DNA from: Hydrogenophaga sp.
Lineage (GTDB): Bacteria; Pseudomonadota; Gammaproteobacteria; Burkholderiales; Burkholderiaceae_C
Assembly: GCA_030653975.1 (NCBI GenBank)
Contig: JAURYH010000029.1
Coordinates: 102,608 to 166,607 of the forward strand
Direction: 5' to 3'
Length of the DNA stretch: 64,000 nt
The position numbers were made by a program, and so were the translations under genes. Positions within the stretch are counted from its first letter, which is position 1; the number at the start of each line of letters is the position of its first letter. Positions 1 to 64,000 of the stretch are shown piece after piece. Under the pieces are notes generated by a model. The model was not told the DNA's origin, did no database searches, and was given only the letters and a program-made list of their open reading frames with translations.

Positions 1-636
1 CAGCCCCACCACCGCGGCCAGGCCGCTGTTGATCTGCAACGCGCCCATGCCCAGCGAAGCCGCCACGCCAAAGGCCGTGGCGATCACCGCCAGCACGTTC
101 ACCAGCGGGCCGAGCTTCTTCATCGGGGCCCAGGGCAGCGCCTCCACCGCCGTGCTCACCAGCGCCGAGCCGCCCCGGCGGAACTGGAAAAACGCAATCG
201 CCAGCGCCACGATGCTGTACACCGCCCAGGGGTGCAGACCCCAGTGGAAAAAGCTGTAGCGCATGGCAGCGTTGGCCGCTTCGGGCGTGTGGGGTGCGAT
301 GCCCGGAGGCGGCGCGCCATAGTGCGAGATCGGCTCGGCCACGCCCCAGAACACCAGGCCGATGCCCATGCCGGCGGCAAAGAGCATGGCGAACCAGGCC
401 CCGATGGAAAACTCCGGCTCGTCGTCCTCGCCGCCGAGCTTGAGGTCGCCATAGCGGCTGACCGCCAGGATCAGCGCCATCACCACCAGGCCCAGCACCA
501 CCCACAGGTAGAACCAGCCGAAGTTGCGCGTGATGCCCGCCAGCGCGGTGTCGAACACCCCGCCCAGCGACGCCGGGGCGATCACGCCCCACAGAACAAT
601 GGCCAGGATCAGACCGGCCGACACGATGAGTTGCAT
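1..636 (-). CDS. BCCT-family osmolyte transporter, N-terminal part (cut by window edge)
   Basis: Inner-membrane secondary transporter of the betaine/carnitine/choline family, expected to import glycine betaine or a related quaternary amine. The reading frame is open from the ATG at 634-636 to the window edge, giving 212 residues. The family's glycine-rich substrate and sodium segment is seen as GMGIGLVFWGVAEP (residues 89-102), and FFHWGLHPWAVY (129-140) is also typical. Hydrophobic segments lie at about 5-25, 42-60, 79-100 and 138-152. The form GMGIG is that of betaine-type members, but substrate cannot be fixed from half a protein. The start has a strong ribosome-binding site (GGAGGA) immediately upstream. 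No partner gene is visible; the family works as a single gene. Confidence 0.9.
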   Translation of the reverse strand, partial: MQLIVSAGLILAIVLWGVIAPASLGGVFDTALAGITRNFGWFYLWVVLGLVVMALILAVSRYGDLKLGGEDDEPEFSIGAWFAMLFAAGMGIGLVFWGVAEPISHYGAPPPGIAPHTPEAANAAMRYSFFHWGLHPWAVYSIVALAIAFFQFRRGGSALVSTAVEALPWAPMKKLGPLVNVLAVIATAFGVAASLGMGALQINSGLAAVVGL

Positions 637-1088
637 GAGAGTCCTCCTCCAGGAAAAGAGCCGTCCCGTCGACCGCGACGCAGGAAACAAGGCACTCCGC
701 CGCTCAGGGGCGAGCCTGGGCGATGCGGGTACCGGCGCAGCCGGGGAATCAAGCCAGAAGACGGCGGCGGTCCGGTCCGATGTAACGGTGAATCCCGGCC
801 CGCCGGGCCCATGCAGGGCGCTTCAGGGGGTGGCAGCGACGCCATTAAAGCGCGCTGAGCCGGGGCTGTCAGCAAGGACCGGCACCGCCAGCGCAGGGGG
901 TGCGCCGGCCATGCCGTCATGAACGAAGGCGACATTGTGCCCGGATGAGCCTCGCCCCGTGAGCCTGTGCTCACATACCTGACTGACTGGCGCGGAGATG
1001 GTGCTCCTGACGGGGCACAGAACACCCCGCCGAGCGGCAAGTCCACCCTGACGGTTTGGGTCTTGCGCCGCTCAGCGCGACCAGATGC
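637..1088. other. Gene-free stretch upstream of the BCCT gene
   Basis: About 450 bases between the BCCT start and the antitoxin stop. Open frames here have no recognisable domain or ribosome-binding site. It presumably holds the BCCT promoter and leader. I saw no convincing riboswitch, tRNA or terminator in it. Confidence 0.4.
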
Positions 1089-1355
1089 TCAGCGCTCGGC
1101 CAGCCGCCCCGTCACGTATTTGTGCAGCACACTGGCAATGAGCGTCTGGTAGGGCATGCCCTGCTCCAGCGCCTTCACCTGAATATCCTGCAAGTCACCG
1201 GACGACAGGCGGATGTTCACTCGCTTGTCTTTCAAGGCGGTGGCGCGTGCCGCCGCCTTGAACTTCGCCAGCTCGGCTTTGCTGGCCACCGACTTCAACG
1301 CGCCCTTGTCGAACGCGGCCAGCAGGTCGGTTTCGTATGCGTCAGTCTTGGGCAT
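1089..1355 (-). CDS. CopG/ribbon-helix-helix-like antitoxin of a BrnTA-type pair
   Basis: An 88-residue protein whose C-terminal half (KRVNIRLSSGDLQDIQVKALEQ, then YQTLIASVLHKY) looks like a ribbon-helix-helix DNA-binding dimer of the CopG/BrnA antitoxin type. A charged N-terminal stretch would wrap the toxin. It follows the toxin gene and overlaps its 3' end by 14 bases, the order known for brnT-brnA. Such antitoxins neutralise the RNase toxin and repress the operon through the toxin-antitoxin complex. Both genes are read leftwards from a promoter in 1636-1739. The family call rests on size, motif and neighbour only. Confidence 0.75.
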   Translation of the reverse strand: MPKTDAYETDLLAAFDKGALKSVASKAELAKFKAAARATALKDKRVNIRLSSGDLQDIQVKALEQGMPYQTLIASVLHKYVTGRLAER

Positions 1356-1635
1356 GGGGATCGTCCTGTTTCAAGTATTCGCGGGTCGCCTTGCGGCTAG
1401 GAATGACGGTTTTGAGGAAATAGTGATCGGCTTGTTCCACAAACGGCACCAGATACGCATACCCCTCAAACGCCACCACCAGCACCCGCTGATTCGGGTA
1501 CTTCGCCGGGTTCGGGTGGGCCAGTATGTCGAGCAAGCCACCGGCCTCCACCGCCACCACCATCTGCTCGAACGAAATGCCCCGCTCGCGCTGAAGCTGA
1601 TCGTTTTTCTCCGGACCCCAGCGAAACGGTTTCAT
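1342..1635 (-). CDS. BrnT-like toxin (DUF497-type RNase)
   Basis: A 97-residue protein with the layout of BrnT toxins: an N-terminal F-x-W-x-P-E-K motif (FRWGPEKN, residues 4-11), then a helix GISFEQMVVAVEAG, a strand-rich core and the closing segment KTVIPSRKATREYL. BrnT toxins are small cytoplasmic ribonucleases that inhibit translation under stress. The gene lies upstream of, and overlaps, the antitoxin gene at 1089-1355, so the two are co-transcribed and translationally coupled. The core is intact in reading frame, so the toxin is probably functional. Other small RelE-like folds cannot be excluded. Confidence 0.72.
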   Translation of the reverse strand: MKPFRWGPEKNDQLQRERGISFEQMVVAVEAGGLLDILAHPNPAKYPNQRVLVVAFEGYAYLVPFVEQADHYFLKTVIPSRKATREYLKQDDPHAQD

Positions 1636-1739
1636 GGGTCGGCAGTTTAAATCAGTGTGTGCCTTTTGTCACCAGATGGAGGGCGATCAACGGTCCAAAG
1701 GCCGAGGTGGTCGCAAACTGCGACCACCTCCCAAGCCCC

Positions 1740-4700
1740 TCACCCCCGCCAGCCGCCGCCCACCCGCTGCGCGCGGCCCAGGGCTTCCAGCGTTTCCAGG
1801 ATGCGGGGCAGGCCTTTCTTCCACGGGCCTTTGCCTTTGAAGCTGGCTTCGATGGCGGGCAGCGGCAGCGGCGCGGGGCTGGCGGACAGCAGCTGCGCCA
1901 CGGCGCGCACCTGCTCGGGCAGGGTGGATGGCCACGGCTGGGCGGTGGCTGCGGAGGCGTTGACCGGGGTCTGGACGCCGTCGCTGGCGGCGTCAGTGCG
2001 GGCTTCGGCTTCGGCCTCGCTCTCCACACCGTCAATGCCCGCCTGCTCACCCACCGGTTCGGGCTGCGGCGCAACAGAAGCCGCCGCAGCCCGCCGCGCC
2101 GGGTCCTGGAACTCGGGGCGCAGCCAGCGCACCGTGCCCGCGGCTTCTTCGGCGGCGCGTTTCGCGTTCAGCGCCACCAGCCGCTCCAGCAGGGTTTCGG
2201 TCCACGCGGCGCGGGCCGCTTCATCGGCCCACGGCACGGCGCCCAGGTCGCTCCAGCCGTAGGCCTGCAGCACCGCAGCGTCCAGCTCGTCGTGCAGGCT
2301 CTGCAACACGCTCACCAGGCCCTGCTCGTGCAGCGCCTTGTCCTTTGCGCTGAGCGGTTCGCCGCGGCGCAGTTTGTCGAGCACGTTGTAGAGCCCCGTG
2401 AGCGTGACGCTCTCGTGTGCCGCCTGCCGCGCCTTGCGGTGTGCGTCCAGCTGCTTGGCCAGTTGGCGGATGCGCTCGGTGAGCGCGGGCGTGAGGCCGG
2501 TGTCGTCGTGTGGGAAGGGGAAGGGCTCGAAGCAGCGGGACTTGTTGTAGCGCGGGTCGTTGCCGACGCCGAGCCGCCCGCCTGCGGCGAGCGCCCATTC
2601 GACGTGTACCTGACTCGACAGCACGCCGAGGTGCAGCGCATCGGGGCTGGCGATGGCGATGAGCATGTTGTCCGGCAACACGCTCGCATCGAGAAACTGG
2701 AACGTGCGGTGCTTTGCGGTTTCGACCGTGGCGATGTAGCGCCGTAAGCCATGAAGTGCCGGTCGCAGGTCCTTGCGTGGCTCGCCAAACAACCACCAAT
2801 TGTTGCGATAGGTGTCCCGATTGTTCTGATCGCGCTCAGGCTTCACCCGTTCCACCAGCCACTGAAACACTGAAGGGAAGCGCTCGCGCAGTTGCACGGC
2901 GCTGAGGCCGAAGGCGTCGATCACCAGCACGTCGCGCGGCGAGGCCATGAGGTCGCGGCCGTTGCGGTATTCGCGGATGAGCGGCACCTGAGCGGGAGAG
3001 CCCTCACCCCCGCCCTCTCCCAGCGGGAGAGGGAGTAAGGCAGCGGCCTCTTCGCGCGTGACGATGAAGCCCGCGCCGTGCAGTTTCACGCCGGGTGATG
3101 ACACACCCCCGTTGGCTTGCAGCGCACGGGCACCCGCCACGTTGGCGCCCAAACGCAGGTCGGCGTGCAGCAGGCCGCGCTTTTCGGCGAGTTGCACCTC
3201 CACCTCGTCGGTGTCGGTGGTGCGTTCGGCGGTCACGGTGAGCAAGCGCCCCTCTTCTTCGGCCAGCGTGCCCACGCTCATGGCAATGCGCACGGCAGCG
3301 CCCTGCGCGCTGTCCACCCACGGGTGGTCGGGCAGCGCGAAGGCCAATGTGAGCGGGTTCTTGCTGGCGCTCAGGTGGGCCTCGATCACGCGGCGGTTGA
3401 AGGTCTGGCGCAGGCTGTTGGTGGTGATGAAGCCGAAGCGCCGCGCGCTGCCCGCGCGCACCTGGGCGGCGGCGTGGTGCCACCAGTACATGACGAAGTC
3501 CGCGCTCTCGGGCACCTCGGGCCAGGTGGCGCGCAGGGTCTGTGCGTAGCCGTCTCCCAGCGCGGCGCGCAGGGCGCCCGCGCCAATGAATGGCGGATTG
3601 CCCACGATGAACTCCGCCGCCGGCCACTCGGCGGGGCGCGGGTTCACATAGGCCCACTGCACCACTTGCGCAGCCTCGTCGGGCACGTTTTCGCCCGTCA
3701 CCGGGTGTTTCTTGAAGCTCACACCGTCCCAGCGCGTGATGGTCTTGCCGCTCGCGTCGAGCGCGGGCTCGGCTCGGTCGTAGGCGAGCACGGCGTCGCG
3801 GTTTTCAATATTCCCGTAGTCGTGCACCACGGGCTCGGCCACGCTGGCCAGGCCGCGGGTGCGCACGTGCCATTGCAGCCAGCCGATCCACAACACGAGT
3901 TCGGCCAGGGCGGCGGCGCGTTGATTCAATTCAATGCCGCGCAGCTGCTGCAGCGTGACGGTTTCGCCTTCGAGGCCGAGGCGGTCCTGCGTTTCGCCCA
4001 GCGCTTCGAGCTGGTTCATCACCTCGCCTTCGAGGCGCTTCAGATGTTCGAGCGTGACGTACAGAAAATTGCCGCTGCCGCAGGCCGGGTCGAGCACGCG
4101 GGTGGTGCAGAGCTGGTGGTGGAAGCGGCGGATTTCTGCGCGGGCTTCTTCGAGCTTGGCTTCGCGCTTTTTGCCGTCGAGTTCATCGGCCTCGCGCGCC
4201 AGCACCACGGCGGCTGCCTGGGCGTTGGCCCAGTCGGTGCGCAACGGCTCCACCACGGTGGGCAACACCAAGCGCTCCACGTAGGCGCGGGGTGTGTAGT
4301 GGGCGCCGAGGGCGTGGCGCTCGGTGGGGTCGAGCGCGCGCTCCAGCAGGGTGCCGAAGATGGCGGGCTCGACCTCTTGCCAGTTGGCCTGGGCGGCGCG
4401 CAGCAGGCCGTCGATCTGCGCGGTGCTGAGCGGCAGCACGTAGCCATCGCCCCCTGCGCCTTTGAAGAGCTTGCCGTTGAAGCGCAGCACGTCGCGCGCG
4501 ATGGCGGCGTTGAAGCCGCCCACGTCCATGCCCTGCCAGAAGACCTTGAGCATCTGCACCAGGGTGGCGGGCTGTTCGCGGTATGCCTTGAGCAGGTGCA
4601 CGAAGCTGCCGCTGCCGTCCGCATGGGCGGGCAGCAGGCCCACGTCTTCGGCAAACATGCTGAAGAGGCAGCGGGTGAGGAAGGCGGCCACGGGCTGGGG

Positions 4701-5444
4701 CGCGTGGCCGGCGGCCTCCAGGCTCCGGGCCAGCTCGGCCAGCTCGGCGGCCACGGCGCGCGTGACCTTGGCGCTGATGCGCGAGGGGTCGAGGCTGAGC
4801 GGGTCGGTCCAGAGCGCCTTGAGCCGCGCGCGGATGGCTGGCTGGGCCAGCTGCTCCAGGCGGATGCGGTGGCTGCGCGGATCGGGGAAGGGCGTGTAGG
4901 TGGCGCCGGAGCGGGTGAACTCGGCGTAGAGCTCGATCACGTGGCCGACATCGACCACCACCACAAAGGGCGGGCGGCCTTCTGCTGCGGGCAGGGCGCG
5001 GGCGTAGTTTTCGGCCTGGGTGCGGGCCTTGAGCAGCGCATCGTCAAAGGCTTTGGTGGTGACTGGCGGGGTGTTTGGGGTCTGCTGCGCCTGCACGCCG
5101 GCCGTCTTTCCAAGCTTGAGCTTCTTGCTCTCCCACACGAAGTGGCCTCGGCGGTAACAGTCCACCCGGCCGGCGCTGGTGGAGCCGTCTCCGTGCTGGA
5201 AGGTAATGGGGCGCTCGAACATGTAGCTCTGTTCGGGCGTGGGATGCGGCGCGTCGACGCCCAGCAGCTCGCACAGCTGGATGACGAAGCTCTGCGAAGT
5301 GGACAGCTCGGAAGCGGTGACGCCCTTCCACCGGTTGATGAAGGCCTGGGCGGTGGCTGTGGTGGCTTCGTCGGCTTCGGCAGCGGTGACAGTGCTGGAA
5401 GCCGTAGCGGTGGCGGGATTCCCCGGGGTTTTGTTGTGCAGCAT
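1740..5444 (-). CDS. MmeI-like single-chain restriction-modification enzyme (type IIG/IIL)
   Basis: A 1234-residue enzyme that would both methylate and cut DNA. Near the N terminus is a PD-(D/E)xK nuclease motif with the spacing of MmeI: D95, then nine residues, then E105-S-K107. The methyltransferase core follows, with AdoMet motif I LDPACGSGNF at about residue 450 and the amino-methyltransferase motif NPPF at about 615. The C-terminal part should carry target recognition. No separate specificity or nuclease gene adjoins it, as expected for this class. I chose the ATG at 5442-5444, just after the TonB-like stop; the frame stays open further upstream but only as out-of-frame sequence of that gene. 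A palindromic repeat lies inside the frame at about residue 806 (3013-3033), and fragments of a related gene lie at 8052-8200. Confidence 0.88.
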   Translation of the reverse strand: MLHNKTPGNPATATASSTVTAAEADEATTATAQAFINRWKGVTASELSTSQSFVIQLCELLGVDAPHPTPEQSYMFERPITFQHGDGSTSAGRVDCYRRGHFVWESKKLKLGKTAGVQAQQTPNTPPVTTKAFDDALLKARTQAENYARALPAAEGRPPFVVVVDVGHVIELYAEFTRSGATYTPFPDPRSHRIRLEQLAQPAIRARLKALWTDPLSLDPSRISAKVTRAVAAELAELARSLEAAGHAPQPVAAFLTRCLFSMFAEDVGLLPAHADGSGSFVHLLKAYREQPATLVQMLKVFWQGMDVGGFNAAIARDVLRFNGKLFKGAGGDGYVLPLSTAQIDGLLRAAQANWQEVEPAIFGTLLERALDPTERHALGAHYTPRAYVERLVLPTVVEPLRTDWANAQAAAVVLAREADELDGKKREAKLEEARAEIRRFHHQLCTTRVLDPACGSGNFLYVTLEHLKRLEGEVMNQLEALGETQDRLGLEGETVTLQQLRGIELNQRAAALAELVLWIGWLQWHVRTRGLASVAEPVVHDYGNIENRDAVLAYDRAEPALDASGKTITRWDGVSFKKHPVTGENVPDEAAQVVQWAYVNPRPAEWPAAEFIVGNPPFIGAGALRAALGDGYAQTLRATWPEVPESADFVMYWWHHAAAQVRAGSARRFGFITTNSLRQTFNRRVIEAHLSASKNPLTLAFALPDHPWVDSAQGAAVRIAMSVGTLAEEEGRLLTVTAERTTDTDEVEVQLAEKRGLLHADLRLGANVAGARALQANGGVSSPGVKLHGAGFIVTREEAAALLPLPLGEGGGEGSPAQVPLIREYRNGRDLMASPRDVLVIDAFGLSAVQLRERFPSVFQWLVERVKPERDQNNRDTYRNNWWLFGEPRKDLRPALHGLRRYIATVETAKHRTFQFLDASVLPDNMLIAIASPDALHLGVLSSQVHVEWALAAGGRLGVGNDPRYNKSRCFEPFPFPHDDTGLTPALTERIRQLAKQLDAHRKARQAAHESVTLTGLYNVLDKLRRGEPLSAKDKALHEQGLVSVLQSLHDELDAAVLQAYGWSDLGAVPWADEAARAAWTETLLERLVALNAKRAAEEAAGTVRWLRPEFQDPARRAAAASVAPQPEPVGEQAGIDGVESEAEAEARTDAASDGVQTPVNASAATAQPWPSTLPEQVRAVAQLLSASPAPLPLPAIEASFKGKGPWKKGLPRILETLEALGRAQRVGGGWRG
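2998..3042. repeat. REP-like palindrome inside the restriction-modification gene
   Basis: A perfect 9-base inverted repeat, CCCTCTCCC (3013-3021) and GGGAGAGGG (3025-3033), with a 3-base loop. It is flanked by the ccctcaccccc and gagtaaggc context typical of dispersed intergenic palindromes of Proteobacteria. Here it is translated in frame as the low-complexity run LPLPLGEGGGEG, about residues 800-812 of the enzyme. Confidence 0.6.
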
Positions 5445-5466
5445 GCCCTGGATGATAGAAGCGCCC

Positions 5467-6351
5467 TCAGCGCCCCAGCTTTTGCGATCCCCATTGTTCC
5501 TGCTGGCGCTGGTCGTCGGCGGCTTCGGCTTCGATGCTGTCCTGGGGCAGTTGCTTGAGGCAGTCGGCCAGGGCCTGGGGGTCCGGCTTTTCAGGCTCGG
5601 GCTCGTCCGCTGGCGGGCCTTGCGGGGAACGGCCGTCCCACACGAAGCGGTTGCCGCGCTGCGGCGGATCGGGCAGGCAGTCGTTTTTGTAGAGCGGCGG
5701 CGCCTCGGCGGTCCAGGCGTTGAAGACGATGGTCTTCTCAAAAATCAGGGGCTTGCCATTGGGCGTGGGCGGCAGCGGCGGCATCTGCTTGATGGCGGTG
5801 CGGGCGCGTTGTTCGACCTCTGCGGAGGTGGTCCACAGGGTATCCAGCCGGGCCAGCGTTCCGCTGGGTGCGATCTCGATGCGGAAGCGCACGATGCCTT
5901 GCTCGGGGCCCTCGTGGGCGGTGCCCATCAGGCTGCGGACCTGTTGCCCCCAGTTGTGGCGGTAGCGCTTGCTGTTCTTGAGGGTGTAGGTGGCGGCCAG
6001 GGCCCATTCCTCGGCCGTGGGGGCCGGCGGCGCTGCCATGAAGGCCCGTCCGGGCGGGGGCGTGGTGTCGGGTGGCGCGGCGGCGGGCTCGGGCTCGCGG
6101 GGCGTGGGCAGGTCGGACTTGGGGATGGGCGCCGGGGGCGGGGTGCTGGCGGGCGGCGCAGGTGCCGGCTCGGCGGGCCGGATGTCTGCCAGGAAGACGA
6201 CCGCTTCCCTGGGCGGTGCGCGATCGCGCATGGTCTGGTTGGAGGCCTGAATGATCAGCCCCGCGGCGGCGAGGTGCAGCGCCACCGACAAGCCCACGGC
6301 CCAGCGGCGGTGCTTGTGCGGGTGGGCGGGCGGGCTTTCAGAGGGGGTCAA
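5467..6351 (-). CDS. TonB-like energy transducer protein
   Basis: A 294-residue protein with the layout of TonB-family proteins: a short basic N terminus, one membrane helix at about residues 17-35, a long Pro/Ala-rich periplasmic linker (about 55-115), and a C-terminal domain. That domain contains RFRIEIAPSGTLARLDTLWTT and ARTAIKQMPPLPP, typical of TonB C-terminal folds. It would link inner-membrane proton-motive force to an outer-membrane receptor, but no ExbBD or receptor gene is nearby. The last 60 residues are polar, Gln/Glu-rich and unlike classical TonB. Its start overlaps the Phd-like gene by 14 bases, and the restriction gene begins 22 bases after its stop. Function beyond the family is not known. 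Confidence 0.7.
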   Translation of the reverse strand: MTPSESPPAHPHKHRRWAVGLSVALHLAAAGLIIQASNQTMRDRAPPREAVVFLADIRPAEPAPAPPASTPPPAPIPKSDLPTPREPEPAAAPPDTTPPPGRAFMAAPPAPTAEEWALAATYTLKNSKRYRHNWGQQVRSLMGTAHEGPEQGIVRFRIEIAPSGTLARLDTLWTTSAEVEQRARTAIKQMPPLPPTPNGKPLIFEKTIVFNAWTAEAPPLYKNDCLPDPPQRGNRFVWDGRSPQGPPADEPEPEKPDPQALADCLKQLPQDSIEAEAADDQRQQEQWGSQKLGR

Positions 6352-6601
6352 GACGCACCTCGACCGCGCGCGAGGGGTCAGCGAGGCGGGCCGCCACCTG
6401 GCGATAGCGATCGTTGTCGGCGAGCGCGTCCATCATGGCCTCGAACAACGGCGGCTCCACCATGTAGAAAGCGGGGCGGTTGTGGTTGAGCACGGCCACA
6501 GGGCGGTTGTGCGACTCGCGCAGCACGGCGGCCGGGTTCTTCTTGAACTCGGACATGCTCACGGACAGACTGGCGTGGACGGATTCCATTTTCGGCTCCA
6601 A
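6338..6601 (-). CDS. Phd/YefM-type antitoxin, without a visible toxin
   Basis: An 87-residue protein beginning with the Phd/YefM pattern: SVSMSEFKKNPAAVLRES (14-31), then PVAVLNHNRPAFYMVEPPLFEAM (34-56). These proteins fold into a DNA-binding dimer that represses its own operon and masks a RelE, Doc or similar toxin. The normal partner position, directly downstream, is taken by the TonB-like gene, which overlaps by 14 bases, so the antitoxin is an orphan or acts on a toxin elsewhere. The start may be the Met five residues in, as both lie close together. Confidence 0.75.
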   Translation of the reverse strand: MEPKMESVHASLSVSMSEFKKNPAAVLRESHNRPVAVLNHNRPAFYMVEPPLFEAMMDALADNDRYRQVAARLADPSRAVEVRLDPL

Positions 6602-6787
6602 ATACAGCGCTGAATTTAGAGCCAGCAGGACTCGGCGTCAAACCACAGGGGTCGGTACGCTGGATCGATGTGGCGGGCACTGCGGCTTGGCTCCACCCGA
6701 ACAGGGGTGTCGCTGGCATGATCTTGGTGGCGAAGGGCGTGCTTGCGCTCCTGCCACGTGCCAACAGACCGTTCGGTCCCCATTGCC

Positions 6788-7966
6788 ATGAACATGCCCC
6801 GTGTTTCCGCACCCCGGCTGCCCGCCGCCATCTGGGTGCTGGGCTTCGTGAGCCTGCTGATGGACATTTCGTCCGAGATGGTGCACAGCCTGCTGCCGCT
6901 GTTCATGGTGGGCACGCTGGGCGCGAGCGCGCTGGTGGTCGGCCTGATCGAGGGGCTGGCCGAGGCGACGGCACTGATCGTCAAGGTGTTCTCGGGCGTG
7001 TTGAGCGACTGGTGGGGGAAACGCAAGTGGCTGGCCGTGTTCGGCTACGCCCTGGGCGCGCTGACCAAACCGCTGTTCGCGCTGGCGCCGGGCATTGGCA
7101 CCGTGCTGACGGCGCGCCTGCTCGACCGCGTGGGCAAGGGCGTGCGCGGTGCGCCGCGCGACGCGCTGGTGGCCGACATCGCGCCGCCCGACATGCGCGG
7201 CGCCGCCTTCGGCCTGCGTCAGTCGCTCGACACGGTGGGCGCCTTCGTTGGCCCGCTGCTGGCGGTGGGCCTGATGCTGCTCTGGGCCAACGACTTCCGG
7301 GCGGTGTTCTGGGTGGCGGTGGTGCCGGGGCTGCTGGCGGTGGGGCTGCTGGTGCTGGGCGTGCGCGAACCCGACCGCCCGGTTGGCCAGCGGCGCAGCA
7401 ACCCGATCCGGCGCGAGAACCTGCGCCGCCTGGGTAGCGCCTACTGGTGGGTGGTGGGCCTGGGCGCGGTGTTCACGCTGGCGCGCTTCAGCGAAGCCTT
7501 TCTGGTGCTGCGCGCCGAGCAGAGCGGGGTGCCGCTGGCGCTGGTGCCGCTGGTGATGGTGGCGATGAACCTGGTGTACGCGGCATCGGCCTACCCCTTT
7601 GGGCGCTTGTCCGACCGCATGAACCACCGGACGCTGCTGGCGCTGGGTCTGGCGGTGCTGATCGCGGCCGACCTGGTGCTGGCAGCCAACGCGCACTGGA
7701 CCACGCTGCTGGCCGGTGTGGCTTTGTGGGGCCTGCACATGGGCATGACGCAGGGCCTGCTGGCGACCATGGTGGCCGACACGGCGCCGGCCGACCTGCG
7801 CGGCACGGCCTTCGGCTTCTTCAACCTGGTCAGCGGTGTGGCGTTGCTGCTGTCCAGCGCCATCGCGGGCCTGCTGTGGGACCGGCTGGGTGCCTCGTTC
7901 ACGTTCTACGCCGGGGCAGGGTTCAGTGGCCTGGCCTTGCTGGGGCTGGCGCTGCGACGGGGCTGA
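6788..7966 (+). CDS. MFS transporter
   Basis: A major facilitator superfamily permease of 392 residues with about twelve hydrophobic helices. The family's loop 2-3 motif appears as GVLSDWWGKRK (about 75-85), with a second one, GRLSDRMNHR, in the C-terminal half. The signature RLLDRVGKGVRGAPRDALVAD (about 113-133) is typical of a subgroup often annotated as quinolone- or multidrug-type MFS, but the substrate is unknown. I chose the ATG at 6788; an in-frame GTG-like upstream extension from 6743 lacks membrane or family character. It stands alone, divergent from the antitoxin gene. Confidence 0.85.
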   Translation: MNMPRVSAPRLPAAIWVLGFVSLLMDISSEMVHSLLPLFMVGTLGASALVVGLIEGLAEATALIVKVFSGVLSDWWGKRKWLAVFGYALGALTKPLFALAPGIGTVLTARLLDRVGKGVRGAPRDALVADIAPPDMRGAAFGLRQSLDTVGAFVGPLLAVGLMLLWANDFRAVFWVAVVPGLLAVGLLVLGVREPDRPVGQRRSNPIRRENLRRLGSAYWWVVGLGAVFTLARFSEAFLVLRAEQSGVPLALVPLVMVAMNLVYAASAYPFGRLSDRMNHRTLLALGLAVLIAADLVLAANAHWTTLLAGVALWGLHMGMTQGLLATMVADTAPADLRGTAFGFFNLVSGVALLLSSAIAGLLWDRLGASFTFYAGAGFSGLALLGLALRRG

Positions 7967-8051
7967 GCGCCCTCGGAGCGGCCGGGCGGCGCTCACTGCG
8001 GTTCCGCCTTCAACCATGCAACGGCGTTGGTTCGCCTTGCCGTGCATGGCG

Positions 8052-8200
8052 CGCCAGAACACCGTGAGCATCTGCACCCGGGTGGCGGGCTGTTCGCGGT
8101 AGGTCTTGCGCAACTGGGCGAAGCTGGCATGGGCCTCGACAGGCTCAACCCGAGCTCTGCGAGGTGGACAGCTCGGAAGCGGTGACGCCCTTCCATCGGT
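8052..8200 (-). pseudogene. Two decayed fragments of a MmeI-like gene joined by a repeat
   Basis: Bases 8052-8128 match bases 4534-4609 of the restriction gene, and 8154-8200 match 5289-5335, at roughly 80-95 per cent by eye and in the same orientation. In the intact gene these pieces lie about 680 bases apart. Here they are separated by only 25 bases containing cgacaggctcaacccgag, a common dispersed repeat. No full reading frame survives. This is the relic of a second MmeI-like gene or of a partial duplication, ending flush with the stop of the ChrB-tail gene. Confidence 0.75.
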
Positions 8201-8655
8201 CAGGCCATCTGCGGGGGCCAGTTGTGCGTCTCTGCCTGGCAGGTCTTGCACCAGGCGTACAGCGCGTCGTACACCACCATGCCGTGGCGCAGCATCTCGT
8301 GGTCGTCTTTGAACACCTGGGACAGGCCCAGCGACACGGCGTACAGCCCGGCCGACTGGGGCGCCAGGTCCAGGCGCGAGGTGTCGGCCCCGCGCACGAT
8401 GGTGGCGAGCTGTTGCAGCGCCGGTTCGCGCAGCGCGTGTCTGGCGAGAAAGGCATCGAAGCTGCACCGCTCGCCCACGTGCGTCATTTCCACGCCCGGA
8501 ATGTCGTAGGGCGTGGCGCCGGTTTCGGCGGCGATCTTCAACACATCGGACGCCGGCACGTACAGGAATTCAGCGGCCGGGTCGATGAAGCGGCGGATCA
8601 GCCAGGGGCAAGCGATGCGGTCAATCTTCGGGCGTTCGCGGGTGATCCATTTCAT
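8200..8655 (-). CDS. ChrB C-terminal-domain protein
   Basis: A 151-residue protein equivalent to the C-terminal domain of the chromate regulator ChrB. It begins KWITRERPKIDRIACPWLIRRFIDP, closely matching RPWVDRLACAWLIRRFIDP in the full ChrB at 10799-11755, and shares THVGERCSFDAFL against THVGTRVSFEVLM. It lacks the N-terminal winged-helix part, so it is unlikely to bind DNA alone. It is the last gene of the chromate operon, and its ATG overlaps the upstream stop by 4 bases with a good ribosome-binding site (AAGGAGA). The Cys/His residues (CPWL, HVGERC, CKTCQ near the C terminus) may bind metal or chromate; that is inference. Confidence 0.85.
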   Translation of the reverse strand: MKWITRERPKIDRIACPWLIRRFIDPAAEFLYVPASDVLKIAAETGATPYDIPGVEMTHVGERCSFDAFLARHALREPALQQLATIVRGADTSRLDLAPQSAGLYAVSLGLSQVFKDDHEMLRHGMVVYDALYAWCKTCQAETHNWPPQMA

Positions 8656-9413
8656 GGCGTGTCTCCTTTGGCCTGGGTCGGGCGGCCAGCGGCTTGCCAG
8701 CCGTCGATGCCGCCGCACAGGTAGCGCGCGTTCAGGCCCGCCGCGCGCAGCCGCATCGCGGTGGAACGGCTCACCTCATGCCCATAGACGCAGTAGACGA
8801 CCATGGCGCGGTCCGTGGGCAGCTCGGCAGCCCAGGTGCCCACGGCGGCGGGGTCGCGCCAGCGGGCGCCGGGGATCACCGTGCCGGCCTGCTCGAACAC
8901 ACCGGCCCGGCGCACATCGATCACCAGCGCATCGGCAATCTCATCGGCCGCCAGGCCATGGGGTTCGCTCGCGGCGTGCACCGCGCGCTGGTAGCGCGCG
9001 TACACCGCCGCCCAATCGATGTGGGCCATGAAGGCATCCACAAAGGCCGCGGCGGCGGCGCCAAAGTCAAGGTGGTGGGCGTGTTCGTACATGTCCAGCG
9101 CAAGGATGGGCACGCCGCCGGCCAGTGTGTGCGTGTGGTCGGTGGCCCACTGGTTGACCAGCGTGCCTTCTCGCGGCTGGAACACCAGCAGCACCCAGCC
9201 CGAGCCGCCACCCAGGGCCTTGGCGCAGGCGGTGAATTCTTCGCGCCAGCGTTCGACACTGCCGAAGCTGGCGCTCAGGGCCAGGGCGCAGGCGGGCTCC
9301 ATGGTCTGCCCGTTCCCGTCCAGGCTGGCGAAGTACAGCTCGTTCAGCAGCCTCGCGGAGAGGCCGCTCAGGGCATCGGCGTCAAGAGGCAGGGGTTGGG
9401 GGTGTGCGTTCAT
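8652..9413 (-). CDS. Superoxide dismutase-rhodanese fusion (chromate operon)
   Basis: A 253-residue fusion. Residues about 15-140 match the C-terminal domain of Fe/Mn superoxide dismutase, including the metal motif DMYEHAHHLD with D107 and H111. The N-terminal helical hairpin that gives the other two histidine ligands in ordinary enzymes is missing or very short, so dismutase activity is doubtful. Residues about 155-245 form a rhodanese domain with catalytic C208 in VVYCVYGHEVSR. Chromate operons often carry separate dismutase-like (chrC) and rhodanese-like (chrE) genes; here they are one chain. It lies between chrA and the ChrB-tail gene, is likely cytoplasmic, and is probably co-induced by chromate. 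Confidence 0.85.
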   Translation of the reverse strand: MNAHPQPLPLDADALSGLSARLLNELYFASLDGNGQTMEPACALALSASFGSVERWREEFTACAKALGGGSGWVLLVFQPREGTLVNQWATDHTHTLAGGVPILALDMYEHAHHLDFGAAAAAFVDAFMAHIDWAAVYARYQRAVHAASEPHGLAADEIADALVIDVRRAGVFEQAGTVIPGARWRDPAAVGTWAAELPTDRAMVVYCVYGHEVSRSTAMRLRAAGLNARYLCGGIDGWQAAGRPTQAKGDTP

Positions 9414-9431
9414 GCGGGCTCCTGCGGTGTG

Positions 9432-10798
<1,367 letters not shown>

Positions 10799-10802
<4 letters not shown>

Positions 10803-11755
10803 GGTCCGGCTCCAGTCGAAGGCAAAGGCGCGGCGTAAAAGGCATCGAAAACGGCTGCCGCAGCCGCCGCCAGTGCGTCGTCGTTGGCGTGCAGTTCGCG
10901 CAGCCCGCCGAGCACGCTTTCCAGCCCTGCCGCCTCCGGCACGGGGATGCCGCCCGCGTCCAGGTAGTGCACGGCGCCGGCCATGCGCTGCAAGCGGGTG
11001 TCGCGATCCAGGCCGAACGCCGCCATCAGCACCTCGAAGCTGACGCGCGTGCCGACGTGGGTGAAGCGGGCGCTGTCGAAGTCGAAGCCGAGCGCGCCGC
11101 GCGGCGCGGGCGTGGTACCCGCCGGATCGGGCAGCCAGACGAAACGGGCCTGCGGATCAATGAAGCGGCGGATCAGCCAGGCGCAGGCCAGGCGGTCCAC
11201 CCAGGGGCGAGCTCGCGTGGCCCAGCGCTTGCCCTGGAACTTGCGCGCATCGAGCCGTTCGATGCCGTGGTCCTGCTGGGCCCGGGGTTCGCCGCGCGAG
11301 AACCGGGCATCCAGAGCCAGCCGCAGCGCGTCCATCTCGGACTGCGCCTGTTCGGCGGCAGCGCCAGGATAGTAGTCAATCCGGCGCAGCGCCTGCAGCG
11401 CGTCGGCCACCGCCCGGCCACGCCTGCGCGCCTCGGTCTCGCCCAGCGCGGGCAGCTCCGCCTGCAAGGCGGTGGCGGTGTCGCGCCACTGCGCATAGGC
11501 CTCGGTGCGGTCGAACAGCGCCAGCAGCTCGTCGCGCTGGGCATCGCCTTGCGGCGACAGCGACAGCACCATGGCCGAGCCGCCGTGCTCGCGCACCTCG
11601 GCTGCGAGCGGCTCAAACAGCGCCGCGTGTTCCGCGGGGAGCAGGTAGGCCCCGTCGCGCAAAGCGCCACAGCCCAGCGTCTTGAGTGCGCGCCAGACGC
11701 GCACCCGTACCGCATTGGGTTGGGTCGGAAGGGTGAGGATCAGGATGGCCAACAT
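10799..11755 (-). CDS. chrB: Chromate-sensing transcriptional regulator ChrB
   Basis: A full-length ChrB of 318 residues. The N-terminal domain (about 1-150; LTLPTQPNAVRVRVWRALK, DGAYLLP) has the winged-helix-like character of the family. The C-terminal chromate-responsive domain (about 175-318) carries RLACAWLIRRFIDPQARFVW and THVGTRVSFEVL. ChrB represses its operon and releases it on binding chromate. It is the first gene of the operon and overlaps chrA by 4 bases. There is no clear ribosome-binding site before the ATG at 11753-11755, so the mRNA may be nearly leaderless. A dyad at 11764-11792 just upstream is a candidate operator. Confidence 0.93.
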
Positions 11756-11763
11756 TCTATGAA

Positions 11764-11792
11764 ATATACATCACATAATGAGTTATGTATAT
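11764..11792. promoter_or_regulatory. Dyad upstream of chrB, candidate ChrB operator
   Basis: An 8-base inverted repeat, ATATACAT (11764-11771) and ATGTATAT (11785-11792), with a 13-base spacer in the AT-rich gap between chrB and the His-tailed transporter. It lies 9 to 37 bases upstream of the chrB start codon, where a repressor would block the promoter. Binding by ChrB is inferred from position. Confidence 0.55.
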
Positions 11793-11862
11793 AACAACAA
11801 AAAGTGGGGATGCGACCATGGGTAAAGCACCCTGTTCGCGTTTCCCGCGCGGGTGCGCCGCT

Positions 11863-12921
11863 TCAGTGCCGGTGCACGTGGTGCGCGTCGGGCGCGTGCG
11901 GGTGGCGGTGTTGCAGCGGGCTGTGGTGGTGCGGGTGGCTGTGCGGGCCGGCGGGCATGGGGTTGTGGCTGTGCAGGTGGTGGCCGTCGTCGTGGGTGTG
12001 GGCGTGTTCGTGGTCGAGCGCCTCGTGGCGGTGTTCGTGGGCGTGGTTTTCCACCAGATGCAGCACGATGCCGGCGGCCATGAGCAGACCGCCCAGCAAC
12101 AGGAGCGCGCTGGCCGATCGCTCGCCCAGGGCAAAGGCGCCCAGCGCCCCCACGAAGGGCGCAAACGCGAACACCGAGCCGGTGCGAGCGGCGCCAAAGC
12201 TGCGCTGCGCGAGCAGGTAGAAGCGCAGGCTCAACCCGTAGCCGGTGGCGCCCACGGCCAGCAGCGCCAGCGCCGCCCACAGCGCGGGCAACGGTTCGCC
12301 CCAGGCCAGCGCCAGCGCGCCGGTGATGCTGGCGCCCAGCGCGGTCTTCGCGAGCACGACCTGCCCGGGGTCGCGCTCGGCCACGCCGCGCGAGAGGGTG
12401 TTGTCCACCCCCCAGGCGACGGTGGCCACGGCCACGGCGAGCAGGCCGAGCAACTGCACCTGGCCCGAGAGGCCCTGGTCGATCACCAGCAGCGCGCCAC
12501 CGGCGAGCAACAGCGCCACCGCGGTCTTGACCCGCCCGTCCAGCACCTCGCCGTACCAGCGCCAGGCCAGCACCGCCGTGAACACGGCCTCGAGCGTGAG
12601 CAGCAGCGAGGCGCTGGCACCACTGGTGCGCTGCAGGCCCCAGGCCAGCGCCACCGGGCCGATCACCGCGCCCGCCGCCACCATGGCCAGCAGGCGCGGT
12701 GCGTCGCTGCGGCGCAACGGCGCTTCGTCCCCCGCGCCCCGACGCTGGAACAGGGCCACCAGCGCCGCGCCGGCGTAGAGCAGCGCGGCGGTGCTGAAGG
12801 GCCCAAGGCCCTGACCGAAGCGCTGCACCAGCGGCGTGCTCAGGCCAAACAGGGCGGCGGCGAGCAAGGCGAGCGCGCCACCGCGCAAGACGGGGTTCCC
12901 GGAGGCGGGTTTGTGCTGCAT
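11863..12921 (-). CDS. EamA/DMT-family exporter with a histidine-rich tail
   Basis: A 352-residue drug/metabolite transporter superfamily protein with ten hydrophobic helices in two EamA repeats (about 10-145 and 155-285). Its distinctive part is the cytoplasmic C-terminal tail (about 293-352), where about one residue in three is histidine, for example HAHTHDDGHHLHSH and HSHPHHHSP. Such tails bind Ni, Co or Zn ions, so metal export or metal sensing is plausible. The plain EamA core would otherwise suggest a small-metabolite exporter. It reads in the same direction as the chr operon and lies just upstream of it, separated by about 110 bases holding the chrB dyad, so it may have its own promoter. 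Confidence 0.85.
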   Translation of the reverse strand: MQHKPASGNPVLRGGALALLAAALFGLSTPLVQRFGQGLGPFSTAALLYAGAALVALFQRRGAGDEAPLRRSDAPRLLAMVAAGAVIGPVALAWGLQRTSGASASLLLTLEAVFTAVLAWRWYGEVLDGRVKTAVALLLAGGALLVIDQGLSGQVQLLGLLAVAVATVAWGVDNTLSRGVAERDPGQVVLAKTALGASITGALALAWGEPLPALWAALALLAVGATGYGLSLRFYLLAQRSFGAARTGSVFAFAPFVGALGAFALGERSASALLLLGGLLMAAGIVLHLVENHAHEHRHEALDHEHAHTHDDGHHLHSHNPMPAGPHSHPHHHSPLQHRHPHAPDAHHVHRH

Positions 12922-13101
12922 GGCCCGGATGGTAGACGCCGGGGCAGCCCGCCGCCGCGAACGTAGCCGCCTGGCGAGCAGTTTCTTGAGGGGACTCGCA
13001 CGGCGTCATTCAGCGCCTGCGTCAAGATCCCTCCTCGGACTCTGGATCGCCCATCAACCCACCGCATTCCGGACAGCGTCGGATGCTTCGCTTGAATATA
13101 A

Positions 13102-13117
13102 GTAATTACTCAATTAC
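13102..13117. promoter_or_regulatory. Inverted repeat upstream of the tetR gene, likely operator
   Basis: GTAATT (13102-13107) and AATTAC (13112-13117) form a perfect 6-base inverted repeat with a 4-base centre, 12 bases before the TetR-family start codon. Autorepression of the efflux operon by its own TetR protein is the natural reading. Confidence 0.6.
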
Positions 13118-13128
13118 ATTAGTTCCCC

Positions 13129-13761
13129 ATGTCCACCAAACAACCCACCCACACCCGCCAGGCCGAGCTGGTGGCCGCGGCACTGGCGCTGGCCGCCGAG
13201 CGCAGCCCGGCCGAGGTGACCACGGCGGCGCTGGCGCAGGCTGTGGGTATCACGCAGGGTGCGGTGTTCCGCCATTTCGAGAGCAAGGAAGCGATCTGGC
13301 TCGCGGTGATCGACTTCGCGCACCAGGACCTGCTGGCCCGTCTGCAGGCCGCGGCCGCCGCGCAGGCCTTGCCGCTGGCGGCGCTGCGCGCGGTGTTCAT
13401 GGCGCACGTGGATTTCGTGGTGGAGCAGCCGGGCGTGCCGCGGGTGATCTTTCAGGAGCTGCAGCACCCCGAGGACACGCCGCTGAAGGCGCGCGTGCGC
13501 GGGCTGATGCAGGCCTACCGCAGCTTGCTCACCGGCTTGCTGCAGCGGGCGCAGGCGGCGCAGCTGCTGGCGCCGGGCGCCGATCTGCAGGCAGCGGCTG
13601 TGCTGTTCATCGGCTCGGTGCAGGGGCTGGTGATGCAGTCGCTGCTGAGCGGACAGGTGGGCGCGATGCGCCAGATGGCGCCCGCCGTGTTTGACCTTTT
13701 TCAACAAGCGATTGCCGCGCCGACCGCAAAGGCCCGGCGCACCCAGGAGACCCCCGCATGA
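13129..13761 (+). CDS. TetR-family transcriptional regulator
   Basis: A 210-residue regulator with an N-terminal helix-turn-helix (about 9-58; TTAALAQAVGITQGAVFRHFESKEAIW is the TetR signature region) and a helical ligand-binding domain. It is the first gene of a four-gene operon and overlaps the next gene by 4 bases (ATGA). It most likely represses this efflux cassette through the dyad at 13102-13117 and is released by an exported compound. The ligand is unknown. Confidence 0.9.
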   Translation: MSTKQPTHTRQAELVAAALALAAERSPAEVTTAALAQAVGITQGAVFRHFESKEAIWLAVIDFAHQDLLARLQAAAAAQALPLAALRAVFMAHVDFVVEQPGVPRVIFQELQHPEDTPLKARVRGLMQAYRSLLTGLLQRAQAAQLLAPGADLQAAAVLFIGSVQGLVMQSLLSGQVGAMRQMAPAVFDLFQQAIAAPTAKARRTQETPA

Positions 13762-14954
13762 AGATGACACCCCAATACTCGCGCCGCCTGCTGCTGGGCG
13801 GGATGGCGCTGGCGCTGGTGGCCGCGCTGGCCTATGTGGCGCTGCGCACCGGGCCGCTGGCGCCAGTGAAGGTGCAGGTGACCGAGGTGAAAAAGGGCAG
13901 CGTGGTGCCCGAGATCTTTGGCATCGGCCAGGTGGAGGCGCGGCGCAGCTGGCTGGTCGGGCCGACGGTGGCCGGGCGCGTGCTGGGCGTGCAGGTGGAC
14001 GTGGGCGAGGTGGTGCAACCCGGCCAGGCACTCGCCGAGATGGACCCGGTGGACCTGGACCAGCGGCTGGCGGCGCTGGACGCCTCAATCGCCCGCGCAC
14101 AGAGCACGCAGCAGGCGGCGGGCGCGCAGGTGAGCGACGCACAGGCGCGGCGCGCGCTGGCGGCGGCGAACCTGAAGCGCAACCAGGACCTGGCGAACCA
14201 GAACTTCATCAGTGCGGGCGCGCTGGAGGCGCGGGCACAGGACATGGCTTCGGCCAACGCCGGACTGCAGACGGCACAGGCCAACCTGGGCGGCAGCGCG
14301 ATGGACATCGCGCGCCTGCGCGCCGAACGCGCGGCGCTGGCGCAGCAGCGTGGCAATTTGAAACTGGTGGCGCCCGCGGCGGCGGTGGTGACCGCGCGCG
14401 ACGCCGAGGCCGGCACCACGGTGGTGGCGGGCCAGGCGGTGCTGCGGCTGATGGACCCGGCCAGCCTGTGGGTGAAGCTGCGCGTGGACCAGGGGCGTTC
14501 GGCCGGGCTGGCGCCGGGGCTGGTGGCGCGCATCGTCCTGCGTTCGCGCCCGGGCGAAGCGCTGGCGGGCCAGGTGGCGCGCGTGGAAGCGCTGGCCGAC
14601 AGCGTGACCGAAGAGCGGCTGGCGATGGTGGCGTTTGACGCACTGCCCAGCGGCGTTTCCGTGGGTGAGATGGCGGAAGTGACTTTGCAGTTGCCGGCCA
14701 CGGCCGAGAGCCTGCTGTTGCCGAACGCGGCGGTGGTGCAGCACGAAGGGGCCACCGGCGTCTGGCGCCTGAAGGACGGCGGGCTGGAATTTGTTCCGGT
14801 GAAACTGGGCGTGCAGGGGCTGGACGGAACGGTGCAGGCGCTGGACGGATTGAATGAAGGCGACACCGTGGTGCTGTACAGCCAGAGCGCGCTCAAACCC
14901 GACGCGCGCATCGCGGTGGTGGAGCAGCTGGCGCCGGCGGGAGGCGCGAAGTGA
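13758..14954 (+). CDS. Periplasmic adaptor (HlyD/MacA-like) of an efflux pump
   Basis: A 398-residue membrane-fusion protein: N-terminal anchor helix (about 10-28), then lipoyl half-motifs (VGPTVAGRVLGVQVDVGEVVQPGQAL, about 67-92), a coiled-coil hairpin rich in Ala/Gln (about 105-195), a second lipoyl half and beta-barrel domains. It would join the inner-membrane ABC permease encoded next to an outer-membrane channel encoded elsewhere. It overlaps tetR and the permease gene by 4 bases each, indicating tight translational coupling. Confidence 0.88.
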   Translation: MKMTPQYSRRLLLGGMALALVAALAYVALRTGPLAPVKVQVTEVKKGSVVPEIFGIGQVEARRSWLVGPTVAGRVLGVQVDVGEVVQPGQALAEMDPVDLDQRLAALDASIARAQSTQQAAGAQVSDAQARRALAAANLKRNQDLANQNFISAGALEARAQDMASANAGLQTAQANLGGSAMDIARLRAERAALAQQRGNLKLVAPAAAVVTARDAEAGTTVVAGQAVLRLMDPASLWVKLRVDQGRSAGLAPGLVARIVLRSRPGEALAGQVARVEALADSVTEERLAMVAFDALPSGVSVGEMAEVTLQLPATAESLLLPNAAVVQHEGATGVWRLKDGGLEFVPVKLGVQGLDGTVQALDGLNEGDTVVLYSQSALKPDARIAVVEQLAPAGGAK

Positions 14955-16141
14955 TCAGCCTGGCCGGGCGCGACATCCTGCACGGCTGGAGCAAGTACGT
15001 GCTGACCGGGCTGGGGCTGGGTCTGCTGATCGGCGTGACGCTCTCGATGGCGGGCATCTACCGCGGCATGGTGGACGACGCGCACGCGCTGCTGGCCAAC
15101 AGCCGCGCCGACCTGTGGGTGGTGCAGAAGGACACGCAGGGGCCGTACGCCGAATCGTCCAGCATCAAGGACGACGTGGTGCGCAGTGTGCGCGGCATGC
15201 CCGGCGTGGCGGCGGCAGCGAACGTGACCTACCTGACCATGCAGGTGGCGCGCGAGGGTCAGGACAACCGCGTGATGGTGGTGGGCATTGAGCCCGGCAT
15301 GCCGGGTGCGCCCGGCTACCTGGTGGCCGGGCGACACCTGACGCGCAGCCATTACGAGGCCGTGGCCGATGTGAAAACCGGCTTCCAGCTCGGCGAGACG
15401 GTGCGCATCCGCCGCCACGACTACACGGTGGTGGGGCTGACGCGGCGCATGGTGTCGTCCGGCGGTGACCCGATGCTGTTCGTGCCGCTCAAAGACGCGC
15501 AGGAAACGCAGTTTTTGAAAGACAACGACGCCATCGTCAACGACCGCGCGCGAACCGCCGCCAACCCGGCCTTCAACCGCCCGGGCAGCCCCGGCCTGCT
15601 GGACGCGGTGCAAAACCTGCAGACCAGCAGCCGCAGCGTGAACGCGGTGCTGGTGCAGATCGCGCCGGGCTTCACGCCCGAGCAGGTGGCCGGGCCGATA
15701 CGGCGCTGGAAACACCTGAGCGTGTACACGCGCGACGGCATGGAAGACATCCTGGTGGTGAAGCTGATCGCGAATTCGGCCAAGCAGATCGGCATGTTCC
15801 TGGCCATCCTCACCGTGGTGAGCGCGGCCATCGTCGCTTTCATCATCTACACCATGACCATGGGCAAACTGCGCGAGATCGCGGTGCTCAAGCTCATCGG
15901 CACGCGCGACCGCACCATCGCCGGCATGATCCTGCAGCAGGCGCTGGGCCTGGGCCTGATCGGCTTTGCGGTGGGCAAACTGGCCGCCACGCTGTGGGCG
16001 CCGGCGTTTCCCAAATACGTGCTGCTGCTGCCCGGCGACTCGGTGGTCGGCCTGGTGGCCACGCTGGTGATGTGCGCGCTGGCCAGCACGCTGGCGATCC
16101 GCGTGGCGCTCAAGGTGGACCCGGGCGAGGCGATCGGATGA
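14951..16141 (+). CDS. ABC transporter permease (FtsX/MacB-like)
   Basis: A 396-residue permease with the FtsX/MacB topology: one N-terminal helix (about 18-36), a large extracytoplasmic domain (about 40-270) and three C-terminal helices (about 275-300, 318-340, 358-382). It starts at GTG 14951, overlapping the adaptor stop as GTGA. It pairs with the ATPase at 16138-16863, which has no membrane domain of its own. Together with the adaptor it makes a MacAB-type tripartite exporter. Substrate unknown. Confidence 0.88.
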   Translation: MISLAGRDILHGWSKYVLTGLGLGLLIGVTLSMAGIYRGMVDDAHALLANSRADLWVVQKDTQGPYAESSSIKDDVVRSVRGMPGVAAAANVTYLTMQVAREGQDNRVMVVGIEPGMPGAPGYLVAGRHLTRSHYEAVADVKTGFQLGETVRIRRHDYTVVGLTRRMVSSGGDPMLFVPLKDAQETQFLKDNDAIVNDRARTAANPAFNRPGSPGLLDAVQNLQTSSRSVNAVLVQIAPGFTPEQVAGPIRRWKHLSVYTRDGMEDILVVKLIANSAKQIGMFLAILTVVSAAIVAFIIYTMTMGKLREIAVLKLIGTRDRTIAGMILQQALGLGLIGFAVGKLAATLWAPAFPKYVLLLPGDSVVGLVATLVMCALASTLAIRVALKVDPGEAIG

Positions 16142-16863
16142 ACCCCATGAACACACCCCAACCCGGCGGCATCCTGATCGAAGGCCTGCGCAAGGTCTAC
16201 GGCGACGGCGACACGGCCGTGGAAGCGCTGAAACACGTGAACATGCAGGTGGCGCCCGGCGAGGTGGTGGGCCTGGTCGGTCCCTCGGGCTCGGGCAAGA
16301 GCACGCTGCTGAAATGCCTGGGCGCCATCATCGAACCCACCAGCGGCAAGATGACCCTGGGCGACGATGTGATCTACGACAACGGCTGGAAAGTGAAAGA
16401 CCTGCGCGCGCTGCGGCGCGACCGCATCGGCTTCGTGTTCCAGGCGCCATACCTCATCCCCTTCCTTGACGTGACGGACAACGTGGCCCTGCTGCCGATG
16501 CTGGCGGGCGTGCCGAATGCCGACGCGCGCGAGCGCGCGCTGGCGCTGCTGACGGCGCTGGACGTCCAGCACCGCGCCAGGGCCGAACCCTCGCAGCTCT
16601 CGGGCGGTGAACAGCAGCGCGTGTCCATCGCGCGGGCGCTGGCCAACAAGCCGCCGGTGATCCTGGCCGACGAACCCACCGCGCCGCTGGACAGCGAGCG
16701 CGCGCTGGGCGTGATGCGCATCCTGAACCAGATGGCGCAGCAGGCGCAGACCGCCATCATCGTGGTGACGCACGACGAAAAGATCATCCCGACCTTCAAG
16801 CGGATTTATCACATCCGCGACGGGCAGACGGTGGAAGAAGCCGGCGAAGGGCGCAGCCTGTAA
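16138..16863 (+). CDS. ABC transporter ATP-binding protein (MacB/LolD-like)
   Basis: A 241-residue ATPase with Walker A GPSGSGKST (48-56), Q-loop FVFQAPYLIPF, signature LSGGEQQR and Walker B ILADEPTAPLD followed by the H-loop VVTHDEK. This is the class that partners FtsX-type permeases. It overlaps the permease stop by 4 bases (ATGA) and is the last gene of the tetR cassette. The next 160 bases hold the regulated tusA promoter. Confidence 0.92.
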   Translation: MNPMNTPQPGGILIEGLRKVYGDGDTAVEALKHVNMQVAPGEVVGLVGPSGSGKSTLLKCLGAIIEPTSGKMTLGDDVIYDNGWKVKDLRALRRDRIGFVFQAPYLIPFLDVTDNVALLPMLAGVPNADARERALALLTALDVQHRARAEPSQLSGGEQQRVSIARALANKPPVILADEPTAPLDSERALGVMRILNQMAQQAQTAIIVVTHDEKIIPTFKRIYHIRDGQTVEEAGEGRSL

Positions 16864-16910
16864 GGCGCCACGACCGCACCCTCCCTGCGTGCTCAGGGGA
16901 AAACCACATC

Positions 16911-16950
16911 ACCCATATGGGCTACCCGTCATCACCCTTTGCGGTGATAG
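16911..16950 (+). promoter_or_regulatory. tusA-dsrE2-yeeE promoter with the shared NarL-like dyad
   Basis: The dyad ACCCATATGGGC (16911-16922) is followed, 31 bases centre to centre, by the -10-like hexamer TGATAG (16945-16950), then ACGGG. A second half-site-like TACCCGT lies at 16923-16929. The same arrangement with the same spacing occurs before dsrA, before the operon divergent from dsrA, and before soeA. An activator there would sit near -41, the class II position, consistent with the lack of a good -35 box. Confidence 0.7.
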
Positions 16951-17025
16951 ACGGGCCGTGCGTCCTCTTGAAGAATCAAGCTCCATGCGGTGCGAGAACG
17001 CCGTCAAAAAACACTGGAGACAAAG

Positions 17026-17253
17026 ATGGAATTCAACAAGGAATTTGACGCCTCGGGCCTGGCCTGCCCCATGCCGATCGTCAAGACCAAGAAGGCGCTG
17101 GCGGACATGGCCAGCGGACAGATCCTGCGCGTGGTGGCGACCGACCCCGGCTCGGTGTGCGACATGGCCGCGTTTGCCGAGGCGACCGGCAACGCCCTGC
17201 TGGAGCAGAGCAGCGAGAACAGCAAGTTCGTGTTCTACCTGAAGAAGGCCTGA
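17026..17253 (+). CDS. tusA: Sulfur carrier protein TusA
   Basis: A 75-residue TusA/SirA-like protein with the sulfane-sulfur-binding CPxP motif, LACPMPIVKTK (C14). TusA takes persulfide sulfur and passes it to DsrE-type proteins. It leads a three-gene unit with dsrE2 and the YeeE-type permease and is 7 kb upstream of dsrAB, where it would feed DsrEFH and DsrC. The start has the ribosome-binding site GGAGA. Transcription is expected from the regulated promoter at 16911-16950, giving a leader of about 70 bases. Confidence 0.95.
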   Translation: MEFNKEFDASGLACPMPIVKTKKALADMASGQILRVVATDPGSVCDMAAFAEATGNALLEQSSENSKFVFYLKKA

Positions 17254-17292
17254 AGCCCCTCTCGCCTTTATCCCTCGCAGGAGACACGCAAC

Positions 17293-17763
17293 GTGGCAAG
17301 CAAAAAAATGGCGTTGATCGCCACCAAGGGCACGCTGGACATGGCCTACCCGCCGTTCATCCTGGCGTCCACCGCGGCGTCCCTGGGCTGGGACGTGCAG
17401 ATCTTCTTCACCTTCTACGGCCTGCAGCTGCTGCGCAAGAGCCTGGATGGCGTCCAGATCAGCCCGCTGGCCAACCCCGCCATGCCGATGCCCGTGCCCA
17501 TGCCGGTGATGGTGCAGATGCTGCCGGGCATGGAAGCGATGGCCACGATGATGATGAAGAAGAAGATGAAGTCCAAGGGCGTGGCCTCGCTGCAGGAACT
17601 GCGCGACGTCTGCCTGGAACTGGACGTCAAGTTCGTCGCCTGCCAGATGACCGTGGACCTGTTCGAGTTCGAGACCAGCGAGTTCATCAAGGAAGTCGAA
17701 TACGGCGGCGCCGCGACCTTCATGAAGTTCGCCGGCGAATCGGACGTCTGCCTGTTCATCTGA
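17293..17763 (+). CDS. DsrE2-like sulfurtransferase
   Basis: A 156-residue member of the DsrE/DsrF/DsrH fold family, DsrE2 branch. It has the N-terminal strand MALIATKGTLDMAYPPFILA, a hydrophobic Met/Pro-rich insertion (about 60-90) that probably attaches it to the membrane, and two conserved cysteines (C107 and C117). C117, in VACQMTVDLF, is the likely sulfur-binding residue. DsrE2 usually pairs with TusA and rhodanese to shuttle sulfur; no rhodanese gene is next to it here. GTG start at 17293 with ribosome-binding site GGAGA. Confidence 0.9.
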   Translation: MASKKMALIATKGTLDMAYPPFILASTAASLGWDVQIFFTFYGLQLLRKSLDGVQISPLANPAMPMPVPMPVMVQMLPGMEAMATMMMKKKMKSKGVASLQELRDVCLELDVKFVACQMTVDLFEFETSEFIKEVEYGGAATFMKFAGESDVCLFI

Positions 17764-17857
17764 AGCCCCTGCCGGCAAGGCAGCAGACACGGCGCGTGTG
17801 GTCGCCCGCCATGCGCTGCCGCGCCGGGTGATCTTTTCCTGAAATGGAGCCCTGCAT

Positions 17858-18961
17858 ATGAGCGAAGGAATGAACCCGTCGATGCTGGTGGTCTGGGGCG
17901 GTTTTGTCCTGGCCTTCATCTTTGGCGCTGTCGCCAACAAGACCAACTTCTGCACCATGGGCGCGATCTCGGACGTGGTCAACATGGAGCACTGGGGCCG
18001 CATGCGCATGTGGCTGCTGACCATCGCCGTGGCGGTGATCGGGGCCAACCTGCTCTATTACTTCGGCCTGATCGACCTGTCCAGATCGGTTTACCAGCGG
18101 CCGGTGCTGCCCTGGCTGTCGTTGCTGCTGGGCGGCACCCTGTTCGGCATCGGCATGACCATCGCCGCCGGCTGCACCAACAAGAACCTGGTGCGTGTGG
18201 GCGGTGGCAGCCTGCGGTCGGTGGTGGTGCTGACGGTGCTGGCGATCTCGGCCTACATGACACTCAAAGGCCTGTTTGGCCAGTGGCGCGCCAGCTACCT
18301 GGACCCGGTCTCGGTGGACCTCTCGCAGTGGGGTTTCAGCGCCCAGGGCCTGCCGCAGGTGCTGGCCAGGCTGACCGGCCTGCCGGACAAGACGGCGCTG
18401 CTGATCACGCTGAGCGTGGTGGGGCTGGGCCTGCTGGCGTTCGTGTTCAAGGACAAGCGCTTCCGCGCCAACCTGTCGCACGTGTTCGGCTCGGTGGTGC
18501 TGGGTCTGGTGGTCGTGGCCGCCTGGTACCTGACCGGTCATCTCGGCTACGGTGAAGATCCCGAGACGCTCGAAACGGTGTACTTCGCCACCAACACCCG
18601 CACGCTGGAGTCCATGAGCTTCGTCGCGCCAGTGGCCTACAACCTGGAAATGCTCATGATGTGGACCGACAAGTCGCTGCGCATGACCTTCGGCATCGCG
18701 TCGGCCATCGGCGTGGTGCTCGGCTCCTTCGCCTACGCCATCAGCACGCGGCAGTTCCGCTGGGAAGGCTTTGCCTCGATGGAGGATCTGCGCACCCAGC
18801 TCATCGGCGCGGTGCTGATGGGCTTTGGCGGCGTCACGGCCATGGGCTGCACGATCGGCCAGGGCCTGTCGGGCGTGTCCACCCTGGCGGTTGGCTCTTT
18901 CATCGCGCTGGCCGGCATTGTGGGCGGTGCCGTGGCCACGATGAAGTGGCAACAGCGCTGA
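17858..18961 (+). CDS. YeeE/YedE-family sulfur-compound transporter
   Basis: A 367-residue inner-membrane permease of the YeeE/YedE family, which imports thiosulfate or related sulfur species through conserved cysteines. These are visible as KTNFCTMGA (C32), IAAGCTNKN (about C106) and MGCTIGQG (about C330). There are about nine to ten helices. It lies downstream of tusA and dsrE2, an arrangement that suggests direct loading of imported sulfur onto TusA. The substrate here could be thiosulfate or polysulfide; the sequence does not say which. Confidence 0.88.
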   Translation: MSEGMNPSMLVVWGGFVLAFIFGAVANKTNFCTMGAISDVVNMEHWGRMRMWLLTIAVAVIGANLLYYFGLIDLSRSVYQRPVLPWLSLLLGGTLFGIGMTIAAGCTNKNLVRVGGGSLRSVVVLTVLAISAYMTLKGLFGQWRASYLDPVSVDLSQWGFSAQGLPQVLARLTGLPDKTALLITLSVVGLGLLAFVFKDKRFRANLSHVFGSVVLGLVVVAAWYLTGHLGYGEDPETLETVYFATNTRTLESMSFVAPVAYNLEMLMMWTDKSLRMTFGIASAIGVVLGSFAYAISTRQFRWEGFASMEDLRTQLIGAVLMGFGGVTAMGCTIGQGLSGVSTLAVGSFIALAGIVGGAVATMKWQQR

Positions 18962-18972
18962 CCACCGGCGCC

Positions 18973-19191
18973 CTATTCTTCGCCCGTTGGTCCGGCTTCG
19001 CGCACCTGGCACAGCAGCTCTTCGGCCTGCCACTCGGTCTCGGCAAAGATCACTTTCACCTTGTCGGGGGTGCCTGACGGCAGGGCGGCGCGCAGCGTCT
19101 TGGCCTGGCTGGACGCGGCGGCGAAGGCACCGTGTTCCTCCAGCTTGTCGAGCTGACCAAAGGGTTTGACGCGGTAGATGTAGTACGGCAC
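18973..19191 (-). CDS. Small conserved-looking protein, last gene of the divergent operon
   Basis: A 72-residue soluble protein (MPYYIYRV..., then alternating helix and Ala-rich segments). I do not recognise a family. It begins 25 bases after the stop of the S24-like gene, with GAGGAAC-like bases upstream of the start, and ends convergent with the yeeE gene 11 bases away. Codon use and reading-frame quality match its neighbours, so I take it as real and as part of the eight-gene operon opposite dsrA. Its YIYRVKPFGQLDKLEEHGAF opening could be a small beta-alpha fold, but no function can be claimed. Confidence 0.65.
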   Translation of the reverse strand: MPYYIYRVKPFGQLDKLEEHGAFAAASSQAKTLRAALPSGTPDKVKVIFAETEWQAEELLCQVREAGPTGEE

Positions 19192-19216
19192 GGAGGTTCC
19201 TCGGAAGGGGTGGTTT

Positions 19217-19549
19217 TCAGATGTAGCGTTTGCTGGCCTGGCGCCGCCCGGGCAGCGCCTTCTGGATGATCACACCGCGCACAGCCGACAGATCGGCCAG
19301 CGGCCGGTCGGCGAAGGCCGGGTTCAGCGCGTGCAATATCCAGCCGTTCGCCTGCTGGCAGAGCTGGCGGAAGATCCACTCACCGGCGTGCTGGGCCAGC
19401 ACGAAACTGCCGTCGCGCACCAGGCCCTCGGGCTCGATGACGATGATCTCGCCCTCCATGAACTCGGGTTCCATGCTGGTGCCGAGCACGCGCAGGGCGA
19501 AGGCTTCGCTTCCGCTGCAGGCCGACGCCGCGGGCAATGACTCACTCAT
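19217..19549 (-). CDS. LexA/S24 peptidase-like domain protein lacking the catalytic lysine
   Basis: A 110-residue protein consisting only of a LexA/signal-peptidase-like fold. The Ser motif is clear: LGTSMEPEFMEGEIIVIEP (S25). In active S24 proteins a Lys follows about 36 residues later in a (T/V)-K-R-L context; here that place reads IFRQL with R61, so the Ser-Lys dyad seems broken. There is no DNA-binding domain. It overlaps the stop of the 2Fe-2S reductase gene by 4 bases, so the two are coupled. It may be a partner or sensing module of that protein, which has an HTH-like N terminus; that is inference. Confidence 0.75.
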   Translation of the reverse strand: MSESLPAASACSGSEAFALRVLGTSMEPEFMEGEIIVIEPEGLVRDGSFVLAQHAGEWIFRQLCQQANGWILHALNPAFADRPLADLSAVRGVIIQKALPGRRQASKRYI

Positions 19550-21045
19550 GCCATCTCCCCCACCGGCTCGGCCAGCATCAGGCTGTGGATCTGCGCCGCT
19601 GGCACGCCCGCGGCGCGCAGCTCGGCGTCGAGCGCCTCCACGAAAGCCTCCGGACCGGCGAGGTAGAAGTCGCAGTCGATCTCGAACAGATCGGCGCGCA
19701 TGCCACGCGCGAGCTGCAGCGCGCCAAAGGTCACGTCGGGTTCGGCCAGCAGTTCGTACTCGAACAGGTCCAGCGCCTCCGACCAGGCCCGGCACTGGTT
19801 GGCGAGGAAGTGGCCGTCCGGCCGGGTGGCGAGCCAGAAGAGCGAGAGCGAGGGCGCGTTGTCCAGCGACAGGGCATGTTCGATCAGGCTCTTGACCGGG
19901 CCAAAACCGGTGTCGCAGGCGGCGAAGACCAGCGGCCGGGCGCTGTCGGCCAGCACGAAGTCCCCCACCGGCCCCCACACCGTGACGGCGTCGCCGGCCT
20001 GGATGCCGTCGGAAAACAGCTGGCGCGCAAAAGGGTCCCGGGCATGGCGCTCGACGAAGAAGTGCAGGTTGCGGTCGTCGCACGGGCAGCTGGCAATCGG
20101 GTACAGGGCGTGCACGTCGCTGCCGTCGGGGCGGTTCAGGCCCAGCGTGACCGACTGACCGGCCAGGAAGCGCAGGCGGTGGCTGCGCGGCGTCTGCAGG
20201 TGCAGCAGCCGGGTGCCCGGCGCGAGTGGCGTGACGGCGCGCACGGTGGTCACGATCTGCTGCTGCGGGATGTCCTGCGGGCCGCTGGCCTCCAGCAGTT
20301 CCAGCGTCAGCTCGCTGCTGGCCGCGGTGTGCGCGCACGCCAGCGTGTAGCCCTGGGCACGCTCGGCCTCGGACAGCGGGTAGTCGCAGGGCTGGGTGCG
20401 TGCCACCTCGCCCGAAATCACGCGCACCTTGCACATGCCGCAGGTGCCGTTGCCGCAACCGTAGTTGAGCTTGAGTCCGGCGCGCAGGCCGGCCTGCAAC
20501 AGGGTGTCGTGCCCCTCGACGCAGAACTGGTGTCCGCTGGGGCGCACCGTCACCTGGGCTGTCATGACTTTGAGCATGTCGTCCATCACCGTGAGCAGGT
20601 CGGCCTGTTCGGTCGCGAGCGCCTGCGCCAGACCCTGGTCGACAAAATCCTGCAGTTCGGACAGAGCCAGCGGCGTGGCGCCGTCGTCTTGCAGGGCATG
20701 GATACGCGTCTGCAGCGCAATCACCAGCGTGTGATAACGCTGCAGCCAGCGCCGCACATCGGCCAGCTCCTGCGTCTGGTGGAAGAGCCGCTGCGCCAGC
20801 ACCTCCTGGCTGGGCAGCAGCCGCTCGCGCAGGCGCTTGCCGAAGGCCTCGTCGCGGATGTGGGCCACCCGCTCCAGCAGGCCGGTTTCTTCCAGCTTCA
20901 CATCGGGGTAGAGCCGCAGCAGCTCGTCGGTGGTGACCAGTCCGTCGGTGAGCACCAGCGCGCCGCTGCGCACCTGCTGCTGCAACACGCCACGGGGCAC
21001 GCCGACCAGCTGGGCGGCGCGCCAGATCGTCAGCCAGTGGCTCAT
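19546..21045 (-). CDS. 2Fe-2S flavoprotein reductase with an HTH-like N terminus
   Basis: A 499-residue protein. Residues 1-50 resemble an excisionase/MerR-type helix-turn-helix (TIWRAAQLVGVPRGVLQQQVRSG). A helical region (about 50-160) leads to a plant-type ferredoxin domain with C197, C202, C205 and C237, then FAD-binding (about 255-350) and NAD(P)-binding (about 365-490) domains of the ferredoxin-NADP reductase family. Such oxidoreductases feed electrons from NAD(P)H to an oxygenase or reduce a partner. It sits between the TauD-like oxygenase and the S24-like gene in the operon opposite dsrA. The N-terminal extension is unusual and suggests protein docking or DNA-linked redox sensing. Confidence 0.85.
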   Translation of the reverse strand: MSHWLTIWRAAQLVGVPRGVLQQQVRSGALVLTDGLVTTDELLRLYPDVKLEETGLLERVAHIRDEAFGKRLRERLLPSQEVLAQRLFHQTQELADVRRWLQRYHTLVIALQTRIHALQDDGATPLALSELQDFVDQGLAQALATEQADLLTVMDDMLKVMTAQVTVRPSGHQFCVEGHDTLLQAGLRAGLKLNYGCGNGTCGMCKVRVISGEVARTQPCDYPLSEAERAQGYTLACAHTAASSELTLELLEASGPQDIPQQQIVTTVRAVTPLAPGTRLLHLQTPRSHRLRFLAGQSVTLGLNRPDGSDVHALYPIASCPCDDRNLHFFVERHARDPFARQLFSDGIQAGDAVTVWGPVGDFVLADSARPLVFAACDTGFGPVKSLIEHALSLDNAPSLSLFWLATRPDGHFLANQCRAWSEALDLFEYELLAEPDVTFGALQLARGMRADLFEIDCDFYLAGPEAFVEALDAELRAAGVPAAQIHSLMLAEPVGEMA

Positions 21046-21106
21046 CGGAATACATCGCCCTGCGGGCAACGGTGCGCGCTGGCTTGGGAGCGGCCCGGCG
21101 CTGCGC

Positions 21107-22060
21107 TCACACCCACAGCTCCGGCTGGGCCGCCTGAGGCGCGTGGCGATGCGGCGCTGGCGGTGCACCGACACGGTCGAGGTAACGCGCCCGGTACAGC
21201 AGGCGCGGGCGCTGCGGGTGGTCGATGAAGCCGCTGCGCTCGTGCGGCACGTTGTTGCAGACGAGACCCATGCCGGGCTGCAGTTGTACGTGGTAAATCC
21301 AGGGCACGTCGCTGGACAGCAGCTGCTCCAGAAAGGCGACGGCTGCGCGCGTGTCAGCGTCATCCTGCCAGGCGATGCTGCGCGTGCGCGCGGTGTAGCG
21401 CATGTGCAGCGCGTGGCCGCCGTCGGGGCCTGCCAGCACGCTGAACACCGGGCCGCTCTGCGCCGGGCGGGCCACGCCGTTTTCGTCGGTGCGCTCGGGA
21501 ATGGTCATGGCGTCGGGCGCCATGAGCGCGCGCACCCAGGCGGGGTTGGCGTCGCGCAGCGCGATGTAGACCCGGTCATGGTCGACCAGCCCGCTGACAC
21601 CGCCCTCGCCCGCAGCGCGCACGCAATGCAGGACCATGCCCTCGATGCGGCGCGACTGCGGATGGTAGTAACCGTCGGTGTGCCAGCGGATGGGTTTGTC
21701 GGTGTAGGGGATGAAGTCGGCACGGGCGCCAGGCCGCTGCGTCGACACGGCTATTGGCGAGATGCCGTCTTCGTCGGCCAGCCAGTTGGCGTCGAGCCGC
21801 TGCAGGCCCAGCTGCGCACCCAGCCGGCGCGGCAAAGCCTTGTCCTCCTCGATCACCGGGCTGCGGTAGATGACCATGTTGGTGCGCGCGCAGGTGTCCA
21901 GCAAGGCGGTGCGTTCGGCCGCGAGCAGGCGCCGCGGATCGGCCACGTCGACGACCAGATCTTCAACGCACCGAGGCTGCATCGCCAGCTTGGCCGCACG
22001 CCACCGCGCATACGCCTGCGGCTGGTCCAGGTCGAACGGGCTGGGGGTGTTGGCTGCCAT
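21107..22060 (-). CDS. TauD/TfdA-family Fe(II)/2-oxoglutarate oxygenase
   Basis: A 317-residue member of the taurine dioxygenase family. The iron triad is visible as H127-T-D129 (IRWHTDGYYHP) and distal H273 (CNNVPHERSGF), with a 2-oxoglutarate-binding Arg in RPRLLYRARY. Family members hydroxylate substrates such as sulfonates to release sulfite, or modify small molecules. Its presence in an operon opposite dsrA hints at a sulfonate or sulfur-metabolite substrate, but TauD enzymes do not need a reductase, so the neighbouring flavoprotein need not serve it. Length and motifs look complete. Confidence 0.85.
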   Translation of the reverse strand: MAANTPSPFDLDQPQAYARWRAAKLAMQPRCVEDLVVDVADPRRLLAAERTALLDTCARTNMVIYRSPVIEEDKALPRRLGAQLGLQRLDANWLADEDGISPIAVSTQRPGARADFIPYTDKPIRWHTDGYYHPQSRRIEGMVLHCVRAAGEGGVSGLVDHDRVYIALRDANPAWVRALMAPDAMTIPERTDENGVARPAQSGPVFSVLAGPDGGHALHMRYTARTRSIAWQDDADTRAAVAFLEQLLSSDVPWIYHVQLQPGMGLVCNNVPHERSGFIDHPQRPRLLYRARYLDRVGAPPAPHRHAPQAAQPELWV

Positions 22061-22062
22061 GT

Positions 22063-22671
22063 CTAGTCTCCGCTCATCGTGGCGCGGCGTTTGGGGCGCG
22101 GCTCGGTGGACAGGGCGCCGTGCATGCCCCGGCGCACCATCTCCAGCGCCTCTGGCACTTCGACGGCCATCAGCTGGTCTTTGACCCAGTGCTGGTCCTT
22201 GGCCGGCATGACGCTCTCGATGCGGCTGCCCAGGTAGCGCACGAAACCGAAGTCCGGCCCGTCGGGGCCGTGCCCGAAGTCGGCATAGGCCTCGCCCAGT
22301 TCGTTGCAGAAATCGATGAACTGGTTGCGCCAGCTGTCCGCGGCGCCGGCGGGCGGGCCCAGCCATTCCAGCTCACTTTCTTCCAGGATTTCGGCCGAAC
22401 GGCGCACCAGCGCAGCGGTGAATTCCGCCCGCTGCTCGCCGGTCATGCGCTCGAACGCCATGCGGTCCACCACCTGGATCAGGAAGCCCAGGATCTCCCG
22501 CATGAAGGCGAAATACTGCGGGCCGACGTCGATGTCGAAGCGGGCCTCGCGCATCTGCTTGACCATGTTCTGCGTCACGCGCCAGACGATGAAGGCCAGC
22601 ACACTGGCGGTCTCCTTCGCGGACTTCGGTCGCCCGTTGTCAAACCACTGGTTCTTGATGCGCAGGGCCAT
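22063..22671 (-). CDS. Unknown 202-residue protein of the dsr-divergent operon
   Basis: A soluble, mostly helical protein (MALRIKNQWFDNGRPKSAKE..., WRVTQNMVKQMREARFDID). No signal peptide or membrane helix and no motif I can assign. It ends 2 bases before the TauD-like start and follows the DsrC-like gene by 11 bases, so it is firmly within the operon. Trp- and acidic-rich segments around residues 105-140 (ELEWLGPPAG, FIDFCNELGEAYADFG) look like a conserved core. Confidence 0.75.
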   Translation of the reverse strand: MALRIKNQWFDNGRPKSAKETASVLAFIVWRVTQNMVKQMREARFDIDVGPQYFAFMREILGFLIQVVDRMAFERMTGEQRAEFTAALVRRSAEILEESELEWLGPPAGAADSWRNQFIDFCNELGEAYADFGHGPDGPDFGFVRYLGSRIESVMPAKDQHWVKDQLMAVEVPEALEMVRRGMHGALSTEPRPKRRATMSGD

Positions 22672-22682
22672 GGTGAATTCGG

Positions 22683-23012
22683 TCAGTACCCGCCTTTACC
22701 CAAGGGCTGCGGCAGCCCCGCTACCTTCGCTGCCTGCTTGGCCGGCCCGAGCGGAAACAGGTCGTACAGGTACTTGCTGTCCACGCCCTGGCGGATCTCG
22801 CTGTAGCCCTTGAGCATGTTGCGGAAGTTGGGTGTGTGGCCGTGCTCGCGGTACTGGTCGCGCATGTAGCCGATGACTTCCCAGTGCGCATCCGACAGGA
22901 CCAGGCCATCGGCCGCCGCGATGACCAGCACCGCCTCTTCGCTGTAGTCGGGTTCGAGCAGATAGCCTTCGGCATCGGTTTCGAGTTCAACGCCATTGAT
23001 CTGGTAGCCCAT
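22683..23012 (-). CDS. DsrC-like protein without either redox cysteine (RspA type)
   Basis: A 109-residue DsrC/TusE-fold protein. It aligns along its length with DsrC at 27775-28107 (DAEGYLLEPDYSEE, DAHWEVIGYMRDQYREHG, KYLYDLFPLGPAKQAAKVAGLP). Both functional cysteines are gone: the CysB position is A95 and the C-terminal CysA position is K106, and there is no other Cys. It therefore cannot carry sulfur like DsrC. Cysteine-less DsrC homologues have been named RspA and thought regulatory. It is the third gene of the operon opposite dsrA. A partner-binding or antagonist role towards the Dsr machinery is inference. Confidence 0.88.
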   Translation of the reverse strand: MGYQINGVELETDAEGYLLEPDYSEEAVLVIAAADGLVLSDAHWEVIGYMRDQYREHGHTPNFRNMLKGYSEIRQGVDSKYLYDLFPLGPAKQAAKVAGLPQPLGKGGY

Positions 23013-23050
23013 GCTGGTGTCTCCGTGTTGGGGGGTTGAGAAAATCGAAG

Positions 23051-23677
23051 CTATTCACCGACCGCCGCGGCCGACTTGTGCGGCACGAAGATGCCGCAGC
23101 CCAGCAAACGGTGACGACCCAGCCCGTGTTCCTGCAGCAGCAGCGAATCCGCCTGGCTGAGTCCGTGCAGCATCAGGCTGAACGTGGTCTGCGCGCCACC
23201 GGGCCAGTCGCGCTGCTGGCGCTTGCCGCAGACCAGCTGCGAGCGCACCTGCAGCGTCTGCAGCTCGTCGTTCATCGCCTGCACGAACGCGATCTCGTCA
23301 TCCGCCTCCGCGGCCACGGCGTAGGCGTACAGGGTGTGGTGCGGCAGCAGTTCGCGCGGGTGCGGCAGGCCCAGGGTGGCGGTCTGCCCGCCCACCTGCA
23401 GGGACCGGCCGGCGAGTTCGATGGCGGCCACCATGCGCTCGCGTGGCAGGCGCAGCAGCAGGCGTGTGCGCTGCGACAGCAGGGCCTCGGCTTCATTGCC
23501 CGGCACCAGCTTGAGGGGGTGAATGCCGGCCAGCGGCTCCTGATCGAGCCAGGGCATTTCGCGCTGCAGCGCCGCCCGCAGGGCCGGCGCCGATTCGCGC
23601 GGCAGGCTGTGGCCGTTCAGCGGAAAGACCAAGTCCACCAGCGCGGTCAGCCGGGTGTTGTCGCGGGCAACGCTCAT
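23051..23677 (-). CDS. Stand-alone Cas6/Cmx6-like RAMP protein
   Basis: A 208-residue protein resembling Cas6 of the type I-MYXAN (Cmx6) branch. The opening LVDLVFPLNGHSLPRES (13-29), PWLDQEPLAGIHPL (42-55) and the C-terminal glycine-rich loop HGLGRHRLLGCGIFVPHK (184-201) are the family's hallmarks. Cas6 proteins bind and often cut CRISPR repeat RNA. Here there is no CRISPR array or other cas gene within the window; instead it is the second gene of an operon opposite dsrA, overlapping the 75-aa gene by 4 bases. It may bind another RNA or no RNA at all. Histidines H23, H53, H106, H113 and H114 could include a catalytic one, but this cannot be decided by eye. Confidence 0.82.
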   Translation of the reverse strand: MSVARDNTRLTALVDLVFPLNGHSLPRESAPALRAALQREMPWLDQEPLAGIHPLKLVPGNEAEALLSQRTRLLLRLPRERMVAAIELAGRSLQVGGQTATLGLPHPRELLPHHTLYAYAVAAEADDEIAFVQAMNDELQTLQVRSQLVCGKRQQRDWPGGAQTTFSLMLHGLSQADSLLLQEHGLGRHRLLGCGIFVPHKSAAAVGE

Positions 23678-23901
23678 GGGGGATCGGTCCGTGTGGGCTG
23701 TGCCTGCGCCCAGCGCAGCAACGCCCGACCCCAGCGCTCGGCGGTCTGAGGGTCGATGTCGAAGATCGTGAAGCGGCTGCCTTCACGGATGCGCGTGCGC
23801 AGCAGGCTCATGCCACCGGCATCGTGGTCGTGCTGCTGCAACTCGATTTCCTGTCCACCAAGGGGCACCCGGAATCGGTCTAGCGGGGTGATCTGGCTCA
23901 T
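23674..23901 (-). CDS. Unknown 75-residue protein, first gene of the dsr-divergent operon
   Basis: A small soluble protein (MSQITPLDRFRVPLGGQEIELQ..., then LLRTRIREGSRFTIFDIDP and ERWGRALLRWAQ) with a predicted beta-rich core and a final helix. I do not assign a family. It overlaps the Cas6-like gene by 4 bases, so the two are translated together and may act together. It is the first gene after the promoter at 23982-24021. I chose the ATG at 23899-23901; upstream frame sequence runs into the promoter and is not expected to be translated. Confidence 0.78.
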   Translation of the reverse strand: MSQITPLDRFRVPLGGQEIELQQHDHDAGGMSLLRTRIREGSRFTIFDIDPQTAERWGRALLRWAQAQPTRTDPP

Positions 23902-23981
23902 GTCTCCGTCACTCCTGGAGCCGGCGCAAGCTGGCGGGCGTTCTTCATCTCCGCTATTGGCGCAATTCCGGGGCCGGCAGT

Positions 23982-24021
23982 CTATAGCCGGGACGGGTGG
24001 GACCGCATAACCCATCTGGGT
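23982..24021 (-). promoter_or_regulatory. Promoter of the operon divergent from dsrA
   Basis: On the minus strand, the dyad centred at 24015.5 (24010-24021, ACCCATCTGGGT on the plus strand) is followed 31 bases on, centre to centre, by CTATAG (23982-23987), then ACTGCC. This mirrors the dsrA promoter around the same dyad, so one bound regulator could activate both directions. Expected leader length is about 75 bases to the 75-aa gene. Confidence 0.65.
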
Positions 24022-24049
24022 AGTCCCGCCTAGCCAACGAGGGGGATAG
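24010..24049 (+). promoter_or_regulatory. dsrA promoter with the shared NarL-like dyad
   Basis: Dyad ACCCATCTGGGT (24010-24021), with the -10-like GGATAG at 24044-24049, 31 bases centre to centre. It is flanked as TAACCCATCTGGGTAG, giving a NarL-like heptamer TACCCAG on the minus strand. Expected leader to dsrA is about 115 bases. Same architecture as the tusA and soeA promoters. Confidence 0.68.
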
Positions 24050-24172
24050 CAAGAAGACCACCCCGGCTCCTACGATGCACCCCACACCGGAACACGGGCC
24101 GACAGAGCCCCCGCAAGGCCCACGATGCGAGACCGCCGTTGTCGAAAACGGCACCCCGACAGGAGACAAGAC

Positions 24173-25471
24173 ATGGCCAAAAAGATGCACGAGACCCCGA
24201 TGCTCGACGAGCTCGAGAGCGGCCCGTGGCCCAGCTTCGTGACCGGCCTCAAGCGGCTGGCTGCAGAGAAGGACTACATGGTGGACCTGATGGGTCAGCT
24301 GGAGACCTCGTACCGGACCCGCAAGGGTTACTGGAAGGGCGGCACGGTGGGCGTTTTCGGTTACGGCGGTGGTGTGATTCCGCGCTTCACCGAACTCAAG
24401 GATGCCGACGGCAAGCCCCAGTTCCCCGACGCCGCCGAGTTCCACACCCTGCGCGTGCAGCCGCCGGCCGGCATGCACTACAACACGGACGTGTTGCGCA
24501 AGATGTGCGACATCTGGGAAGAGCACGGCTCGGGGCTGATTGCGTTCCACGGCCAGTCGGGCGACATCATGTTCCAGGGCGCGAAGACCGACAAGGTGCA
24601 GGACGCCTTTGACGCCCTCAACGAGCTCGGTTTTGACCTCGGCGGCGCCGGCCCCGCGGTGCGCACCTCGATGAGTTGCGTCGGCGCGGCGCGTTGCGAG
24701 CAGTCGTGTTTCGACGAAGCACGCGCCCACCGCCAGGTGATCAACACCTTCCTCGACGACATCCACCGACCGGCCCTGCCCTACAAGTTCAAGTTCAAGT
24801 TCTCGGGCTGCTCCAACGACTGCATGAACTCGATCCAGCGCTCGGACATGGCCGTCATCGGCACCTGGCGCGACAACATGCGCACCGACGAGACCCTGGC
24901 GCGCAAGTGGTTCGACAAGCACGGCATGAACGAGCTGGTCAACGACGTCATCAACCGCTGCCCGACCAAGACCATCCTGCTCAAGGAGGTCAAGGACGTG
25001 GCCCAGGGCCCGAAGATCTCCAGCGTGAAGATCAACGACACCCAGTGCCTGGAGATCGACAACAGCAACTGCGTGCGCTGCATGCACTGCATCAACGTCA
25101 TGACCGGCGCGCTGGCCCACGGCACCGACACCGGCGCCACGATCCTGGTCGGTGGCAAACGCACGCTGAAGATCGGCGACCTGATGGGCACGGTGGTGGT
25201 GCCCTTCATGCCGCTCAAGACCGACGAGGACTACAAGGGCCTGGTCAAGCTGGCCCAGAAGATCATCGATTTCTTCGCCGAGAACGCGCTGGAGCACGAG
25301 CGCACCGGCGAGATGATCGAGCGCATCGGCCTGGTCAATTTCCTCGAAGGCATCGAGCTGGAGGTGGACCCCAACATGGTGTCCACCCCGCGCACCAACC
25401 CCTATGTGCGCACCGACGACTGGGACGAGGAAGCCGCCAAGTACATGGCGCGCAAACAGGCCACCGCCTGA
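24173..25471 (+). CDS. dsrA: Dissimilatory sulfite reductase alpha subunit, oxidative type
   Basis: A 432-residue DsrA. It carries siroheme/[4Fe-4S]-ligand cysteines in SCVGAARCEQSC and SGCSNDCMNS, and the inserted ferredoxin domain with NCVRCMHCINVM. With DsrB it forms the siroheme enzyme that, in sulfur oxidisers, releases sulfite from DsrC-bound sulfur in the cytoplasm. The presence of dsrEFH and dsrL downstream marks it as the oxidative (reverse) type. It heads the dsr operon; the start has ribosome-binding site AGGAGA at 24161-24166. It is transcribed from the regulated promoter about 120 bases upstream. Confidence 0.97.
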   Translation: MAKKMHETPMLDELESGPWPSFVTGLKRLAAEKDYMVDLMGQLETSYRTRKGYWKGGTVGVFGYGGGVIPRFTELKDADGKPQFPDAAEFHTLRVQPPAGMHYNTDVLRKMCDIWEEHGSGLIAFHGQSGDIMFQGAKTDKVQDAFDALNELGFDLGGAGPAVRTSMSCVGAARCEQSCFDEARAHRQVINTFLDDIHRPALPYKFKFKFSGCSNDCMNSIQRSDMAVIGTWRDNMRTDETLARKWFDKHGMNELVNDVINRCPTKTILLKEVKDVAQGPKISSVKINDTQCLEIDNSNCVRCMHCINVMTGALAHGTDTGATILVGGKRTLKIGDLMGTVVVPFMPLKTDEDYKGLVKLAQKIIDFFAENALEHERTGEMIERIGLVNFLEGIELEVDPNMVSTPRTNPYVRTDDWDEEAAKYMARKQATA

Positions 25472-25539
25472 ACGGTGCAGCGCCCCGTCCTTCTTCCTTC
25501 CGTCCAACTCCTCAACCGTCCAACCCGGGAAGGCAACCC

Positions 25540-26610
25540 ATGGCCCAAATGCGATCCCCCATTGAGAGCGGCGTGCCGGACAACAAGCCGTACCTGCATC
25601 CGACCCTGCTGAAAAACTACGGCAACTGGCGCTACCACGACCGGCCACGGCCCGGCGTGCTGCACCACGTTTCGCACAGCGGCGACGAGGTCTGGTCGGT
25701 GCGTGCCGGCACCCAGCGCCAGATGGATGTGCACACCATCCGCAAGCTCTGCGACATCGCCGACACCTATGCCGAAGGGCATGTGCGCTTTACCATCCGC
25801 TCGAACATCGAGTTCATGGTGTCCGACCCGAACAAGGTGGCGCCGCTGATCTCGGCCCTGACCGAAAGCGGCTTCCCCGTGGGCGGCACCGGCAACTCGG
25901 TGTCGATGATCGCGCACACCCAGGGCTGGCTGCACTGCGACATCCCGGGCACCGACGCATCGGGCGCCGTGAAGGCGCTGATGGACGAGCTCTACACCGA
26001 GTTCATCCGCGAGGACATGCCCAACCGCGTGCACCTGTCCACCAGCTGCTGTGAGATCAATTGCGGCGGCCAGGCCGACATCGCGATCGTGATCCAGCAC
26101 ACCAAGCCGCCCAAGATCAACCACGACCTGGTGGCCAACGCCTGCGAGCGCCCGGCCGTGGTGGCGCGCTGCCCGGTGGCCGCGATCCGTCCCGCGCTGG
26201 TCAACGGCAAGCCGTCGCTGGAGGTGGACGAGAAGAAGTGCATCTGCTGCGGCGCCTGCTTCCCGCCCTGCCCGCCGATGCAGATCAACGACCCGGAGCA
26301 CTCCAAGTTCGCCATCTGGGTCGGTGGCAAGAACTCCAACGCGCGCGGCAAGCCCACCTTCATGAAGATGGTCGCCTCGGGCATTCCGAACAACCCGCCG
26401 CGCTGGCCCGAGGTGTCAGAGATCGTCAAGAAGATCCTCTACACGTACAAGGCCGATGCCCGCCCGTGGGAGCGCCTGTCGGACTGGGTGGAGCGCATCG
26501 GCTGGCCCAACTTCTTCGAGAAGTGCGAGCTGCCGTTCACCAAGTACCTGATCGACGACTGGCGCGGTTCGCGCGCCAGCCTGAACGCATCGACCCACAT
26601 CCGCTTCTGA
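25540..26610 (+). CDS. dsrB: Dissimilatory sulfite reductase beta subunit
   Basis: A 356-residue DsrB. It shows the siroheme-site cysteines (STSCCEINCGG and CERPAVVARCPV) and a ferredoxin-type cluster, KKCICCGACFPPCPPM, near residue 235. It forms the alpha2beta2 core with DsrA. The gap to dsrA is 68 bases and to dsrE 67 bases; the latter holds a palindromic repeat. Full length for the family. Confidence 0.97.
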   Translation: MAQMRSPIESGVPDNKPYLHPTLLKNYGNWRYHDRPRPGVLHHVSHSGDEVWSVRAGTQRQMDVHTIRKLCDIADTYAEGHVRFTIRSNIEFMVSDPNKVAPLISALTESGFPVGGTGNSVSMIAHTQGWLHCDIPGTDASGAVKALMDELYTEFIREDMPNRVHLSTSCCEINCGGQADIAIVIQHTKPPKINHDLVANACERPAVVARCPVAAIRPALVNGKPSLEVDEKKCICCGACFPPCPPMQINDPEHSKFAIWVGGKNSNARGKPTFMKMVASGIPNNPPRWPEVSEIVKKILYTYKADARPWERLSDWVERIGWPNFFEKCELPFTKYLIDDWRGSRASLNASTHIRF

Positions 26611-26618
26611 AACCTTGC

Positions 26619-26658
26619 GGGTCAGACCAGGATTTGCGAAGCAAATTTGCTCTGACCC
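26619..26658. repeat. Palindromic repeat between dsrB and dsrE
   Basis: A nested inverted repeat: GGGTCAGA (26619-26626) pairs with TCTGACCC (26651-26658), and inside it ATTTGC (26632-26637) pairs with GCAAAT (26641-26646) around a GAA loop. From memory this sequence type is a dispersed intergenic repeat of Burkholderiales. It forms a hairpin in the dsr mRNA just after dsrAB and could cap the 3' end of a processed dsrAB transcript; that is inference. Confidence 0.6.
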
Positions 26659-26677
26659 CAACCGAATAGAGAAAAGA

Positions 26678-27037
26678 ATGAAATTCGGACTACTCGTCAG
26701 CGAGGGACCCTACACCCACCAGGCCTCCGACAGCGCCTACCAGTTCTGCATGGCGGCGATCGCGAAGGGGCATGAGATTCAGCGCGTCTTTTTCTATCAC
26801 GACGGTGTCAACAACGCCACGCGACTGACCGAGCCGCCGCAGGACGACCGCCACATCGTCAACCGCTGGTCGGCGCTGAAGGCCGAGCACAACGTCGACC
26901 TCGTGGTCTGCGTGGCTGCCGCGCTGCGCCGGGGTATCAAGGACGAGGTGCTGGCCCCGGGCTTTCGCATCTCGGGTCTGGGCCAGCTGGTGGACAGCGG
27001 CATCAAGGCCGACCGCCTGGTCACTTTCGGCGACTGA
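26678..27037 (+). CDS. dsrE: DsrE sulfurtransferase subunit
   Basis: A 119-residue DsrE, the subunit of the DsrEFH hexamer that carries the active cysteine, seen here in VVCVAAALRRGI (C78). DsrEFH accepts sulfur from TusA and hands it to DsrC. dsrE, dsrF and dsrH are contiguous with 10-12-base gaps. The presence of dsrEFH with dsrAB is the classical marker of sulfur oxidation rather than sulfate reduction. Confidence 0.96.
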   Translation: MKFGLLVSEGPYTHQASDSAYQFCMAAIAKGHEIQRVFFYHDGVNNATRLTEPPQDDRHIVNRWSALKAEHNVDLVVCVAAALRRGIKDEVLAPGFRISGLGQLVDSGIKADRLVTFGD

Positions 27038-27049
27038 ACGGAAAGCACG

Positions 27050-27406
27050 ATGAAAAAATTCATGTTCGTCAACCGCAAGGCCCCCTACGGCACGATCTAC
27101 GCGCTGGAGAGCCTGGAGGTGGTGCTGATCACCGCCACGCTGGACCAGGACGTCAGCCTGGTCTTCATGGACGACGGTGTCTACGAGCTGGTCAAGGGCC
27201 AGCAGACCAAGGACATCGGCATCAAGAACTTCTCGCCCAGCTACCGGGCGCTGGAAGGCTACGACGTGGAGAAACTCTATGTCGACCAGGCCTCGCTGGC
27301 GCAGCGCGGCCTGAGCGAGGCCGACCTGCTGGTGCCGGTCGAGGTGCTGGACACCGCGCAGATGGCCGAACTGATGGCGCAGCAGGACGTGGTCCTGAGT
27401 TTTTGA
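27050..27406 (+). CDS. dsrF: DsrF sulfurtransferase subunit
   Basis: A 118-residue DsrF (MKKFMFVNRKAPYGTIYALESLEVVL is the family opening), homologous to DsrE/TusC but without the active cysteine: no Cys is present. It is a structural subunit of the DsrEFH complex. The start follows the dsrE stop by 12 bases. Confidence 0.95.
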   Translation: MKKFMFVNRKAPYGTIYALESLEVVLITATLDQDVSLVFMDDGVYELVKGQQTKDIGIKNFSPSYRALEGYDVEKLYVDQASLAQRGLSEADLLVPVEVLDTAQMAELMAQQDVVLSF

Positions 27407-27416
27407 GGAGAACCCC

Positions 27417-27716
27417 ATGCTGCACATCGTCAACAAATCCCCCCACCAGACCGGCTCGCTGGAGAGCTGCCTGCGAATGGCGCTGCCCGGCCACGCCGTG
27501 CTGCTGATCGAGGACGGCATCTACGCCGCCACCGCCGGCAGCCCGCTGGAGGCCCGCCTGCGCGAAGCCGGTTCACAAATCCGGTTCTACGCACTCAAGC
27601 CCGACCTGGACGCGCGCGGCATGGCCTCGCGGGCCCTGGACGGCGTGACGCTGGTGGACTACGGCGGCTTCGTCGACCTGGTGGCCGAACACAGCGCTTC
27701 GAACAGCTGGCTCTGA
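27417..27716 (+). CDS. dsrH: DsrH sulfurtransferase subunit
   Basis: A 99-residue DsrH/TusB homologue (MLHIVNKSPHQTGSLESCLR) with the conserved Cys20 of the family in LESCLRM, followed by ALLIEDGIYA-type sequence (AVLLIEDGIYAATAG). Third subunit of DsrEFH. Ribosome-binding site GAGGAGAA immediately upstream. Confidence 0.95.
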   Translation: MLHIVNKSPHQTGSLESCLRMALPGHAVLLIEDGIYAATAGSPLEARLREAGSQIRFYALKPDLDARGMASRALDGVTLVDYGGFVDLVAEHSASNSWL

Positions 27717-27774
27717 AGCCTGAGTGAACCCTGAGCCCACCGCATTTTCATTCCGACAACCTGAGGACATCACC

Positions 27775-28107
27775 ATGAGCATCGCAATCAATGGCGCCAC
27801 TTACGAAACCGACGAAGAGGGCTACCTGATCAACCTGTCCGACTGGAACAAGGAGATCGCCGAGCACATCGCCGAGGAAGAGAAGGTCCCGCTGACCGAC
27901 AACCATTGGGAAGTCATCAACTTCCTGCGCGAGTACTACAACGAGTACCAGATCGCTCCGGCCGTGCGCGTGCTGACCAAGGCCATCGGCAAGCAGTTCG
28001 GCGAGGAAAAGGGCAACAGCAAGTACCTGTACGACCTGTTCCCCTACGGCCCCGCCAAGCAGGCCTGCAAGATCGCCGGCCTGCCCAAGCCGACCGGCTG
28101 CGTCTGA
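27775..28107 (+). CDS. dsrC: Sulfur carrier DsrC
   Basis: A 110-residue canonical DsrC with both redox cysteines: C98 (AKQACKIAGLP) and penultimate C109 in the flexible C-terminal arm (PTGCV). It receives sulfur from DsrEFH on the arm, presents it to DsrAB, and is released as a trisulfide or persulfide form handled by DsrMKJOP. It lies between dsrH and dsrM, the usual place in sulfur oxidisers. Two cysteine-less homologues are encoded at 22683-23012 and 36383-36757. Confidence 0.97.
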   Translation: MSIAINGATYETDEEGYLINLSDWNKEIAEHIAEEEKVPLTDNHWEVINFLREYYNEYQIAPAVRVLTKAIGKQFGEEKGNSKYLYDLFPYGPAKQACKIAGLPKPTGCV

Positions 28108-28183
28108 AGCTGCAGCATCCGCCCGGCTTGCCGGGTCGGCCTGACTTCCTGCCCCCTTCGCCACCCCGACCCAGGTCCCTGTG

Positions 28184-28912
28184 ATGAGCGCTCTCTCGAT
28201 CTTCTTCGCTGCGCTGTTCTACCTGGCCACCGCCCTCTTCGTGGTTGGACTGGCGTTGAAAATCCGGCAGTACGCGACCACACCCGCGCCGCTGAAGATC
28301 GCCCTCACACCCGCACCGCTCACGACCGCCGGCGTGGGCTGGCGGCTGACGCGCGAGGTGGTGTTTTTCGAGAGCCTGTTCCGCTCCAGCAAATGGACCT
28401 GGCTGTTCGGCTGGCTGTTCCACGCCGCCCTGCTGCTGGTGGTGTTGCGCCATGTGCGCTATTTCCAGGAGCCGGTCTGGCTGCCCATTGCGCTGATCCA
28501 GCCCTTTGGCACCTACGCGGGTTTTGCCATGGTGGCCGGCCTGGCCGGACTGTGGGCCCGGCGCTTCCTGGTGGACCGTGTGCGCTACATCTCCACCCCC
28601 TCGGACCACCTGATGCTGGCGCTGCTGATCGCCATCGGCCTGACCGGCCTGGGCATGCGCTTTGTTGCGCACACCGACATCGTGGCCGTCAAGGTCTTCA
28701 TGCTGGGCCTGATGCGCCTGAGCGTGCAGCCGCTGCCCGCCGACCCGGTGCTGCTGGTGCACCTGTCGCTGGTGGCCCTGCTGATGATCATCTTCCCCAT
28801 CAGCAAGCTGCTGCACGCGCCCGGCCTGTTCTTCAGCCCGACACGCACCATGACCGACAACCCGCGCGAAGCCCGCCACCTGGCCACCTGGGCCGCGGCC
28901 CTGGACAAATAA
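28184..28912 (+). CDS. dsrM: DsrM, membrane cytochrome b subunit of DsrMKJOP
   Basis: A 242-residue NarI-like membrane protein with about five to six helices (for example 5-27, 70-90, 105-125, 145-165 and 200-220). Histidines in the helices (WLFHAALLLVV, VLLVHLSLVALL) would ligate b hemes. DsrM moves electrons between the quinone pool and DsrK. The ATG at 28184 is preceded directly by an in-frame GTG at 28181, so the start may be one codon earlier. The dsrK gene begins 18 bases downstream. Confidence 0.93.
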   Translation: MSALSIFFAALFYLATALFVVGLALKIRQYATTPAPLKIALTPAPLTTAGVGWRLTREVVFFESLFRSSKWTWLFGWLFHAALLLVVLRHVRYFQEPVWLPIALIQPFGTYAGFAMVAGLAGLWARRFLVDRVRYISTPSDHLMLALLIAIGLTGLGMRFVAHTDIVAVKVFMLGLMRLSVQPLPADPVLLVHLSLVALLMIIFPISKLLHAPGLFFSPTRTMTDNPREARHLATWAAALDK

Positions 28913-28930
28913 ACGGAGCACCCATCCGCC

Positions 28931-30460
28931 ATGGCCACCGCCGCATTCACCACCCCCAAGCTGAAGGAATACCCGGTCATCCCGCTGGTGCAGGTGGGCG
29001 CCACGTCGCACCTCAAGCCTTTCGTGGCATCGGAGGCGATCCAGAAAAACCTGGGCTTTCCGGGTGAGCTGGTCGAGGACTGGCAGGCCAAGGCGATCGC
29101 CAAGATGGGCGAGCTGCTGGGCAAGTACCGCTCGCTGCGCGTCTACATGGACGCCTGCGTGCACTGCGGTGCCTGTTCCGACAAATGCCATTACTTCCTC
29201 GGCACCGAAGACCCGAAGAACATGCCGGTGGCGCGCCAGGACCTGATGCGCCAGGTCTACCGCCGCTACTTCACCTTTGCCGGCAAACATTTCCCCCAAC
29301 TCGTCGGCGCCAGGGACCTGACGCGCGAGGTGCTGGACGACTGGTACAGCTACTACCACCAGTGCTCCGAATGCCGGCGCTGTTCGGTGTTCTGTCCCTA
29401 CGGCATCGACACCGCCGAAATCACCATGGCCGCGCGCGAGATCATGGCCTCGATCGGCATGGGCCAGAAATACGGCAACGAGATCATCGGCAAGGTGCAC
29501 CGCATCGGCAACAACCTGGGCATTCCCGGCCCGGCGCTGGCCGACACGCTGGAAGGCCTGGAAGAAGACACCAAGGACGAAACGGGTCTGGACGTGCGTT
29601 TTCCGCTCGACGTCAAAGGGGCCGAAGTGCTGCTGGTCACGCCGTCGGCGGATTTTTTCAGCGAACCGCACGTGGACAGCCTGATCGGCTACGCCAAGGT
29701 GTTCCACGCCGCCGGCGTCAGCTGGACGCTCTCCAGCATGGCCAGCGAGGCGGGCAACTTCGGCATGTTCATCGGCAACTACGAGCAGTTGCGCAAGATC
29801 GCGCTGCGCATCCGCGAGGCCGCGCTGGAGCTGGGCGTCAAACGCATCGTGGTCGGCGAATGCGGTCATGCCTGGCGCGTGGCCTACAGCTTCTGGAACA
29901 CGCTGGTGGGCATCGGTGCCGGGGGCCAGGACCCGTTCGCCATCGAGCTGCAGAACCAGCTCGACCACCGCTACAAGCAGCCCATGCACATCTGCGAATT
30001 CACACACGACCTGATCGTGCGCGGCGCACTGCAATTCGACAAAGAGAAGAACGACGACCGCATCATCACCTTCCACGACTCGTGCAACGTGGCGCGCGCC
30101 TCGCGCATGGGCGATTTCGCCGGCGGCCAGTTCACCATCCCGCGCGACATCATCAAGGCCGTGGCCAACAACTTCCACGACATGGCGCCCGAAACCATCC
30201 ATGAAAGCACCTTCTGCTGCGGTGGCGGCGGCGGCCTGCTGACCGACGACCTGCTGGAGTTGCGCGTCAAGGGCGCGCTGCCTCGCATGGAGGCGCTGAA
30301 GAACGTGGTCGATGAACACGGCGTGAACTTCATGGCCACCATCTGCGCCATCTGCAAGGCGCAGTTCACCAAGGTGCTGCCGCAGTACGGTTTTGACATG
30401 AGCATGGTGGGCGGTGTGCACCAGCTCGTGAGCAAGGCCATCCGGCTCGGTGACAAGTAA
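28931..30460 (+). CDS. dsrK: DsrK, HdrD-like iron-sulfur subunit
   Basis: A 509-residue cytoplasmic subunit of DsrMKJOP. It has two ferredoxin-type cysteine sets (DACVHCGACSDKCHYF near residue 76, and QCSECRRCSVFCPYGID near residue 145) and two CCG-type motifs of heterodisulfide-reductase catalytic subunits: HDSCNVAR, FCCGGGGG and CAICKAQF. By family knowledge it handles the oxidised DsrC species at the membrane. The gene is complete and in the usual position after dsrM. Confidence 0.95.
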   Translation: MATAAFTTPKLKEYPVIPLVQVGATSHLKPFVASEAIQKNLGFPGELVEDWQAKAIAKMGELLGKYRSLRVYMDACVHCGACSDKCHYFLGTEDPKNMPVARQDLMRQVYRRYFTFAGKHFPQLVGARDLTREVLDDWYSYYHQCSECRRCSVFCPYGIDTAEITMAAREIMASIGMGQKYGNEIIGKVHRIGNNLGIPGPALADTLEGLEEDTKDETGLDVRFPLDVKGAEVLLVTPSADFFSEPHVDSLIGYAKVFHAAGVSWTLSSMASEAGNFGMFIGNYEQLRKIALRIREAALELGVKRIVVGECGHAWRVAYSFWNTLVGIGAGGQDPFAIELQNQLDHRYKQPMHICEFTHDLIVRGALQFDKEKNDDRIITFHDSCNVARASRMGDFAGGQFTIPRDIIKAVANNFHDMAPETIHESTFCCGGGGGLLTDDLLELRVKGALPRMEALKNVVDEHGVNFMATICAICKAQFTKVLPQYGFDMSMVGGVHQLVSKAIRLGDK

Positions 30461-30512
30461 GCAAGCGCGCCCCGACGCCCCGCGACCAGACAACGATCCC
30501 AGGAGACAAGAC

Positions 30513-32465
30513 ATGTCAGCCAACCCCGAATCCGCCAGCGTCCAGCCCCTCAACTTCCGGCGCTACAAGGACGGCGACCACAAGCCGGGGCCATGGCAGA
30601 AACAGATCTTCAACGCCGATCACTCGCACAAGTGCCCGACCTACATCCAGAGCACGCCGCCTTGCCAGGGCAGTTGCCCTTCGGGTGAAGACATCCGCGG
30701 CTACCTGAACATCGTGCGCGGTGTCGAGAAACCACCGGCCGGCATGCCCTGGCAGGAATACGCCTTCCGCCGCCTGACCGAAGCCAACCCCTTCCCTTCG
30801 GTCATGGGCCGCGTCTGCCCGGCGCCTTGCGAGTCGGGCTGCAACCGCAACCAGGTGGAAGACTTCGTCGGCATCAACTCGGTCGAGCACTTCCTGGGCG
30901 AGTACGCCATCGCCAACCACCTGGCTTTCAAGAAGCCTGATTTCTCCAGCGGCAAAAAGGTGGCGGTCATCGGCGGTGGCCCGGCCGGCCTCTCGGCCGC
31001 CTACCAGCTCGCGCTGCGCGGCCACGCCGTGACGCTCTTTGACGAACGCGCCGAGCTCGGCGGCATGATGCGCTACGGCATCCCGGGCTTTCGCACGCCG
31101 CGCCAGGTGCTCGACGCCGAGATCCAGCGCATCCTGGACCTGGGCGTGGTGGCGCGCACGAACTGCCGCATCGGCACCGACATCACGATGGAACAGATCC
31201 GCGCCGATTTCGACGCCGTGTTCCTCGGACTCGGTGCGCAATCCGGTCGCGGCCTGCCGGTCGATGGTGCGGACGCGCCCAACTGCGTGACCGCCACCTC
31301 CTTCCTCAAGGCTTTCAACGACGGGCGCCTGCGCCATGTAGGCAAACGCGTGGTGGTGGTCGGTGGTGGCGACACCTCGATCGACGTCGCCACGGTGGCG
31401 CGCCGCCTGGGCCACATCGACCAGATCCACGAGAGCGACCGCCCCGAGCACGCGATCGCCGGCCACGTGGCGCACGACGTGGCTGTGGTATCGGCCAAGC
31501 AGGGCGCGGACGTGACCCTGACCTCCATCTTCGCGGTCGACAAGATGCAGGCCTCGCGCCACGAAGTCGAACACGCCTTGTCCGAAGGCATCGCCATCCG
31601 CGGTGGCTTGGCGCCCGTGGGCGTGGTGCGCGGCCCGGACGGGCGCGCCACCGCGCTGCGCGTGATCCGCTGCGAGGCCAAGATCGTGGGCGGCAAGCTG
31701 GAGATCAAGAACATCGAAGGCACGGAGGAAGACCTCCCGGCCGACCTGATCGTCTCGGCCATCGGCCAGGCGGTGGACTTCACCGGGCTGGAGGAATTCA
31801 ACAACGGCAAGGGCGCGGTGCCGGCCGACAAGAACTACCAGGTGCAGCCGGGCGTGTTCGCCGGCGGCGACATCATCCGCCCGCACCTGCTGACCACGGC
31901 CATCGGTCACGGCGCCATCGCGGCCGAGGGCATTGACCGCTTCCTGCAGGGCGAGGCGCTGGAAAAACGACCCAAGATCGACGTGCACGTCTTCGACCTC
32001 CAGCGCAAGATGATCGAGAAGGGCCTGAGCTTCAGCGAGGTGCACGAGCCGATCCACGGCACCGACAAGAGCAATGTGGCGATCCACAACTTCGACAACC
32101 GCTCCGACCGCTACGTGATCTCGCACAAGGAGCTGTTCCTCGGCCACTTCGCGTACACGCCGCGCAACCAGCGCACCATCGTCAGCCTCACCGCCGAGGA
32201 AGCGCTGGGCAACTTCGACGAGCGCCTGCAGGCGCTGGTGGAAGCGCAGGCGCAGGCCGAGGCCAAGCGCTGCATGAGCTGTGGCCAGTGCTTCGAGTGC
32301 GACAACTGCGTGGTTTATTGCCCGCAGACCGCGGTGTTCAAGGTGCCCAAGTCGAAATCGACCACCGGGCGTTATGTGGACACCGACTACAGCAAGTGCA
32401 TCGGCTGCCACATCTGCCAGGACGTCTGCCCGACCGGCTACATCCAGATGGGTCTGGGAGAGTGA
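30513..32465 (+). CDS. dsrL: DsrL, NAD(P)H:acceptor oxidoreductase of the Dsr pathway
   Basis: A 650-residue iron-sulfur flavoprotein related to glutamate synthase small subunit. It has N-terminal cysteine-rich cluster sites (CPTY, CQGSC, VCPAPCESGC), a FAD Rossmann motif IGGGPAGLSAAY (153-164), a second NAD(P) site VVVVGGGDTS, and a C-terminal extension with ferredoxin cysteines (MSCGQCFECDNCVVYCP and CIGCHICQDVCP). DsrL is essential in sulfur oxidisers and links DsrAB electrons to NAD(P). Ribosome-binding site AGGAGA at 30501-30506. It is absent from classical sulfate reducers, which again supports the oxidative direction. Confidence 0.96.
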   Translation: MSANPESASVQPLNFRRYKDGDHKPGPWQKQIFNADHSHKCPTYIQSTPPCQGSCPSGEDIRGYLNIVRGVEKPPAGMPWQEYAFRRLTEANPFPSVMGRVCPAPCESGCNRNQVEDFVGINSVEHFLGEYAIANHLAFKKPDFSSGKKVAVIGGGPAGLSAAYQLALRGHAVTLFDERAELGGMMRYGIPGFRTPRQVLDAEIQRILDLGVVARTNCRIGTDITMEQIRADFDAVFLGLGAQSGRGLPVDGADAPNCVTATSFLKAFNDGRLRHVGKRVVVVGGGDTSIDVATVARRLGHIDQIHESDRPEHAIAGHVAHDVAVVSAKQGADVTLTSIFAVDKMQASRHEVEHALSEGIAIRGGLAPVGVVRGPDGRATALRVIRCEAKIVGGKLEIKNIEGTEEDLPADLIVSAIGQAVDFTGLEEFNNGKGAVPADKNYQVQPGVFAGGDIIRPHLLTTAIGHGAIAAEGIDRFLQGEALEKRPKIDVHVFDLQRKMIEKGLSFSEVHEPIHGTDKSNVAIHNFDNRSDRYVISHKELFLGHFAYTPRNQRTIVSLTAEEALGNFDERLQALVEAQAQAEAKRCMSCGQCFECDNCVVYCPQTAVFKVPKSKSTTGRYVDTDYSKCIGCHICQDVCPTGYIQMGLGE

Positions 32466-32470
32466 CGGCC

Positions 32471-32962
32471 ATGGGCCGCCCGCTGCACCACCTGTCTCGC
32501 GCTGCGGCCCTGTGGCTGCTGCTGGCTGGCACTGTGGTGCTGGCCGCCGATGCGCCGGGTGCGACGCCGCGCGTGCCGAAGCCGGTGATCGAGCCGGCGC
32601 GCGGTGGCCAGTGCGTGGAAGACCCGGCCACCATGCGGCGCGACCACATGAAGTTCCTTCAGCACCAGCGCGACGAGACCGTGCATGGCGGCGTGCGCGG
32701 TGCGAAGCACAGCCTGAAGACCTGCATTCAGTGCCACGCCAGCCAGACCACCCAGAGCGTGGCGGCCACAAAAACCAACTTCTGCGTCAGCTGCCACAGC
32801 TTTGCGGCCGTGAAGATCGACTGCTTCGAGTGCCACGCCACCCAGCCCGCAGCGACCGCTGCCTTCCACCCGCTGGTCCACCCCACCGGCACCACCGCCC
32901 AGCTCAGCCGGCTGGTGCGTGCGCTGGGTGCCGAGACCGCCTCTGCGACGTCCCAACCATGA
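32471..32962 (+). CDS. dsrJ: DsrJ, periplasmic triheme cytochrome c
   Basis: A 163-residue protein with an N-terminal signal/anchor helix (about 9-26) and three c-heme motifs: CIQCH, CVSCH and CFECH (about residues 85, 104 and 118). It is the periplasmic member of DsrMKJOP. It starts 5 bases after dsrL and overlaps dsrO by 4 bases. Confidence 0.94.
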   Translation: MGRPLHHLSRAAALWLLLAGTVVLAADAPGATPRVPKPVIEPARGGQCVEDPATMRRDHMKFLQHQRDETVHGGVRGAKHSLKTCIQCHASQTTQSVAATKTNFCVSCHSFAAVKIDCFECHATQPAATAAFHPLVHPTGTTAQLSRLVRALGAETASATSQP

Positions 32963-33726
32963 ACCCGGTGCCTCCCACCCCTTCGAAGGATGCGGCCCAG
33001 CCCGAACGCCGCGGCTTTCTGGGCGTTGCCGCGGCGGGCCTGGCCGGCATCCTGCTGGCGCCTGGCGTGCGCCTGATCGAGATCGCACAGGCTGCAACCG
33101 GTACAGCCAGCGCCGGTGCCGACCCCCAGGTGCGCTGGGGCATGCTGATCGACAGCACGAAGTGCAGCAGCGGTTGCACCGACTGCGTGACCGCCTGCCG
33201 CAGCGAGAACGGCCTGCCCGAGAACCCGGGGCCGACCGACGCGCAGTGGATCCGCAAGATCGAGATCAAGGAAATACGAACCGGCAGGACGCAGTCGCTG
33301 CCGGTTATGTGCCAGCACTGCGCCGAGCCGCCCTGCGTGGATGTGTGCCCGACCGGCGCCTCGTTCAAACGCGCCGACGGCATCGTGCTGGTGGACAAAC
33401 ACATCTGCATCGGCTGCCGCTACTGCGTGATGGCCTGTCCCTACAAGGCGCGCTCTTTCATCCACGAGCCGGTGACCGGTCAGAAGCCCGACGTGCCGCG
33501 CGGCATGGGCACGGTCGAAGGCTGCACGATGTGTGTGCACAAGGTGGACCGCGGCGAGCAGCCAGCCTGCGTGATGGCCTGCAGCGCCGCCGGCCATGGC
33601 GCCATCGTGTTCGGCAACCTCAATGACCCGGAGAGCGAAATTTCCCAGCGCGTGGCCCGGTACGCCACACGCCAGATCCGCGAGGACCTGAATCTCGACA
33701 CCGGCGTGCGCTACATCGGCATCTGA
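32959..33726 (+). CDS. dsrO: DsrO, periplasmic ferredoxin subunit with Tat signal
   Basis: A 255-residue four-cluster ferredoxin subunit. A Tat signal is seen as ERRGFLGVAAAGLAG with R17-R18. Cysteine sets include KCSSGCTDCVTACR, MCQHCAEPPCVDVCPTGA and CIGCRYCVMACPY, plus a further CTMC and CVMAC pair. It wires DsrJ to DsrP in the membrane complex. ATGA overlap with dsrJ. Confidence 0.95.
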   Translation: MNPVPPTPSKDAAQPERRGFLGVAAAGLAGILLAPGVRLIEIAQAATGTASAGADPQVRWGMLIDSTKCSSGCTDCVTACRSENGLPENPGPTDAQWIRKIEIKEIRTGRTQSLPVMCQHCAEPPCVDVCPTGASFKRADGIVLVDKHICIGCRYCVMACPYKARSFIHEPVTGQKPDVPRGMGTVEGCTMCVHKVDRGEQPACVMACSAAGHGAIVFGNLNDPESEISQRVARYATRQIREDLNLDTGVRYIGI

Positions 33727-33741
33727 AAACGAGGCCCCAGC

Positions 33742-34962
33742 ATGAAGATCGCCCTGCGTCAAATCGAAGGCCGGAGCCCCGCCTACTGGCTGCTGCTGGC
33801 CGGCCTGCTGCTGGTCACCGCCATCGGTCTGGCTGCCGCCTGGACCATGGAACACCACGGTCACGTCATCACCGGCATGAACAACCAGATCGTCTGGGGC
33901 CTGCCGCACGTGTTCGCGGTGTTTCTGGTGGTCGCGGCCTCGGGCGCGCTCAACGTGGCATCCATGGCATCGGTGTTCGGCAAGACCGCCTTCAAGCCGC
34001 TGGCGCCGCTCTCGGCCCTGCTGGCCATCGCCCTGCTGGCCAGCGGCCTGGCCGTGCTCATGCTCGACCTGGGTCGGCCCGACCGCCTGATCGTGGCCAT
34101 GACCCACTACAACTTCAAGTCCATCTTTGCCTGGAACGTGGTCCTCTACTCCGGCTTCATGGGTCTGGTCGTGGCCTACCTGTGGACCATGATAGAGCGG
34201 CGCATGAACGCCTGGTCGAGCTGGGCAGGCCTGGCCGCCTTCGTCTGGCGTCTCCTGCTGACCACCGGTACCGGATCGATCTTCGGCTTCCTGATCGGTC
34301 GCCAGGCCTTCGGCTCGGCGCTGATGGGCCCGATGTTCATCGTCTACTCGCTCTCCTACGGACTCGCCATCTTCCTGCTGGTGCTGCTGGCGATCAGCCG
34401 CTGGACCGACCGGCCGCTGGCCGCGGACATGTTCGCCCGACTGGTGCGCCTGCTGGCCATCTTTGTCGCCTGTGCCGCCTACTTCGTGCTGGTCTACCAC
34501 CTGACCAATCTCTACTTTGCCAAACAGCACGGACTGGAGCGCTTCCTGCTGCTCGATGGCGGGCTCTACCCGGCCCTGTTCTGGATCGGCCAGATGGCGC
34601 TGGGCAGCCTGCTGCCCCTGACCCTGCTGCTGCATCCGCGCAGCCGCGGATCCCACGCGGCCGCAGCCGGGGCCGCACTCCTGGTGGTCGCCGGCGGCAT
34701 GGCCCAGATGTACATCACCATCATCGGCAGCCAGGCCTATCCGCTGCCACTGTTCCCGGGCTTTGAAGTCAGCAGCAGCTTCAGTGACGGTGTGATCAAC
34801 GCCTACACCCCCAGCCTGCTGGAATGGCTGCTCGGCTTCGGTGGCTTTGCCCTGGTCGGCGTCATCGTCGTGCTGGCGCTCAAGTGGCTGGGCTTCGTGC
34901 CGACGCGGCTCGACCAGTTCCCACCCGACAGCAGCCCGCACGACCTGGCTGCCAGCCGATGA
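33742..34962 (+). CDS. dsrP: DsrP, NrfD/PsrC-like membrane subunit
   Basis: A 406-residue integral membrane protein with about ten helices, of the NrfD/HybB type. It is the quinone-interacting membrane subunit on the periplasmic side of DsrMKJOP, partnering DsrO. The gene begins 15 bases after dsrO, and its stop overlaps the dsrN start by 4 bases. Confidence 0.94.
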   Translation: MKIALRQIEGRSPAYWLLLAGLLLVTAIGLAAAWTMEHHGHVITGMNNQIVWGLPHVFAVFLVVAASGALNVASMASVFGKTAFKPLAPLSALLAIALLASGLAVLMLDLGRPDRLIVAMTHYNFKSIFAWNVVLYSGFMGLVVAYLWTMIERRMNAWSSWAGLAAFVWRLLLTTGTGSIFGFLIGRQAFGSALMGPMFIVYSLSYGLAIFLLVLLAISRWTDRPLAADMFARLVRLLAIFVACAAYFVLVYHLTNLYFAKQHGLERFLLLDGGLYPALFWIGQMALGSLLPLTLLLHPRSRGSHAAAAGAALLVVAGGMAQMYITIIGSQAYPLPLFPGFEVSSSFSDGVINAYTPSLLEWLLGFGGFALVGVIVVLALKWLGFVPTRLDQFPPDSSPHDLAASR

Positions 34963-36386
34963 ACGAGGCTGCCATGAACCGTCTGCTGGTCTCCGCCGCG
35001 CACAAGTCTTCGGGCAAGACCACGGTCAGCCTGGGCCTGTGTGCGGCCTTCGCCGCGCGCGGGCTGGCGGTGCAGCCGTTCAAGAAAGGGCCGGACTACA
35101 TCGACCCGATGTGGCTGTCGCGCGCCAGCGGTCGCGCCTGCTACAACCTCGATCCTTACCTCATGACACCGGAGCAGATCGGCGCCCTGTTTGCCCGCCA
35201 GGGCGCCGGCGCCGACCTCAGCATCGTCGAGGGCAACAAGGGTCTGTACGACGGGCTGGCGCTGGACGGCAGCAACAGCAACGCCGCACTGGCACAACTG
35301 CTGGGGCTTCCGGTGTTGCTGGTGATCGATGCGCGCGGCATGACCCGCGGCATCGCGCCGCTGATCCTGGGCTACCAGGCTTTTGACCGCCACATCCGCA
35401 TCGGCGGCGTCATCCTGAACCGGCTGGGCGGCAGCCGGCACGAGGCCAAGCTGCGCGCCGTGATCGAACACTACACCGACGTGCCGGTGCTGGGCGCCAT
35501 CGCCGAAGACCCCGATCTGGCGGTGGCCGAACGCCACCTGGGCCTGATGCCGAGCAACGAACACGCCGACGCCGCGCGGCAGATCGGCCTGATCGGTGAA
35601 CGCATCGCCGCCCAGGTGGATCTCGCGCGCGTGCGGGCGCTGGCCGCCGGAGCGCCCGCGTTGAACCTGTCGCCGGCCACCATTGCGCCCGCAGCCCGTC
35701 CGGCAGCGTGCGTGCGCATCGCCCTGGCGCAGGACCGGGCCTTCGGCTTCTACTACCCGGACGACCTGCAGGCCCTGCGCGATGCGGGCGCCGAGTTGCT
35801 GCCGTTCGACACCCTGCAAGACCCGGCGCTGCCCGATGCCATCGACGGCCTGTTCATCGGCGGCGGATTTCCCGAGCTGTTCATGCACGAGCTGCAGGCC
35901 AACGCTTCGCTGCGCACGCAGATCGCCTCTGCCATCGCAGCCGGCCTGCCGACCTACGCCGAATGCGGCGGCCTGATGTACCTGGCGCGTTCACTGCAAT
36001 GGCGCGGCGAGCGCTGCGAGATGGTGGGCGCGGTGGCGGGCGATGCCACGCTGCACCAGAAACCGGTGGGGCGCGGTTATGTGCACCTGGCCGCCACCGA
36101 CCACATGCCCTGGGCCGGTCTGCAGGGCGAGGCCGTGCGCGGCCACGAATTCCACTATTCCAGCCTGGACGGCTTGCCGGCGGACACGCGCTACGCCTGG
36201 CGGATCACACGCGGCCACGGCATCGATGGGCGGCACGACGGCGTCGTGCAGCACAACCTGCTGGCCACCTACGCCCACCTGCGCAGCGTGGCGGGCACCG
36301 ACTGGGCACGGCATTTTGTCGACTTCGTGCGCGCCCGGCGTTCGCTCTGCGCCCGCGTGGAACAACCAGAGAGGCTCGCCGCATGA
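34959..36386 (+). CDS. dsrN: DsrN, cobyrinate/siroheme amidase
   Basis: A 475-residue CobB/CbiA-like glutamine amidotransferase. Its N-terminal P-loop is HKSSGKTTVSLG (about 15-26), a dethiobiotin-synthetase-like domain follows, and the C-terminal type-1 glutaminase has its nucleophile Cys in YAECGGLMYL. In dsr operons DsrN is believed to amidate siroheme for DsrAB. I chose the ATG at 34959 because it overlaps the dsrP stop as ATGA; another Met five codons on (34974) is possible. Confidence 0.92.
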   Translation: MNEAAMNRLLVSAAHKSSGKTTVSLGLCAAFAARGLAVQPFKKGPDYIDPMWLSRASGRACYNLDPYLMTPEQIGALFARQGAGADLSIVEGNKGLYDGLALDGSNSNAALAQLLGLPVLLVIDARGMTRGIAPLILGYQAFDRHIRIGGVILNRLGGSRHEAKLRAVIEHYTDVPVLGAIAEDPDLAVAERHLGLMPSNEHADAARQIGLIGERIAAQVDLARVRALAAGAPALNLSPATIAPAARPAACVRIALAQDRAFGFYYPDDLQALRDAGAELLPFDTLQDPALPDAIDGLFIGGGFPELFMHELQANASLRTQIASAIAAGLPTYAECGGLMYLARSLQWRGERCEMVGAVAGDATLHQKPVGRGYVHLAATDHMPWAGLQGEAVRGHEFHYSSLDGLPADTRYAWRITRGHGIDGRHDGVVQHNLLATYAHLRSVAGTDWARHFVDFVRARRSLCARVEQPERLAA

Positions 36387-36757
36387 ACGCGATGCTCACG
36401 CCCCCAGCCGATGCCTTCACCCGCATCCTCATGGTCAACGGCCACCCGGTCGAAACCGATTCCGAAGGCTACCTGCGCCATCTCGGCGACTGGTCGGAAG
36501 ACTTTGTGCGCGCACTCGCCGCACAGGAAGAACTCACGTTGACAGAAGAACACTGGCAGCTGGTGCGCTACCTGCGGGAGTACTACGCCGAGCATGGCGT
36601 GCAGGCCCAGGTGCGCGCCATGATCAGACACTTCACGCAGGTCTGGGGCCCCGAACGCGGCAGCAACCACCACCTGCACGATCTCTTCCCCCGCGGCGGT
36701 CCGCAGAAACAGGGCAACCGGCTGGCCGGCCTGTTGCGCACCAAGGGCGAACATTGA
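36383..36757 (+). CDS. Second cysteine-less DsrC-like protein (RspA type)
   Basis: A 124-residue DsrC/TusE-fold protein with an N-terminal extension of about 13 residues. It matches DsrC in TDSEGYLRHLGDWSEDFV, LTEEHWQLVRYLREYYAEHG and LHDLFPRGGPQKQ. It has no cysteine at all: the CysB position is G111 and the C-terminal arm ends in RTKGEH. It sits inside the dsr operon between dsrN and dsrR with a 4-base overlap to dsrN, so it is made with the Dsr proteins. It differs clearly from the one at 22683-23012, so they are not a recent duplication. Confidence 0.88.
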   Translation: MNAMLTPPADAFTRILMVNGHPVETDSEGYLRHLGDWSEDFVRALAAQEELTLTEEHWQLVRYLREYYAEHGVQAQVRAMIRHFTQVWGPERGSNHHLHDLFPRGGPQKQGNRLAGLLRTKGEH

Positions 36758-36769
36758 AAGAAGTCCAGC

Positions 36770-37162
36770 ATGTTCACACTCACAGCGACAGCAGCAGAAC
36801 AGATACGACAGGCGGCCCGCGAGAGCGACGCCGAACAGCTGGCCCTGCGCGTGGCCGCCCGGCGCGAGCCCGACGGCTCCATCGGCTACGGCATGGGCTT
36901 TGACGATGTCGCGGACAACGACACACGCCTGCTGCTGGAGGACGTGGCGGTGGTGATCGCTGCGGCGCACACCGACCTGCTGGAAGACACCGTGCTCGAC
37001 TTCGTCGAGCTGGAGCCGGGCCAGTTCAACTTCATTTTTGTGAGCCAGCAACTGCTGGCCCAGGCCCCCGCCTCCAGCGGCTGCAGCACCGGCGGTGGTG
37101 GTTGTGGCAGCGGCGGCTGCGGCACGGGTGGCGGCTGTGGCACGGGGAGCCGAACCTTATGA
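36770..37162 (+). CDS. dsrR: DsrR-like A-type carrier fold with a Gly-Cys tail
   Basis: A 130-residue protein whose first 100 residues have the IscA/ErpA A-type fold (MFTLTATAAEQIRQAARES..., GMGFDDVADNDTRLLLEDVAVVI). The three cluster cysteines of true A-type carriers are absent from that core, as in DsrR of sulfur oxidisers, where a post-transcriptional role in dsr expression has been proposed. The C terminus is different: residues about 108-127 form a Gly-rich stretch with six cysteines (SSGCSTGGGGCGSG, GGCGTGGGCGTG). It overlaps the methyltransferase gene by 4 bases. Confidence 0.85.
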   Translation: MFTLTATAAEQIRQAARESDAEQLALRVAARREPDGSIGYGMGFDDVADNDTRLLLEDVAVVIAAAHTDLLEDTVLDFVELEPGQFNFIFVSQQLLAQAPASSGCSTGGGGCGSGGCGTGGGCGTGSRTL

Positions 37163-38010
37163 ACATCCGACCTTTTGGCCAGCGGTCACGCGGCTGTGTC
37201 TACCTGGTGGGCGCCGGGCCCGGGGACCCGGAACTGCTGACACTCAAGGCCGTGCGCCTGCTGGAGCAGGCCGACGTCATCGTCTACGACAACCTGGTGT
37301 CCTCGGGCGTGCTGGACTTTGCGGCACCGGGCGCGCAGCGCATCTTTGCCGGCAAGCGGCGCAACGAACACACCATGCGCCAGGAGCAGATCAACGGGCT
37401 GCTGGTCCAGTTGGCGCGCGAGGGCAAGCAGGTGGTGCGCCTCAAGGGCGGCGACCCCTTCGTCTTCGGTCGGGGCGGCGAAGAAATGCAGGAGCTGGCC
37501 GCGCACGGCGTGGACTTCGAGGTGATCCCCGGCGTGACCGCCGCCTGCGGCGTGGCCAGCTACGCCGGCATCCCGCTCACGCACCGCGACCACGCCCAGG
37601 TCGCCATGTTCGTCACCGGCCACCTGAAGGACGGCAGCGCCGACCTGGACTGGGACGCGCTGGTGCGTCCGAACCAGACCGTGGTGATCTACATGGGGCT
37701 GAACGCCCTGCCCGACATCTGCCGCCAGCTGATGGCACACGGTGCCCCGTGCACACGGCCCATTGCCGCCGTGCAACACGGCACCCTGGCCACACAGCAG
37801 GTGCTCACCGGCACACTGGCCGACCTCCCGGCCAAGGTGGCGGTCAGCGGCTTCACCTCGCCCAGCCTGCTGATCGTGGGCGACGTGGTGAAACTGCACG
37901 GCACCCTGCACTGGTTCGATCCGCAGACCGCTGCCGCCAGCAGCCTGTCGCCCGCCCACCACGAGGTGCCACGGCAGTTGCCGGCGCTCCACGCGGCTGC
38001 GACCAACTGA
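37159..38010 (+). CDS. cobA: Uroporphyrinogen-III C-methyltransferase (siroheme pathway)
   Basis: A 283-residue SUMT. It has the family motifs VYLVGAGPGDPELLTLKA near the N terminus and VVRLKGGDPFVFGRGGEE at about 94-111, plus GVTAACG. It makes precorrin-2, the precursor of siroheme, the cofactor of DsrAB. It lacks the oxidase/chelatase half of CysG, so those steps must be encoded elsewhere. It is the last gene of the dsr operon, convergent with the response regulator 13 bases away. Confidence 0.93.
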   Translation: MNIRPFGQRSRGCVYLVGAGPGDPELLTLKAVRLLEQADVIVYDNLVSSGVLDFAAPGAQRIFAGKRRNEHTMRQEQINGLLVQLAREGKQVVRLKGGDPFVFGRGGEEMQELAAHGVDFEVIPGVTAACGVASYAGIPLTHRDHAQVAMFVTGHLKDGSADLDWDALVRPNQTVVIYMGLNALPDICRQLMAHGAPCTRPIAAVQHGTLATQQVLTGTLADLPAKVAVSGFTSPSLLIVGDVVKLHGTLHWFDPQTAAASSLSPAHHEVPRQLPALHAAATN

Positions 38011-38023
38011 AAGGCAAGGTTCT

Positions 38024-38749
38024 TCAGGTCTGTCGGCGCCCCGATGGGTTCTCCGGGTCATCGCCCTTGCCCGAATGTTCGGACGAGGTGCGGTGCTCGA
38101 ACGCAAACACGGCGGCTTCCACGCGCGAGCCCAGGTCGAGCTTGGCCATGATGTGGCGCACGTGCAGCTTGACGGTGTTGTGGCTGATGTCCAGCGCCTG
38201 CGCGATCACCTTGTTGCTCTTGCCGCGCGCCACCTGGTCCAGCACCTGTCGCTCTCGATCAGTCAGCGTGTCCACCAGGTCGCGCTTGACCGAGCCCTTC
38301 TGGCCGCTCTGCCACATCTGGGCCAGCTTGGCGGCCATCGCCGGCGCCACCACCAGCTCGCCGCGTGCGGCACGGCCGATGGATTCGATCACGTCATCGG
38401 GGTCCATGTCCTTGAGCAGGTAGCCCCGCACGCCGGCACGCAGTGCCGCCGACAGGTCGTCTTCGCTGTCGCTCATGGTCAGCACGACCACCGGCACATC
38501 AAAACCCTCCGTGCGCACCGTGCGCAGGACGCTCAGACCATCGACCGGACCCAGGCTCAGGTCGAGGATCATCAGCTCGGGCTGGCACTCGCGCAGCAAG
38601 GGAATCACCTGCGCGCGATCCCCGGTGGCCGCGACCACGACCATGCCGCTGCGGTTTTGCAGCAATTCGGACAGGCCGCTGCGGCACATGGCGTGATCGT
38701 CCACCAGCATCACCCGGGTCTGCATGGCCTGTGTGGCGGGCGTCGTCAT
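38024..38749 (-). CDS. NarL-like response regulator, candidate regulator of the sulfur genes
   Basis: A 241-residue two-domain regulator. The receiver domain has D17-D18 and phospho-acceptor D63 (MILDLSL). The LuxR/NarL helix-turn-helix (about 165-207) reads GKSNKVIAQALDISHNTVKLHVRHIMAKLDLGSRVEAAV and is very close to that of NarL, including the recognition-helix pattern N-T-V-K-x-H-V-[K/R]-H. NarL sites are TACCCAT-like heptamers, and such a dyad occurs before tusA, dsrA, its divergent operon and soeA. The start overlaps the kinase stop by 4 bases. Control of the sulfur regulon is inferred, not shown. Confidence 0.9.
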   Translation of the reverse strand: MTTPATQAMQTRVMLVDDHAMCRSGLSELLQNRSGMVVVAATGDRAQVIPLLRECQPELMILDLSLGPVDGLSVLRTVRTEGFDVPVVVLTMSDSEDDLSAALRAGVRGYLLKDMDPDDVIESIGRAARGELVVAPAMAAKLAQMWQSGQKGSVKRDLVDTLTDRERQVLDQVARGKSNKVIAQALDISHNTVKLHVRHIMAKLDLGSRVEAAVFAFEHRTSSEHSGKGDDPENPSGRRQT

Positions 38750-39942
38750 GGCGTGCGTTCTGCGGTGGTGGCGGGTGGCGTGGGCAGCAGCAGGCGCACG
38801 CGGGTACCGCCACCCGCGTTTTCGCCGACCTCCAGACTCGCCCCCAGGCGCTGGGCCCGGCTCTGCATGATCTCCAGCCCGAAATGCGTGGACGCCGAGA
38901 GCCCCTTGGCCGTGGTCACGATGGTGGAAACGCCCGGCGCGGCCATGCCCAGGCCATCGTCCTCGATCACGAATTCGAGGCCTGCGGGGGTCTTGTGGAT
39001 GGCGACCACCGCATGGCGGGCCATGGAGTGTTTGGCGATGTTGGCCAGCGACTCCTGCACGATGTGAAACACCTGCACCTCCTGGGCGTCGGACAGGTTC
39101 AGGTGTCGAACCGTGTTCCGTATCTCCAGCGAAATGCCGTTGCGACCGAAGAATTCGGCGGCAATGCCCTGGAGCGCGTGCAGCAGCCCCAGCGGGTCCA
39201 TGCGGGTGCGGAAATAGGTCATGACCTCGCGCAGGTTGTCGTGCACCTCCCCCACCGCCTGCTTGACGTCCGAGAAGTACTTGATGGCTTTCGGGTCGTC
39301 GTGGGCCAGCATCGCATCGTTCAGCAGCGGCAGGCGCATCCTCGCGTAGGCCAGCGTCTGCGCAATGGCATCGTGCACTTCGTTCACCATTTCCTGGCGT
39401 TCCTTCATCACGGTCAGCCGCAGACGCTCGCGCTCGATCCGGGCGTTGTGCAGCGAGAGGCCCAGGAGCTGCCCGATCAGACGCAGGATGGTCTGCGTCG
39501 TCGGCGGGATCTGGACCCTGGACTCAAAAAACAGGTTGTAAATCCCCAGCACCTGATCGGCGTGCGACAGCGAGATGGCCAGCACGCCTTTGCATTGCCC
39601 ACCGAAATAGTGCCCCCCGCCTTGCCGGTCACAGGAACGCAGATCGTCCACCCAGCCCAGCACGTCGGCGCCCACCGCGGTGCCGCACATGCCGCATCCG
39701 CGATCCACCAGTTGCTCGGCCTCCTGCACATGCAGCGGCAGGCCCTGCTGCGCCACCAGCCGCATGTGAAGCCCGTCATCGGTCACCACCCGCACGGCGC
39801 CAGCCTGTGCCCCGGCGAGATCAAGGATGGGACCCAGAAAGCGCTGGAGCAACAGCTCCAGATCGTCAGACGCAACACCCGGCACCATCACGCCCGGGAT
39901 GTCGGCGCTGGCTGGTGCAGGGGAGACGGAAAGCGTTGGCAT
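38746..39942 (-). CDS. Soluble NarX-like sensor histidine kinase with a four-Cys GAF domain
   Basis: A 398-residue kinase without membrane helices. An N-terminal GAF-type domain (about 28-165) carries four cysteines, C83, C86, C104 and C117 (RGCGMCG, LRSCDRQ, GGQCKGV), suited to bind an Fe-S cluster or react with sulfur species. A HisKA_3 domain follows with phospho-accepting H190 (NEVHDAIAQTL), and a HATPase domain has GLGMAAPG and the closing GGGTRVRLLLP. It is co-transcribed with the NarL-like regulator. Unlike NarX it lacks the periplasmic nitrate sensor, so the signal is cytoplasmic. Confidence 0.9.
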   Translation of the reverse strand: MPTLSVSPAPASADIPGVMVPGVASDDLELLLQRFLGPILDLAGAQAGAVRVVTDDGLHMRLVAQQGLPLHVQEAEQLVDRGCGMCGTAVGADVLGWVDDLRSCDRQGGGHYFGGQCKGVLAISLSHADQVLGIYNLFFESRVQIPPTTQTILRLIGQLLGLSLHNARIERERLRLTVMKERQEMVNEVHDAIAQTLAYARMRLPLLNDAMLAHDDPKAIKYFSDVKQAVGEVHDNLREVMTYFRTRMDPLGLLHALQGIAAEFFGRNGISLEIRNTVRHLNLSDAQEVQVFHIVQESLANIAKHSMARHAVVAIHKTPAGLEFVIEDDGLGMAAPGVSTIVTTAKGLSASTHFGLEIMQSRAQRLGASLEVGENAGGGTRVRLLLPTPPATTAERTP

Positions 39943-39982
39943 GTTGAGGGTAGACCCAGGTCAGGCAAGGAGTCCGAACCAT

Positions 39983-40006
39983 ATTAGTCCACAAGCATGT
40001 GCTAAT
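39983..40006. promoter_or_regulatory. Imperfect dyad upstream of the sensor kinase gene
   Basis: ATTAG (39983-39987) with CACA (39990-39993) faces TGTG (39998-40001) with CTAAT (40002-40006), a near-palindrome about 40-64 bases upstream of the kinase start. It could be an operator for the two-component operon. It does not resemble the ACCCATATGGGT dyad. Weak evidence. Confidence 0.3.
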
Positions 40007-40092
40007 GCATGCTGAAAACCCCAAGGCGCGCGAGCGCATCTGCTGTTAGTGCCGCGTGGGAAACCGAGGCGACGGCGGCGGCCGGTCACGCT

Positions 40093-40132
40093 ACCCATAT
40101 GGGTGATGCCGGCTTACCCGTGTCGGTAATAG
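40093..40132 (+). promoter_or_regulatory. soeA promoter with the shared NarL-like dyad
   Basis: A perfect 12-base palindrome, ACCCATATGGGT (40093-40104), preceded by T to give the heptamer TACCCAT, and the -10-like TAATAG at 40127-40132, 31 bases centre to centre, followed by ACGGGG. A further TACCCGT lies at 40115-40121. It is the best-conserved of the four shared promoters. Confidence 0.72.
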
Positions 40133-40240
40133 ACGGGGATGCCCCCCCTGTCTTTAATAAGACCCCACTGACAGTCCGGCCTGTGCGAAGCGAGGGTGGA
40201 CGGTCTGCATGGCTCCCTCTTCAGCGAAAACACCCAACGC

Positions 40241-43162
40241 ATGTCTGCCACGCCGCTTCACGACCCCTGCAGCCCGCCACTGGCGGGAGCCACCACCGAG
40301 ACACGCAACACCACCTGTTACATGTGCGCCTGCCGCTGCGGCATCCGGGTGCACCTGCGCAACGGCGAGGTCCGCTACATCGAGGGCAACCCCGAGCACC
40401 CGCTGAACCAGGGCGTGATCTGCGCCAAGGGTTCGTCGGGCATCATGAAGCAGTACTCGCCAGCCCGCCTGAGCAAGCCGCTGCTGCGCAAGCCCGGCAG
40501 CGAACGCGGCGATGGCCAGTTTGAAGAGATCGAGTGGGAAGCGGCGTTCTCGATGCTGGAGCAGCGGCTGCAGACGATCCGCTCCACCGACCCCAAGCAG
40601 TTCGCCCTGTTCACCGGGCGCGACCAGATGCAGGCCCTGACCGGCCTGTTTGCGCGCCAGTTCGGCACCCCCAACTACGCGGCTCACGGCGGCTTCTGCT
40701 CGGTCAACATGGCCGCCGGCATGATCTACACCATCGGTGGCTCGTTCTGGGAGTTCGGCGGCCCGGACCTGGAACGCGCCAAGCTGTTCGTGATGATCGG
40801 CACGGCCGAAGACCACCACTCCAACCCGATGAAGATGGCGCTGTCGAAGTTCAAGCGCAACGGCGGGCGCTTCGTGTCGATCAACCCGGTGCGCACCGGC
40901 TATTCCGCCATCGCCGACGAATGGGTGCCCATCAAGCCGGGCACCGATGGTGCGCTGTTGCTGGCCTTGATCCACGAACTCATCCAGCTCGGCCTGTACG
41001 ACCGCGAGTTCCTGGCCCGCTACACCAACGCGGGCCAGCTGGTGAACCAGGACGCGGCCAGCGACGACTTCGGCATGTTCCTGCGCAAGGCCGATGGCGA
41101 CATCGTGAACCCGCTGCGGCCGGCCAACTTCCACTGGTGGGACCGGCTCACCGACAGCCCGGTCGCCGATCATGCCGAAGGCGCAGACCCGGCGTTGCTC
41201 GGACACTTCAGGATGCCCGACGGCACGGCTGCCGTGCCCGCCTTCCAGCTGCTGCAGGAGCGCGTGAAGGCCTACACACCCGAATGGGCCGCGGGCATCA
41301 CCGGCATCCCGGCAGAAACCATCCGGCGCCTGGCCCACGAAATGGGCATCACCGCGCGCGACCAGAAGATCGAACTGCCGATCGCCTGGACCGACAGCTG
41401 GGGCCAGCGGCACCCTTCGGTCAAGGGCAACCCGGTGGCCTTTCACGCCATGCGCGGGCTGGCGGCGCACTCCAACGGTTTCCAGACCATCCGCTCGCTG
41501 GCGATCCTGATGTCGTTGCTGGGCACCATCGACCGCCCCGGCGGTTTCCGGCACAAGGCGCCGTATCCGCGCGCCGTGCCACCCAATGCCCGCCCGCCCA
41601 AGGGACCACAGGCCGTCAAGCCCGACACCCCGCTCGATGGTGCGCCGCTGGGCTGGCCCGAGAGCCCGGACGACCTGTTCGTCGACGCCGATGGCCAGCC
41701 GGTGCGGATCGACAAAGGCTTCTCCTGGGAGCACCCGCTGTCGGCCCACGGCCTGATGCACAACGTCATCACCAACGCCTGGCGCGGTGACCCGTACCCG
41801 ATCGACACCTTGCTGATCTTCATGGCGAACATGGCGTGGAACTCCACCATGAACACCGCCGAAGTGCGCAAGATGCTGAACGACAAGCACACCGAGGGCG
41901 AGCACAGCGGGGCATACAAGATCCCGTTCCTGGTGGTCTGCGACGCCTTCCAGTCGGAGATGACGGCCTTTGCCGACCTCATCCTGCCCGACACCACCTA
42001 CCTGGAGCGGCACGACTGCATGTCCATGCTGGACCGCCCCATCTCCGAGTTCGACGGACCGGTGGATGCGGTGCGCATCCCGGTGGTGCCACCCAAGGGC
42101 GACTGCAAACCGTTCCAGGAGGTGCTGGTCGAACTGGCCGGCCGCCTCAAGCTGCCCGCCTTCACGCAGGCCGACGGCAGCCGCAAGTTCCGCAACTACC
42201 CGGACTTCATCGTCAACTACGAAACCGCGCCCGGCTCGGGCATCGGCTTCCTCGCGGGCTGGCGCGGCAAGGCGGGGGAGAAGTCGATGCGCGGCGAGCC
42301 CAACCCCAAGCAGTGGGAGATGTACGAGAAGAACAACTGCGTCTTCCACTACCAGATGCCACCCGAACACCAGTACATGCGCAACTGGAACCGGGGCTAC
42401 ATGGAGTGGGCGCAGCAGATGGGCATACGCCGCGACAAGGACCCCATCGTCATCCACATCTACTCCGAATTCCTGCAGGGCTTTCGCCGCGCCGCGCAGG
42501 GCAAACGCGCGGGCAAACAGCCGCCCGAGCACCTGCGCAAGCGCGTCGAGACCTACTTCGATCCGCTGCCGTTTTATTACGTACCGCTGGAAGAGCAGGC
42601 CACCGACACCGTCAGGTACCCGCTCAATGCGATCACCCAGCGCCCGATGGCGATGTACCACTCCTGGGACTCGCAGAACGCCTGGCTGCGCCAGATCCAC
42701 ACGCACAACTACCTGTTCGTGAACCCCAAAACCGCCAGCGCCGAAGGCATCGCCGATGGTGGCTGGATGTGGGTGGAGTCCCCGTGGGGCAAGGTGCGCT
42801 GCATGTGCCGCTACTCGGAGGCGGTGGAGCCCGGCACGGTCTGGACCTGGAACGCCATCGGCAAATCCGCTGGCGCCTGGAACCTCACGCCGGACGCCAA
42901 CGAGTCGCAACGCGGCTTTTTGCTCAACCACCTGATCTCGGAAGAGCTGCCGCCGTCCAGCGCCGGTGCGTCCCTGTCCAACTCGGACCCGATCACCGGC
43001 CAGGCCGCCTGGTACGACGTGCGCGTGCGCATCTACAAGGCGCAGGACGACGAGCCCGAGCAGACCTGGCCGCAGTTCAAGGCCGTGCCCAGAGCGCCCG
43101 GGGTCGAGGTGGCTCCTGCTCGCTGGCAGGCCTGGTTTGCCGGCAAGGGGGGGCGCAAATGA
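40241..43162 (+). CDS. soeA: SoeA, molybdopterin subunit of sulfite:quinone oxidoreductase
   Basis: A 973-residue molybdopterin-guanine-dinucleotide oxidoreductase. The N-terminal [4Fe-4S] site is TTCYMCACRCGIRVHL (C26, C29, C33) with GVICAKG about 30 residues later; the body is that of the PsrA/SoeA group. There is no Tat signal, so the enzyme faces the cytoplasm, as known for SoeABC, which oxidises the sulfite made by DsrAB to sulfate. It is followed by soeB with ATGA overlap. The start is uncertain: ATG 40241 lacks a ribosome-binding site, while an in-frame GTG at 40196 has a purine-rich leader and would add 15 residues. Confidence 0.9.
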   Translation: MSATPLHDPCSPPLAGATTETRNTTCYMCACRCGIRVHLRNGEVRYIEGNPEHPLNQGVICAKGSSGIMKQYSPARLSKPLLRKPGSERGDGQFEEIEWEAAFSMLEQRLQTIRSTDPKQFALFTGRDQMQALTGLFARQFGTPNYAAHGGFCSVNMAAGMIYTIGGSFWEFGGPDLERAKLFVMIGTAEDHHSNPMKMALSKFKRNGGRFVSINPVRTGYSAIADEWVPIKPGTDGALLLALIHELIQLGLYDREFLARYTNAGQLVNQDAASDDFGMFLRKADGDIVNPLRPANFHWWDRLTDSPVADHAEGADPALLGHFRMPDGTAAVPAFQLLQERVKAYTPEWAAGITGIPAETIRRLAHEMGITARDQKIELPIAWTDSWGQRHPSVKGNPVAFHAMRGLAAHSNGFQTIRSLAILMSLLGTIDRPGGFRHKAPYPRAVPPNARPPKGPQAVKPDTPLDGAPLGWPESPDDLFVDADGQPVRIDKGFSWEHPLSAHGLMHNVITNAWRGDPYPIDTLLIFMANMAWNSTMNTAEVRKMLNDKHTEGEHSGAYKIPFLVVCDAFQSEMTAFADLILPDTTYLERHDCMSMLDRPISEFDGPVDAVRIPVVPPKGDCKPFQEVLVELAGRLKLPAFTQADGSRKFRNYPDFIVNYETAPGSGIGFLAGWRGKAGEKSMRGEPNPKQWEMYEKNNCVFHYQMPPEHQYMRNWNRGYMEWAQQMGIRRDKDPIVIHIYSEFLQGFRRAAQGKRAGKQPPEHLRKRVETYFDPLPFYYVPLEEQATDTVRYPLNAITQRPMAMYHSWDSQNAWLRQIHTHNYLFVNPKTASAEGIADGGWMWVESPWGKVRCMCRYSEAVEPGTVWTWNAIGKSAGAWNLTPDANESQRGFLLNHLISEELPPSSAGASLSNSDPITGQAAWYDVRVRIYKAQDDEPEQTWPQFKAVPRAPGVEVAPARWQAWFAGKGGRK

Positions 43163-43887
43163 CCCAGCTGGCCCTGGTCATCGACCTCAACGTGTGCGTG
43201 GGCTGCCACGCCTGCGTGACGAGCTGCAAGCAGTGGAACACCTCCGGCTCGGCCGGCGCGCTGGTGGACCTCAACCCCTACAGCGAAGACCCCAACGGCA
43301 CCTTCTTCAACCGGGTGCAGACCTTCGAAGTGGGCGAGTTTCCCATCACGCAGACGGTCCACTTCCCCAAATCGTGCCTGCACTGCGAAGACCCGCCCTG
43401 CGTGCCGGTCTGCCCCACCGGCGCGAGCTACAAACGGGCCGAAGACGGCATCGTGCTGGTCGACTACGACAAGTGCATCGGCTGCAAGTACTGCACCTGG
43501 GCCTGCCCCTACGGTGCGCGCGAGTTCGACGAACAGCGCAAGGTCATGACCAAGTGCACCCTGTGCGTGGACCGCGTCACCGATCAGGCCCTGCCCGAGC
43601 GCGAACGCAAGCCGGCCTGCGTGCTGGCCTGTCCGTCCAACGCGCGCCTCTTCGGCGACGTGCACGATCCAGCGTCCGTCGTTTCCCAGGCGATTGCCGA
43701 ACGCGGCGGCTACCAGCTCATGCCCGAGTGGGGCACACGCCCGGCCAACCACTACCTGCCCCGGCGCAAGACAGAGATGCGGATCCATCCCGAAGATCTG
43801 GAGCGCGTGGACAACCCGCTGAAGATCGACAGCCGGCCCGCCGACGCCGCCCACCGCGACCCGGGACACGAAGACTTCGCCACCTGA
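43159..43887 (+). CDS. soeB: SoeB, iron-sulfur subunit
   Basis: A 242-residue four-cluster ferredoxin of the DmsB/PsrB type. Cysteine sets are CVGCHACVTSCKQW, CLHCEDPPCVPVCPTGA, CIGCKYCTWACPYG and the CTLC...CVLACPS pair. It passes electrons from SoeA to SoeC. No Tat signal, consistent with the cytoplasmic orientation. Overlaps soeA by 4 bases. Confidence 0.93.
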   Translation: MTQLALVIDLNVCVGCHACVTSCKQWNTSGSAGALVDLNPYSEDPNGTFFNRVQTFEVGEFPITQTVHFPKSCLHCEDPPCVPVCPTGASYKRAEDGIVLVDYDKCIGCKYCTWACPYGAREFDEQRKVMTKCTLCVDRVTDQALPERERKPACVLACPSNARLFGDVHDPASVVSQAIAERGGYQLMPEWGTRPANHYLPRRKTEMRIHPEDLERVDNPLKIDSRPADAAHRDPGHEDFAT

Positions 43888-43907
43888 ACCGCAACCCGGC
43901 ACACACC

Positions 43908-44849
43908 ATGCAACCCGCTTTTTCGGTCATTTTCCTGACAACGCTGATCGGTGCCGCTCAAGGCCTGTTCCTCGCCCTGTACGCGGCCGAGCTGACCGCC
44001 CTCAGTGGCATGGACCCGGCGTCCAGCCGGAGCTTCCTGTTCCTGGGCAGCGGGGTGGCGCTGCTGTTGACGGGGCTGGGACTGATCGCCTCGTTCTTCC
44101 ACCTGGGACGCCCCGAGCGCGCCTGGCGCTCGGCCACGATGTGGCGCACATCCTGGTTGTCGCGCGAGGTCATCGTTCTGCCGCTGTTCATGCTGGGCCT
44201 GTTTCTCTACGCTGGCGCGCAGTTCCTGGGCTGGAGCCACACGCTGCTCATCGGCGCGCTGACCGCCCTGCTCAGCCTGGCGCTGTTCGTCTGTACCGCG
44301 ATGATCTACGCCTCGGTCCGCTTCCTGCAGGAGTGGGCCAGCCCGCTGACCTTGTTGAACTACCTGCTGCTCGGTTGCGCATCGGGCCTGACGCTGGCCA
44401 CCCTGCTGGCCGCGTTGTTCGACATGTCCAGTCTGGTGCGCCCCTATGCGATCGCCGCCATGGCGTTGACGCTGCTGGCCTGGGTCTCGCGCAGCGCCTC
44501 GCTGGTGCGCAACGCCCGCCTCAAGCCCAGGTCCACCCTGCAGAGTGCCATCGGCATCAAGCACCCACGCATCGTGCAGAAGGCGCAGGGTTTCATGGGC
44601 GGCTCGTTCAACACACGGGAGTTCTTCCATGGCCAGAGCGCCGCGCTGCTGCGCTCGGTGAAATGGGCCTTCCTGCTGCTGGTGTTTCCCCTGCCGCTGC
44701 TGTGTCTGGCACTGGCCCTGTCCAGCGCCTCCACGGCCTGGCTGCTGGCGGCCTTTGCCCTGCAGTACCTGGGCTTGCTGGCCGAACGCTGGTACTTTTT
44801 TGCGCAGGCGAACCACCCGCAAAACCTCTACTACCAGACCATTTCCTGA
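43908..44849 (+). CDS. soeC: SoeC, DmsC-like membrane anchor
   Basis: A 313-residue membrane protein of the DmsC family with about eight helices. The family feature SFFHLGRPERAWRS lies at about residue 62-75. It anchors SoeAB to the inner membrane and passes electrons to quinone. The TauE-type gene starts directly at the next base after its stop. Confidence 0.92.
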   Translation: MQPAFSVIFLTTLIGAAQGLFLALYAAELTALSGMDPASSRSFLFLGSGVALLLTGLGLIASFFHLGRPERAWRSATMWRTSWLSREVIVLPLFMLGLFLYAGAQFLGWSHTLLIGALTALLSLALFVCTAMIYASVRFLQEWASPLTLLNYLLLGCASGLTLATLLAALFDMSSLVRPYAIAAMALTLLAWVSRSASLVRNARLKPRSTLQSAIGIKHPRIVQKAQGFMGGSFNTREFFHGQSAALLRSVKWAFLLLVFPLPLLCLALALSSASTAWLLAAFALQYLGLLAERWYFFAQANHPQNLYYQTIS

Positions 44850-45827
44850 ATGCGGTCCACCATGCCCCGGTTGACCCTTGCCTCGTTGCGGTCCGTTTTG
44901 AAAGCCTGCGTGGTCCTGGGCTGGTTTTTCATGTTGCCCGACCTGGCGCACGCCGCCGGCAGCGTGGTGCCAGCGAGCACGCTGCCATGGTGGTTCTGGC
45001 CCCTGGCGCTGTTCGTCACCTGCTTTTTCATCGGCATCGTGGCGGTGCCCGCGGGCATCGGCGGTGGCACGCTGTTTGTGCCCATCATCGGCGGCTTCTT
45101 TCCCTTCCATCTGGACTTCGTGCGCGGTGCCGGCCTGCTGGTGGCGCTGGCGAGCGCCCTGGCCGCGGGGCCCTTCTTGCTGCGGGGTGGCCTGGCCAGC
45201 CTGCGCCTGGCGCTGCCGCTGGCCTTGCTCGCCTGCATGAGTTCCATCGCCGGCGCGTTGCTGGGCCTGGCGCTGCCCGCCGCGGCGATCCAGACCGCTC
45301 TGGGCGTCATCGTGCTGGGCATCGTGGTGCTGATGCTGGTATCGAAGAAGTCGGAATTTCCTCATGTGCCGCAACCCGACCGCCTGTCTGCCGCCCTGGG
45401 CATCCACGGCGTTTTCATCGACGGCGCATCGGGGCGCTCCATCGACTGGCAGGTGCATCGCACGCCGATGGGGTTGGTGCTGTTCCTGGCCATCGGCGTC
45501 ATGGCCGGGATGTTCGGCATCGGCGCGGGCTGGGCCAATGTGCCGGCCCTCAACCTGCTGATGGGCGCGCCCCTCAAGGTGTCCGCGGGCACGTCGGGGC
45601 TGGTGCTGTCGCTGGTGGACTCGTCCGCCGCGTGGGTCTACCTGAACCGGGGCGCGGTGCTGCCGATGATCGCCGTGCCGTCGGTGGTGGGCATGATGCT
45701 GGGCGCGCGCCTGGGCGCCCGGTTGCTGCATGTGCTCAAAGCGTCGATCATCCGCAGGATGGTCATTGCCCTGCTGCTGTTTGCGGGCATCCGGGCCCTG
45801 CTCAAGGGTCTGGGCATCTGGGCCTGA
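44850..45827 (+). CDS. TauE/SafE-family exporter, likely for sulfite or another sulfur anion
   Basis: A 325-residue membrane protein of the TauE/SafE family, which exports sulfite, sulfoacetate or similar anions. About eight helices are visible, with the family's glycine motifs VPAGIGGGTLFVPI and GMFGIGAGWANVP. An N-terminal helix at about 18-37 ends in AHA and may be a signal or first membrane helix. ATG 44850 abuts the soeC stop; Met five residues in is an alternative. Position next to soeABC argues for sulfite relief. Confidence 0.88.
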   Translation: MRSTMPRLTLASLRSVLKACVVLGWFFMLPDLAHAAGSVVPASTLPWWFWPLALFVTCFFIGIVAVPAGIGGGTLFVPIIGGFFPFHLDFVRGAGLLVALASALAAGPFLLRGGLASLRLALPLALLACMSSIAGALLGLALPAAAIQTALGVIVLGIVVLMLVSKKSEFPHVPQPDRLSAALGIHGVFIDGASGRSIDWQVHRTPMGLVLFLAIGVMAGMFGIGAGWANVPALNLLMGAPLKVSAGTSGLVLSLVDSSAAWVYLNRGAVLPMIAVPSVVGMMLGARLGARLLHVLKASIIRRMVIALLLFAGIRALLKGLGIWA

Positions 45828-45840
45828 AAGCGACCTCGCC

Positions 45841-46269
45841 ATGAACACCCCGCCACCCACGAACGCCCAGCAACAACAAGCCGAGGCCGCGCGCTACGCC
45901 TGGGTTCTCGACTGGGGCACACGCCTCGGCGTCGCAGCGCTGTTCCTCAGTTTTGTGGCCTACCTGACCGGGCTGTTGCCGCCCCACGTCCCGCTGGAGG
46001 ATCTGCCCGGCCTGTGGAACCTGCCGGTGGATGCATTTCTGCAGCGCACCGACACGCCCACGGGCTGGGGCTGGCTGACGCTGGCCCACAAGGGCGACAT
46101 GTCCAACCTCATCGGCATTGCCCTGCTGGCCGGCTGCTCGCTGGCGCCCCTGCTGGGCCTGATCCCCTTGTACCTGAAGCGGCGCGACCACGCCTACGCC
46201 GCGATCTGCCTTCTGGTGGCGGCGGTGATCCTGCTGGCCGCTTCCGGTGTGCTGACGGGAGGGCACTGA
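45841..46269 (+). CDS. Small membrane protein of the soe operon
   Basis: A 142-residue protein with three to four hydrophobic helices (about 30-48, 85-105 and 118-138). It resembles the DUF1634-type partners often found beside TauE/SafE exporters, and here directly follows such a gene by 13 bases, so it is a likely accessory subunit. The family call is from memory and is not firm. Confidence 0.68.
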   Translation: MNTPPPTNAQQQQAEAARYAWVLDWGTRLGVAALFLSFVAYLTGLLPPHVPLEDLPGLWNLPVDAFLQRTDTPTGWGWLTLAHKGDMSNLIGIALLAGCSLAPLLGLIPLYLKRRDHAYAAICLLVAAVILLAASGVLTGGH

Positions 46270-46270
46270 C

Positions 46271-47092
46271 ATGGGCCATCTCTTCACGCGCCTGCTGCTG
46301 GCCACCGAACACACGGCCTACGACACCGGCGCCGAAAGCGTGGCCTTCGGCATGGCCACGCGCTGCCAGCTGCCGCTGCAAACGGTCATACCCCTGGTCA
46401 GCAACCCGGAGTACGAAGCGCTGGCACCGCAGATCGCGGCCCAGGCCGAAAAAGAGGCGGCGAAGCGGATCGCCAAGCTGCGCGAGCAGGCCGCTGCGGC
46501 CGGTGTGACGATCGACCTGCGCCTGCGCCGCGGGGAAGAGCCCTACCAGGAGATCGTGCAGGAAGCCCGGGAACAGGCCAGCGACCTGATCATCATCCGC
46601 CGGCGCGGCAAGCGCAGCTTCCTGGCCAACCTGCTGGTGGGCGAGATGGTCAGCAAGGTGGTGGCGCACGCGCCCTGCCATGTGCTGATCGTGCCGCGCG
46701 GCGCCCGCATGTGGAGCCAGCGCGTGCTGGTGGCCGCCGAGCCCGGCCCGCAAGGACGCCAGGTTTTCGCCGTCGGGGTCGCGGTGGCGGCCCAGTGCAG
46801 CCTGCCGCTGCACCTGGTGAGCGTGGTCCCCATGGAAGGCCTGCGTGCCCAGGCAGAGGCCTTCATCGCGGAGATGCAGGCGCTCGCCGGGCAAGGCGGC
46901 GTGGATGCCCGGGGCGAGGTGCGCTGCGGCAAGCCCTTCACCGAGATCCTGGCCGCGGCGTCCGAGAGCCGGTCCGACCTGATCGTCATGGGCAGCCGGG
47001 ACGACGGCCGCATTGGCCGCGCCCTGGTGGGCGGCGTGGCGCAGAAGGTGATGGGCCTGACCGAACACCCTGTGCTGGTTTTGCATTGTTGA
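46271..47092 (+). CDS. Tandem universal stress protein (UspA)
   Basis: A 273-residue protein with two Usp domains. The first (about 5-142) ends in SDLIIIRRRGKRSFLANLLVGEMVSKVVAHAPCHVLIVP. The second (about 147-273) ends in SDLIVMGSRDDGRIGRALVGGVAQKV, with the ATP-binding G-x2-G-x9-G-S/T pattern partly altered. It starts one base after the stop of the small membrane protein, so it belongs to the soe operon. Role: stress or redox tolerance, not more precisely known. Confidence 0.9.
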   Translation: MGHLFTRLLLATEHTAYDTGAESVAFGMATRCQLPLQTVIPLVSNPEYEALAPQIAAQAEKEAAKRIAKLREQAAAAGVTIDLRLRRGEEPYQEIVQEAREQASDLIIIRRRGKRSFLANLLVGEMVSKVVAHAPCHVLIVPRGARMWSQRVLVAAEPGPQGRQVFAVGVAVAAQCSLPLHLVSVVPMEGLRAQAEAFIAEMQALAGQGGVDARGEVRCGKPFTEILAAASESRSDLIVMGSRDDGRIGRALVGGVAQKVMGLTEHPVLVLHC

Positions 47093-47111
47093 CAACCGAA
47101 AGTGATTGACC

Positions 47112-47738
47112 ATGAGTGACGCACTGAACTACCTGCTCAAGGCCCGGCCCGACGCGCTGAGCCACTACTTTGCCTTCCTGAAGGATGCGGGCAAACACCT
47201 GGACCCCAAGACCCGGAACCTGATTTCGGTGATCACCAAGGTCGATTCACAGACCGAACGCGGCTTCAAGCAGTACCTGGGCCGAGCGCTGCGCGAGGGC
47301 TGCACGCCCATGGAGGTGCTGGACGCGCTGCTGATGGCCTTTCCCACGCTGGGGCTGGCCAAGATCGTCTGGGCGGTGGACATCATCCTGGCCATGAACA
47401 TCCCCGAGTTCGATCCGGAGGTACTCACCCGGACGGCCCGCTGGCACGACGTGATGGACAGCGCCGGGATGGAAGATGGCGCGGTGGTCCGCACGGAATG
47501 CGACGGCCGGGGGCTGTTCGTCTACCGGGACCAGCAGTCCTACAACGTCTTCGACAGCCGCTGCCCGCACCAGAGCACCGACATTCCCGAACTGGCCCTC
47601 CAGGAAGGCACCCTGACCTGTCCCAAGCACCAGTGGGAGTTCGACGCCCACAGCGGTGCCTGCATCAAGAAAGGCAACAGCCCGCTCAAGCGTTTCGAGT
47701 CCAGGGTGGTCGAAGGGCGCATCCACGCGCACTGGTAG
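47112..47738 (+). CDS. AhpD-like/Rieske fusion protein
   Basis: A 208-residue fusion. Residues about 1-100 resemble the carboxymuconolactone decarboxylase/AhpD fold (TRNLISVITKVDSQTERGFKQYL), but without the CxxC redox pair of AhpD. Residues about 118-208 are a Rieske ferredoxin with C151-P-H153 and C170-P-K-H173, ligands of a [2Fe-2S] cluster. It follows the Usp gene closely (19 bases). An electron carrier with a built-in docking or peroxidase-like domain is plausible. I know no named family for this pairing. Confidence 0.85.
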   Translation: MSDALNYLLKARPDALSHYFAFLKDAGKHLDPKTRNLISVITKVDSQTERGFKQYLGRALREGCTPMEVLDALLMAFPTLGLAKIVWAVDIILAMNIPEFDPEVLTRTARWHDVMDSAGMEDGAVVRTECDGRGLFVYRDQQSYNVFDSRCPHQSTDIPELALQEGTLTCPKHQWEFDAHSGACIKKGNSPLKRFESRVVEGRIHAHW

Positions 47739-47816
47739 ACCAGCGTCCACTTGGAAAGAAGCTTGTGCACGCAGGCCGGATCCCGAACGGGGTCTGGCAG
47801 GCGCTACCATCGGCTG

Positions 47817-48779
47817 ATGCAAGTTTATGAAGCGAACGCCACCCGTGCTGCCCTCCCCTTTGACCGCCTGATCGCCACGCTGCGCGAGCGTTTCGCGGGC
47901 GGTTGCGAAGTGCCGGCCCGCCACGTCCACGAAATCACCAGCCCTGCGAGCGAAGGCGGTGGCGACCTCGCCAGCCGACGCATGACCTCGCTGATCATGC
48001 CGGCCTGGCTGCCAGGGAAGTACTACGGCGTGAAGATCGTCAACATCGTGCCCGGCAACGCCAAGCGCGGCCTGCCCGGCCTGCACAGCAGCTACCTGCT
48101 GTTCGACGCACGCACCGGCGTGCCGCTGGCGCAGATAGACGGCGACGAAATCACGCAACGCCGCACGGCGGCAGCCTCGGCGCTGGCGGCGTCTTACCTG
48201 GCGCGCACCGATGCCAAGCACCTGCTGGTGGTGGGTGCGGGCCGGGTCGCGCACCTGCTGCCCGCCGCCTACCGCGCGGTGCGCCCGATCGAACGCGTGA
48301 CGGTGTGGGCGCGGCGTCCCGCTGAGGCCCAGGCCATGGCCGCGCAAGTGCGCGAGGCGGGCCTGCCCGCCTTTGCCAGCACCGACCTGGCCGCCGCCTG
48401 CAGCGAGGCCGACATCGTGAGTTGCGCCACGCTGTCCACCGAACCGCTGGTGCGCGGCAGCTGGCTCGCACCGGGCTCGCACCTGGACCTGATCGGCAGC
48501 TTCACGCCCGCCATGCGCGAGGCCGACGACGCCTGCTTCGAGGGCGCGCGCCTGTTCGTCGACACCGACGAGGCGCTGCAGAAAAGCGGCGACCTGCTGG
48601 TGCCGATGCAGCACGGCGTGTTGCGCGCCGACGATGTGCGCGGCACGCTGACCACACTGGCCAAGGGCGTGGCCACCGGACGCAAGAACGAGCAGGAGCG
48701 CACGGTGTTCAAGTCGGTCGGATCGGCGCTGGAAGACCTGGCCGCGGCGGTGCTGGTCTACGAATCGTCGAAGGGCTGA
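47817..48779 (+). CDS. Ornithine cyclodeaminase/mu-crystallin-family reductase
   Basis: A 320-residue NAD(P)-dependent enzyme of the ornithine cyclodeaminase/mu-crystallin family. Motifs: a dinucleotide-binding LLVVGAGRVAHLLPAAY (about 140-156), RRTAAASALAASYL (about 117-130) and DLIGSFTPAMREAD (about 222-235). Members include ornithine cyclodeaminase, alanine dehydrogenase and ketimine reductases, so the substrate is open. It ends 3 bases before the convergent marR stop. Confidence 0.85.
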   Translation: MQVYEANATRAALPFDRLIATLRERFAGGCEVPARHVHEITSPASEGGGDLASRRMTSLIMPAWLPGKYYGVKIVNIVPGNAKRGLPGLHSSYLLFDARTGVPLAQIDGDEITQRRTAAASALAASYLARTDAKHLLVVGAGRVAHLLPAAYRAVRPIERVTVWARRPAEAQAMAAQVREAGLPAFASTDLAAACSEADIVSCATLSTEPLVRGSWLAPGSHLDLIGSFTPAMREADDACFEGARLFVDTDEALQKSGDLLVPMQHGVLRADDVRGTLTTLAKGVATGRKNEQERTVFKSVGSALEDLAAAVLVYESSKG

Positions 48780-48782
48780 ACC

Positions 48783-49277
48783 TCAGTCGCCGCCATCCAG
48801 CGGCACTTTCGACGCCGCCAGCATGCGGCCGGCCTGCGCCTGCAAGGCCTCGATCACCTCGTCGAGTTGCCGGCGCTGCTGCGCCGAAAGGCTGGACACC
48901 AGTTCGCGGTTGATCGCCATCACACGCGGCAGGATCTGCCCGTACACACGCCGGCCTTCGTCGGTCAGGAACACGTGCACCTCGCGCCGGTCGGACGGAC
49001 GCGGCTGGCGTGTGATCAGTTTTTTGGCCACCAGCGAGGTGAGCGCGCGCGAAGTGCGGGCGCGGTCCAGCAGGGCGTGCTCGGCCAGCACGGAAGACAA
49101 CACACCTTCGTGCTCGTTCAGCACCGACAGCACGCGCCACTCGCGCCGCGTGATGCCGAATGTGCTTTCGCACAGCTGCACCACCAGACGGCCGGCGGTG
49201 CTCTGGATGCGGTGGAGCCGGTACAGCAGCAGATCGCCCTGCCGCTGCGGCTCGCTGACCCGGTCGGGAAGGTGCAT
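48783..49277 (-). CDS. MarR-family regulator
   Basis: A 164-residue winged-helix MarR protein (ITRREWRVLSVLNEHEGVLSS, RARTSRALTSLVAKKLITRQPRPSDRREVHVFLTDEGR). It is divergent from two Bug receptors and a sulfatase, which it likely controls. The 120-base divergent gap has two direct ATTGATT copies (49309-49315 and 49322-49328) that could be its sites. Start chosen at 49277; upstream frame lies in the promoter region. Confidence 0.88.
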   Translation of the reverse strand: MHLPDRVSEPQRQGDLLLYRLHRIQSTAGRLVVQLCESTFGITRREWRVLSVLNEHEGVLSSVLAEHALLDRARTSRALTSLVAKKLITRQPRPSDRREVHVFLTDEGRRVYGQILPRVMAINRELVSSLSAQQRRQLDEVIEALQAQAGRMLAASKVPLDGGD

Positions 49278-49397
49278 GGTCACAGTCTCAGGGAAAACAC
49301 CGGGAATGATTGATTTCTGCAATTGATTGTGAATGCCTAGCATCCGGGCTTCCAGCGGGGAAACACCCGTTTGATGCACATCAATCAGGAGACAAGC

Positions 49398-50366
49398 ATG
49401 CAACGACGCAAGTTCACCGCCAGCACACTGGCCCTGGCCGCCACGGCCGCACTGGCCCTCCCCGCCCTCGCGCAGACCCCGGCGCCGCCGCTGAAGATCG
49501 TCGTGGGCTTTCCGCCCGGCGGCTCGGCCGACCTGCTGGCCCGGCTGATGGCCGAAGGCCTGAAGAACGACTTTTCATCGGTCATCGTGGAAAACAAGCC
49601 CGGCGCGGGCGGGCGCATCGCGCTCGGCCACGTCAAGCGCGCGCCGGCCGACGGCCAGACCGTGGTGCTGCTGCCCAGCGGGCCGATGGTGCTGTTCCCG
49701 CACGTCTACAAGAAGCTGGACTACGACGCGGTGACCGACTTCACGCCGATCTCGCTGCTGGCGCATTTCCAGTTCAGTGTGGTGGCCGGGCCGGCGGCGG
49801 GCGTGAAGAACCTGGCCGAGATGCTGGCCAAGGCCAAGGCGGCCCCAGGCCAGAGCACCTACGGCACACCCGGCCAGGGCACGCTGCCGCACTTCATGGG
49901 CGTGATGTTCGGCCAGAAGGCCGGCGCCGAGCTGACGCACGTGCCCTTCCAGGGCGGTGGCCCGGCCAACACGGCGCTGCTGGGTGGGCACATCCAATAC
50001 AAGTTCGACGTGGTGACCGAAACCGCCGAGCTGCACCGCGCGGGCAAGGTGCGCATCATCGCCGTGACCGGCGCCCAGCGCGACCCGCAGGTGCCCGAGG
50101 TGCCGACGCTCAAGGAACAGGGCGTGGACATGGAAGCCACCGCCTGGTTCGCCATGTACGGCCCGGCCGGCCTGAAACCCGAGGTGCGCGACATGCTGAG
50201 CGCGGCCGTGGCCAAGGCGGTTCGCACGCCCGCCCTGAAGGCCAGGCTGCTGGAGCAGGGCTACGAACCGGTGGGCTCCACACCCGCCGAACTGGCCGCC
50301 GCCCAGAAAACCGATCTGCAACGCTGGGCCGGCCCGATCAAGGCCACCGGCATCCAACTGGACTGA
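49398..50366 (+). CDS. Bug-type tripartite tricarboxylate-family substrate-binding protein
   Basis: A 322-residue periplasmic receptor of the Bug/TctC family. An N-terminal signal peptide (RRKFTASTLALAATAALALPALAQ, cleavage near residue 26) is followed by the family core IVVGFPPGGSADLLARLM and VENKPGAGG. Bug proteins bind carboxylates or aromatic acids; most lack dedicated membrane partners in the operon, as here. Ribosome-binding site GGAGA. The cluster with a second Bug and a sulfatase suggests a sulfated or aromatic ligand. Confidence 0.92.
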   Translation: MQRRKFTASTLALAATAALALPALAQTPAPPLKIVVGFPPGGSADLLARLMAEGLKNDFSSVIVENKPGAGGRIALGHVKRAPADGQTVVLLPSGPMVLFPHVYKKLDYDAVTDFTPISLLAHFQFSVVAGPAAGVKNLAEMLAKAKAAPGQSTYGTPGQGTLPHFMGVMFGQKAGAELTHVPFQGGGPANTALLGGHIQYKFDVVTETAELHRAGKVRIIAVTGAQRDPQVPEVPTLKEQGVDMEATAWFAMYGPAGLKPEVRDMLSAAVAKAVRTPALKARLLEQGYEPVGSTPAELAAAQKTDLQRWAGPIKATGIQLD

Positions 50367-50374
50367 ACTTTCCC

Positions 50375-51361
50375 ATGAAGACTTCGAACCCCACCCGCCG
50401 CACCACCCTCGCCGCCCTGGCCCTGAGTGCCGCTCTCGGCGCGGGCCTGGGCTCCGCCCACGCGCAGGACGCCTACCCGGCCAAGCCGGTGAAGTTCATC
50501 AACAACTTCCCGCCCGGTGGGCCGTCCGACATCCTGGCGCGCTCGGTGGCGGCCACGCTGCAGGAAACGCTCAAGCAGCCCTTCGTGGTGGAGAACAAGG
50601 CCGGTGCGGCCGGCAACATCGGCGCCGACCAGGTGGCCAAGAGCCCGGCCGACGGGTACACGGTGCTGTTCGGCATCGACACCACCTTCACCATCAACCC
50701 GCACCTGTACCCGGCCATGCCGTTCAAGCCCACCGACCTCAAGCCGGTGGTGATCATGGCTTCGTCCGGCCTGCTGCTGGGCGTGAACCCGGGCACCGGC
50801 ATCAGGAGTTTTGGCGACCTGCTGAGCCAGGGGCGCGCCAGGAGCCTGAACTTCAGCTCGGCCGGCAACGGCAGCCCGGGCCACCTGGCCGCCGCGATGC
50901 TGGGCAACAGCACGCCGGTCAGGACCACGCACATCCCCTACCGCGGCAACACGCCGGCCGTGACCGCCGTGCTCAGCGGCGAGGTCGACGGCGGCATCCT
51001 GGCCACACCGGGCATGCTGCCGCACGTGAAGAGCGGCAAGATCACCGCCCTGGCCGTCACCAGCGCGCGGCGCTCGCGGCTGGCGCCACATCTGCCCACC
51101 GTGGCCGAGCTGGGTCTCCAGAGCCTGGAGCAGGAGGTGCTGTACCTGGTGATGGTGCCGGCGGCCACGCCCGACGCGGTGGTGCAGGTGCTGCAGCGCG
51201 GCATCATCGACGCGTTCAAGCGGCCCGACATGCAGGCGCGACTCAACGCCCTGGACCTGTTCCCCGAAGGCCTGACCGGCGCCGCCGCTGCCCAGCGCCT
51301 GGCCGGCCTGTCGGCGCGCTACGGCCAGGTGGTGCGCGCCACCGGCATCAAGTCAGATTGA
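50375..51361 (+). CDS. Second Bug-type substrate-binding protein
   Basis: A 328-residue Bug/TctC receptor with a twin-Arg-containing signal peptide (cleavage near AHAQ, about residue 30) and the core FINNFPPGGPSDILARSV, VENKAGAAGNIGADQVAKSPADGYT. It begins 8 bases after the first Bug stop. The two differ throughout, so they are distinct receptors rather than a fresh duplication. Confidence 0.92.
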   Translation: MKTSNPTRRTTLAALALSAALGAGLGSAHAQDAYPAKPVKFINNFPPGGPSDILARSVAATLQETLKQPFVVENKAGAAGNIGADQVAKSPADGYTVLFGIDTTFTINPHLYPAMPFKPTDLKPVVIMASSGLLLGVNPGTGIRSFGDLLSQGRARSLNFSSAGNGSPGHLAAAMLGNSTPVRTTHIPYRGNTPAVTAVLSGEVDGGILATPGMLPHVKSGKITALAVTSARRSRLAPHLPTVAELGLQSLEQEVLYLVMVPAATPDAVVQVLQRGIIDAFKRPDMQARLNALDLFPEGLTGAAAAQRLAGLSARYGQVVRATGIKSD

Positions 51362-51368
51362 CCCCACC

Positions 51369-52694
51369 ATGAAACGCCCCAACATCATCTACATCGTCAG
51401 CGACGACCTGGGCTACGCCGACCTCGGCTGCTACGGCGGCCGCGAAGGGCCCGACGGCCCGGTGTCGCCGAACATCGACGCGCTCGCCGCCGGTGGCCTC
51501 AAGCTGACCGAGGGCTACAGCAACTCGCCCGTGTGTTCGCCCACGCGCTTTGCCATGGCCACCATGCGCTACCAGTACCGCCTGCGCGGCGCGCTGGAAG
51601 AGCCGATCAACAGCCGCAGCAAGGGCAGCGCGACGCTGGGCCTGCCGCCCGACATGCCCACCCTGCCCTCGCTGCTGAAAGACGCGGGCTACCGCACGGC
51701 GCTCATCGGCAAATGGCACCTGGGCTACCCACCGCACTTCGGCCCGCTGCGCTCGGGTTACGAAGAATTTTTTGGCATCATGGCCGGCGGCGTGGACTAC
51801 TTCACCCACTGCTCGTCCAGCGGCGACCACGACCTCTACATCGGTGAAGACACCCACAAGGAGGTGGGCTACCTGACCGACGTGTTTTCCAACAAGGCGG
51901 TGAAACATGTGAAGGCGCGTGCGGCCGAGGCCCGCGCCGGCACGCCGTTTTTCCTGAGCCTGCACTACACCGCGCCGCACTGGCCCTGGGAAACGCGCGA
52001 GGACGCGCACGTGGCGCCCGAGGTGGCGAAAAACCTGTTTCACCTGGACGGCGGCAGCGTGAACGCCTACCGCCGCATGATCCACCACATGGACGAAGGC
52101 ATCGGCTGGATCACGGCCGCATTGCGCGAAGAAGGCCTTCTGGAGAACACGCTGATCGTCTTCACCAGCGACAACGGCGGCGAACGCTTCAGCGACAACT
52201 GGCCGCTGGTGGGCGGCAAGATGGACCTGACCGAAGGCGGCATCCGCGTGCCCTGGATCGCGCACTGGCCGGCGGTGATCCCGGCCGGCTCGGTGAGCGC
52301 GCAGCACGCCATGACCATGGACTGGTCCGCCACCATGCTCGCGCTCGGTGGTGGCCGGCCGCCTCCCGGGCACCCGCTCGACGGCGTGTCGCTCGAAGCC
52401 CTGCTGCGCGACCCCGCGCAGCGTTTCAGGCGACCCATGTACTGGCGCATGAACCACCGCGGCCAGCGTGCGCTGCGCGAGGGCGACTGGAAGTACCTGA
52501 TGGTGGACGGCCACGAGTACCTGTTCAACCTCCCGGCCGACGCGCGTGAACGCGCCAACCTGGCGAAGCGCGAGCCGCAGCGCCTGGCCGACATGCGCGA
52601 ACAGTGGCTGGCCTGGGACGCGACCATGCCGCCGATTCCACCCGATGCCACGGTGAGCCTGGGCTATGGGGTCAAGGACATGCCCACACGATAA
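51369..52694 (+). CDS. Type I (formylglycine) sulfatase
   Basis: A 441-residue alkaline-phosphatase-superfamily sulfatase. The formylglycine motif is SPVCSPTR with C56, metal ligands D12-D13 are in YIVSDDLGYAD, and later SDNGG holds further metal ligands. C56 must be converted to formylglycine by a maturase encoded elsewhere. No signal peptide is visible, so it is likely cytoplasmic and would act on an imported sulfate ester. It begins 7 bases after the second Bug gene. Confidence 0.92.
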   Translation: MKRPNIIYIVSDDLGYADLGCYGGREGPDGPVSPNIDALAAGGLKLTEGYSNSPVCSPTRFAMATMRYQYRLRGALEEPINSRSKGSATLGLPPDMPTLPSLLKDAGYRTALIGKWHLGYPPHFGPLRSGYEEFFGIMAGGVDYFTHCSSSGDHDLYIGEDTHKEVGYLTDVFSNKAVKHVKARAAEARAGTPFFLSLHYTAPHWPWETREDAHVAPEVAKNLFHLDGGSVNAYRRMIHHMDEGIGWITAALREEGLLENTLIVFTSDNGGERFSDNWPLVGGKMDLTEGGIRVPWIAHWPAVIPAGSVSAQHAMTMDWSATMLALGGGRPPPGHPLDGVSLEALLRDPAQRFRRPMYWRMNHRGQRALREGDWKYLMVDGHEYLFNLPADARERANLAKREPQRLADMREQWLAWDATMPPIPPDATVSLGYGVKDMPTR

Positions 52695-52830
52695 GCCCCC
52701 CCCGCGCCGCCTCCGGCGTCCCCCCCAGGGGGCGATGCGAGTGGCCCGGCGGAGCCGGTTCCACCGCATCCTGGGTAGGGGCATTGCTCGCCGGTGGGGT
52801 TGTTGCTGCGCTTCGCTGGCCTTTTTTTGG
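52695..52830. repeat. Repeat-like intergenic sequence before the sulfate permease
   Basis: A low-complexity, C- and G-run-rich stretch (ccccgcgccgcctccggcg, ccccccagggggcg, cggcggagccgg) with several short palindromes. It resembles the dispersed intergenic repeats common in Comamonadaceae. It separates the sulfatase operon from the SulP gene and may end transcription; no classical terminator with a U-run follows directly. Confidence 0.45.
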
Positions 52831-52859
52831 TGCTTCCTTGCCATCGCCAATAATGGCCC

Positions 52860-54515
52860 ATGTCCCGCCTGCACCGCCTCTTCCCCTTCCTGAACTGGCC
52901 CCGGCCCGACGCCGCCCTGCTGCGCAGCGAAGCGCTGGCCGGGCTGACGGTGGGGCTGATGGTGATTCCGCAGGGCGTGGCCTACGCGGCGTTGGCCGGC
53001 ATGCCGCTGGTCACGGGCATTTACGCGTCGATGCTGCCGGCGCTGGTGGCGGTGCTGTTCAGCGCCTCGGTGCGGCTGTCGGTCGGTCCCACGGCACTGA
53101 CCTGTCTGCTGGTGAGTGCCTCGCTCACGGGCCTGGCCGAGCCGGGCAGTGCGCGCTGGATCGAACTGGCCGTCTGGCTCGCGCTGCTCTCGGGTTTGCT
53201 GCAGATCGTGCTGGGGTTCGCGCGTTTTGGCTGGTTGCTCAATCTGGTGAATTCCCCCGTGCTGATGGCGTTCACGCAGGGCGCTGCCGTCCTGATCATC
53301 GGCTCGCAACTGCCCGCGATGCTGGGGTTCGACACCGGCTGGGCGGCGCTGCTGTCGCCACCAGCGTGGCACCTGGCCACACTGGCCTATGGCCTGGGCG
53401 CGGCGGCGGTTCTGATCGCTGCGCGGCGTTTCCGGCCCGGCTTTCCCAGCGTGTTGCTGCTGGTGGTGGGTGCCGCGGGTCTGAGCTACTGGACGGATTT
53501 TCAGGCCTCGGGCGGCGCCGTGATCGGCGATCTGCCCGAGGGGCTTCCCGGGCTGTTTGTACCGGGCTGGCCGGGCTGGGACACGCTGGGTCAACTGCTC
53601 GTGCCCACGCTGGTGATCACCCTGGTGAGCTTTCTGGAAACCGCGTCGAGCGCCAAGGTGGACAGTGGCGAGCGCGGCCAGCGCTGGGATCAGAACCAGG
53701 ACCTGATCGGACAGGGCCTGGCCAAGCTGGCTTCGGGGCTGGTGGGTGCGTTTCCCACCAGTTCGTCGTTTTCGCGTTCGGCGCTGAACCTGTACGCCGG
53801 CGCGCGCACCGGCTGGGCCACGGTGTTCTCGGTGGCGGTGGTGCTGCTCACGCTGTTGTTGCTGACGCGGCTGCTGGCCTATGTGCCGCTGGCCGTGCTG
53901 GCGGCGATCGTGGTCGTGGCGGTGGCCGGCCTGATCCGGCCGCGCGCCTTCTTGAAGCTGTGGCGGCTCTCACGGGTGGAAGCGGTCACGGCAGCGCTGA
54001 CCTTTGCCATCACGGTACTGTCCGCGCCGCGCCTCTACTGGGGCGTGCTCGCGGGCATGCTGATGGCGCTGTCGCACTTTCTCTACCTGCGGCTGCACCC
54101 GCGCATCATCGAAGTGGGCCTGCACACCGACGGCAGCCTGCGCGACCGCCACATCTGGAAGCTGCCGCCGCTGAACGAGCACACCTATGCGCTGCGCATG
54201 GACGCGGCGCTGGACTTCGCCACCGTCAACGGCTTCGAACTGGCCATCACGCAGCACCTCGCCCAGCACCCGGACACGCGCCATGTGATGCTGATCGCAC
54301 ACCCGATCAACTGGATCGATGCCACCGGTGTCGAAGCCTTCGGCCGTCTGCGCACACAACTGGCCAGCCAGGGCATTGCACTGCACCTGGTGGGTCTGAA
54401 GCTGCCGGTGGAAACGCTGTTGCGCAAGGCGGGCGAACTGCCCGAGGGCGAACTGCTGCGGCTCTACCGCACCGAAGCCGAAGCGCTGCAGCCAAAGCCG
54501 TACAACACGGCCTGA
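52860..54515 (+). CDS. SulP-family anion permease with STAS domain
   Basis: A 551-residue SulP/SLC26 transporter. The N-terminal membrane part has about twelve helices with the family signature GLMVIPQGVAYAALAGMP. The GAFPTSSSFSRSALN segment is typical of the second half. A C-terminal STAS domain (about 430-530) follows. It carries sulfate or another anion such as bicarbonate. Its closeness to a sulfatase makes sulfate reasonable, but bicarbonate transporters of the family look alike. Confidence 0.9.
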   Translation: MSRLHRLFPFLNWPRPDAALLRSEALAGLTVGLMVIPQGVAYAALAGMPLVTGIYASMLPALVAVLFSASVRLSVGPTALTCLLVSASLTGLAEPGSARWIELAVWLALLSGLLQIVLGFARFGWLLNLVNSPVLMAFTQGAAVLIIGSQLPAMLGFDTGWAALLSPPAWHLATLAYGLGAAAVLIAARRFRPGFPSVLLLVVGAAGLSYWTDFQASGGAVIGDLPEGLPGLFVPGWPGWDTLGQLLVPTLVITLVSFLETASSAKVDSGERGQRWDQNQDLIGQGLAKLASGLVGAFPTSSSFSRSALNLYAGARTGWATVFSVAVVLLTLLLLTRLLAYVPLAVLAAIVVVAVAGLIRPRAFLKLWRLSRVEAVTAALTFAITVLSAPRLYWGVLAGMLMALSHFLYLRLHPRIIEVGLHTDGSLRDRHIWKLPPLNEHTYALRMDAALDFATVNGFELAITQHLAQHPDTRHVMLIAHPINWIDATGVEAFGRLRTQLASQGIALHLVGLKLPVETLLRKAGELPEGELLRLYRTEAEALQPKPYNTA

Positions 54516-54531
54516 ACGTCAGAACACGGGC

Positions 54532-55521
54532 CTACAAGCCCTTTTCAACGCTGTGACCAGGCCTCGTTGAATAGCGGATGGTGCTGTCCATCGCTTCGAC
54601 GTCCGGCCGTGCGCTGCGCCGGCCATAGACCTCGGCCTTGAGCCAGTCCAGCTCGGCGTCCAGCAACGTCTGGCTCGCCAGCGTGCAGTACCAGACCCGG
54701 GCGTCCGCATCCCAGCGGTAGCCCCGGGCCTTCAGCTGGTCTTTGGATTCGAAGGGCGAACCCGTCGCCCGCAGCTTGAAACTGGGCTGCGCGGCAGCCG
54801 CGATCAACTGGCTCAGGCCCGTGGTGGCGCTGGGGCCCACGGGTTGTCTCAGCACCTGCAGCAAGGCATGGCAGTCCATCTGGGCGCGGTGCGCGTCGTA
54901 GAACCAGCCCTGGTCGTTGGCCAGCGCGCTCAACTTGGACGAGCCCGAGCCGGCCGCTTTCCAGTCGATGTCCATGAACGAACAGGCCCAGGATTTGGCC
55001 ACGAAGCAGGGAAAACGGGCCTCCACGAAGGGCCGGTCAAACCCGGCGTTGTGCGCCACGATCAGGTCGGCCTTCGACACCAGGGCCGCGACCTGCTCGT
55101 CGTCCAGGCGCTGGCCCTTGACCATCTCGTCGCTGATGCCGGTGACCTCCTGCGCGACCTTGGGTATCGGCATGCCCGGGTCTTCGAAACCCTCAAAAAC
55201 GTCGACGGCTCCAAACGGCAACCCTGTGGCGGTGTCCACCTGCACCAGCAACAGGGCCAGTTCGATGATCTTGTCGGCCGGGTGGGAAAGCCCGGTGGTT
55301 TCGGTGTCCAGCACCAGCACGCGCTGGACGGCGCCCGGCTGGCCGGGATGCGGACCGAAGTCCATGCAGGGCACCAGGCGGCGCAGGACGCGGTAGTCGG
55401 CGTGCTGCTCCAGCAAGCGGGCCATCTGCTCCAGATCCAGCGACGCCGGCGCGGCAACGGGGGCCGTGGCTGGCGGCTCCGTGGGCTTGGGCGGGTCAAA
55501 TTCGAAACTGAATTGGGTCAT
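54532..55521 (-). CDS. DnaQ-like 3'-5' exonuclease
   Basis: A 329-residue protein with a DEDD exonuclease domain. Exo I is LDTETTGLS (D72, E74), Exo II AHNAGFDRPF and Exo III AHRAQMDCHALL. The last about 80 residues form an extra domain (SPFESKDQLKARGYRWD) seen in single-protein exonucleases. It may proofread or process DNA in repair; it is not the polymerase III epsilon subunit itself. It lies just left of the tRNA attachment site, so it is host chromosome. Convergent with SulP; the stretch GGGCCTACAAGCCCTTTT (54528-54545) is a weak terminator candidate. Confidence 0.88.
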   Translation of the reverse strand: MTQFSFEFDPPKPTEPPATAPVAAPASLDLEQMARLLEQHADYRVLRRLVPCMDFGPHPGQPGAVQRVLVLDTETTGLSHPADKIIELALLLVQVDTATGLPFGAVDVFEGFEDPGMPIPKVAQEVTGISDEMVKGQRLDDEQVAALVSKADLIVAHNAGFDRPFVEARFPCFVAKSWACSFMDIDWKAAGSGSSKLSALANDQGWFYDAHRAQMDCHALLQVLRQPVGPSATTGLSQLIAAAAQPSFKLRATGSPFESKDQLKARGYRWDADARVWYCTLASQTLLDAELDWLKAEVYGRRSARPDVEAMDSTIRYSTRPGHSVEKGL

Positions 55522-55624
55522 CCGTGAAGGTCACCTGTTGCGTCCCGGCTGGATGAACAGCCCGAGAGGGCCTTGCTGGACCGACGCATGGGCCACACGG
55601 AACCCGGGTCAGTCGTTGTGATGG

Positions 55625-55670
55625 TGGTGCGGCTGGCGGGGATCGAACCCACGACCCTTGGCTTCGGAGG
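55625..55670 (-). other. 3' half of tRNA-Arg(CCG): attachment-site copy of an integrated island
   Basis: On the minus strand the sequence from the anticodon loop CTCCGAA (55669-55663) through GCCAA, the variable region, T arm (GTGGGTTCGATCCCCGC) and acceptor strand CAGCCGC to A and CCA (55627-55625) is that of a tRNA-Arg with anticodon CCG. The D arm and 5' acceptor strand are missing: upstream sequence is unrelated and AT-rich. This is the displaced 3' half left when an element inserts at a tRNA by a tyrosine recombinase. The intact tRNA gene is expected at the other end of the island, beyond the right edge. It is not a functional tRNA. Confidence 0.8.
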
Positions 55671-55994
55671 GCAAAAAACCATCTGGTTGTTGGATGGTTT
55701 TGATCGTTACCCCGTCGTTCTTATGAGGCACTTTTTGAGTGTTTTCATAGTGGGTACGCTGGTGGCTATTCTGCCGTGCAAATGGACAGATGGTTTCAAC
55801 TGACACAGTTTAATGTCCAACTTCTGTTCGAGCCAAACGCACTCGCCTTCGCATTGTATTGACCCTTGGTCTCATGCGCTGGCTGCGCCAGAAGGCGGAC
55901 GACATCCTCTTTTCCAAGGCGCCTTGTCCAGAGACAGCCTCGTCGAGCCGCTCAGGAAGGTGCTCAAGCCTTGCGCCCTCGTGGCTCTGTTGAG
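55671..55994. other. AT-richer junction between attachment site and hip operators
   Basis: About 320 bases, lower in GC than the region to the left. Short frames exist but have no recognisable domain or ribosome-binding site. I see no confident gene here. Confidence 0.4.
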
Positions 55995-56110
55995 TTTCGG
56001 AATTTCAGATATTTCTTCTCTGTGTTCCGGCTTTTAGCTATCATTTCGGAATAACAGAAATTAAGCTTCACCCATCTCTTTTGAGATAAATTTTCTGATA
56101 TTCCGAAATA
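55995..56110. promoter_or_regulatory. Triple operator of the HipBA-like pair
   Basis: Three copies of a TTTCGGAATNNCAGA-type element: 55995-56014 and 56044-56062 on the plus strand, and 56091-56110 on the minus strand. The last abuts the start codon of the HTH gene. This is a classic autoregulatory layout in which the HTH antitoxin with HipA binds several sites cooperatively. Confidence 0.7.
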
Positions 56111-56111
56111 T

Positions 56112-56450
56112 ATGAAACCAGCTGCTCCTCGCACCGATCGCCCGCCCCGGACCCGCCAAGCGCCCACGGTGCCGGCCGTCCAGGTTGTCCAAAACATGGT
56201 CGACGTCGGCCTGCAGGTGCGTGCGCAACGCATGAGCCAGTCGCTGCGCATCGATGATGCAGCCGCCTTGACTGGTGTGTCGGTTGATCTGCTCTCGCGG
56301 CTGGAGAACGGCCAGGGCAGCGTGCGCACCGACAAATTGATGGGTGTGCTCGACGGCTTGGGCCTGGCACTGGTGCTGCTGCCCAAAGACCATCCGCAGA
56401 TGCAAATGCTGCGCGAGGCATCCGCCGGTCATCGCCAGGATTCCAAGTGA
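56112..56450 (+). CDS. hipB: HipB-like HTH antitoxin
   Basis: A 112-residue Cro/CI-type protein with a Pro/Arg-rich N-terminal extension (about 1-25) and an HTH at about 35-90 (QVRAQRMSQSLRIDDAAALTGVSVDLLSRLENGQG). It precedes and overlaps the HipA-like gene (GTGA), the standard hipBA order. It would silence the toxin and repress the operon through the operator repeats immediately upstream. Confidence 0.85.
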   Translation: MKPAAPRTDRPPRTRQAPTVPAVQVVQNMVDVGLQVRAQRMSQSLRIDDAAALTGVSVDLLSRLENGQGSVRTDKLMGVLDGLGLALVLLPKDHPQMQMLREASAGHRQDSK

Positions 56451-57805
56451 GCACCACCCACCTCCTGAGACTGTGGTCCTTGGACACGCCCGTGGCCGAC
56501 ATTCGCTACCAGGCTGAAGACGAGACATGGACCCTGGTCTACAGCCCCGAGTGGCTCGCATCACCAGAGGCTTACGGCCTTTCACCGGTATTGCCCCTGC
56601 AGACACCGGGCAGTGGCTATCCATCCGCATCGGTGCGGCGCTTCATCGAAAACCTGCTACCGGAAGGCCGCGCCCTCGACATCGTGGCAGCCAGCCAAGG
56701 GGTTGCTAAAAGCAATGTGTATGGGTTGATCCAGGCACTGGGAGCCGAGACCACGGGCGCCTTCCGTTTTCTCACCCCCGATCAGGACGGCCGATCAAGG
56801 CCCACGGCTGCACCCTGGCGCCGGGTTTCCCTGGATGAACTCGATCAACGCATCCAGGACCGTGACCACCGTCCGTTCATGGAGTGGGACGGCCAGGTGC
56901 GCCTGTCGGTAGCGGGTTACCAGGACAAATTGCTGGTCTATGTGGATGGCGACATGGGGGCGACGGGCAGCCTGGTCTTGCCGGAATACCCGCTCGCATC
57001 CACCCACATCCTGAAGCCTCAGCCGCTCGGCAATCAGCTGCCGCACATGGTGATCAACGAGCACTACTGCATGAGCCTGGCCCGGGCCTTGGGACTGCCC
57101 GCCGCAGAAGTGTCCATCCTTCGCACGCCCCGGCCGGTGCTGGCGATCCGTCGCTTCGACCGCGAAGTGGTGCGGGATGCAGGTGGCACCTGGGTGCGCC
57201 GGCTGCACATCATCGATGCCTGCCAGGCCTGCGACCTGCCCGTGAGCTACAAGTACGAGCGCAACGTCGGCAGCGCCGGAGCAGCCGCGCAGTACCGTGA
57301 CGGGGTGAGCTTTGAAAAGCTGTTCGGTCTTCTGCAGCACGTCAACAAAAAGGCCATCGACAAACTGAACCTGTTGCGTTGGGCCTTGTTTCAGTACGTG
57401 ATCGGCAACTGCGATGCCCACGGCAAGAATTTTTCGTTTTTTGTGGGGCCGTACGGACTGTCGGCAGCACCTTGGTACGACCTGGTGAGTGTCAGCCAGT
57501 ACCCGCAGATGTCGCAGGAAATGGCGATGGCCTTTGGCGATGCGTTCAGGTTCGAAGACGTGAAAGCCTTTCCGTTGGCCGACTTTGCCATCCGCTGTGA
57601 CATTGACCGCCGCCTGCTGGCCCGGGAAACGCAGCGCTTGCAGCGGGGCGTGGAGCAACACGCCGTGGCCCTGGCCCAATCAGGCGTCTATGAGGACGAA
57701 GAACGGGTGTTTGCGTCGGGCATAGCGCAACAAGCGCTGAGCGCTGGTGCCTTGCTGGCGACCACGGCCAGTGAAGCGGCCAAATTGCCTTCAAAGTACC
57801 TTTGA
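56447..57805 (+). CDS. hipA: HipA-like serine/threonine kinase toxin
   Basis: A 452-residue HipA-family kinase starting at GTG 56447. It has the N-terminal HipA-N domain (about 1-110; GYPSASVRRFIENLLPEGRA), then the kinase part with SVAGYQDKLLV (about 160-170), catalytic GNCDAHGKNFSFF (D323, N328) and metal-binding WYDLVS (D345). HipA toxins phosphorylate aminoacyl-tRNA synthetases and cause growth arrest and persistence. All key residues are present. It probably stabilises the surrounding island. Confidence 0.88.
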   Translation: MSTTHLLRLWSLDTPVADIRYQAEDETWTLVYSPEWLASPEAYGLSPVLPLQTPGSGYPSASVRRFIENLLPEGRALDIVAASQGVAKSNVYGLIQALGAETTGAFRFLTPDQDGRSRPTAAPWRRVSLDELDQRIQDRDHRPFMEWDGQVRLSVAGYQDKLLVYVDGDMGATGSLVLPEYPLASTHILKPQPLGNQLPHMVINEHYCMSLARALGLPAAEVSILRTPRPVLAIRRFDREVVRDAGGTWVRRLHIIDACQACDLPVSYKYERNVGSAGAAAQYRDGVSFEKLFGLLQHVNKKAIDKLNLLRWALFQYVIGNCDAHGKNFSFFVGPYGLSAAPWYDLVSVSQYPQMSQEMAMAFGDAFRFEDVKAFPLADFAIRCDIDRRLLARETQRLQRGVEQHAVALAQSGVYEDEERVFASGIAQQALSAGALLATTASEAAKLPSKYL

Positions 57806-58200
57806 CACGGTGGCTCTCGCCCGAGGGGTTCACTCCGGCAGAAAGCGTCGAGGACCAAGGCGACTCTCTCAACCGCCAGCGCCTGGAGTCCATCGCCCGT
57901 GGGCTCGAAGCGGGCTCGATGTTGGTGCGTAAATTGGCGCAAAGCCTGGAGTGGCCCCAAGACGCGAGACGCAGCCTGCTTGATGTGCTCAAGTACGGCG
58001 GACTACATGGAAGGCCTGTCAGCGGTCATCAGCATGTCAGCACCAACCAGCCCTCAATTCTCGTCAGTCAGGACTCCACAATTCTGCCCGTCGGAAAAAT
58101 CGGTGATAAAAACAGAAATTGACATCCTTCCGGGAGATACCGGCCAAAAGGAGGGTTTTGTCTCCGGGAGTTGGGACAGCGCGCAGCGGATAAACAGGGC
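57806..58200. other. Gap between hipA and the giant recombinase
   Basis: About 395 bases. A frame of 106 codons starts at a TTG at 57802 and has a plausible helical stretch (LNRQRLESIARGLEAGSMLVRKLAQSLEW), but lacks a ribosome-binding site and family resemblance. It could be the remnant of a gene. Otherwise it presumably holds the promoter of the next gene. Confidence 0.35.
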
Positions 58201-61200
58201 ATGTCCACAAGTGCCCTCTCCATCGAAAATCCCTTTGATCATCCGCTGCTGACCGCAGCAGGTTGTCCTCCCAGTGGGAACGGTGCGCCGGTATATCTAC
58301 AGCAGCTAGCCCGCTCGCTTGAAGCATGTCAATCCTTGGGTGTTGGGGCCAGCACACAAGAGTGGCAGAGGATCGTTCGTCATCTTTCCAGGGCAGTCAC
58401 AGTCGACGCGCGCAAGGCGTCCGCATCGCCCAAGGCAGCCGACCTCGAACATCAACCCTGGGGTGGGTTGCACGGGTGCATCGAAGCCCGCGGCTTGGTC
58501 AAAACCCAGTCGACCAAATACCTCGACACCTTGTTCGTGCACTTTGTGCTGGAAGCCGCTGCAAGCCGCCACCAACTGACCGACGCAGCACTTCAAGGTT
58601 TGAGAACCTGCTACATCGTGCTCGCAGGCAGACGCAAGCTACATGCCGAGTGGTCTCTGTTGACGACACCCGCTCTCATCGAGCGCTCACAGCTCGTCAA
58701 CCTCCTTGAGGGCCTTGCCCATCCTCCGGTCCGCGCTTTTGGAAAACTGGTGCTGGGCCTCCTTGAGCAACCCATGCCGACGCCGGCTGGCATCGCCGAG
58801 TTGGGCGTTCAAAATCAGAAACCAAGCCTGGATTCTGTGAGTTGCGACAACCCTGAGGGAGGCAAGTCGGATCCTGGCTATTCGGCTACATCCAGTGGAG
58901 TCGATGCCATCGAAGGGACGGAGAATCCGGAACCGTCACTTCCGAAGTTTGGTCGGGGAGACTCCATCATTGGTTGGCACATCAAGCGCGCCAGCAACGC
59001 CCCGCGCAACGACCGGCTTGCGCTCGAATCATGGACCTCGCTTCCGATCGAACAGACGTGCCAGATCGCAGCCCGGCTCCCGGCGCTGCTGTCTGACGTC
59101 AACTCCCCATGGCACCGCGCCGCTGTGATCGCTATGGCCAGTGTGTTGACCTCAACACCGGGGCATGTGTTGCTGCATGCCAATGTCAATCGTGACGTTG
59201 ACCTCAACATAGATCTCGATCATCAGCGGTTCAGCTGGACGATGCAGTCGCTTCGAGGCGAGCCCAACATGGCTGACCCGAATCGCAATCCCACCAAAAT
59301 TTCGATCCCGTTTCCTATGCCCTTGGCGCAGGCAATCGCAGGATTGGCGCATGGTAAGAACGTCAATGCCCTTCGCCATTTCTCGGACGTTTTTGGAGTG
59401 GACGTCGATACGGCCGCCTGGGATGCGCTGCTCAGGCAGACGCATGACCTGCTCATGGAGCTCAGCGATCCTGCGTTTCCAGCGTTCCCTGGCAGGTGGG
59501 CCAACTCTCTTTCAAGGGTGTATCTCGATTCTTGTGGATCAGATTTGATGGCGAGCGTGTGCTCGCTGGATTTGGCCCTGACACCGCAAGCCGCGCTTTA
59601 CTACTTTCACCCCTCAGAGCAGGACATCCGGCAATCGGTCAGTGAAGTCTACGAACGCTTGGGCGTGGGACCTTGCGTTCCTTCCACGGAAGTGGCACCC
59701 GAGCGTGACATTCCATCGGATGAACACATTGCGGCGGGATTCACTGATATGGAAGCGCGTGCAGATGCGCTGCAAGCGCTCATTCTCAACAGGCGAACCG
59801 ACCTGACTTCATCAATTCACAACCTCAACGAACTCACTCAGTTGACGGCAGCACTGACCACATTTCTCGTAGGCGGTCGCGGCTCAAGGGTTGAAGAGAT
59901 CACATGCGGCGCACTGTACTGCGCATCAGATTGCTGGTGGCTGGAAGACAAAAAGGTTGAGCACGAAAACTCCTCGAGGATCCTGCCCAAACCAAAACAT
60001 CTGCGCCATGGATTGCACCGATGGATTCTCGCCCGCAAAGCCGTTGCGGAACGGCTTGCAAGCCGCCTGCGACGCGACCTTGCAGAACGATGGAAAGAGC
60101 TGGCTTCAGGTCAACTTCGATTTGATGCGCCGGCTTTTGAGTACCTCGATTTCAGATCAGAGAAGGTCACGAGATCGGCTGTCACGGCCGCAGAGATCGA
60201 AGCTGTTTCCCAACGCTACTTTTCTGCTGGGAAAAATTTCATGCGCCACGTGCTGATCACACACTGGGCGCTTGATGGCGAGGACCCTCATCTCCTGCGG
60301 TTGATCACCGGGCATGCCACAGCTGGACTCGCGCTGCCTGCCGCAGGGGCCATGTACACGCCGGAATCAGCCACACAGGCTGCCGGCGTCCTACTAGAAA
60401 ACTTGCTGAAAAATTGGCTTCCAGACATCGGCGCGAAAGCATCCGTTCCGGACCCCTACAAATTTGTTGTCTTGCCAGGGCGCCGGGTACATAAAGTTCA
60501 CAACGCCCATCGTGAGCACATCGAAAAATGGGATGCACCGGTTTTCAGCCACTGGCATCTGGCCGCCGTCCGGATCATGGATCGTGTCCGGGAGTTGCTG
60601 ATAAATGGCCATGGGCCAAACCACCCACACGCCCGGCTGTGGCTTCACCTGGTCAGCTTCGACGCGCTCAACGAGCCCATCGACCTGGAATCAATTTTTG
60701 AAGACATCAACGCGTCGTTCGAACTGGGGTCGACGGGGTGGGTTGCAAAATTCAAGCGCTCCAATTCGAAACATGTGCTGGTCACGCCTGTTCAGCTACC
60801 GACCGCCATATTTCTATCCAGGCTTGGTCAGAACGCAGAGATCAAGCCAAGTGATTACTCCGAGGTTCTCGAAGCAGCGGAGAAGTGGATCGGTGAGGCG
60901 ACCCCTGACTGCTGGGGAGGAAAAAAAGTCGGCGTGGCAAAAGCGTTGCTTGCATGCAGCCGGCTGTGGGCTGACTGGTGCCTACCCCCAGCGGTCCAAC
61001 TCTGCTATTCCAACGGCAGTCATGCTCCGGTTCTGGACAGCCACTCAGATGCCGACCTATTTGGGCTGGAGGCATCACAGGGCACCGAGCCCCCAGCCCG
61101 TCCGCGTCACGTACTTCGGACCCCCACTGACTTGTTCAGCGCCTTCTACAAAGTGGTCAACCGCCTGGGGTCATCGCGCCACAAGTTGGGAGAGCAAAAG

Positions 61201-63168
61201 AAGCGCGCACAACTTTTTGATCGATGGGTGTCCTTGTCCAGGATTCCAAAACAAGGCGAACTCACATGCACCTTGGTTCGTGTGGTTTCCGTCAACGCCG
61301 CCCGCATCCGAGCAAGCAAAAGAAATGCGATCGAGTGGAGCAGCCAAGCCACCTATCTGAGTACGCTGCGCCCATTTCTGACTATGGCGAGGAGTCTGGA
61401 TCCTGACGCGTTTGACGCGCAAGAATGGGCTGAATTTTGCCGGGATCTTATGGCGTTTTCACACGCCGATGAAAAGCAAACGGTAACCGCGACCGAAGCG
61501 TCCGAGTGGATCATGGGATGCCTCCGGGAGCTAGGGCACCCGCTGCCGTCGCGCGCAGATCTCACTCAGATCAAACGGTACCCAGTAGCCACAGCCACGA
61601 CAGCGATCGCGGCCTTTACACAAGAACAACTGGATCAAGCCGCTTCGATGTTGATCTCATCGCAAGACGGCCCCCTACGTCAGGCACGCATTCAGCTCGC
61701 GCTCAAGTTGCTCGGCAGCCTGCCCATGCGATGGAGCGAGGTGGCCACGATGGCTGTCAGCGACGCCATCGCCGACGGAGAAATCTGCATCACTTCACAC
61801 GGATTTTCACATCTCAAAAGCCATTCGGCTCGCCGTAGGCTGGCACTCACTGAAGAATGCTTTCGTGAACTAATTTCTCTCGTTCAGCAGATCGAAGAAC
61901 TGAAGACCCATAGCGTTCCTGAGGCCTTGATTTTTGGAAGTAGAACCCTGCACGACGGCACCCGGACCGTGGACTCTGCGTGGATCAGAAGTGCCATCAC
62001 CGAAGCAATGCAAAGTGTTGCCCGGAACCCGAATTTTCGAATTCATGCATTCCGCGCTCACGTCGTCTCTCATCTGCTGCTCCTGGATTGGAGATGGGCA
62101 ACCAAACCACCTCAGCCAGGAGGGATGGGGCCAAAGGCTACCAGCGCACTTTTTGTATATCAAAAGCACCGGGCATGGGCCACAGACGTTGTTCGACTAT
62201 GCGCAGGTCACGCATCGGTTCAGACGACGCTGAGCTACTACTTCCACGCTTGGCTTCCGGTCAGGGCGCTTGCACTCCGAGCCACACTCATACGACATGG
62301 TCCAACCGAGCATCTGCTCAATCAGCTCGGTGTCAGCACAGCCGCCTTGACCAAGGCCCGTTCACGGGATCAACGGTATCAAGATCCATGGGAGTACCTC
62401 CAAAGCAAACTGCCCGTGGGAACCACGAAGGACAAGAGTCAGACGTTGCCACCCATCGCTGCATTTGAAGATGTCTCAGCCGGAAACAACGCGACCATCG
62501 CCGCTGAATCGCATGTGCTCCCCGTAAGGACACCTGCGTGGGGTGGCGCTCTTACGAGCACGGAATTCCCTCTGCCGCCTCAGGTCACGTACCTGGGCAT
62601 TCGCATGCTGGGTATCGATCAACGAACGGCAAACAACATGTTGGGCGGTATGCAACGACAAGTCGTTGATGACCTGGAATCAAGATTGGCCTTGTCAAAT
62701 TTCAGTTCAGAGACTCTTCGAGGTCGAATCAAGGGCGACATCACAGGTCGAGCCATGACTGCCGACGTTCGGCAGTTGCAATCCCCGCAAGCTCACGATC
62801 TCATCACGGTACTTTCAGGCATCCCGACACAGCAATTGCAGATGCTCCTTCAACTGCTTCTGCCCATACATGAACTGGTCCACTGGGAAGATGAAATCAT
62901 CGCCGCAGCTCCTTGGTTAGAAAAGTCGCAGATCTGTCTGGAAGTGGTCAGCGATATCAAGAGGGTGGACCCAGCGCTCAACATCCAGCTGTCCAAACTG
63001 GATGCGGTGCTCATCGGGTCACCTGCGCACGATATCGGCTCACTACCACGCATCTTCATCCAACCCAGAGATCCGTCTGCCCGCAACACCGTTGCCAAAG
63101 CACGTTGGACCACCCTGGTGAGGGTGCTCGCCAATGCGTTGCTCGTCCTAAGGACATCCAGGCAGTGA
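58201..63168 (+). CDS. Giant protein with a complete tyrosine-recombinase domain
   Basis: A 1655-residue protein, four to five times the length of ordinary integrases. The full catalytic set of a tyrosine recombinase is at residues 1177-1346: R1177 (LPMRWSEV), K1206 (HLKSHSARR), H1282-x-x-R1285 (IHAFRAH), H1337 (LCAGHASVQTT) and nucleophile Y1346 (LSYYFH), nine residues after H1337 as usual. An upstream segment (KNFMRHVLITHW, LITGHATAG, Y719) looks like a degenerate second recombinase domain. The N-terminal 600 and C-terminal 300 residues are unassigned. It likely mobilises the island entered at the tRNA-Arg site. Lower GC than the flanking chromosome suggests transfer. Confidence 0.8.
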   Translation: MSTSALSIENPFDHPLLTAAGCPPSGNGAPVYLQQLARSLEACQSLGVGASTQEWQRIVRHLSRAVTVDARKASASPKAADLEHQPWGGLHGCIEARGLVKTQSTKYLDTLFVHFVLEAAASRHQLTDAALQGLRTCYIVLAGRRKLHAEWSLLTTPALIERSQLVNLLEGLAHPPVRAFGKLVLGLLEQPMPTPAGIAELGVQNQKPSLDSVSCDNPEGGKSDPGYSATSSGVDAIEGTENPEPSLPKFGRGDSIIGWHIKRASNAPRNDRLALESWTSLPIEQTCQIAARLPALLSDVNSPWHRAAVIAMASVLTSTPGHVLLHANVNRDVDLNIDLDHQRFSWTMQSLRGEPNMADPNRNPTKISIPFPMPLAQAIAGLAHGKNVNALRHFSDVFGVDVDTAAWDALLRQTHDLLMELSDPAFPAFPGRWANSLSRVYLDSCGSDLMASVCSLDLALTPQAALYYFHPSEQDIRQSVSEVYERLGVGPCVPSTEVAPERDIPSDEHIAAGFTDMEARADALQALILNRRTDLTSSIHNLNELTQLTAALTTFLVGGRGSRVEEITCGALYCASDCWWLEDKKVEHENSSRILPKPKHLRHGLHRWILARKAVAERLASRLRRDLAERWKELASGQLRFDAPAFEYLDFRSEKVTRSAVTAAEIEAVSQRYFSAGKNFMRHVLITHWALDGEDPHLLRLITGHATAGLALPAAGAMYTPESATQAAGVLLENLLKNWLPDIGAKASVPDPYKFVVLPGRRVHKVHNAHREHIEKWDAPVFSHWHLAAVRIMDRVRELLINGHGPNHPHARLWLHLVSFDALNEPIDLESIFEDINASFELGSTGWVAKFKRSNSKHVLVTPVQLPTAIFLSRLGQNAEIKPSDYSEVLEAAEKWIGEATPDCWGGKKVGVAKALLACSRLWADWCLPPAVQLCYSNGSHAPVLDSHSDADLFGLEASQGTEPPARPRHVLRTPTDLFSAFYKVVNRLGSSRHKLGEQKKRAQLFDRWVSLSRIPKQGELTCTLVRVVSVNAARIRASKRNAIEWSSQATYLSTLRPFLTMARSLDPDAFDAQEWAEFCRDLMAFSHADEKQTVTATEASEWIMGCLRELGHPLPSRADLTQIKRYPVATATTAIAAFTQEQLDQAASMLISSQDGPLRQARIQLALKLLGSLPMRWSEVATMAVSDAIADGEICITSHGFSHLKSHSARRRLALTEECFRELISLVQQIEELKTHSVPEALIFGSRTLHDGTRTVDSAWIRSAITEAMQSVARNPNFRIHAFRAHVVSHLLLLDWRWATKPPQPGGMGPKATSALFVYQKHRAWATDVVRLCAGHASVQTTLSYYFHAWLPVRALALRATLIRHGPTEHLLNQLGVSTAALTKARSRDQRYQDPWEYLQSKLPVGTTKDKSQTLPPIAAFEDVSAGNNATIAAESHVLPVRTPAWGGALTSTEFPLPPQVTYLGIRMLGIDQRTANNMLGGMQRQVVDDLESRLALSNFSSETLRGRIKGDITGRAMTADVRQLQSPQAHDLITVLSGIPTQQLQMLLQLLLPIHELVHWEDEIIAAAPWLEKSQICLEVVSDIKRVDPALNIQLSKLDAVLIGSPAHDIGSLPRIFIQPRDPSARNTVAKARWTTLVRVLANALLVLRTSRQ

Positions 63169-63212
63169 GCTGGAAAGCAATCCAATCCTTTTCCCCAACC
63201 GCTTGAATTTGT

Positions 63213-63542
63213 ATGGCTTCTGCTCCACGAAAAACATCCAACCCCCTGACTCAAGCCGCGCGCGAGGGAAACGCCCGAAAAGGCTATTGCGCTTCAGCAT
63301 TTTTTGCCAGCGCCAGCGATGTGCCAGCTGCTGTCAGTGCGGCCTTACCAGACGACGAGTTCTGCACGCTGGACGACATGCTCAAAGCGATGCGCCGCGT
63401 CGAAAACCAGCTTTTGACCATGAACCCAACGCCTGGTCGCCATTTCGTATTGATTCGCGTCAAGGACGCCAGAGACCTGATCCTGACACTGGTGTTGGCC
63501 AACACGTCGGTCGGTTGTAAGCGCGCGGCAATCCCATCTTGA
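63213..63542 (+). pseudogene. Small island gene truncated by IS66 insertion
   Basis: A frame starting at ATG 63213, 44 bases after the recombinase stop. It codes for about 101 own residues (CTLDDMLKAMRRVENQLL, FVLIRVKDARDLILTLVLANTSVG), then enters the IS end at 63517 and stops after eight IS-encoded codons (CKRAAIPS). The rest of the gene should lie beyond the IS, outside the window. No family recognised. Confidence 0.65.
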
Positions 63543-64000
63543 CCGCGTAACGCGATCGTGTTTCTGGGTATGAGTGTCAGGCTGGCTGCCAGCGATGCGG
63601 CAGCAGCTCGCCGATCTGGCTGGCGCGTTGCATGGGCAGGCGTGCCATCACATCGCGCAGGTAGGCGTAGGGGTCGTGCCCGTTCATGCGCGCCGACTGG
63701 ATCAGGCTCATCACGGCTGCTGCCCGCTGGCCCGCGCGCAGGCTGCCAGCGAAGAGCCAGTTGTTGCGGCCAATGGCAATCGGCCGGATCTGGTTCTCGA
63801 TCCAGTTGTTGTCCACGGGCAGTTGCCCATCCCCCACGAACCGGGTCAACGCCTCCCAGCGCCGCAGGCTGTAGTCCAGTGCTTTGGCTGTCGCTGAGCC
63901 CTCGGGCACCTTCTGGCGTTGCAGCACCATCCACTGACCTAAGGCATCGAGCAGCGGCTTCGTCTGTTGTTGCCGGATGGCTTGGCGCTGATCGGTCTGC
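63517..64000 (-). mobile_element. IS66-family insertion sequence, one end (runs off window)
   Basis: The terminus GTAAGCGCGCGGCAATC at 63517 matches the GTAAGCG type of IS66-family inverted repeats. The transposase gene begins to be read inward from the right. IS66 elements make 8-base target duplications; the flank here is GGTCGGTT (63509-63516). Confidence 0.78.
63577..64000 (-). CDS. IS66 transposase, C-terminal part (cut by window edge)
   Basis: The final about 140 residues of an IS66-type DDE transposase, open to the window edge. Family marks are LPVDNNWIENQIRPIAIGRNNWLFAGS, containing the catalytic Glu region (WIENQIRP), and GQRAAAVMSLIQSARMNGHDPYAYL, followed by the short C-terminal region ending LLPHRW. 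An accessory TnpA/TnpB pair would lie further right. Confidence 0.93.
   Translation of the reverse strand, partial: QTDQRQAIRQQQTKPLLDALGQWMVLQRQKVPEGSATAKALDYSLRRWEALTRFVGDGQLPVDNNWIENQIRPIAIGRNNWLFAGSLRAGQRAAAVMSLIQSARMNGHDPYAYLRDVMARLPMQRASQIGELLPHRWQPA

Follow-up and report, generated by a model that had tools for sequence, protein, structure and literature searches.

Four sulfur-gene promoters in the window, that is, the 64,000-nucleotide (64-kb) stretch of Hydrogenophaga sp. DNA analyzed here, share a dyad at one fixed distance from a -10-like word, and this dyad is probably the operator of the NarX/NarL-like pair encoded in the same window (38746-39942 and 38024-38749), which would jointly switch on the sulfur-oxidation operons. 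Judged from sequence comparison, the promoters, dyad and spacing found in relatives, the tie of the pair to dsr, and the joint absence of promoter and kinase in some Gammaproteobacteria support the original prediction that the NarL-like regulator controls one sulfur-oxidation regulon, while soe appears to belong to such a regulon only in the betaproteobacteria.

Direct reading of the sequence placed the dyads exactly where they had been predicted: ACCCATATGGGC at 16911-16922, upstream of tusA-dsrE2-yeeE, ACCCATCTGGGT at 24010-24021, common to the divergent promoters of dsr and of the operon opposite it, and ACCCATATGGGT at 40093-40104, between the kinase gene and soeABC. The -10-like words are TGATAG (16945-16950), GGATAG (24044-24049), CTATAG (23982-23987, minus strand) and TAATAG (40127-40132), and the proposed distance of 31 bases, center to center, was exact at all four promoters. 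On the plus strand, the first promoter precedes tusA (17026-17253, PF01206), dsrE2 (17293-17763, PF13686) and the gene of a YeeE-like sulfur transporter (17858-18961, PF04143), while the second precedes dsrA (24173-25471, predicted start, TIGR02064 above the cut-off). The opposite operon, on the minus strand, begins with a DUF6967 protein (23674-23901, predicted start, PF22295), followed by a Cas6/Cmx6-family protein (23051-23677, PF09559, TIGR02807 above the cut-off) and a DsrC/TusE-like protein (22683-23012, PF04358). The fourth promoter precedes soeA (40241-43162, plus strand, predicted start), the presumed molybdoenzyme subunit of a sulfite-oxidizing complex; its molybdopterin oxidoreductase matches are below the cut-offs, the assignment is based on orthologues adjoining the kinase-regulator pair in relatives, and the name soe is that of the original prediction.

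The NATAG word, which had been taken as the -10, is present at the proposed spacing, but in alignments with relatives an overlapping word three bases downstream looks the more likely -10 hexamer. The predicted hexamers are TAGACG for tusA-dsrE2-yeeE (16948-16953, plus strand), TAGACT for the operon opposite dsr (23979-23984, minus strand), TAGCAA for dsr (24047-24052, plus strand) and TAGACG for soeABC (40130-40135, plus strand), with predicted starts at about 16960, 23972, 24059 and 40142, respectively. Because of this shift, the dyad would be centered near -43.5, not near -41 as first proposed, provided that TAGACN spans -12 to -7; computed from the predicted -10 in the same way, the position in Gammaproteobacteria proper is -44.5. 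The dyad had also been described as containing NarL heptamers. The heptamer TACCCAT is indeed found at 40092-40098, but the description holds only loosely, because the dyads of both betaproteobacteria and Gammaproteobacteria proper have a CCC-N4-GGG core, two bases tighter than the 7-2-7 layout of the NarL operator, in which two inverted 7-base elements are 2 bp apart (PMC7419079). A further half-site, of the form [CT]ACCC[GT]T, recurs at three of the four promoters, and these putative extra half-sites, CACCCTT (16933-16939, plus strand), CACCCGT (23993-23999, minus strand) and TACCCGT (40115-40121, plus strand), lie between the dyad and the -10.

The rarity of the motif was compared in the window and in the whole 4.09 Mb genome. 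In the window alone, 19 degenerate dyads with up to two mismatches were found versus 12.9 expected, and 10 of 100 shuffles reached 19. In the genome, ACCCATNTGGGY was present at six places, three of which are the intergenic dyads of the window, while the other three fall within open frames (586, 285 and 418 codons from stop to stop); the control read backward gave none. The genome scan for a dyad and a -10 at the fixed spacing bore out the original prediction, as the composite dyad-N20-GGNNATAG occurred with zero to one mismatch at only the four window promoters, and allowing up to three mismatches added two more places, each with three, versus three in the backward control.

The same arrangement was found in betaproteobacterial relatives. 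In the set of loci L007-L086, dyads were found upstream of dsrA: the exact ACCCN4GGGT was present in 39 of 79 upstream regions versus 0.7 expected, and with at most one mismatch in 71 of 79 versus 16.5 expected, from shuffles that, as in the gamma dsrA, held-out and soeA tests below, preserved base but not dinucleotide composition. In the 50 dsrA upstream regions of relatives that hold [AG]CCCN4GGGT, which were not selected for spacing, ATRG occurred at the exact window offset in 32, while other offsets accounted for at most three each, except for 13 clustered at 14 bp. The composite search, which covered 50 of the 80 dsrA genomes, gave 65 matches in 35 genomes versus five backward-control matches. 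Among 25 motif instances on 20 stretches, picked by eye from these 65 matches as promoter-like, the genes behind the composite were tusA-dsrE2, dsr, DUF6967-Cas6-DsrC and soe; the motif also preceded tusA-dsrE2 in loci L124, L125, L131, L136 and L138-L141. The exact ACCCN4GGGY was present in 12 of 19 betaproteobacterial kinase-soeA gaps, the window included, and the neighborhood comparisons were made with SoeC identities left out.

As a class-wide motif the exact betaproteobacterial dyad was rejected, and the dsrA upstream regions of Gammaproteobacteria proper bear a related form, TATCCC-N4-GGGATA, with a second site 32 bp downstream, followed by TAGACT. In 28 of 29 gamma upstream regions, versus 0.4 expected, the first site agreed with this form in at least 10 of its 12 positions, and a TAGACT-like word 64-66 bases past the dyad was present in 20 of 29. 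In a search of 274 genomes for the exact gamma dyad only, it was found in 45 genomes and the backward control in seven, and 25 of the 52 exact dyads fell within 450 bp upstream of dsrA. In held-out gamma dsrA promoters, 45 of 56 scored, versus 0.7 expected, at a threshold of 14 picked after viewing the held-out null distribution. The 99 dsrA matches had initially given 86 upstream regions (30 loci, of which L195 had too little upstream sequence, and 56 fetched), leaving out the window's own, six contig-end or partial ones, and six second copies, of which one likewise lay at the end of a contig. All five second dsrA copies tested in the gammas scored below 14; four of the six second copies left out at first were fetched later and scored 11, 13, 13 and 11, which makes the held-out count 45 of 60 with them, while of the remaining two of the six one had only 62 bp upstream and one was outside the sample. 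The -44.5 site in gammas reads CACCCCATNGGTAGGGT and variants. The soeA upstream regions of gammas, sampled from 41 chosen kinase-bearing genomes with 30 of 35 matches taken as loci, gave no such promoter at a score of 12 or more (0 of 30, 0.4 expected), which is a looser score than in the held-out dsrA test, and 6 of 30 versus 2.7 expected at a score of 11; hence, soe was rejected as a universal member of the regulon.

A NarL-like regulator between dsr and soe had been predicted, and the minus-strand gene at 38024-38749, the predicted dyad binder, indeed encodes a receiver and a GerE/LuxR-type HTH (PF00072, PF00196). Its best NCBIfam match was NarL, at 205.3 bits, below the 250-bit cut-off; NarL was again best for the regulator of locus L221, at 227 bits. 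Among solved structures, the best relative of the window regulator was NarL (1a04), which has a very similar HTH. The original prediction did not include the adjacent kinase gene (38746-39942, minus strand), which encodes a NarX/NarQ-like protein with GAF, HisKA_3 and HATPase domains and without an N-terminal membrane helix pair. The window kinase (133 and 107 bits) and the gamma kinases of L221 and L206 (226-237 and 166-170 bits) did not reach the NarQ and NarX NCBIfam cut-offs of 553 and 578 bits. In the three proteins tested, matches to the NarX model began no earlier than position 154, and the window kinase matched only the C-terminal part of the NarQ and NarX models. By a hydropathy scan only, the helix pair was absent in 31 of 31 betaproteobacterial kinases, nine of which show one hydrophobic stretch. 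In 22 of 29 gamma kinases, the same scan gave two helices whose starts are 22-39 residues apart, which leaves hardly any periplasmic part; the helices are about 155-160 residues apart in L204 and L212, and five of 29 have one helix or none. As far as hydropathy tells, a periplasmic nitrate-binding domain between two helices is predicted to be missing from most of the dsr-linked kinases.

The occurrence of the kinase followed that of dsr. It was matched in 49 of 50 dsr-bearing betaproteobacteria, and in 47 of 51 dsrA-bearing versus 2 of 199 dsrA-less Burkholderiales; in both of the latter, G161 and G198, the match is a long NarX-like protein outside the dsr-linked clade. Class-wide, it was found in 65 of 92 dsr-bearing genomes versus 6 of 182 others, these six being kinase-bearing genomes without a dsrA match, and in 82 of 92 after a sensitive profile search applied to the 27 dsr-bearing misses only. 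A response regulator adjoined the kinase in 31 of 31 betaproteobacterial, 28 of 29 gamma and 8 of 8 Gallionella-type loci. A 100/100 branch parted the dsr-linked kinases from 13 long NarX-like kinases in a tree of 31 kinases from betaproteobacteria, 29 from gammas and 16 others; this tree and a quick tree of 69 took in part of the kinases found. The promoter was scored in 84 of the 92 dsr-bearing genomes, leaving out seven unscorable ones and the window's own and taking the better of two copies in G516, and was found in 73 of 76 kinase-bearing genomes and in none of five without it. Three kinase-bearing gammas scored only 13, and at that score the promoter was present in 76 of 76 genomes with the kinase, in two of three with a truncated kinase, and in none of the five without, which represent only three families and include two reduced genomes of about 1 Mb. 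In G247 (the same genome as G022), the betaproteobacterial dyad precedes dsrA and no dsr-linked kinase was found, profile search included. In G251, the dyad precedes one of two dsrA copies, the neighboring regulator is only 39% identical, and the best kinase match, a 653-residue frame, is on a very long branch outside the dsr-linked clades. No betaproteobacterial-type dyad was seen in G291, with a gamma-type kinase, or in G267, with a diverged kinase and a 61%-identical regulator.

These data fit a mechanism in which phosphorylated regulator dimers would bind CCC-N4-GGG dyads just upstream of the -35 position, near -43.5 in betaproteobacteria or near -44.5 and -76.5 in gammas, and recruit RNA polymerase to promoters with a usable -10 (TAGACT/TAGACG) and no recognizable -35. 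The dyad at 24010-24021 would thus drive dsr and the divergent operon simultaneously. The signal could be, with less certainty, the cytoplasmic sulfur or redox state, perceived via conserved cysteines of the GAF domain; a cytoplasmic signal is proposed because the kinase lacks the part of NarX that binds nitrate in the periplasm. The pair resembles NarX/NarQ-NarL/NarP in the kinase module, the regulator architecture and the adjoining genes, and differs in the missing helix pair of the betaproteobacterial kinases, the sub-cut-off scores, the linkage to dsr and the CCC-N4-GGG core. The Tod box, ATAAAC-N4-GTTTAT, has the same N4 gap as the dyads described here. The StyR/TodT-type regulators, to which it belongs, are also similar in that a LuxR-family activator dimer binds near -40, as described for StyR on a catabolic operon (PMC2442086), while they differ in half-site, in their hydrocarbon signals and in the complex multidomain kinase TodS (PMC4321377). 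The predicted positions are close to those at the NarL-activated E. coli promoters ogt and yeaR, where a site abuts the -35, with NarL sites at -44.5 and -77.5 in ogt (PMC7419079), while operator sequence, half-site spacing and target genes differ.

The extra half-sites at three promoters are placed where bound protein could block polymerase, and some NarL-family regulators, such as StyR, also repress (PMC2442086). It is nevertheless unlikely that the two-component system works at the dyads chiefly through repression or the displacement of some other factor, and not as a class II-like activator, given the single fixed dyad position abutting the -35, the lack of a recognizable -35 and the agreement of the predicted positions with those of NarL activator sites. 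The dyads could also be bound by a different NarL/LuxR-family regulator, encoded at another place in the genome, with the adjacent pair tied to dsr for some other reason, as further NarX-like kinases exist in these genomes and G247 and G251 hold the dyad without a dsr-linked kinase. This seems improbable, because promoter and kinase are jointly absent in all five scorable kinase-less gamma genomes, and the long NarX-like kinases group in a clade of their own, two of them in dsrA-less genomes (G161, G198).

DsrC was reportedly proposed as a DNA binder in Allochromatium vinosum by Grimm and coworkers in 2010, and it could in principle bind the dyads; this is very doubtful, as the kinase-less dsr genomes lack the promoter even though DsrC, as part of the dsr system, is presumably present in the five. 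The same low probability applies to an ArsR-type repressor like the Hyphomicrobium proteins SoxR and sHdrR, which regulate sulfur oxidation there (PMC10451225, PMC12423496); the neighborhoods were compared with the window's own proteins only, and therefore a nearby ArsR gene could escape notice. The regulator at 38024-38749, with its receiver and GerE domains, has no ArsR-family winged helix. Like the pair described here, SoxR, sHdrR and RsrR of Acidithiobacillus (PMC5093147) regulate sulfur-oxidation genes, while the first two belong to the ArsR-type repressors, the tetrathionate pathway is the target of RsrR, and the consulted parts of these papers are not about dsrAB. That a handful of GC-rich dyads look alike by chance and happen to lie close to -10-like words unconnected with them has next to no probability: degenerate dyads are not rare within the window alone, but genome-wide rarity and conservation in betaproteobacterial and gamma genomes rule out a chance origin of the composite.

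For the main group of dsr-based sulfur oxidizers, the control of dsr expression is a largely open question. A 2023 paper states, in the part consulted, that little is known on the sensing of inorganic sulfur compounds, and it suggests that elaborate regulation may be dispensable for dedicated oxidizers, purple sulfur bacteria for example (PMC10451225). The conservation, across the class, of a single promoter architecture and a single two-component pair along with dsr points in the opposite direction, and a predicted regulator, operator and start sites can now be named for dsr control. It is possible, though we put it forward tentatively, that the dsr-linked pair serves all Gammaproteobacteria, betaproteobacteria included, as a master switch for reverse-dsr sulfur oxidation. 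It would then be an ancient NarXL branch whose kinase has lost the periplasmic nitrate sensor and turned into an internal gauge, the conserved C-x(1-2)-C...C set of its GAF domain reading cytoplasmic sulfane sulfur and so tying dsr expression to the sulfur arriving on DsrC/TusA. The annotation "nitrate sensor NarX/NarL" may be wrong in sulfur oxidizers. The genome paper of Allochromatium vinosum describes NarXL without nitrate reductase genes (PMC3368242), and if the master-switch reading is true, the "NarXL" of such nitrate-reductase-free sulfur bacteria would be the dsr-linked pair.

The three dyads and the four -10-like words are present in the window where the original prediction had placed them, and in all four promoters the centre-to-centre distance between them is 31 bases. 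The dyads are located upstream of tusA-dsrE2-yeeE (16911-16922), between dsr and the divergent operon (24010-24021), and in the kinase-soe gap (40093-40104). The genome that contains the window (4.09 Mb in 74 contigs; window at C17:102608-166607) has six copies of ACCCATNTGGGY: these three intergenic dyads and three copies inside long open frames. When the genome was scanned for the composite of the dyad and the -10-like element at fixed spacing, the only matches with 0-1 mismatch were the four promoters. The first promoter is followed by tusA-dsrE2-yeeE-like genes, the dsr promoter by dsrA onward, and the fourth by the soe molybdoenzyme, while the divergent operon encodes DUF6967, a Cas6/Cmx6-family protein, a DsrC/TusE-like protein and further genes. 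As had been noted, a NarL-like response regulator (38024-38749) is encoded between dsr and soe; it lies there with a histidine kinase (38746-39942), both in the opposite orientation.

The dsrA loci of betaproteobacteria (betas) were compared (n = 80, of which 79 had at least 150 bp of upstream sequence). Exact ACCCN4GGGT was found within 400 bp upstream of dsrA in 39 of the 79 loci (0.7 expected), and at up to one mismatch in 71 (16.5 expected). The column profile of the 39 exact upstreams reads AYWACCC-N4-GGGTWRT, with a second peak at the -10, and ATRG stands at exactly the originally proposed offset in 32 of the 50 beta loci bearing [AG]CCCN4GGGT. The composite was present in 35 of 50 dsr-containing beta genomes, with 65 matches versus 5 for the backward-read control motif. 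In 20 stretches chosen from the 65 matches, which contain 25 motif instances, the composite precedes tusA-dsrE2, dsr, the opposite operon or soe, except in two loci fetched from relatives, L127 and L135. In L127 (position 248; genome G020) it is directly upstream of a TauE-UspA operon instead of soe, and in L135 (position 4294; G031) the full composite sits between soxY and a gene for dienelactone hydrolase, a hint that sox may belong to the regulon in some betas. In another locus (L134 4605-4639; G036) two facing composites with overlapping dyads and downstream elements are located upstream of tusA-dsrE2.

In Gammaproteobacteria proper (gammas) the dsrA upstreams contain TATCCC-N4-GGGATA, a GC-rich second site centred 32 bp further, and then TAGACT. 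In 20 of 29 upstreams the distance from the centre of the first dyad to the start of a TAGACT-like word is 64-66 bases (64 in 15 of them). The motif learnt on these first 29 loci scored at least 14 in 45 of 56 held-out gamma dsrA upstreams (0.7 expected), and in none of four further second dsrA copies. Exact gamma dyads numbered 52 in 274 genomes of the class Gammaproteobacteria; 25 were within 450 bp upstream of dsrA, two more (L267, L268) preceded fragments of dsrA at the end of a contig, and 14 were in genomes with no dsrA match, L267's own among them. Second dsrA copies lacking the dsr promoter were seen in gammas (L364 in G516, and L431-L434 in G454, G445, G354 and G381; all five have scores under 14), and in G251 one copy (L381) lacks the beta dyad; perhaps such copies represent a differently controlled dsr set.

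Because TAGACT is also found in the gamma dsrA promoters, TAGACT/TAGACG, three bases downstream of the hexamer originally proposed, is likely the shared -10. Placing TAGACN at -12 to -7 would give computed centres of -43.5 for the beta dyad, rather than near -41 as first suggested, and of -44.5 and -76.5 for the two gamma sites. At E. coli ogt, according to PMC7419079, NarL acts from -44.5 and -77.5, with the nearer site abutting the -35. This resemblance to the predicted dsr sites is a likeness of architecture, short of proof.

The kinase was matched in 49 of 50 dsr betas (weakest best match E 7e-50). Among 250 Burkholderiales genomes (threshold E 1e-45 or better) 51 had dsrA, 49 the kinase and 47 both. 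The two dsrA-less matches (G161, G198) are long NarX-like proteins. Among the four dsrA genomes with no match, G291 encodes a kinase of the gamma type, G267 encodes a diverged one adjoining a 61%-identical regulator, and in G247 and G251 a kinase of the dsr-linked kind was not found. Of the 274 class genomes, 92 had dsrA, 71 the kinase and 65 both. When the 27 dsr genomes lacking a first match were searched with a profile, 17 yielded a whole-profile kinase (one apparently split across contigs), 3 a kinase domain that lacks GAF, and 7 no convincing kinase. The regulator adjoins the kinase in 31/31 beta, 28/29 gamma and 8/8 Gallionella-type loci; soeA adjoins the pair divergently in 19 of 31 beta loci, and dsrN- or dsrR-like genes are within about 1.5 kb of it in 19 of 29 gamma loci. 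A kinase tree separated the dsr-linked proteins, together with those of four dsrA-negative genomes (G432, G484, G488, G533), from 13 long NarX-like kinases at 100/100. The eight Gallionella-type kinases share only 31-36% identity with the window kinase and cluster with the betas (quick tree, 96% SH-aLRT). Two TAA codons interrupt the reading frame of the kinase match in G018 (C220:6185-7258), which would reflect a decayed gene or an assembly error.

The promoter and the kinase also tend to be absent together. Of the dsrA-bearing class genomes, 84 could be scored. The promoter (score at least 14) was found in 73 of the 76 that have the kinase, in 1 of the 3 whose kinase is truncated and in none of the 5 that lack it (Fisher p 2e-6 for promoter versus kinase, relatedness ignored). 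The five kinase-less genomes come from three families (G331 and G475; G440 and G552; G429). The exceptions in Burkholderiales are a beta dyad without the kinase in G247 and in one G251 copy, and a kinase without a beta dyad in G267 and G291. The genomes with a truncated kinase (G338, G396, G478) are smaller gamma genomes (1.1-2.1 Mb), which retain only its catalytic part and lack the GAF domain.

The Cas6/Cmx6-family protein of the operon opposite dsr (23051-23677, minus strand) exceeds the TIGR02807 cut-off. The family occurs in 46 of 250 Burkholderiales genomes (46/51 with dsr, 0/199 without), and among the places listed its genes are mostly on the dsrA contig, on the opposite strand. Window positions 15000-26000 showed no CRISPR-like array. 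The protein looks like a Cas6 relative with a sulfur-linked role, and the label "type I-MYXAN CRISPR" is probably misleading for it. In two gamma loci, L267 (G517) and L268 (G485), the dsrA promoter is likewise flanked on its far side by Cas6-like and DsrC-like genes, which in L267 are followed by the kinase and regulator.

Two helices with almost no periplasmic segment are present in 22 of 29 gamma kinases, and an N-terminal helix pair was found in none of 31 beta kinases. HAMP was matched in two of three gamma kinases tested, with one of the two matches below the cut-off. Within each set, 93-97 percent of the kinases retain the GAF cysteines that correspond to Cys83 (or its neighbour), Cys86 and Cys104 of the window kinase, and Cys117 is retained mainly in betas; NarX relatives may share such GAF cysteines. 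The signal of the kinase may be cytoplasmic, sulfur or redox.

Regulation of dsr in A. vinosum was reportedly treated by Grimm et al. in 2010. Judged by title or abstract, the listed literature matches on dsr and sulfur-oxidation regulation contained no such dsr operator, nor this pair as a dsr regulator. The single sulfur-oxidation regulon that had been proposed is real at the level of sequence conservation, and the NarXL-like pair is its well-supported predicted regulator.
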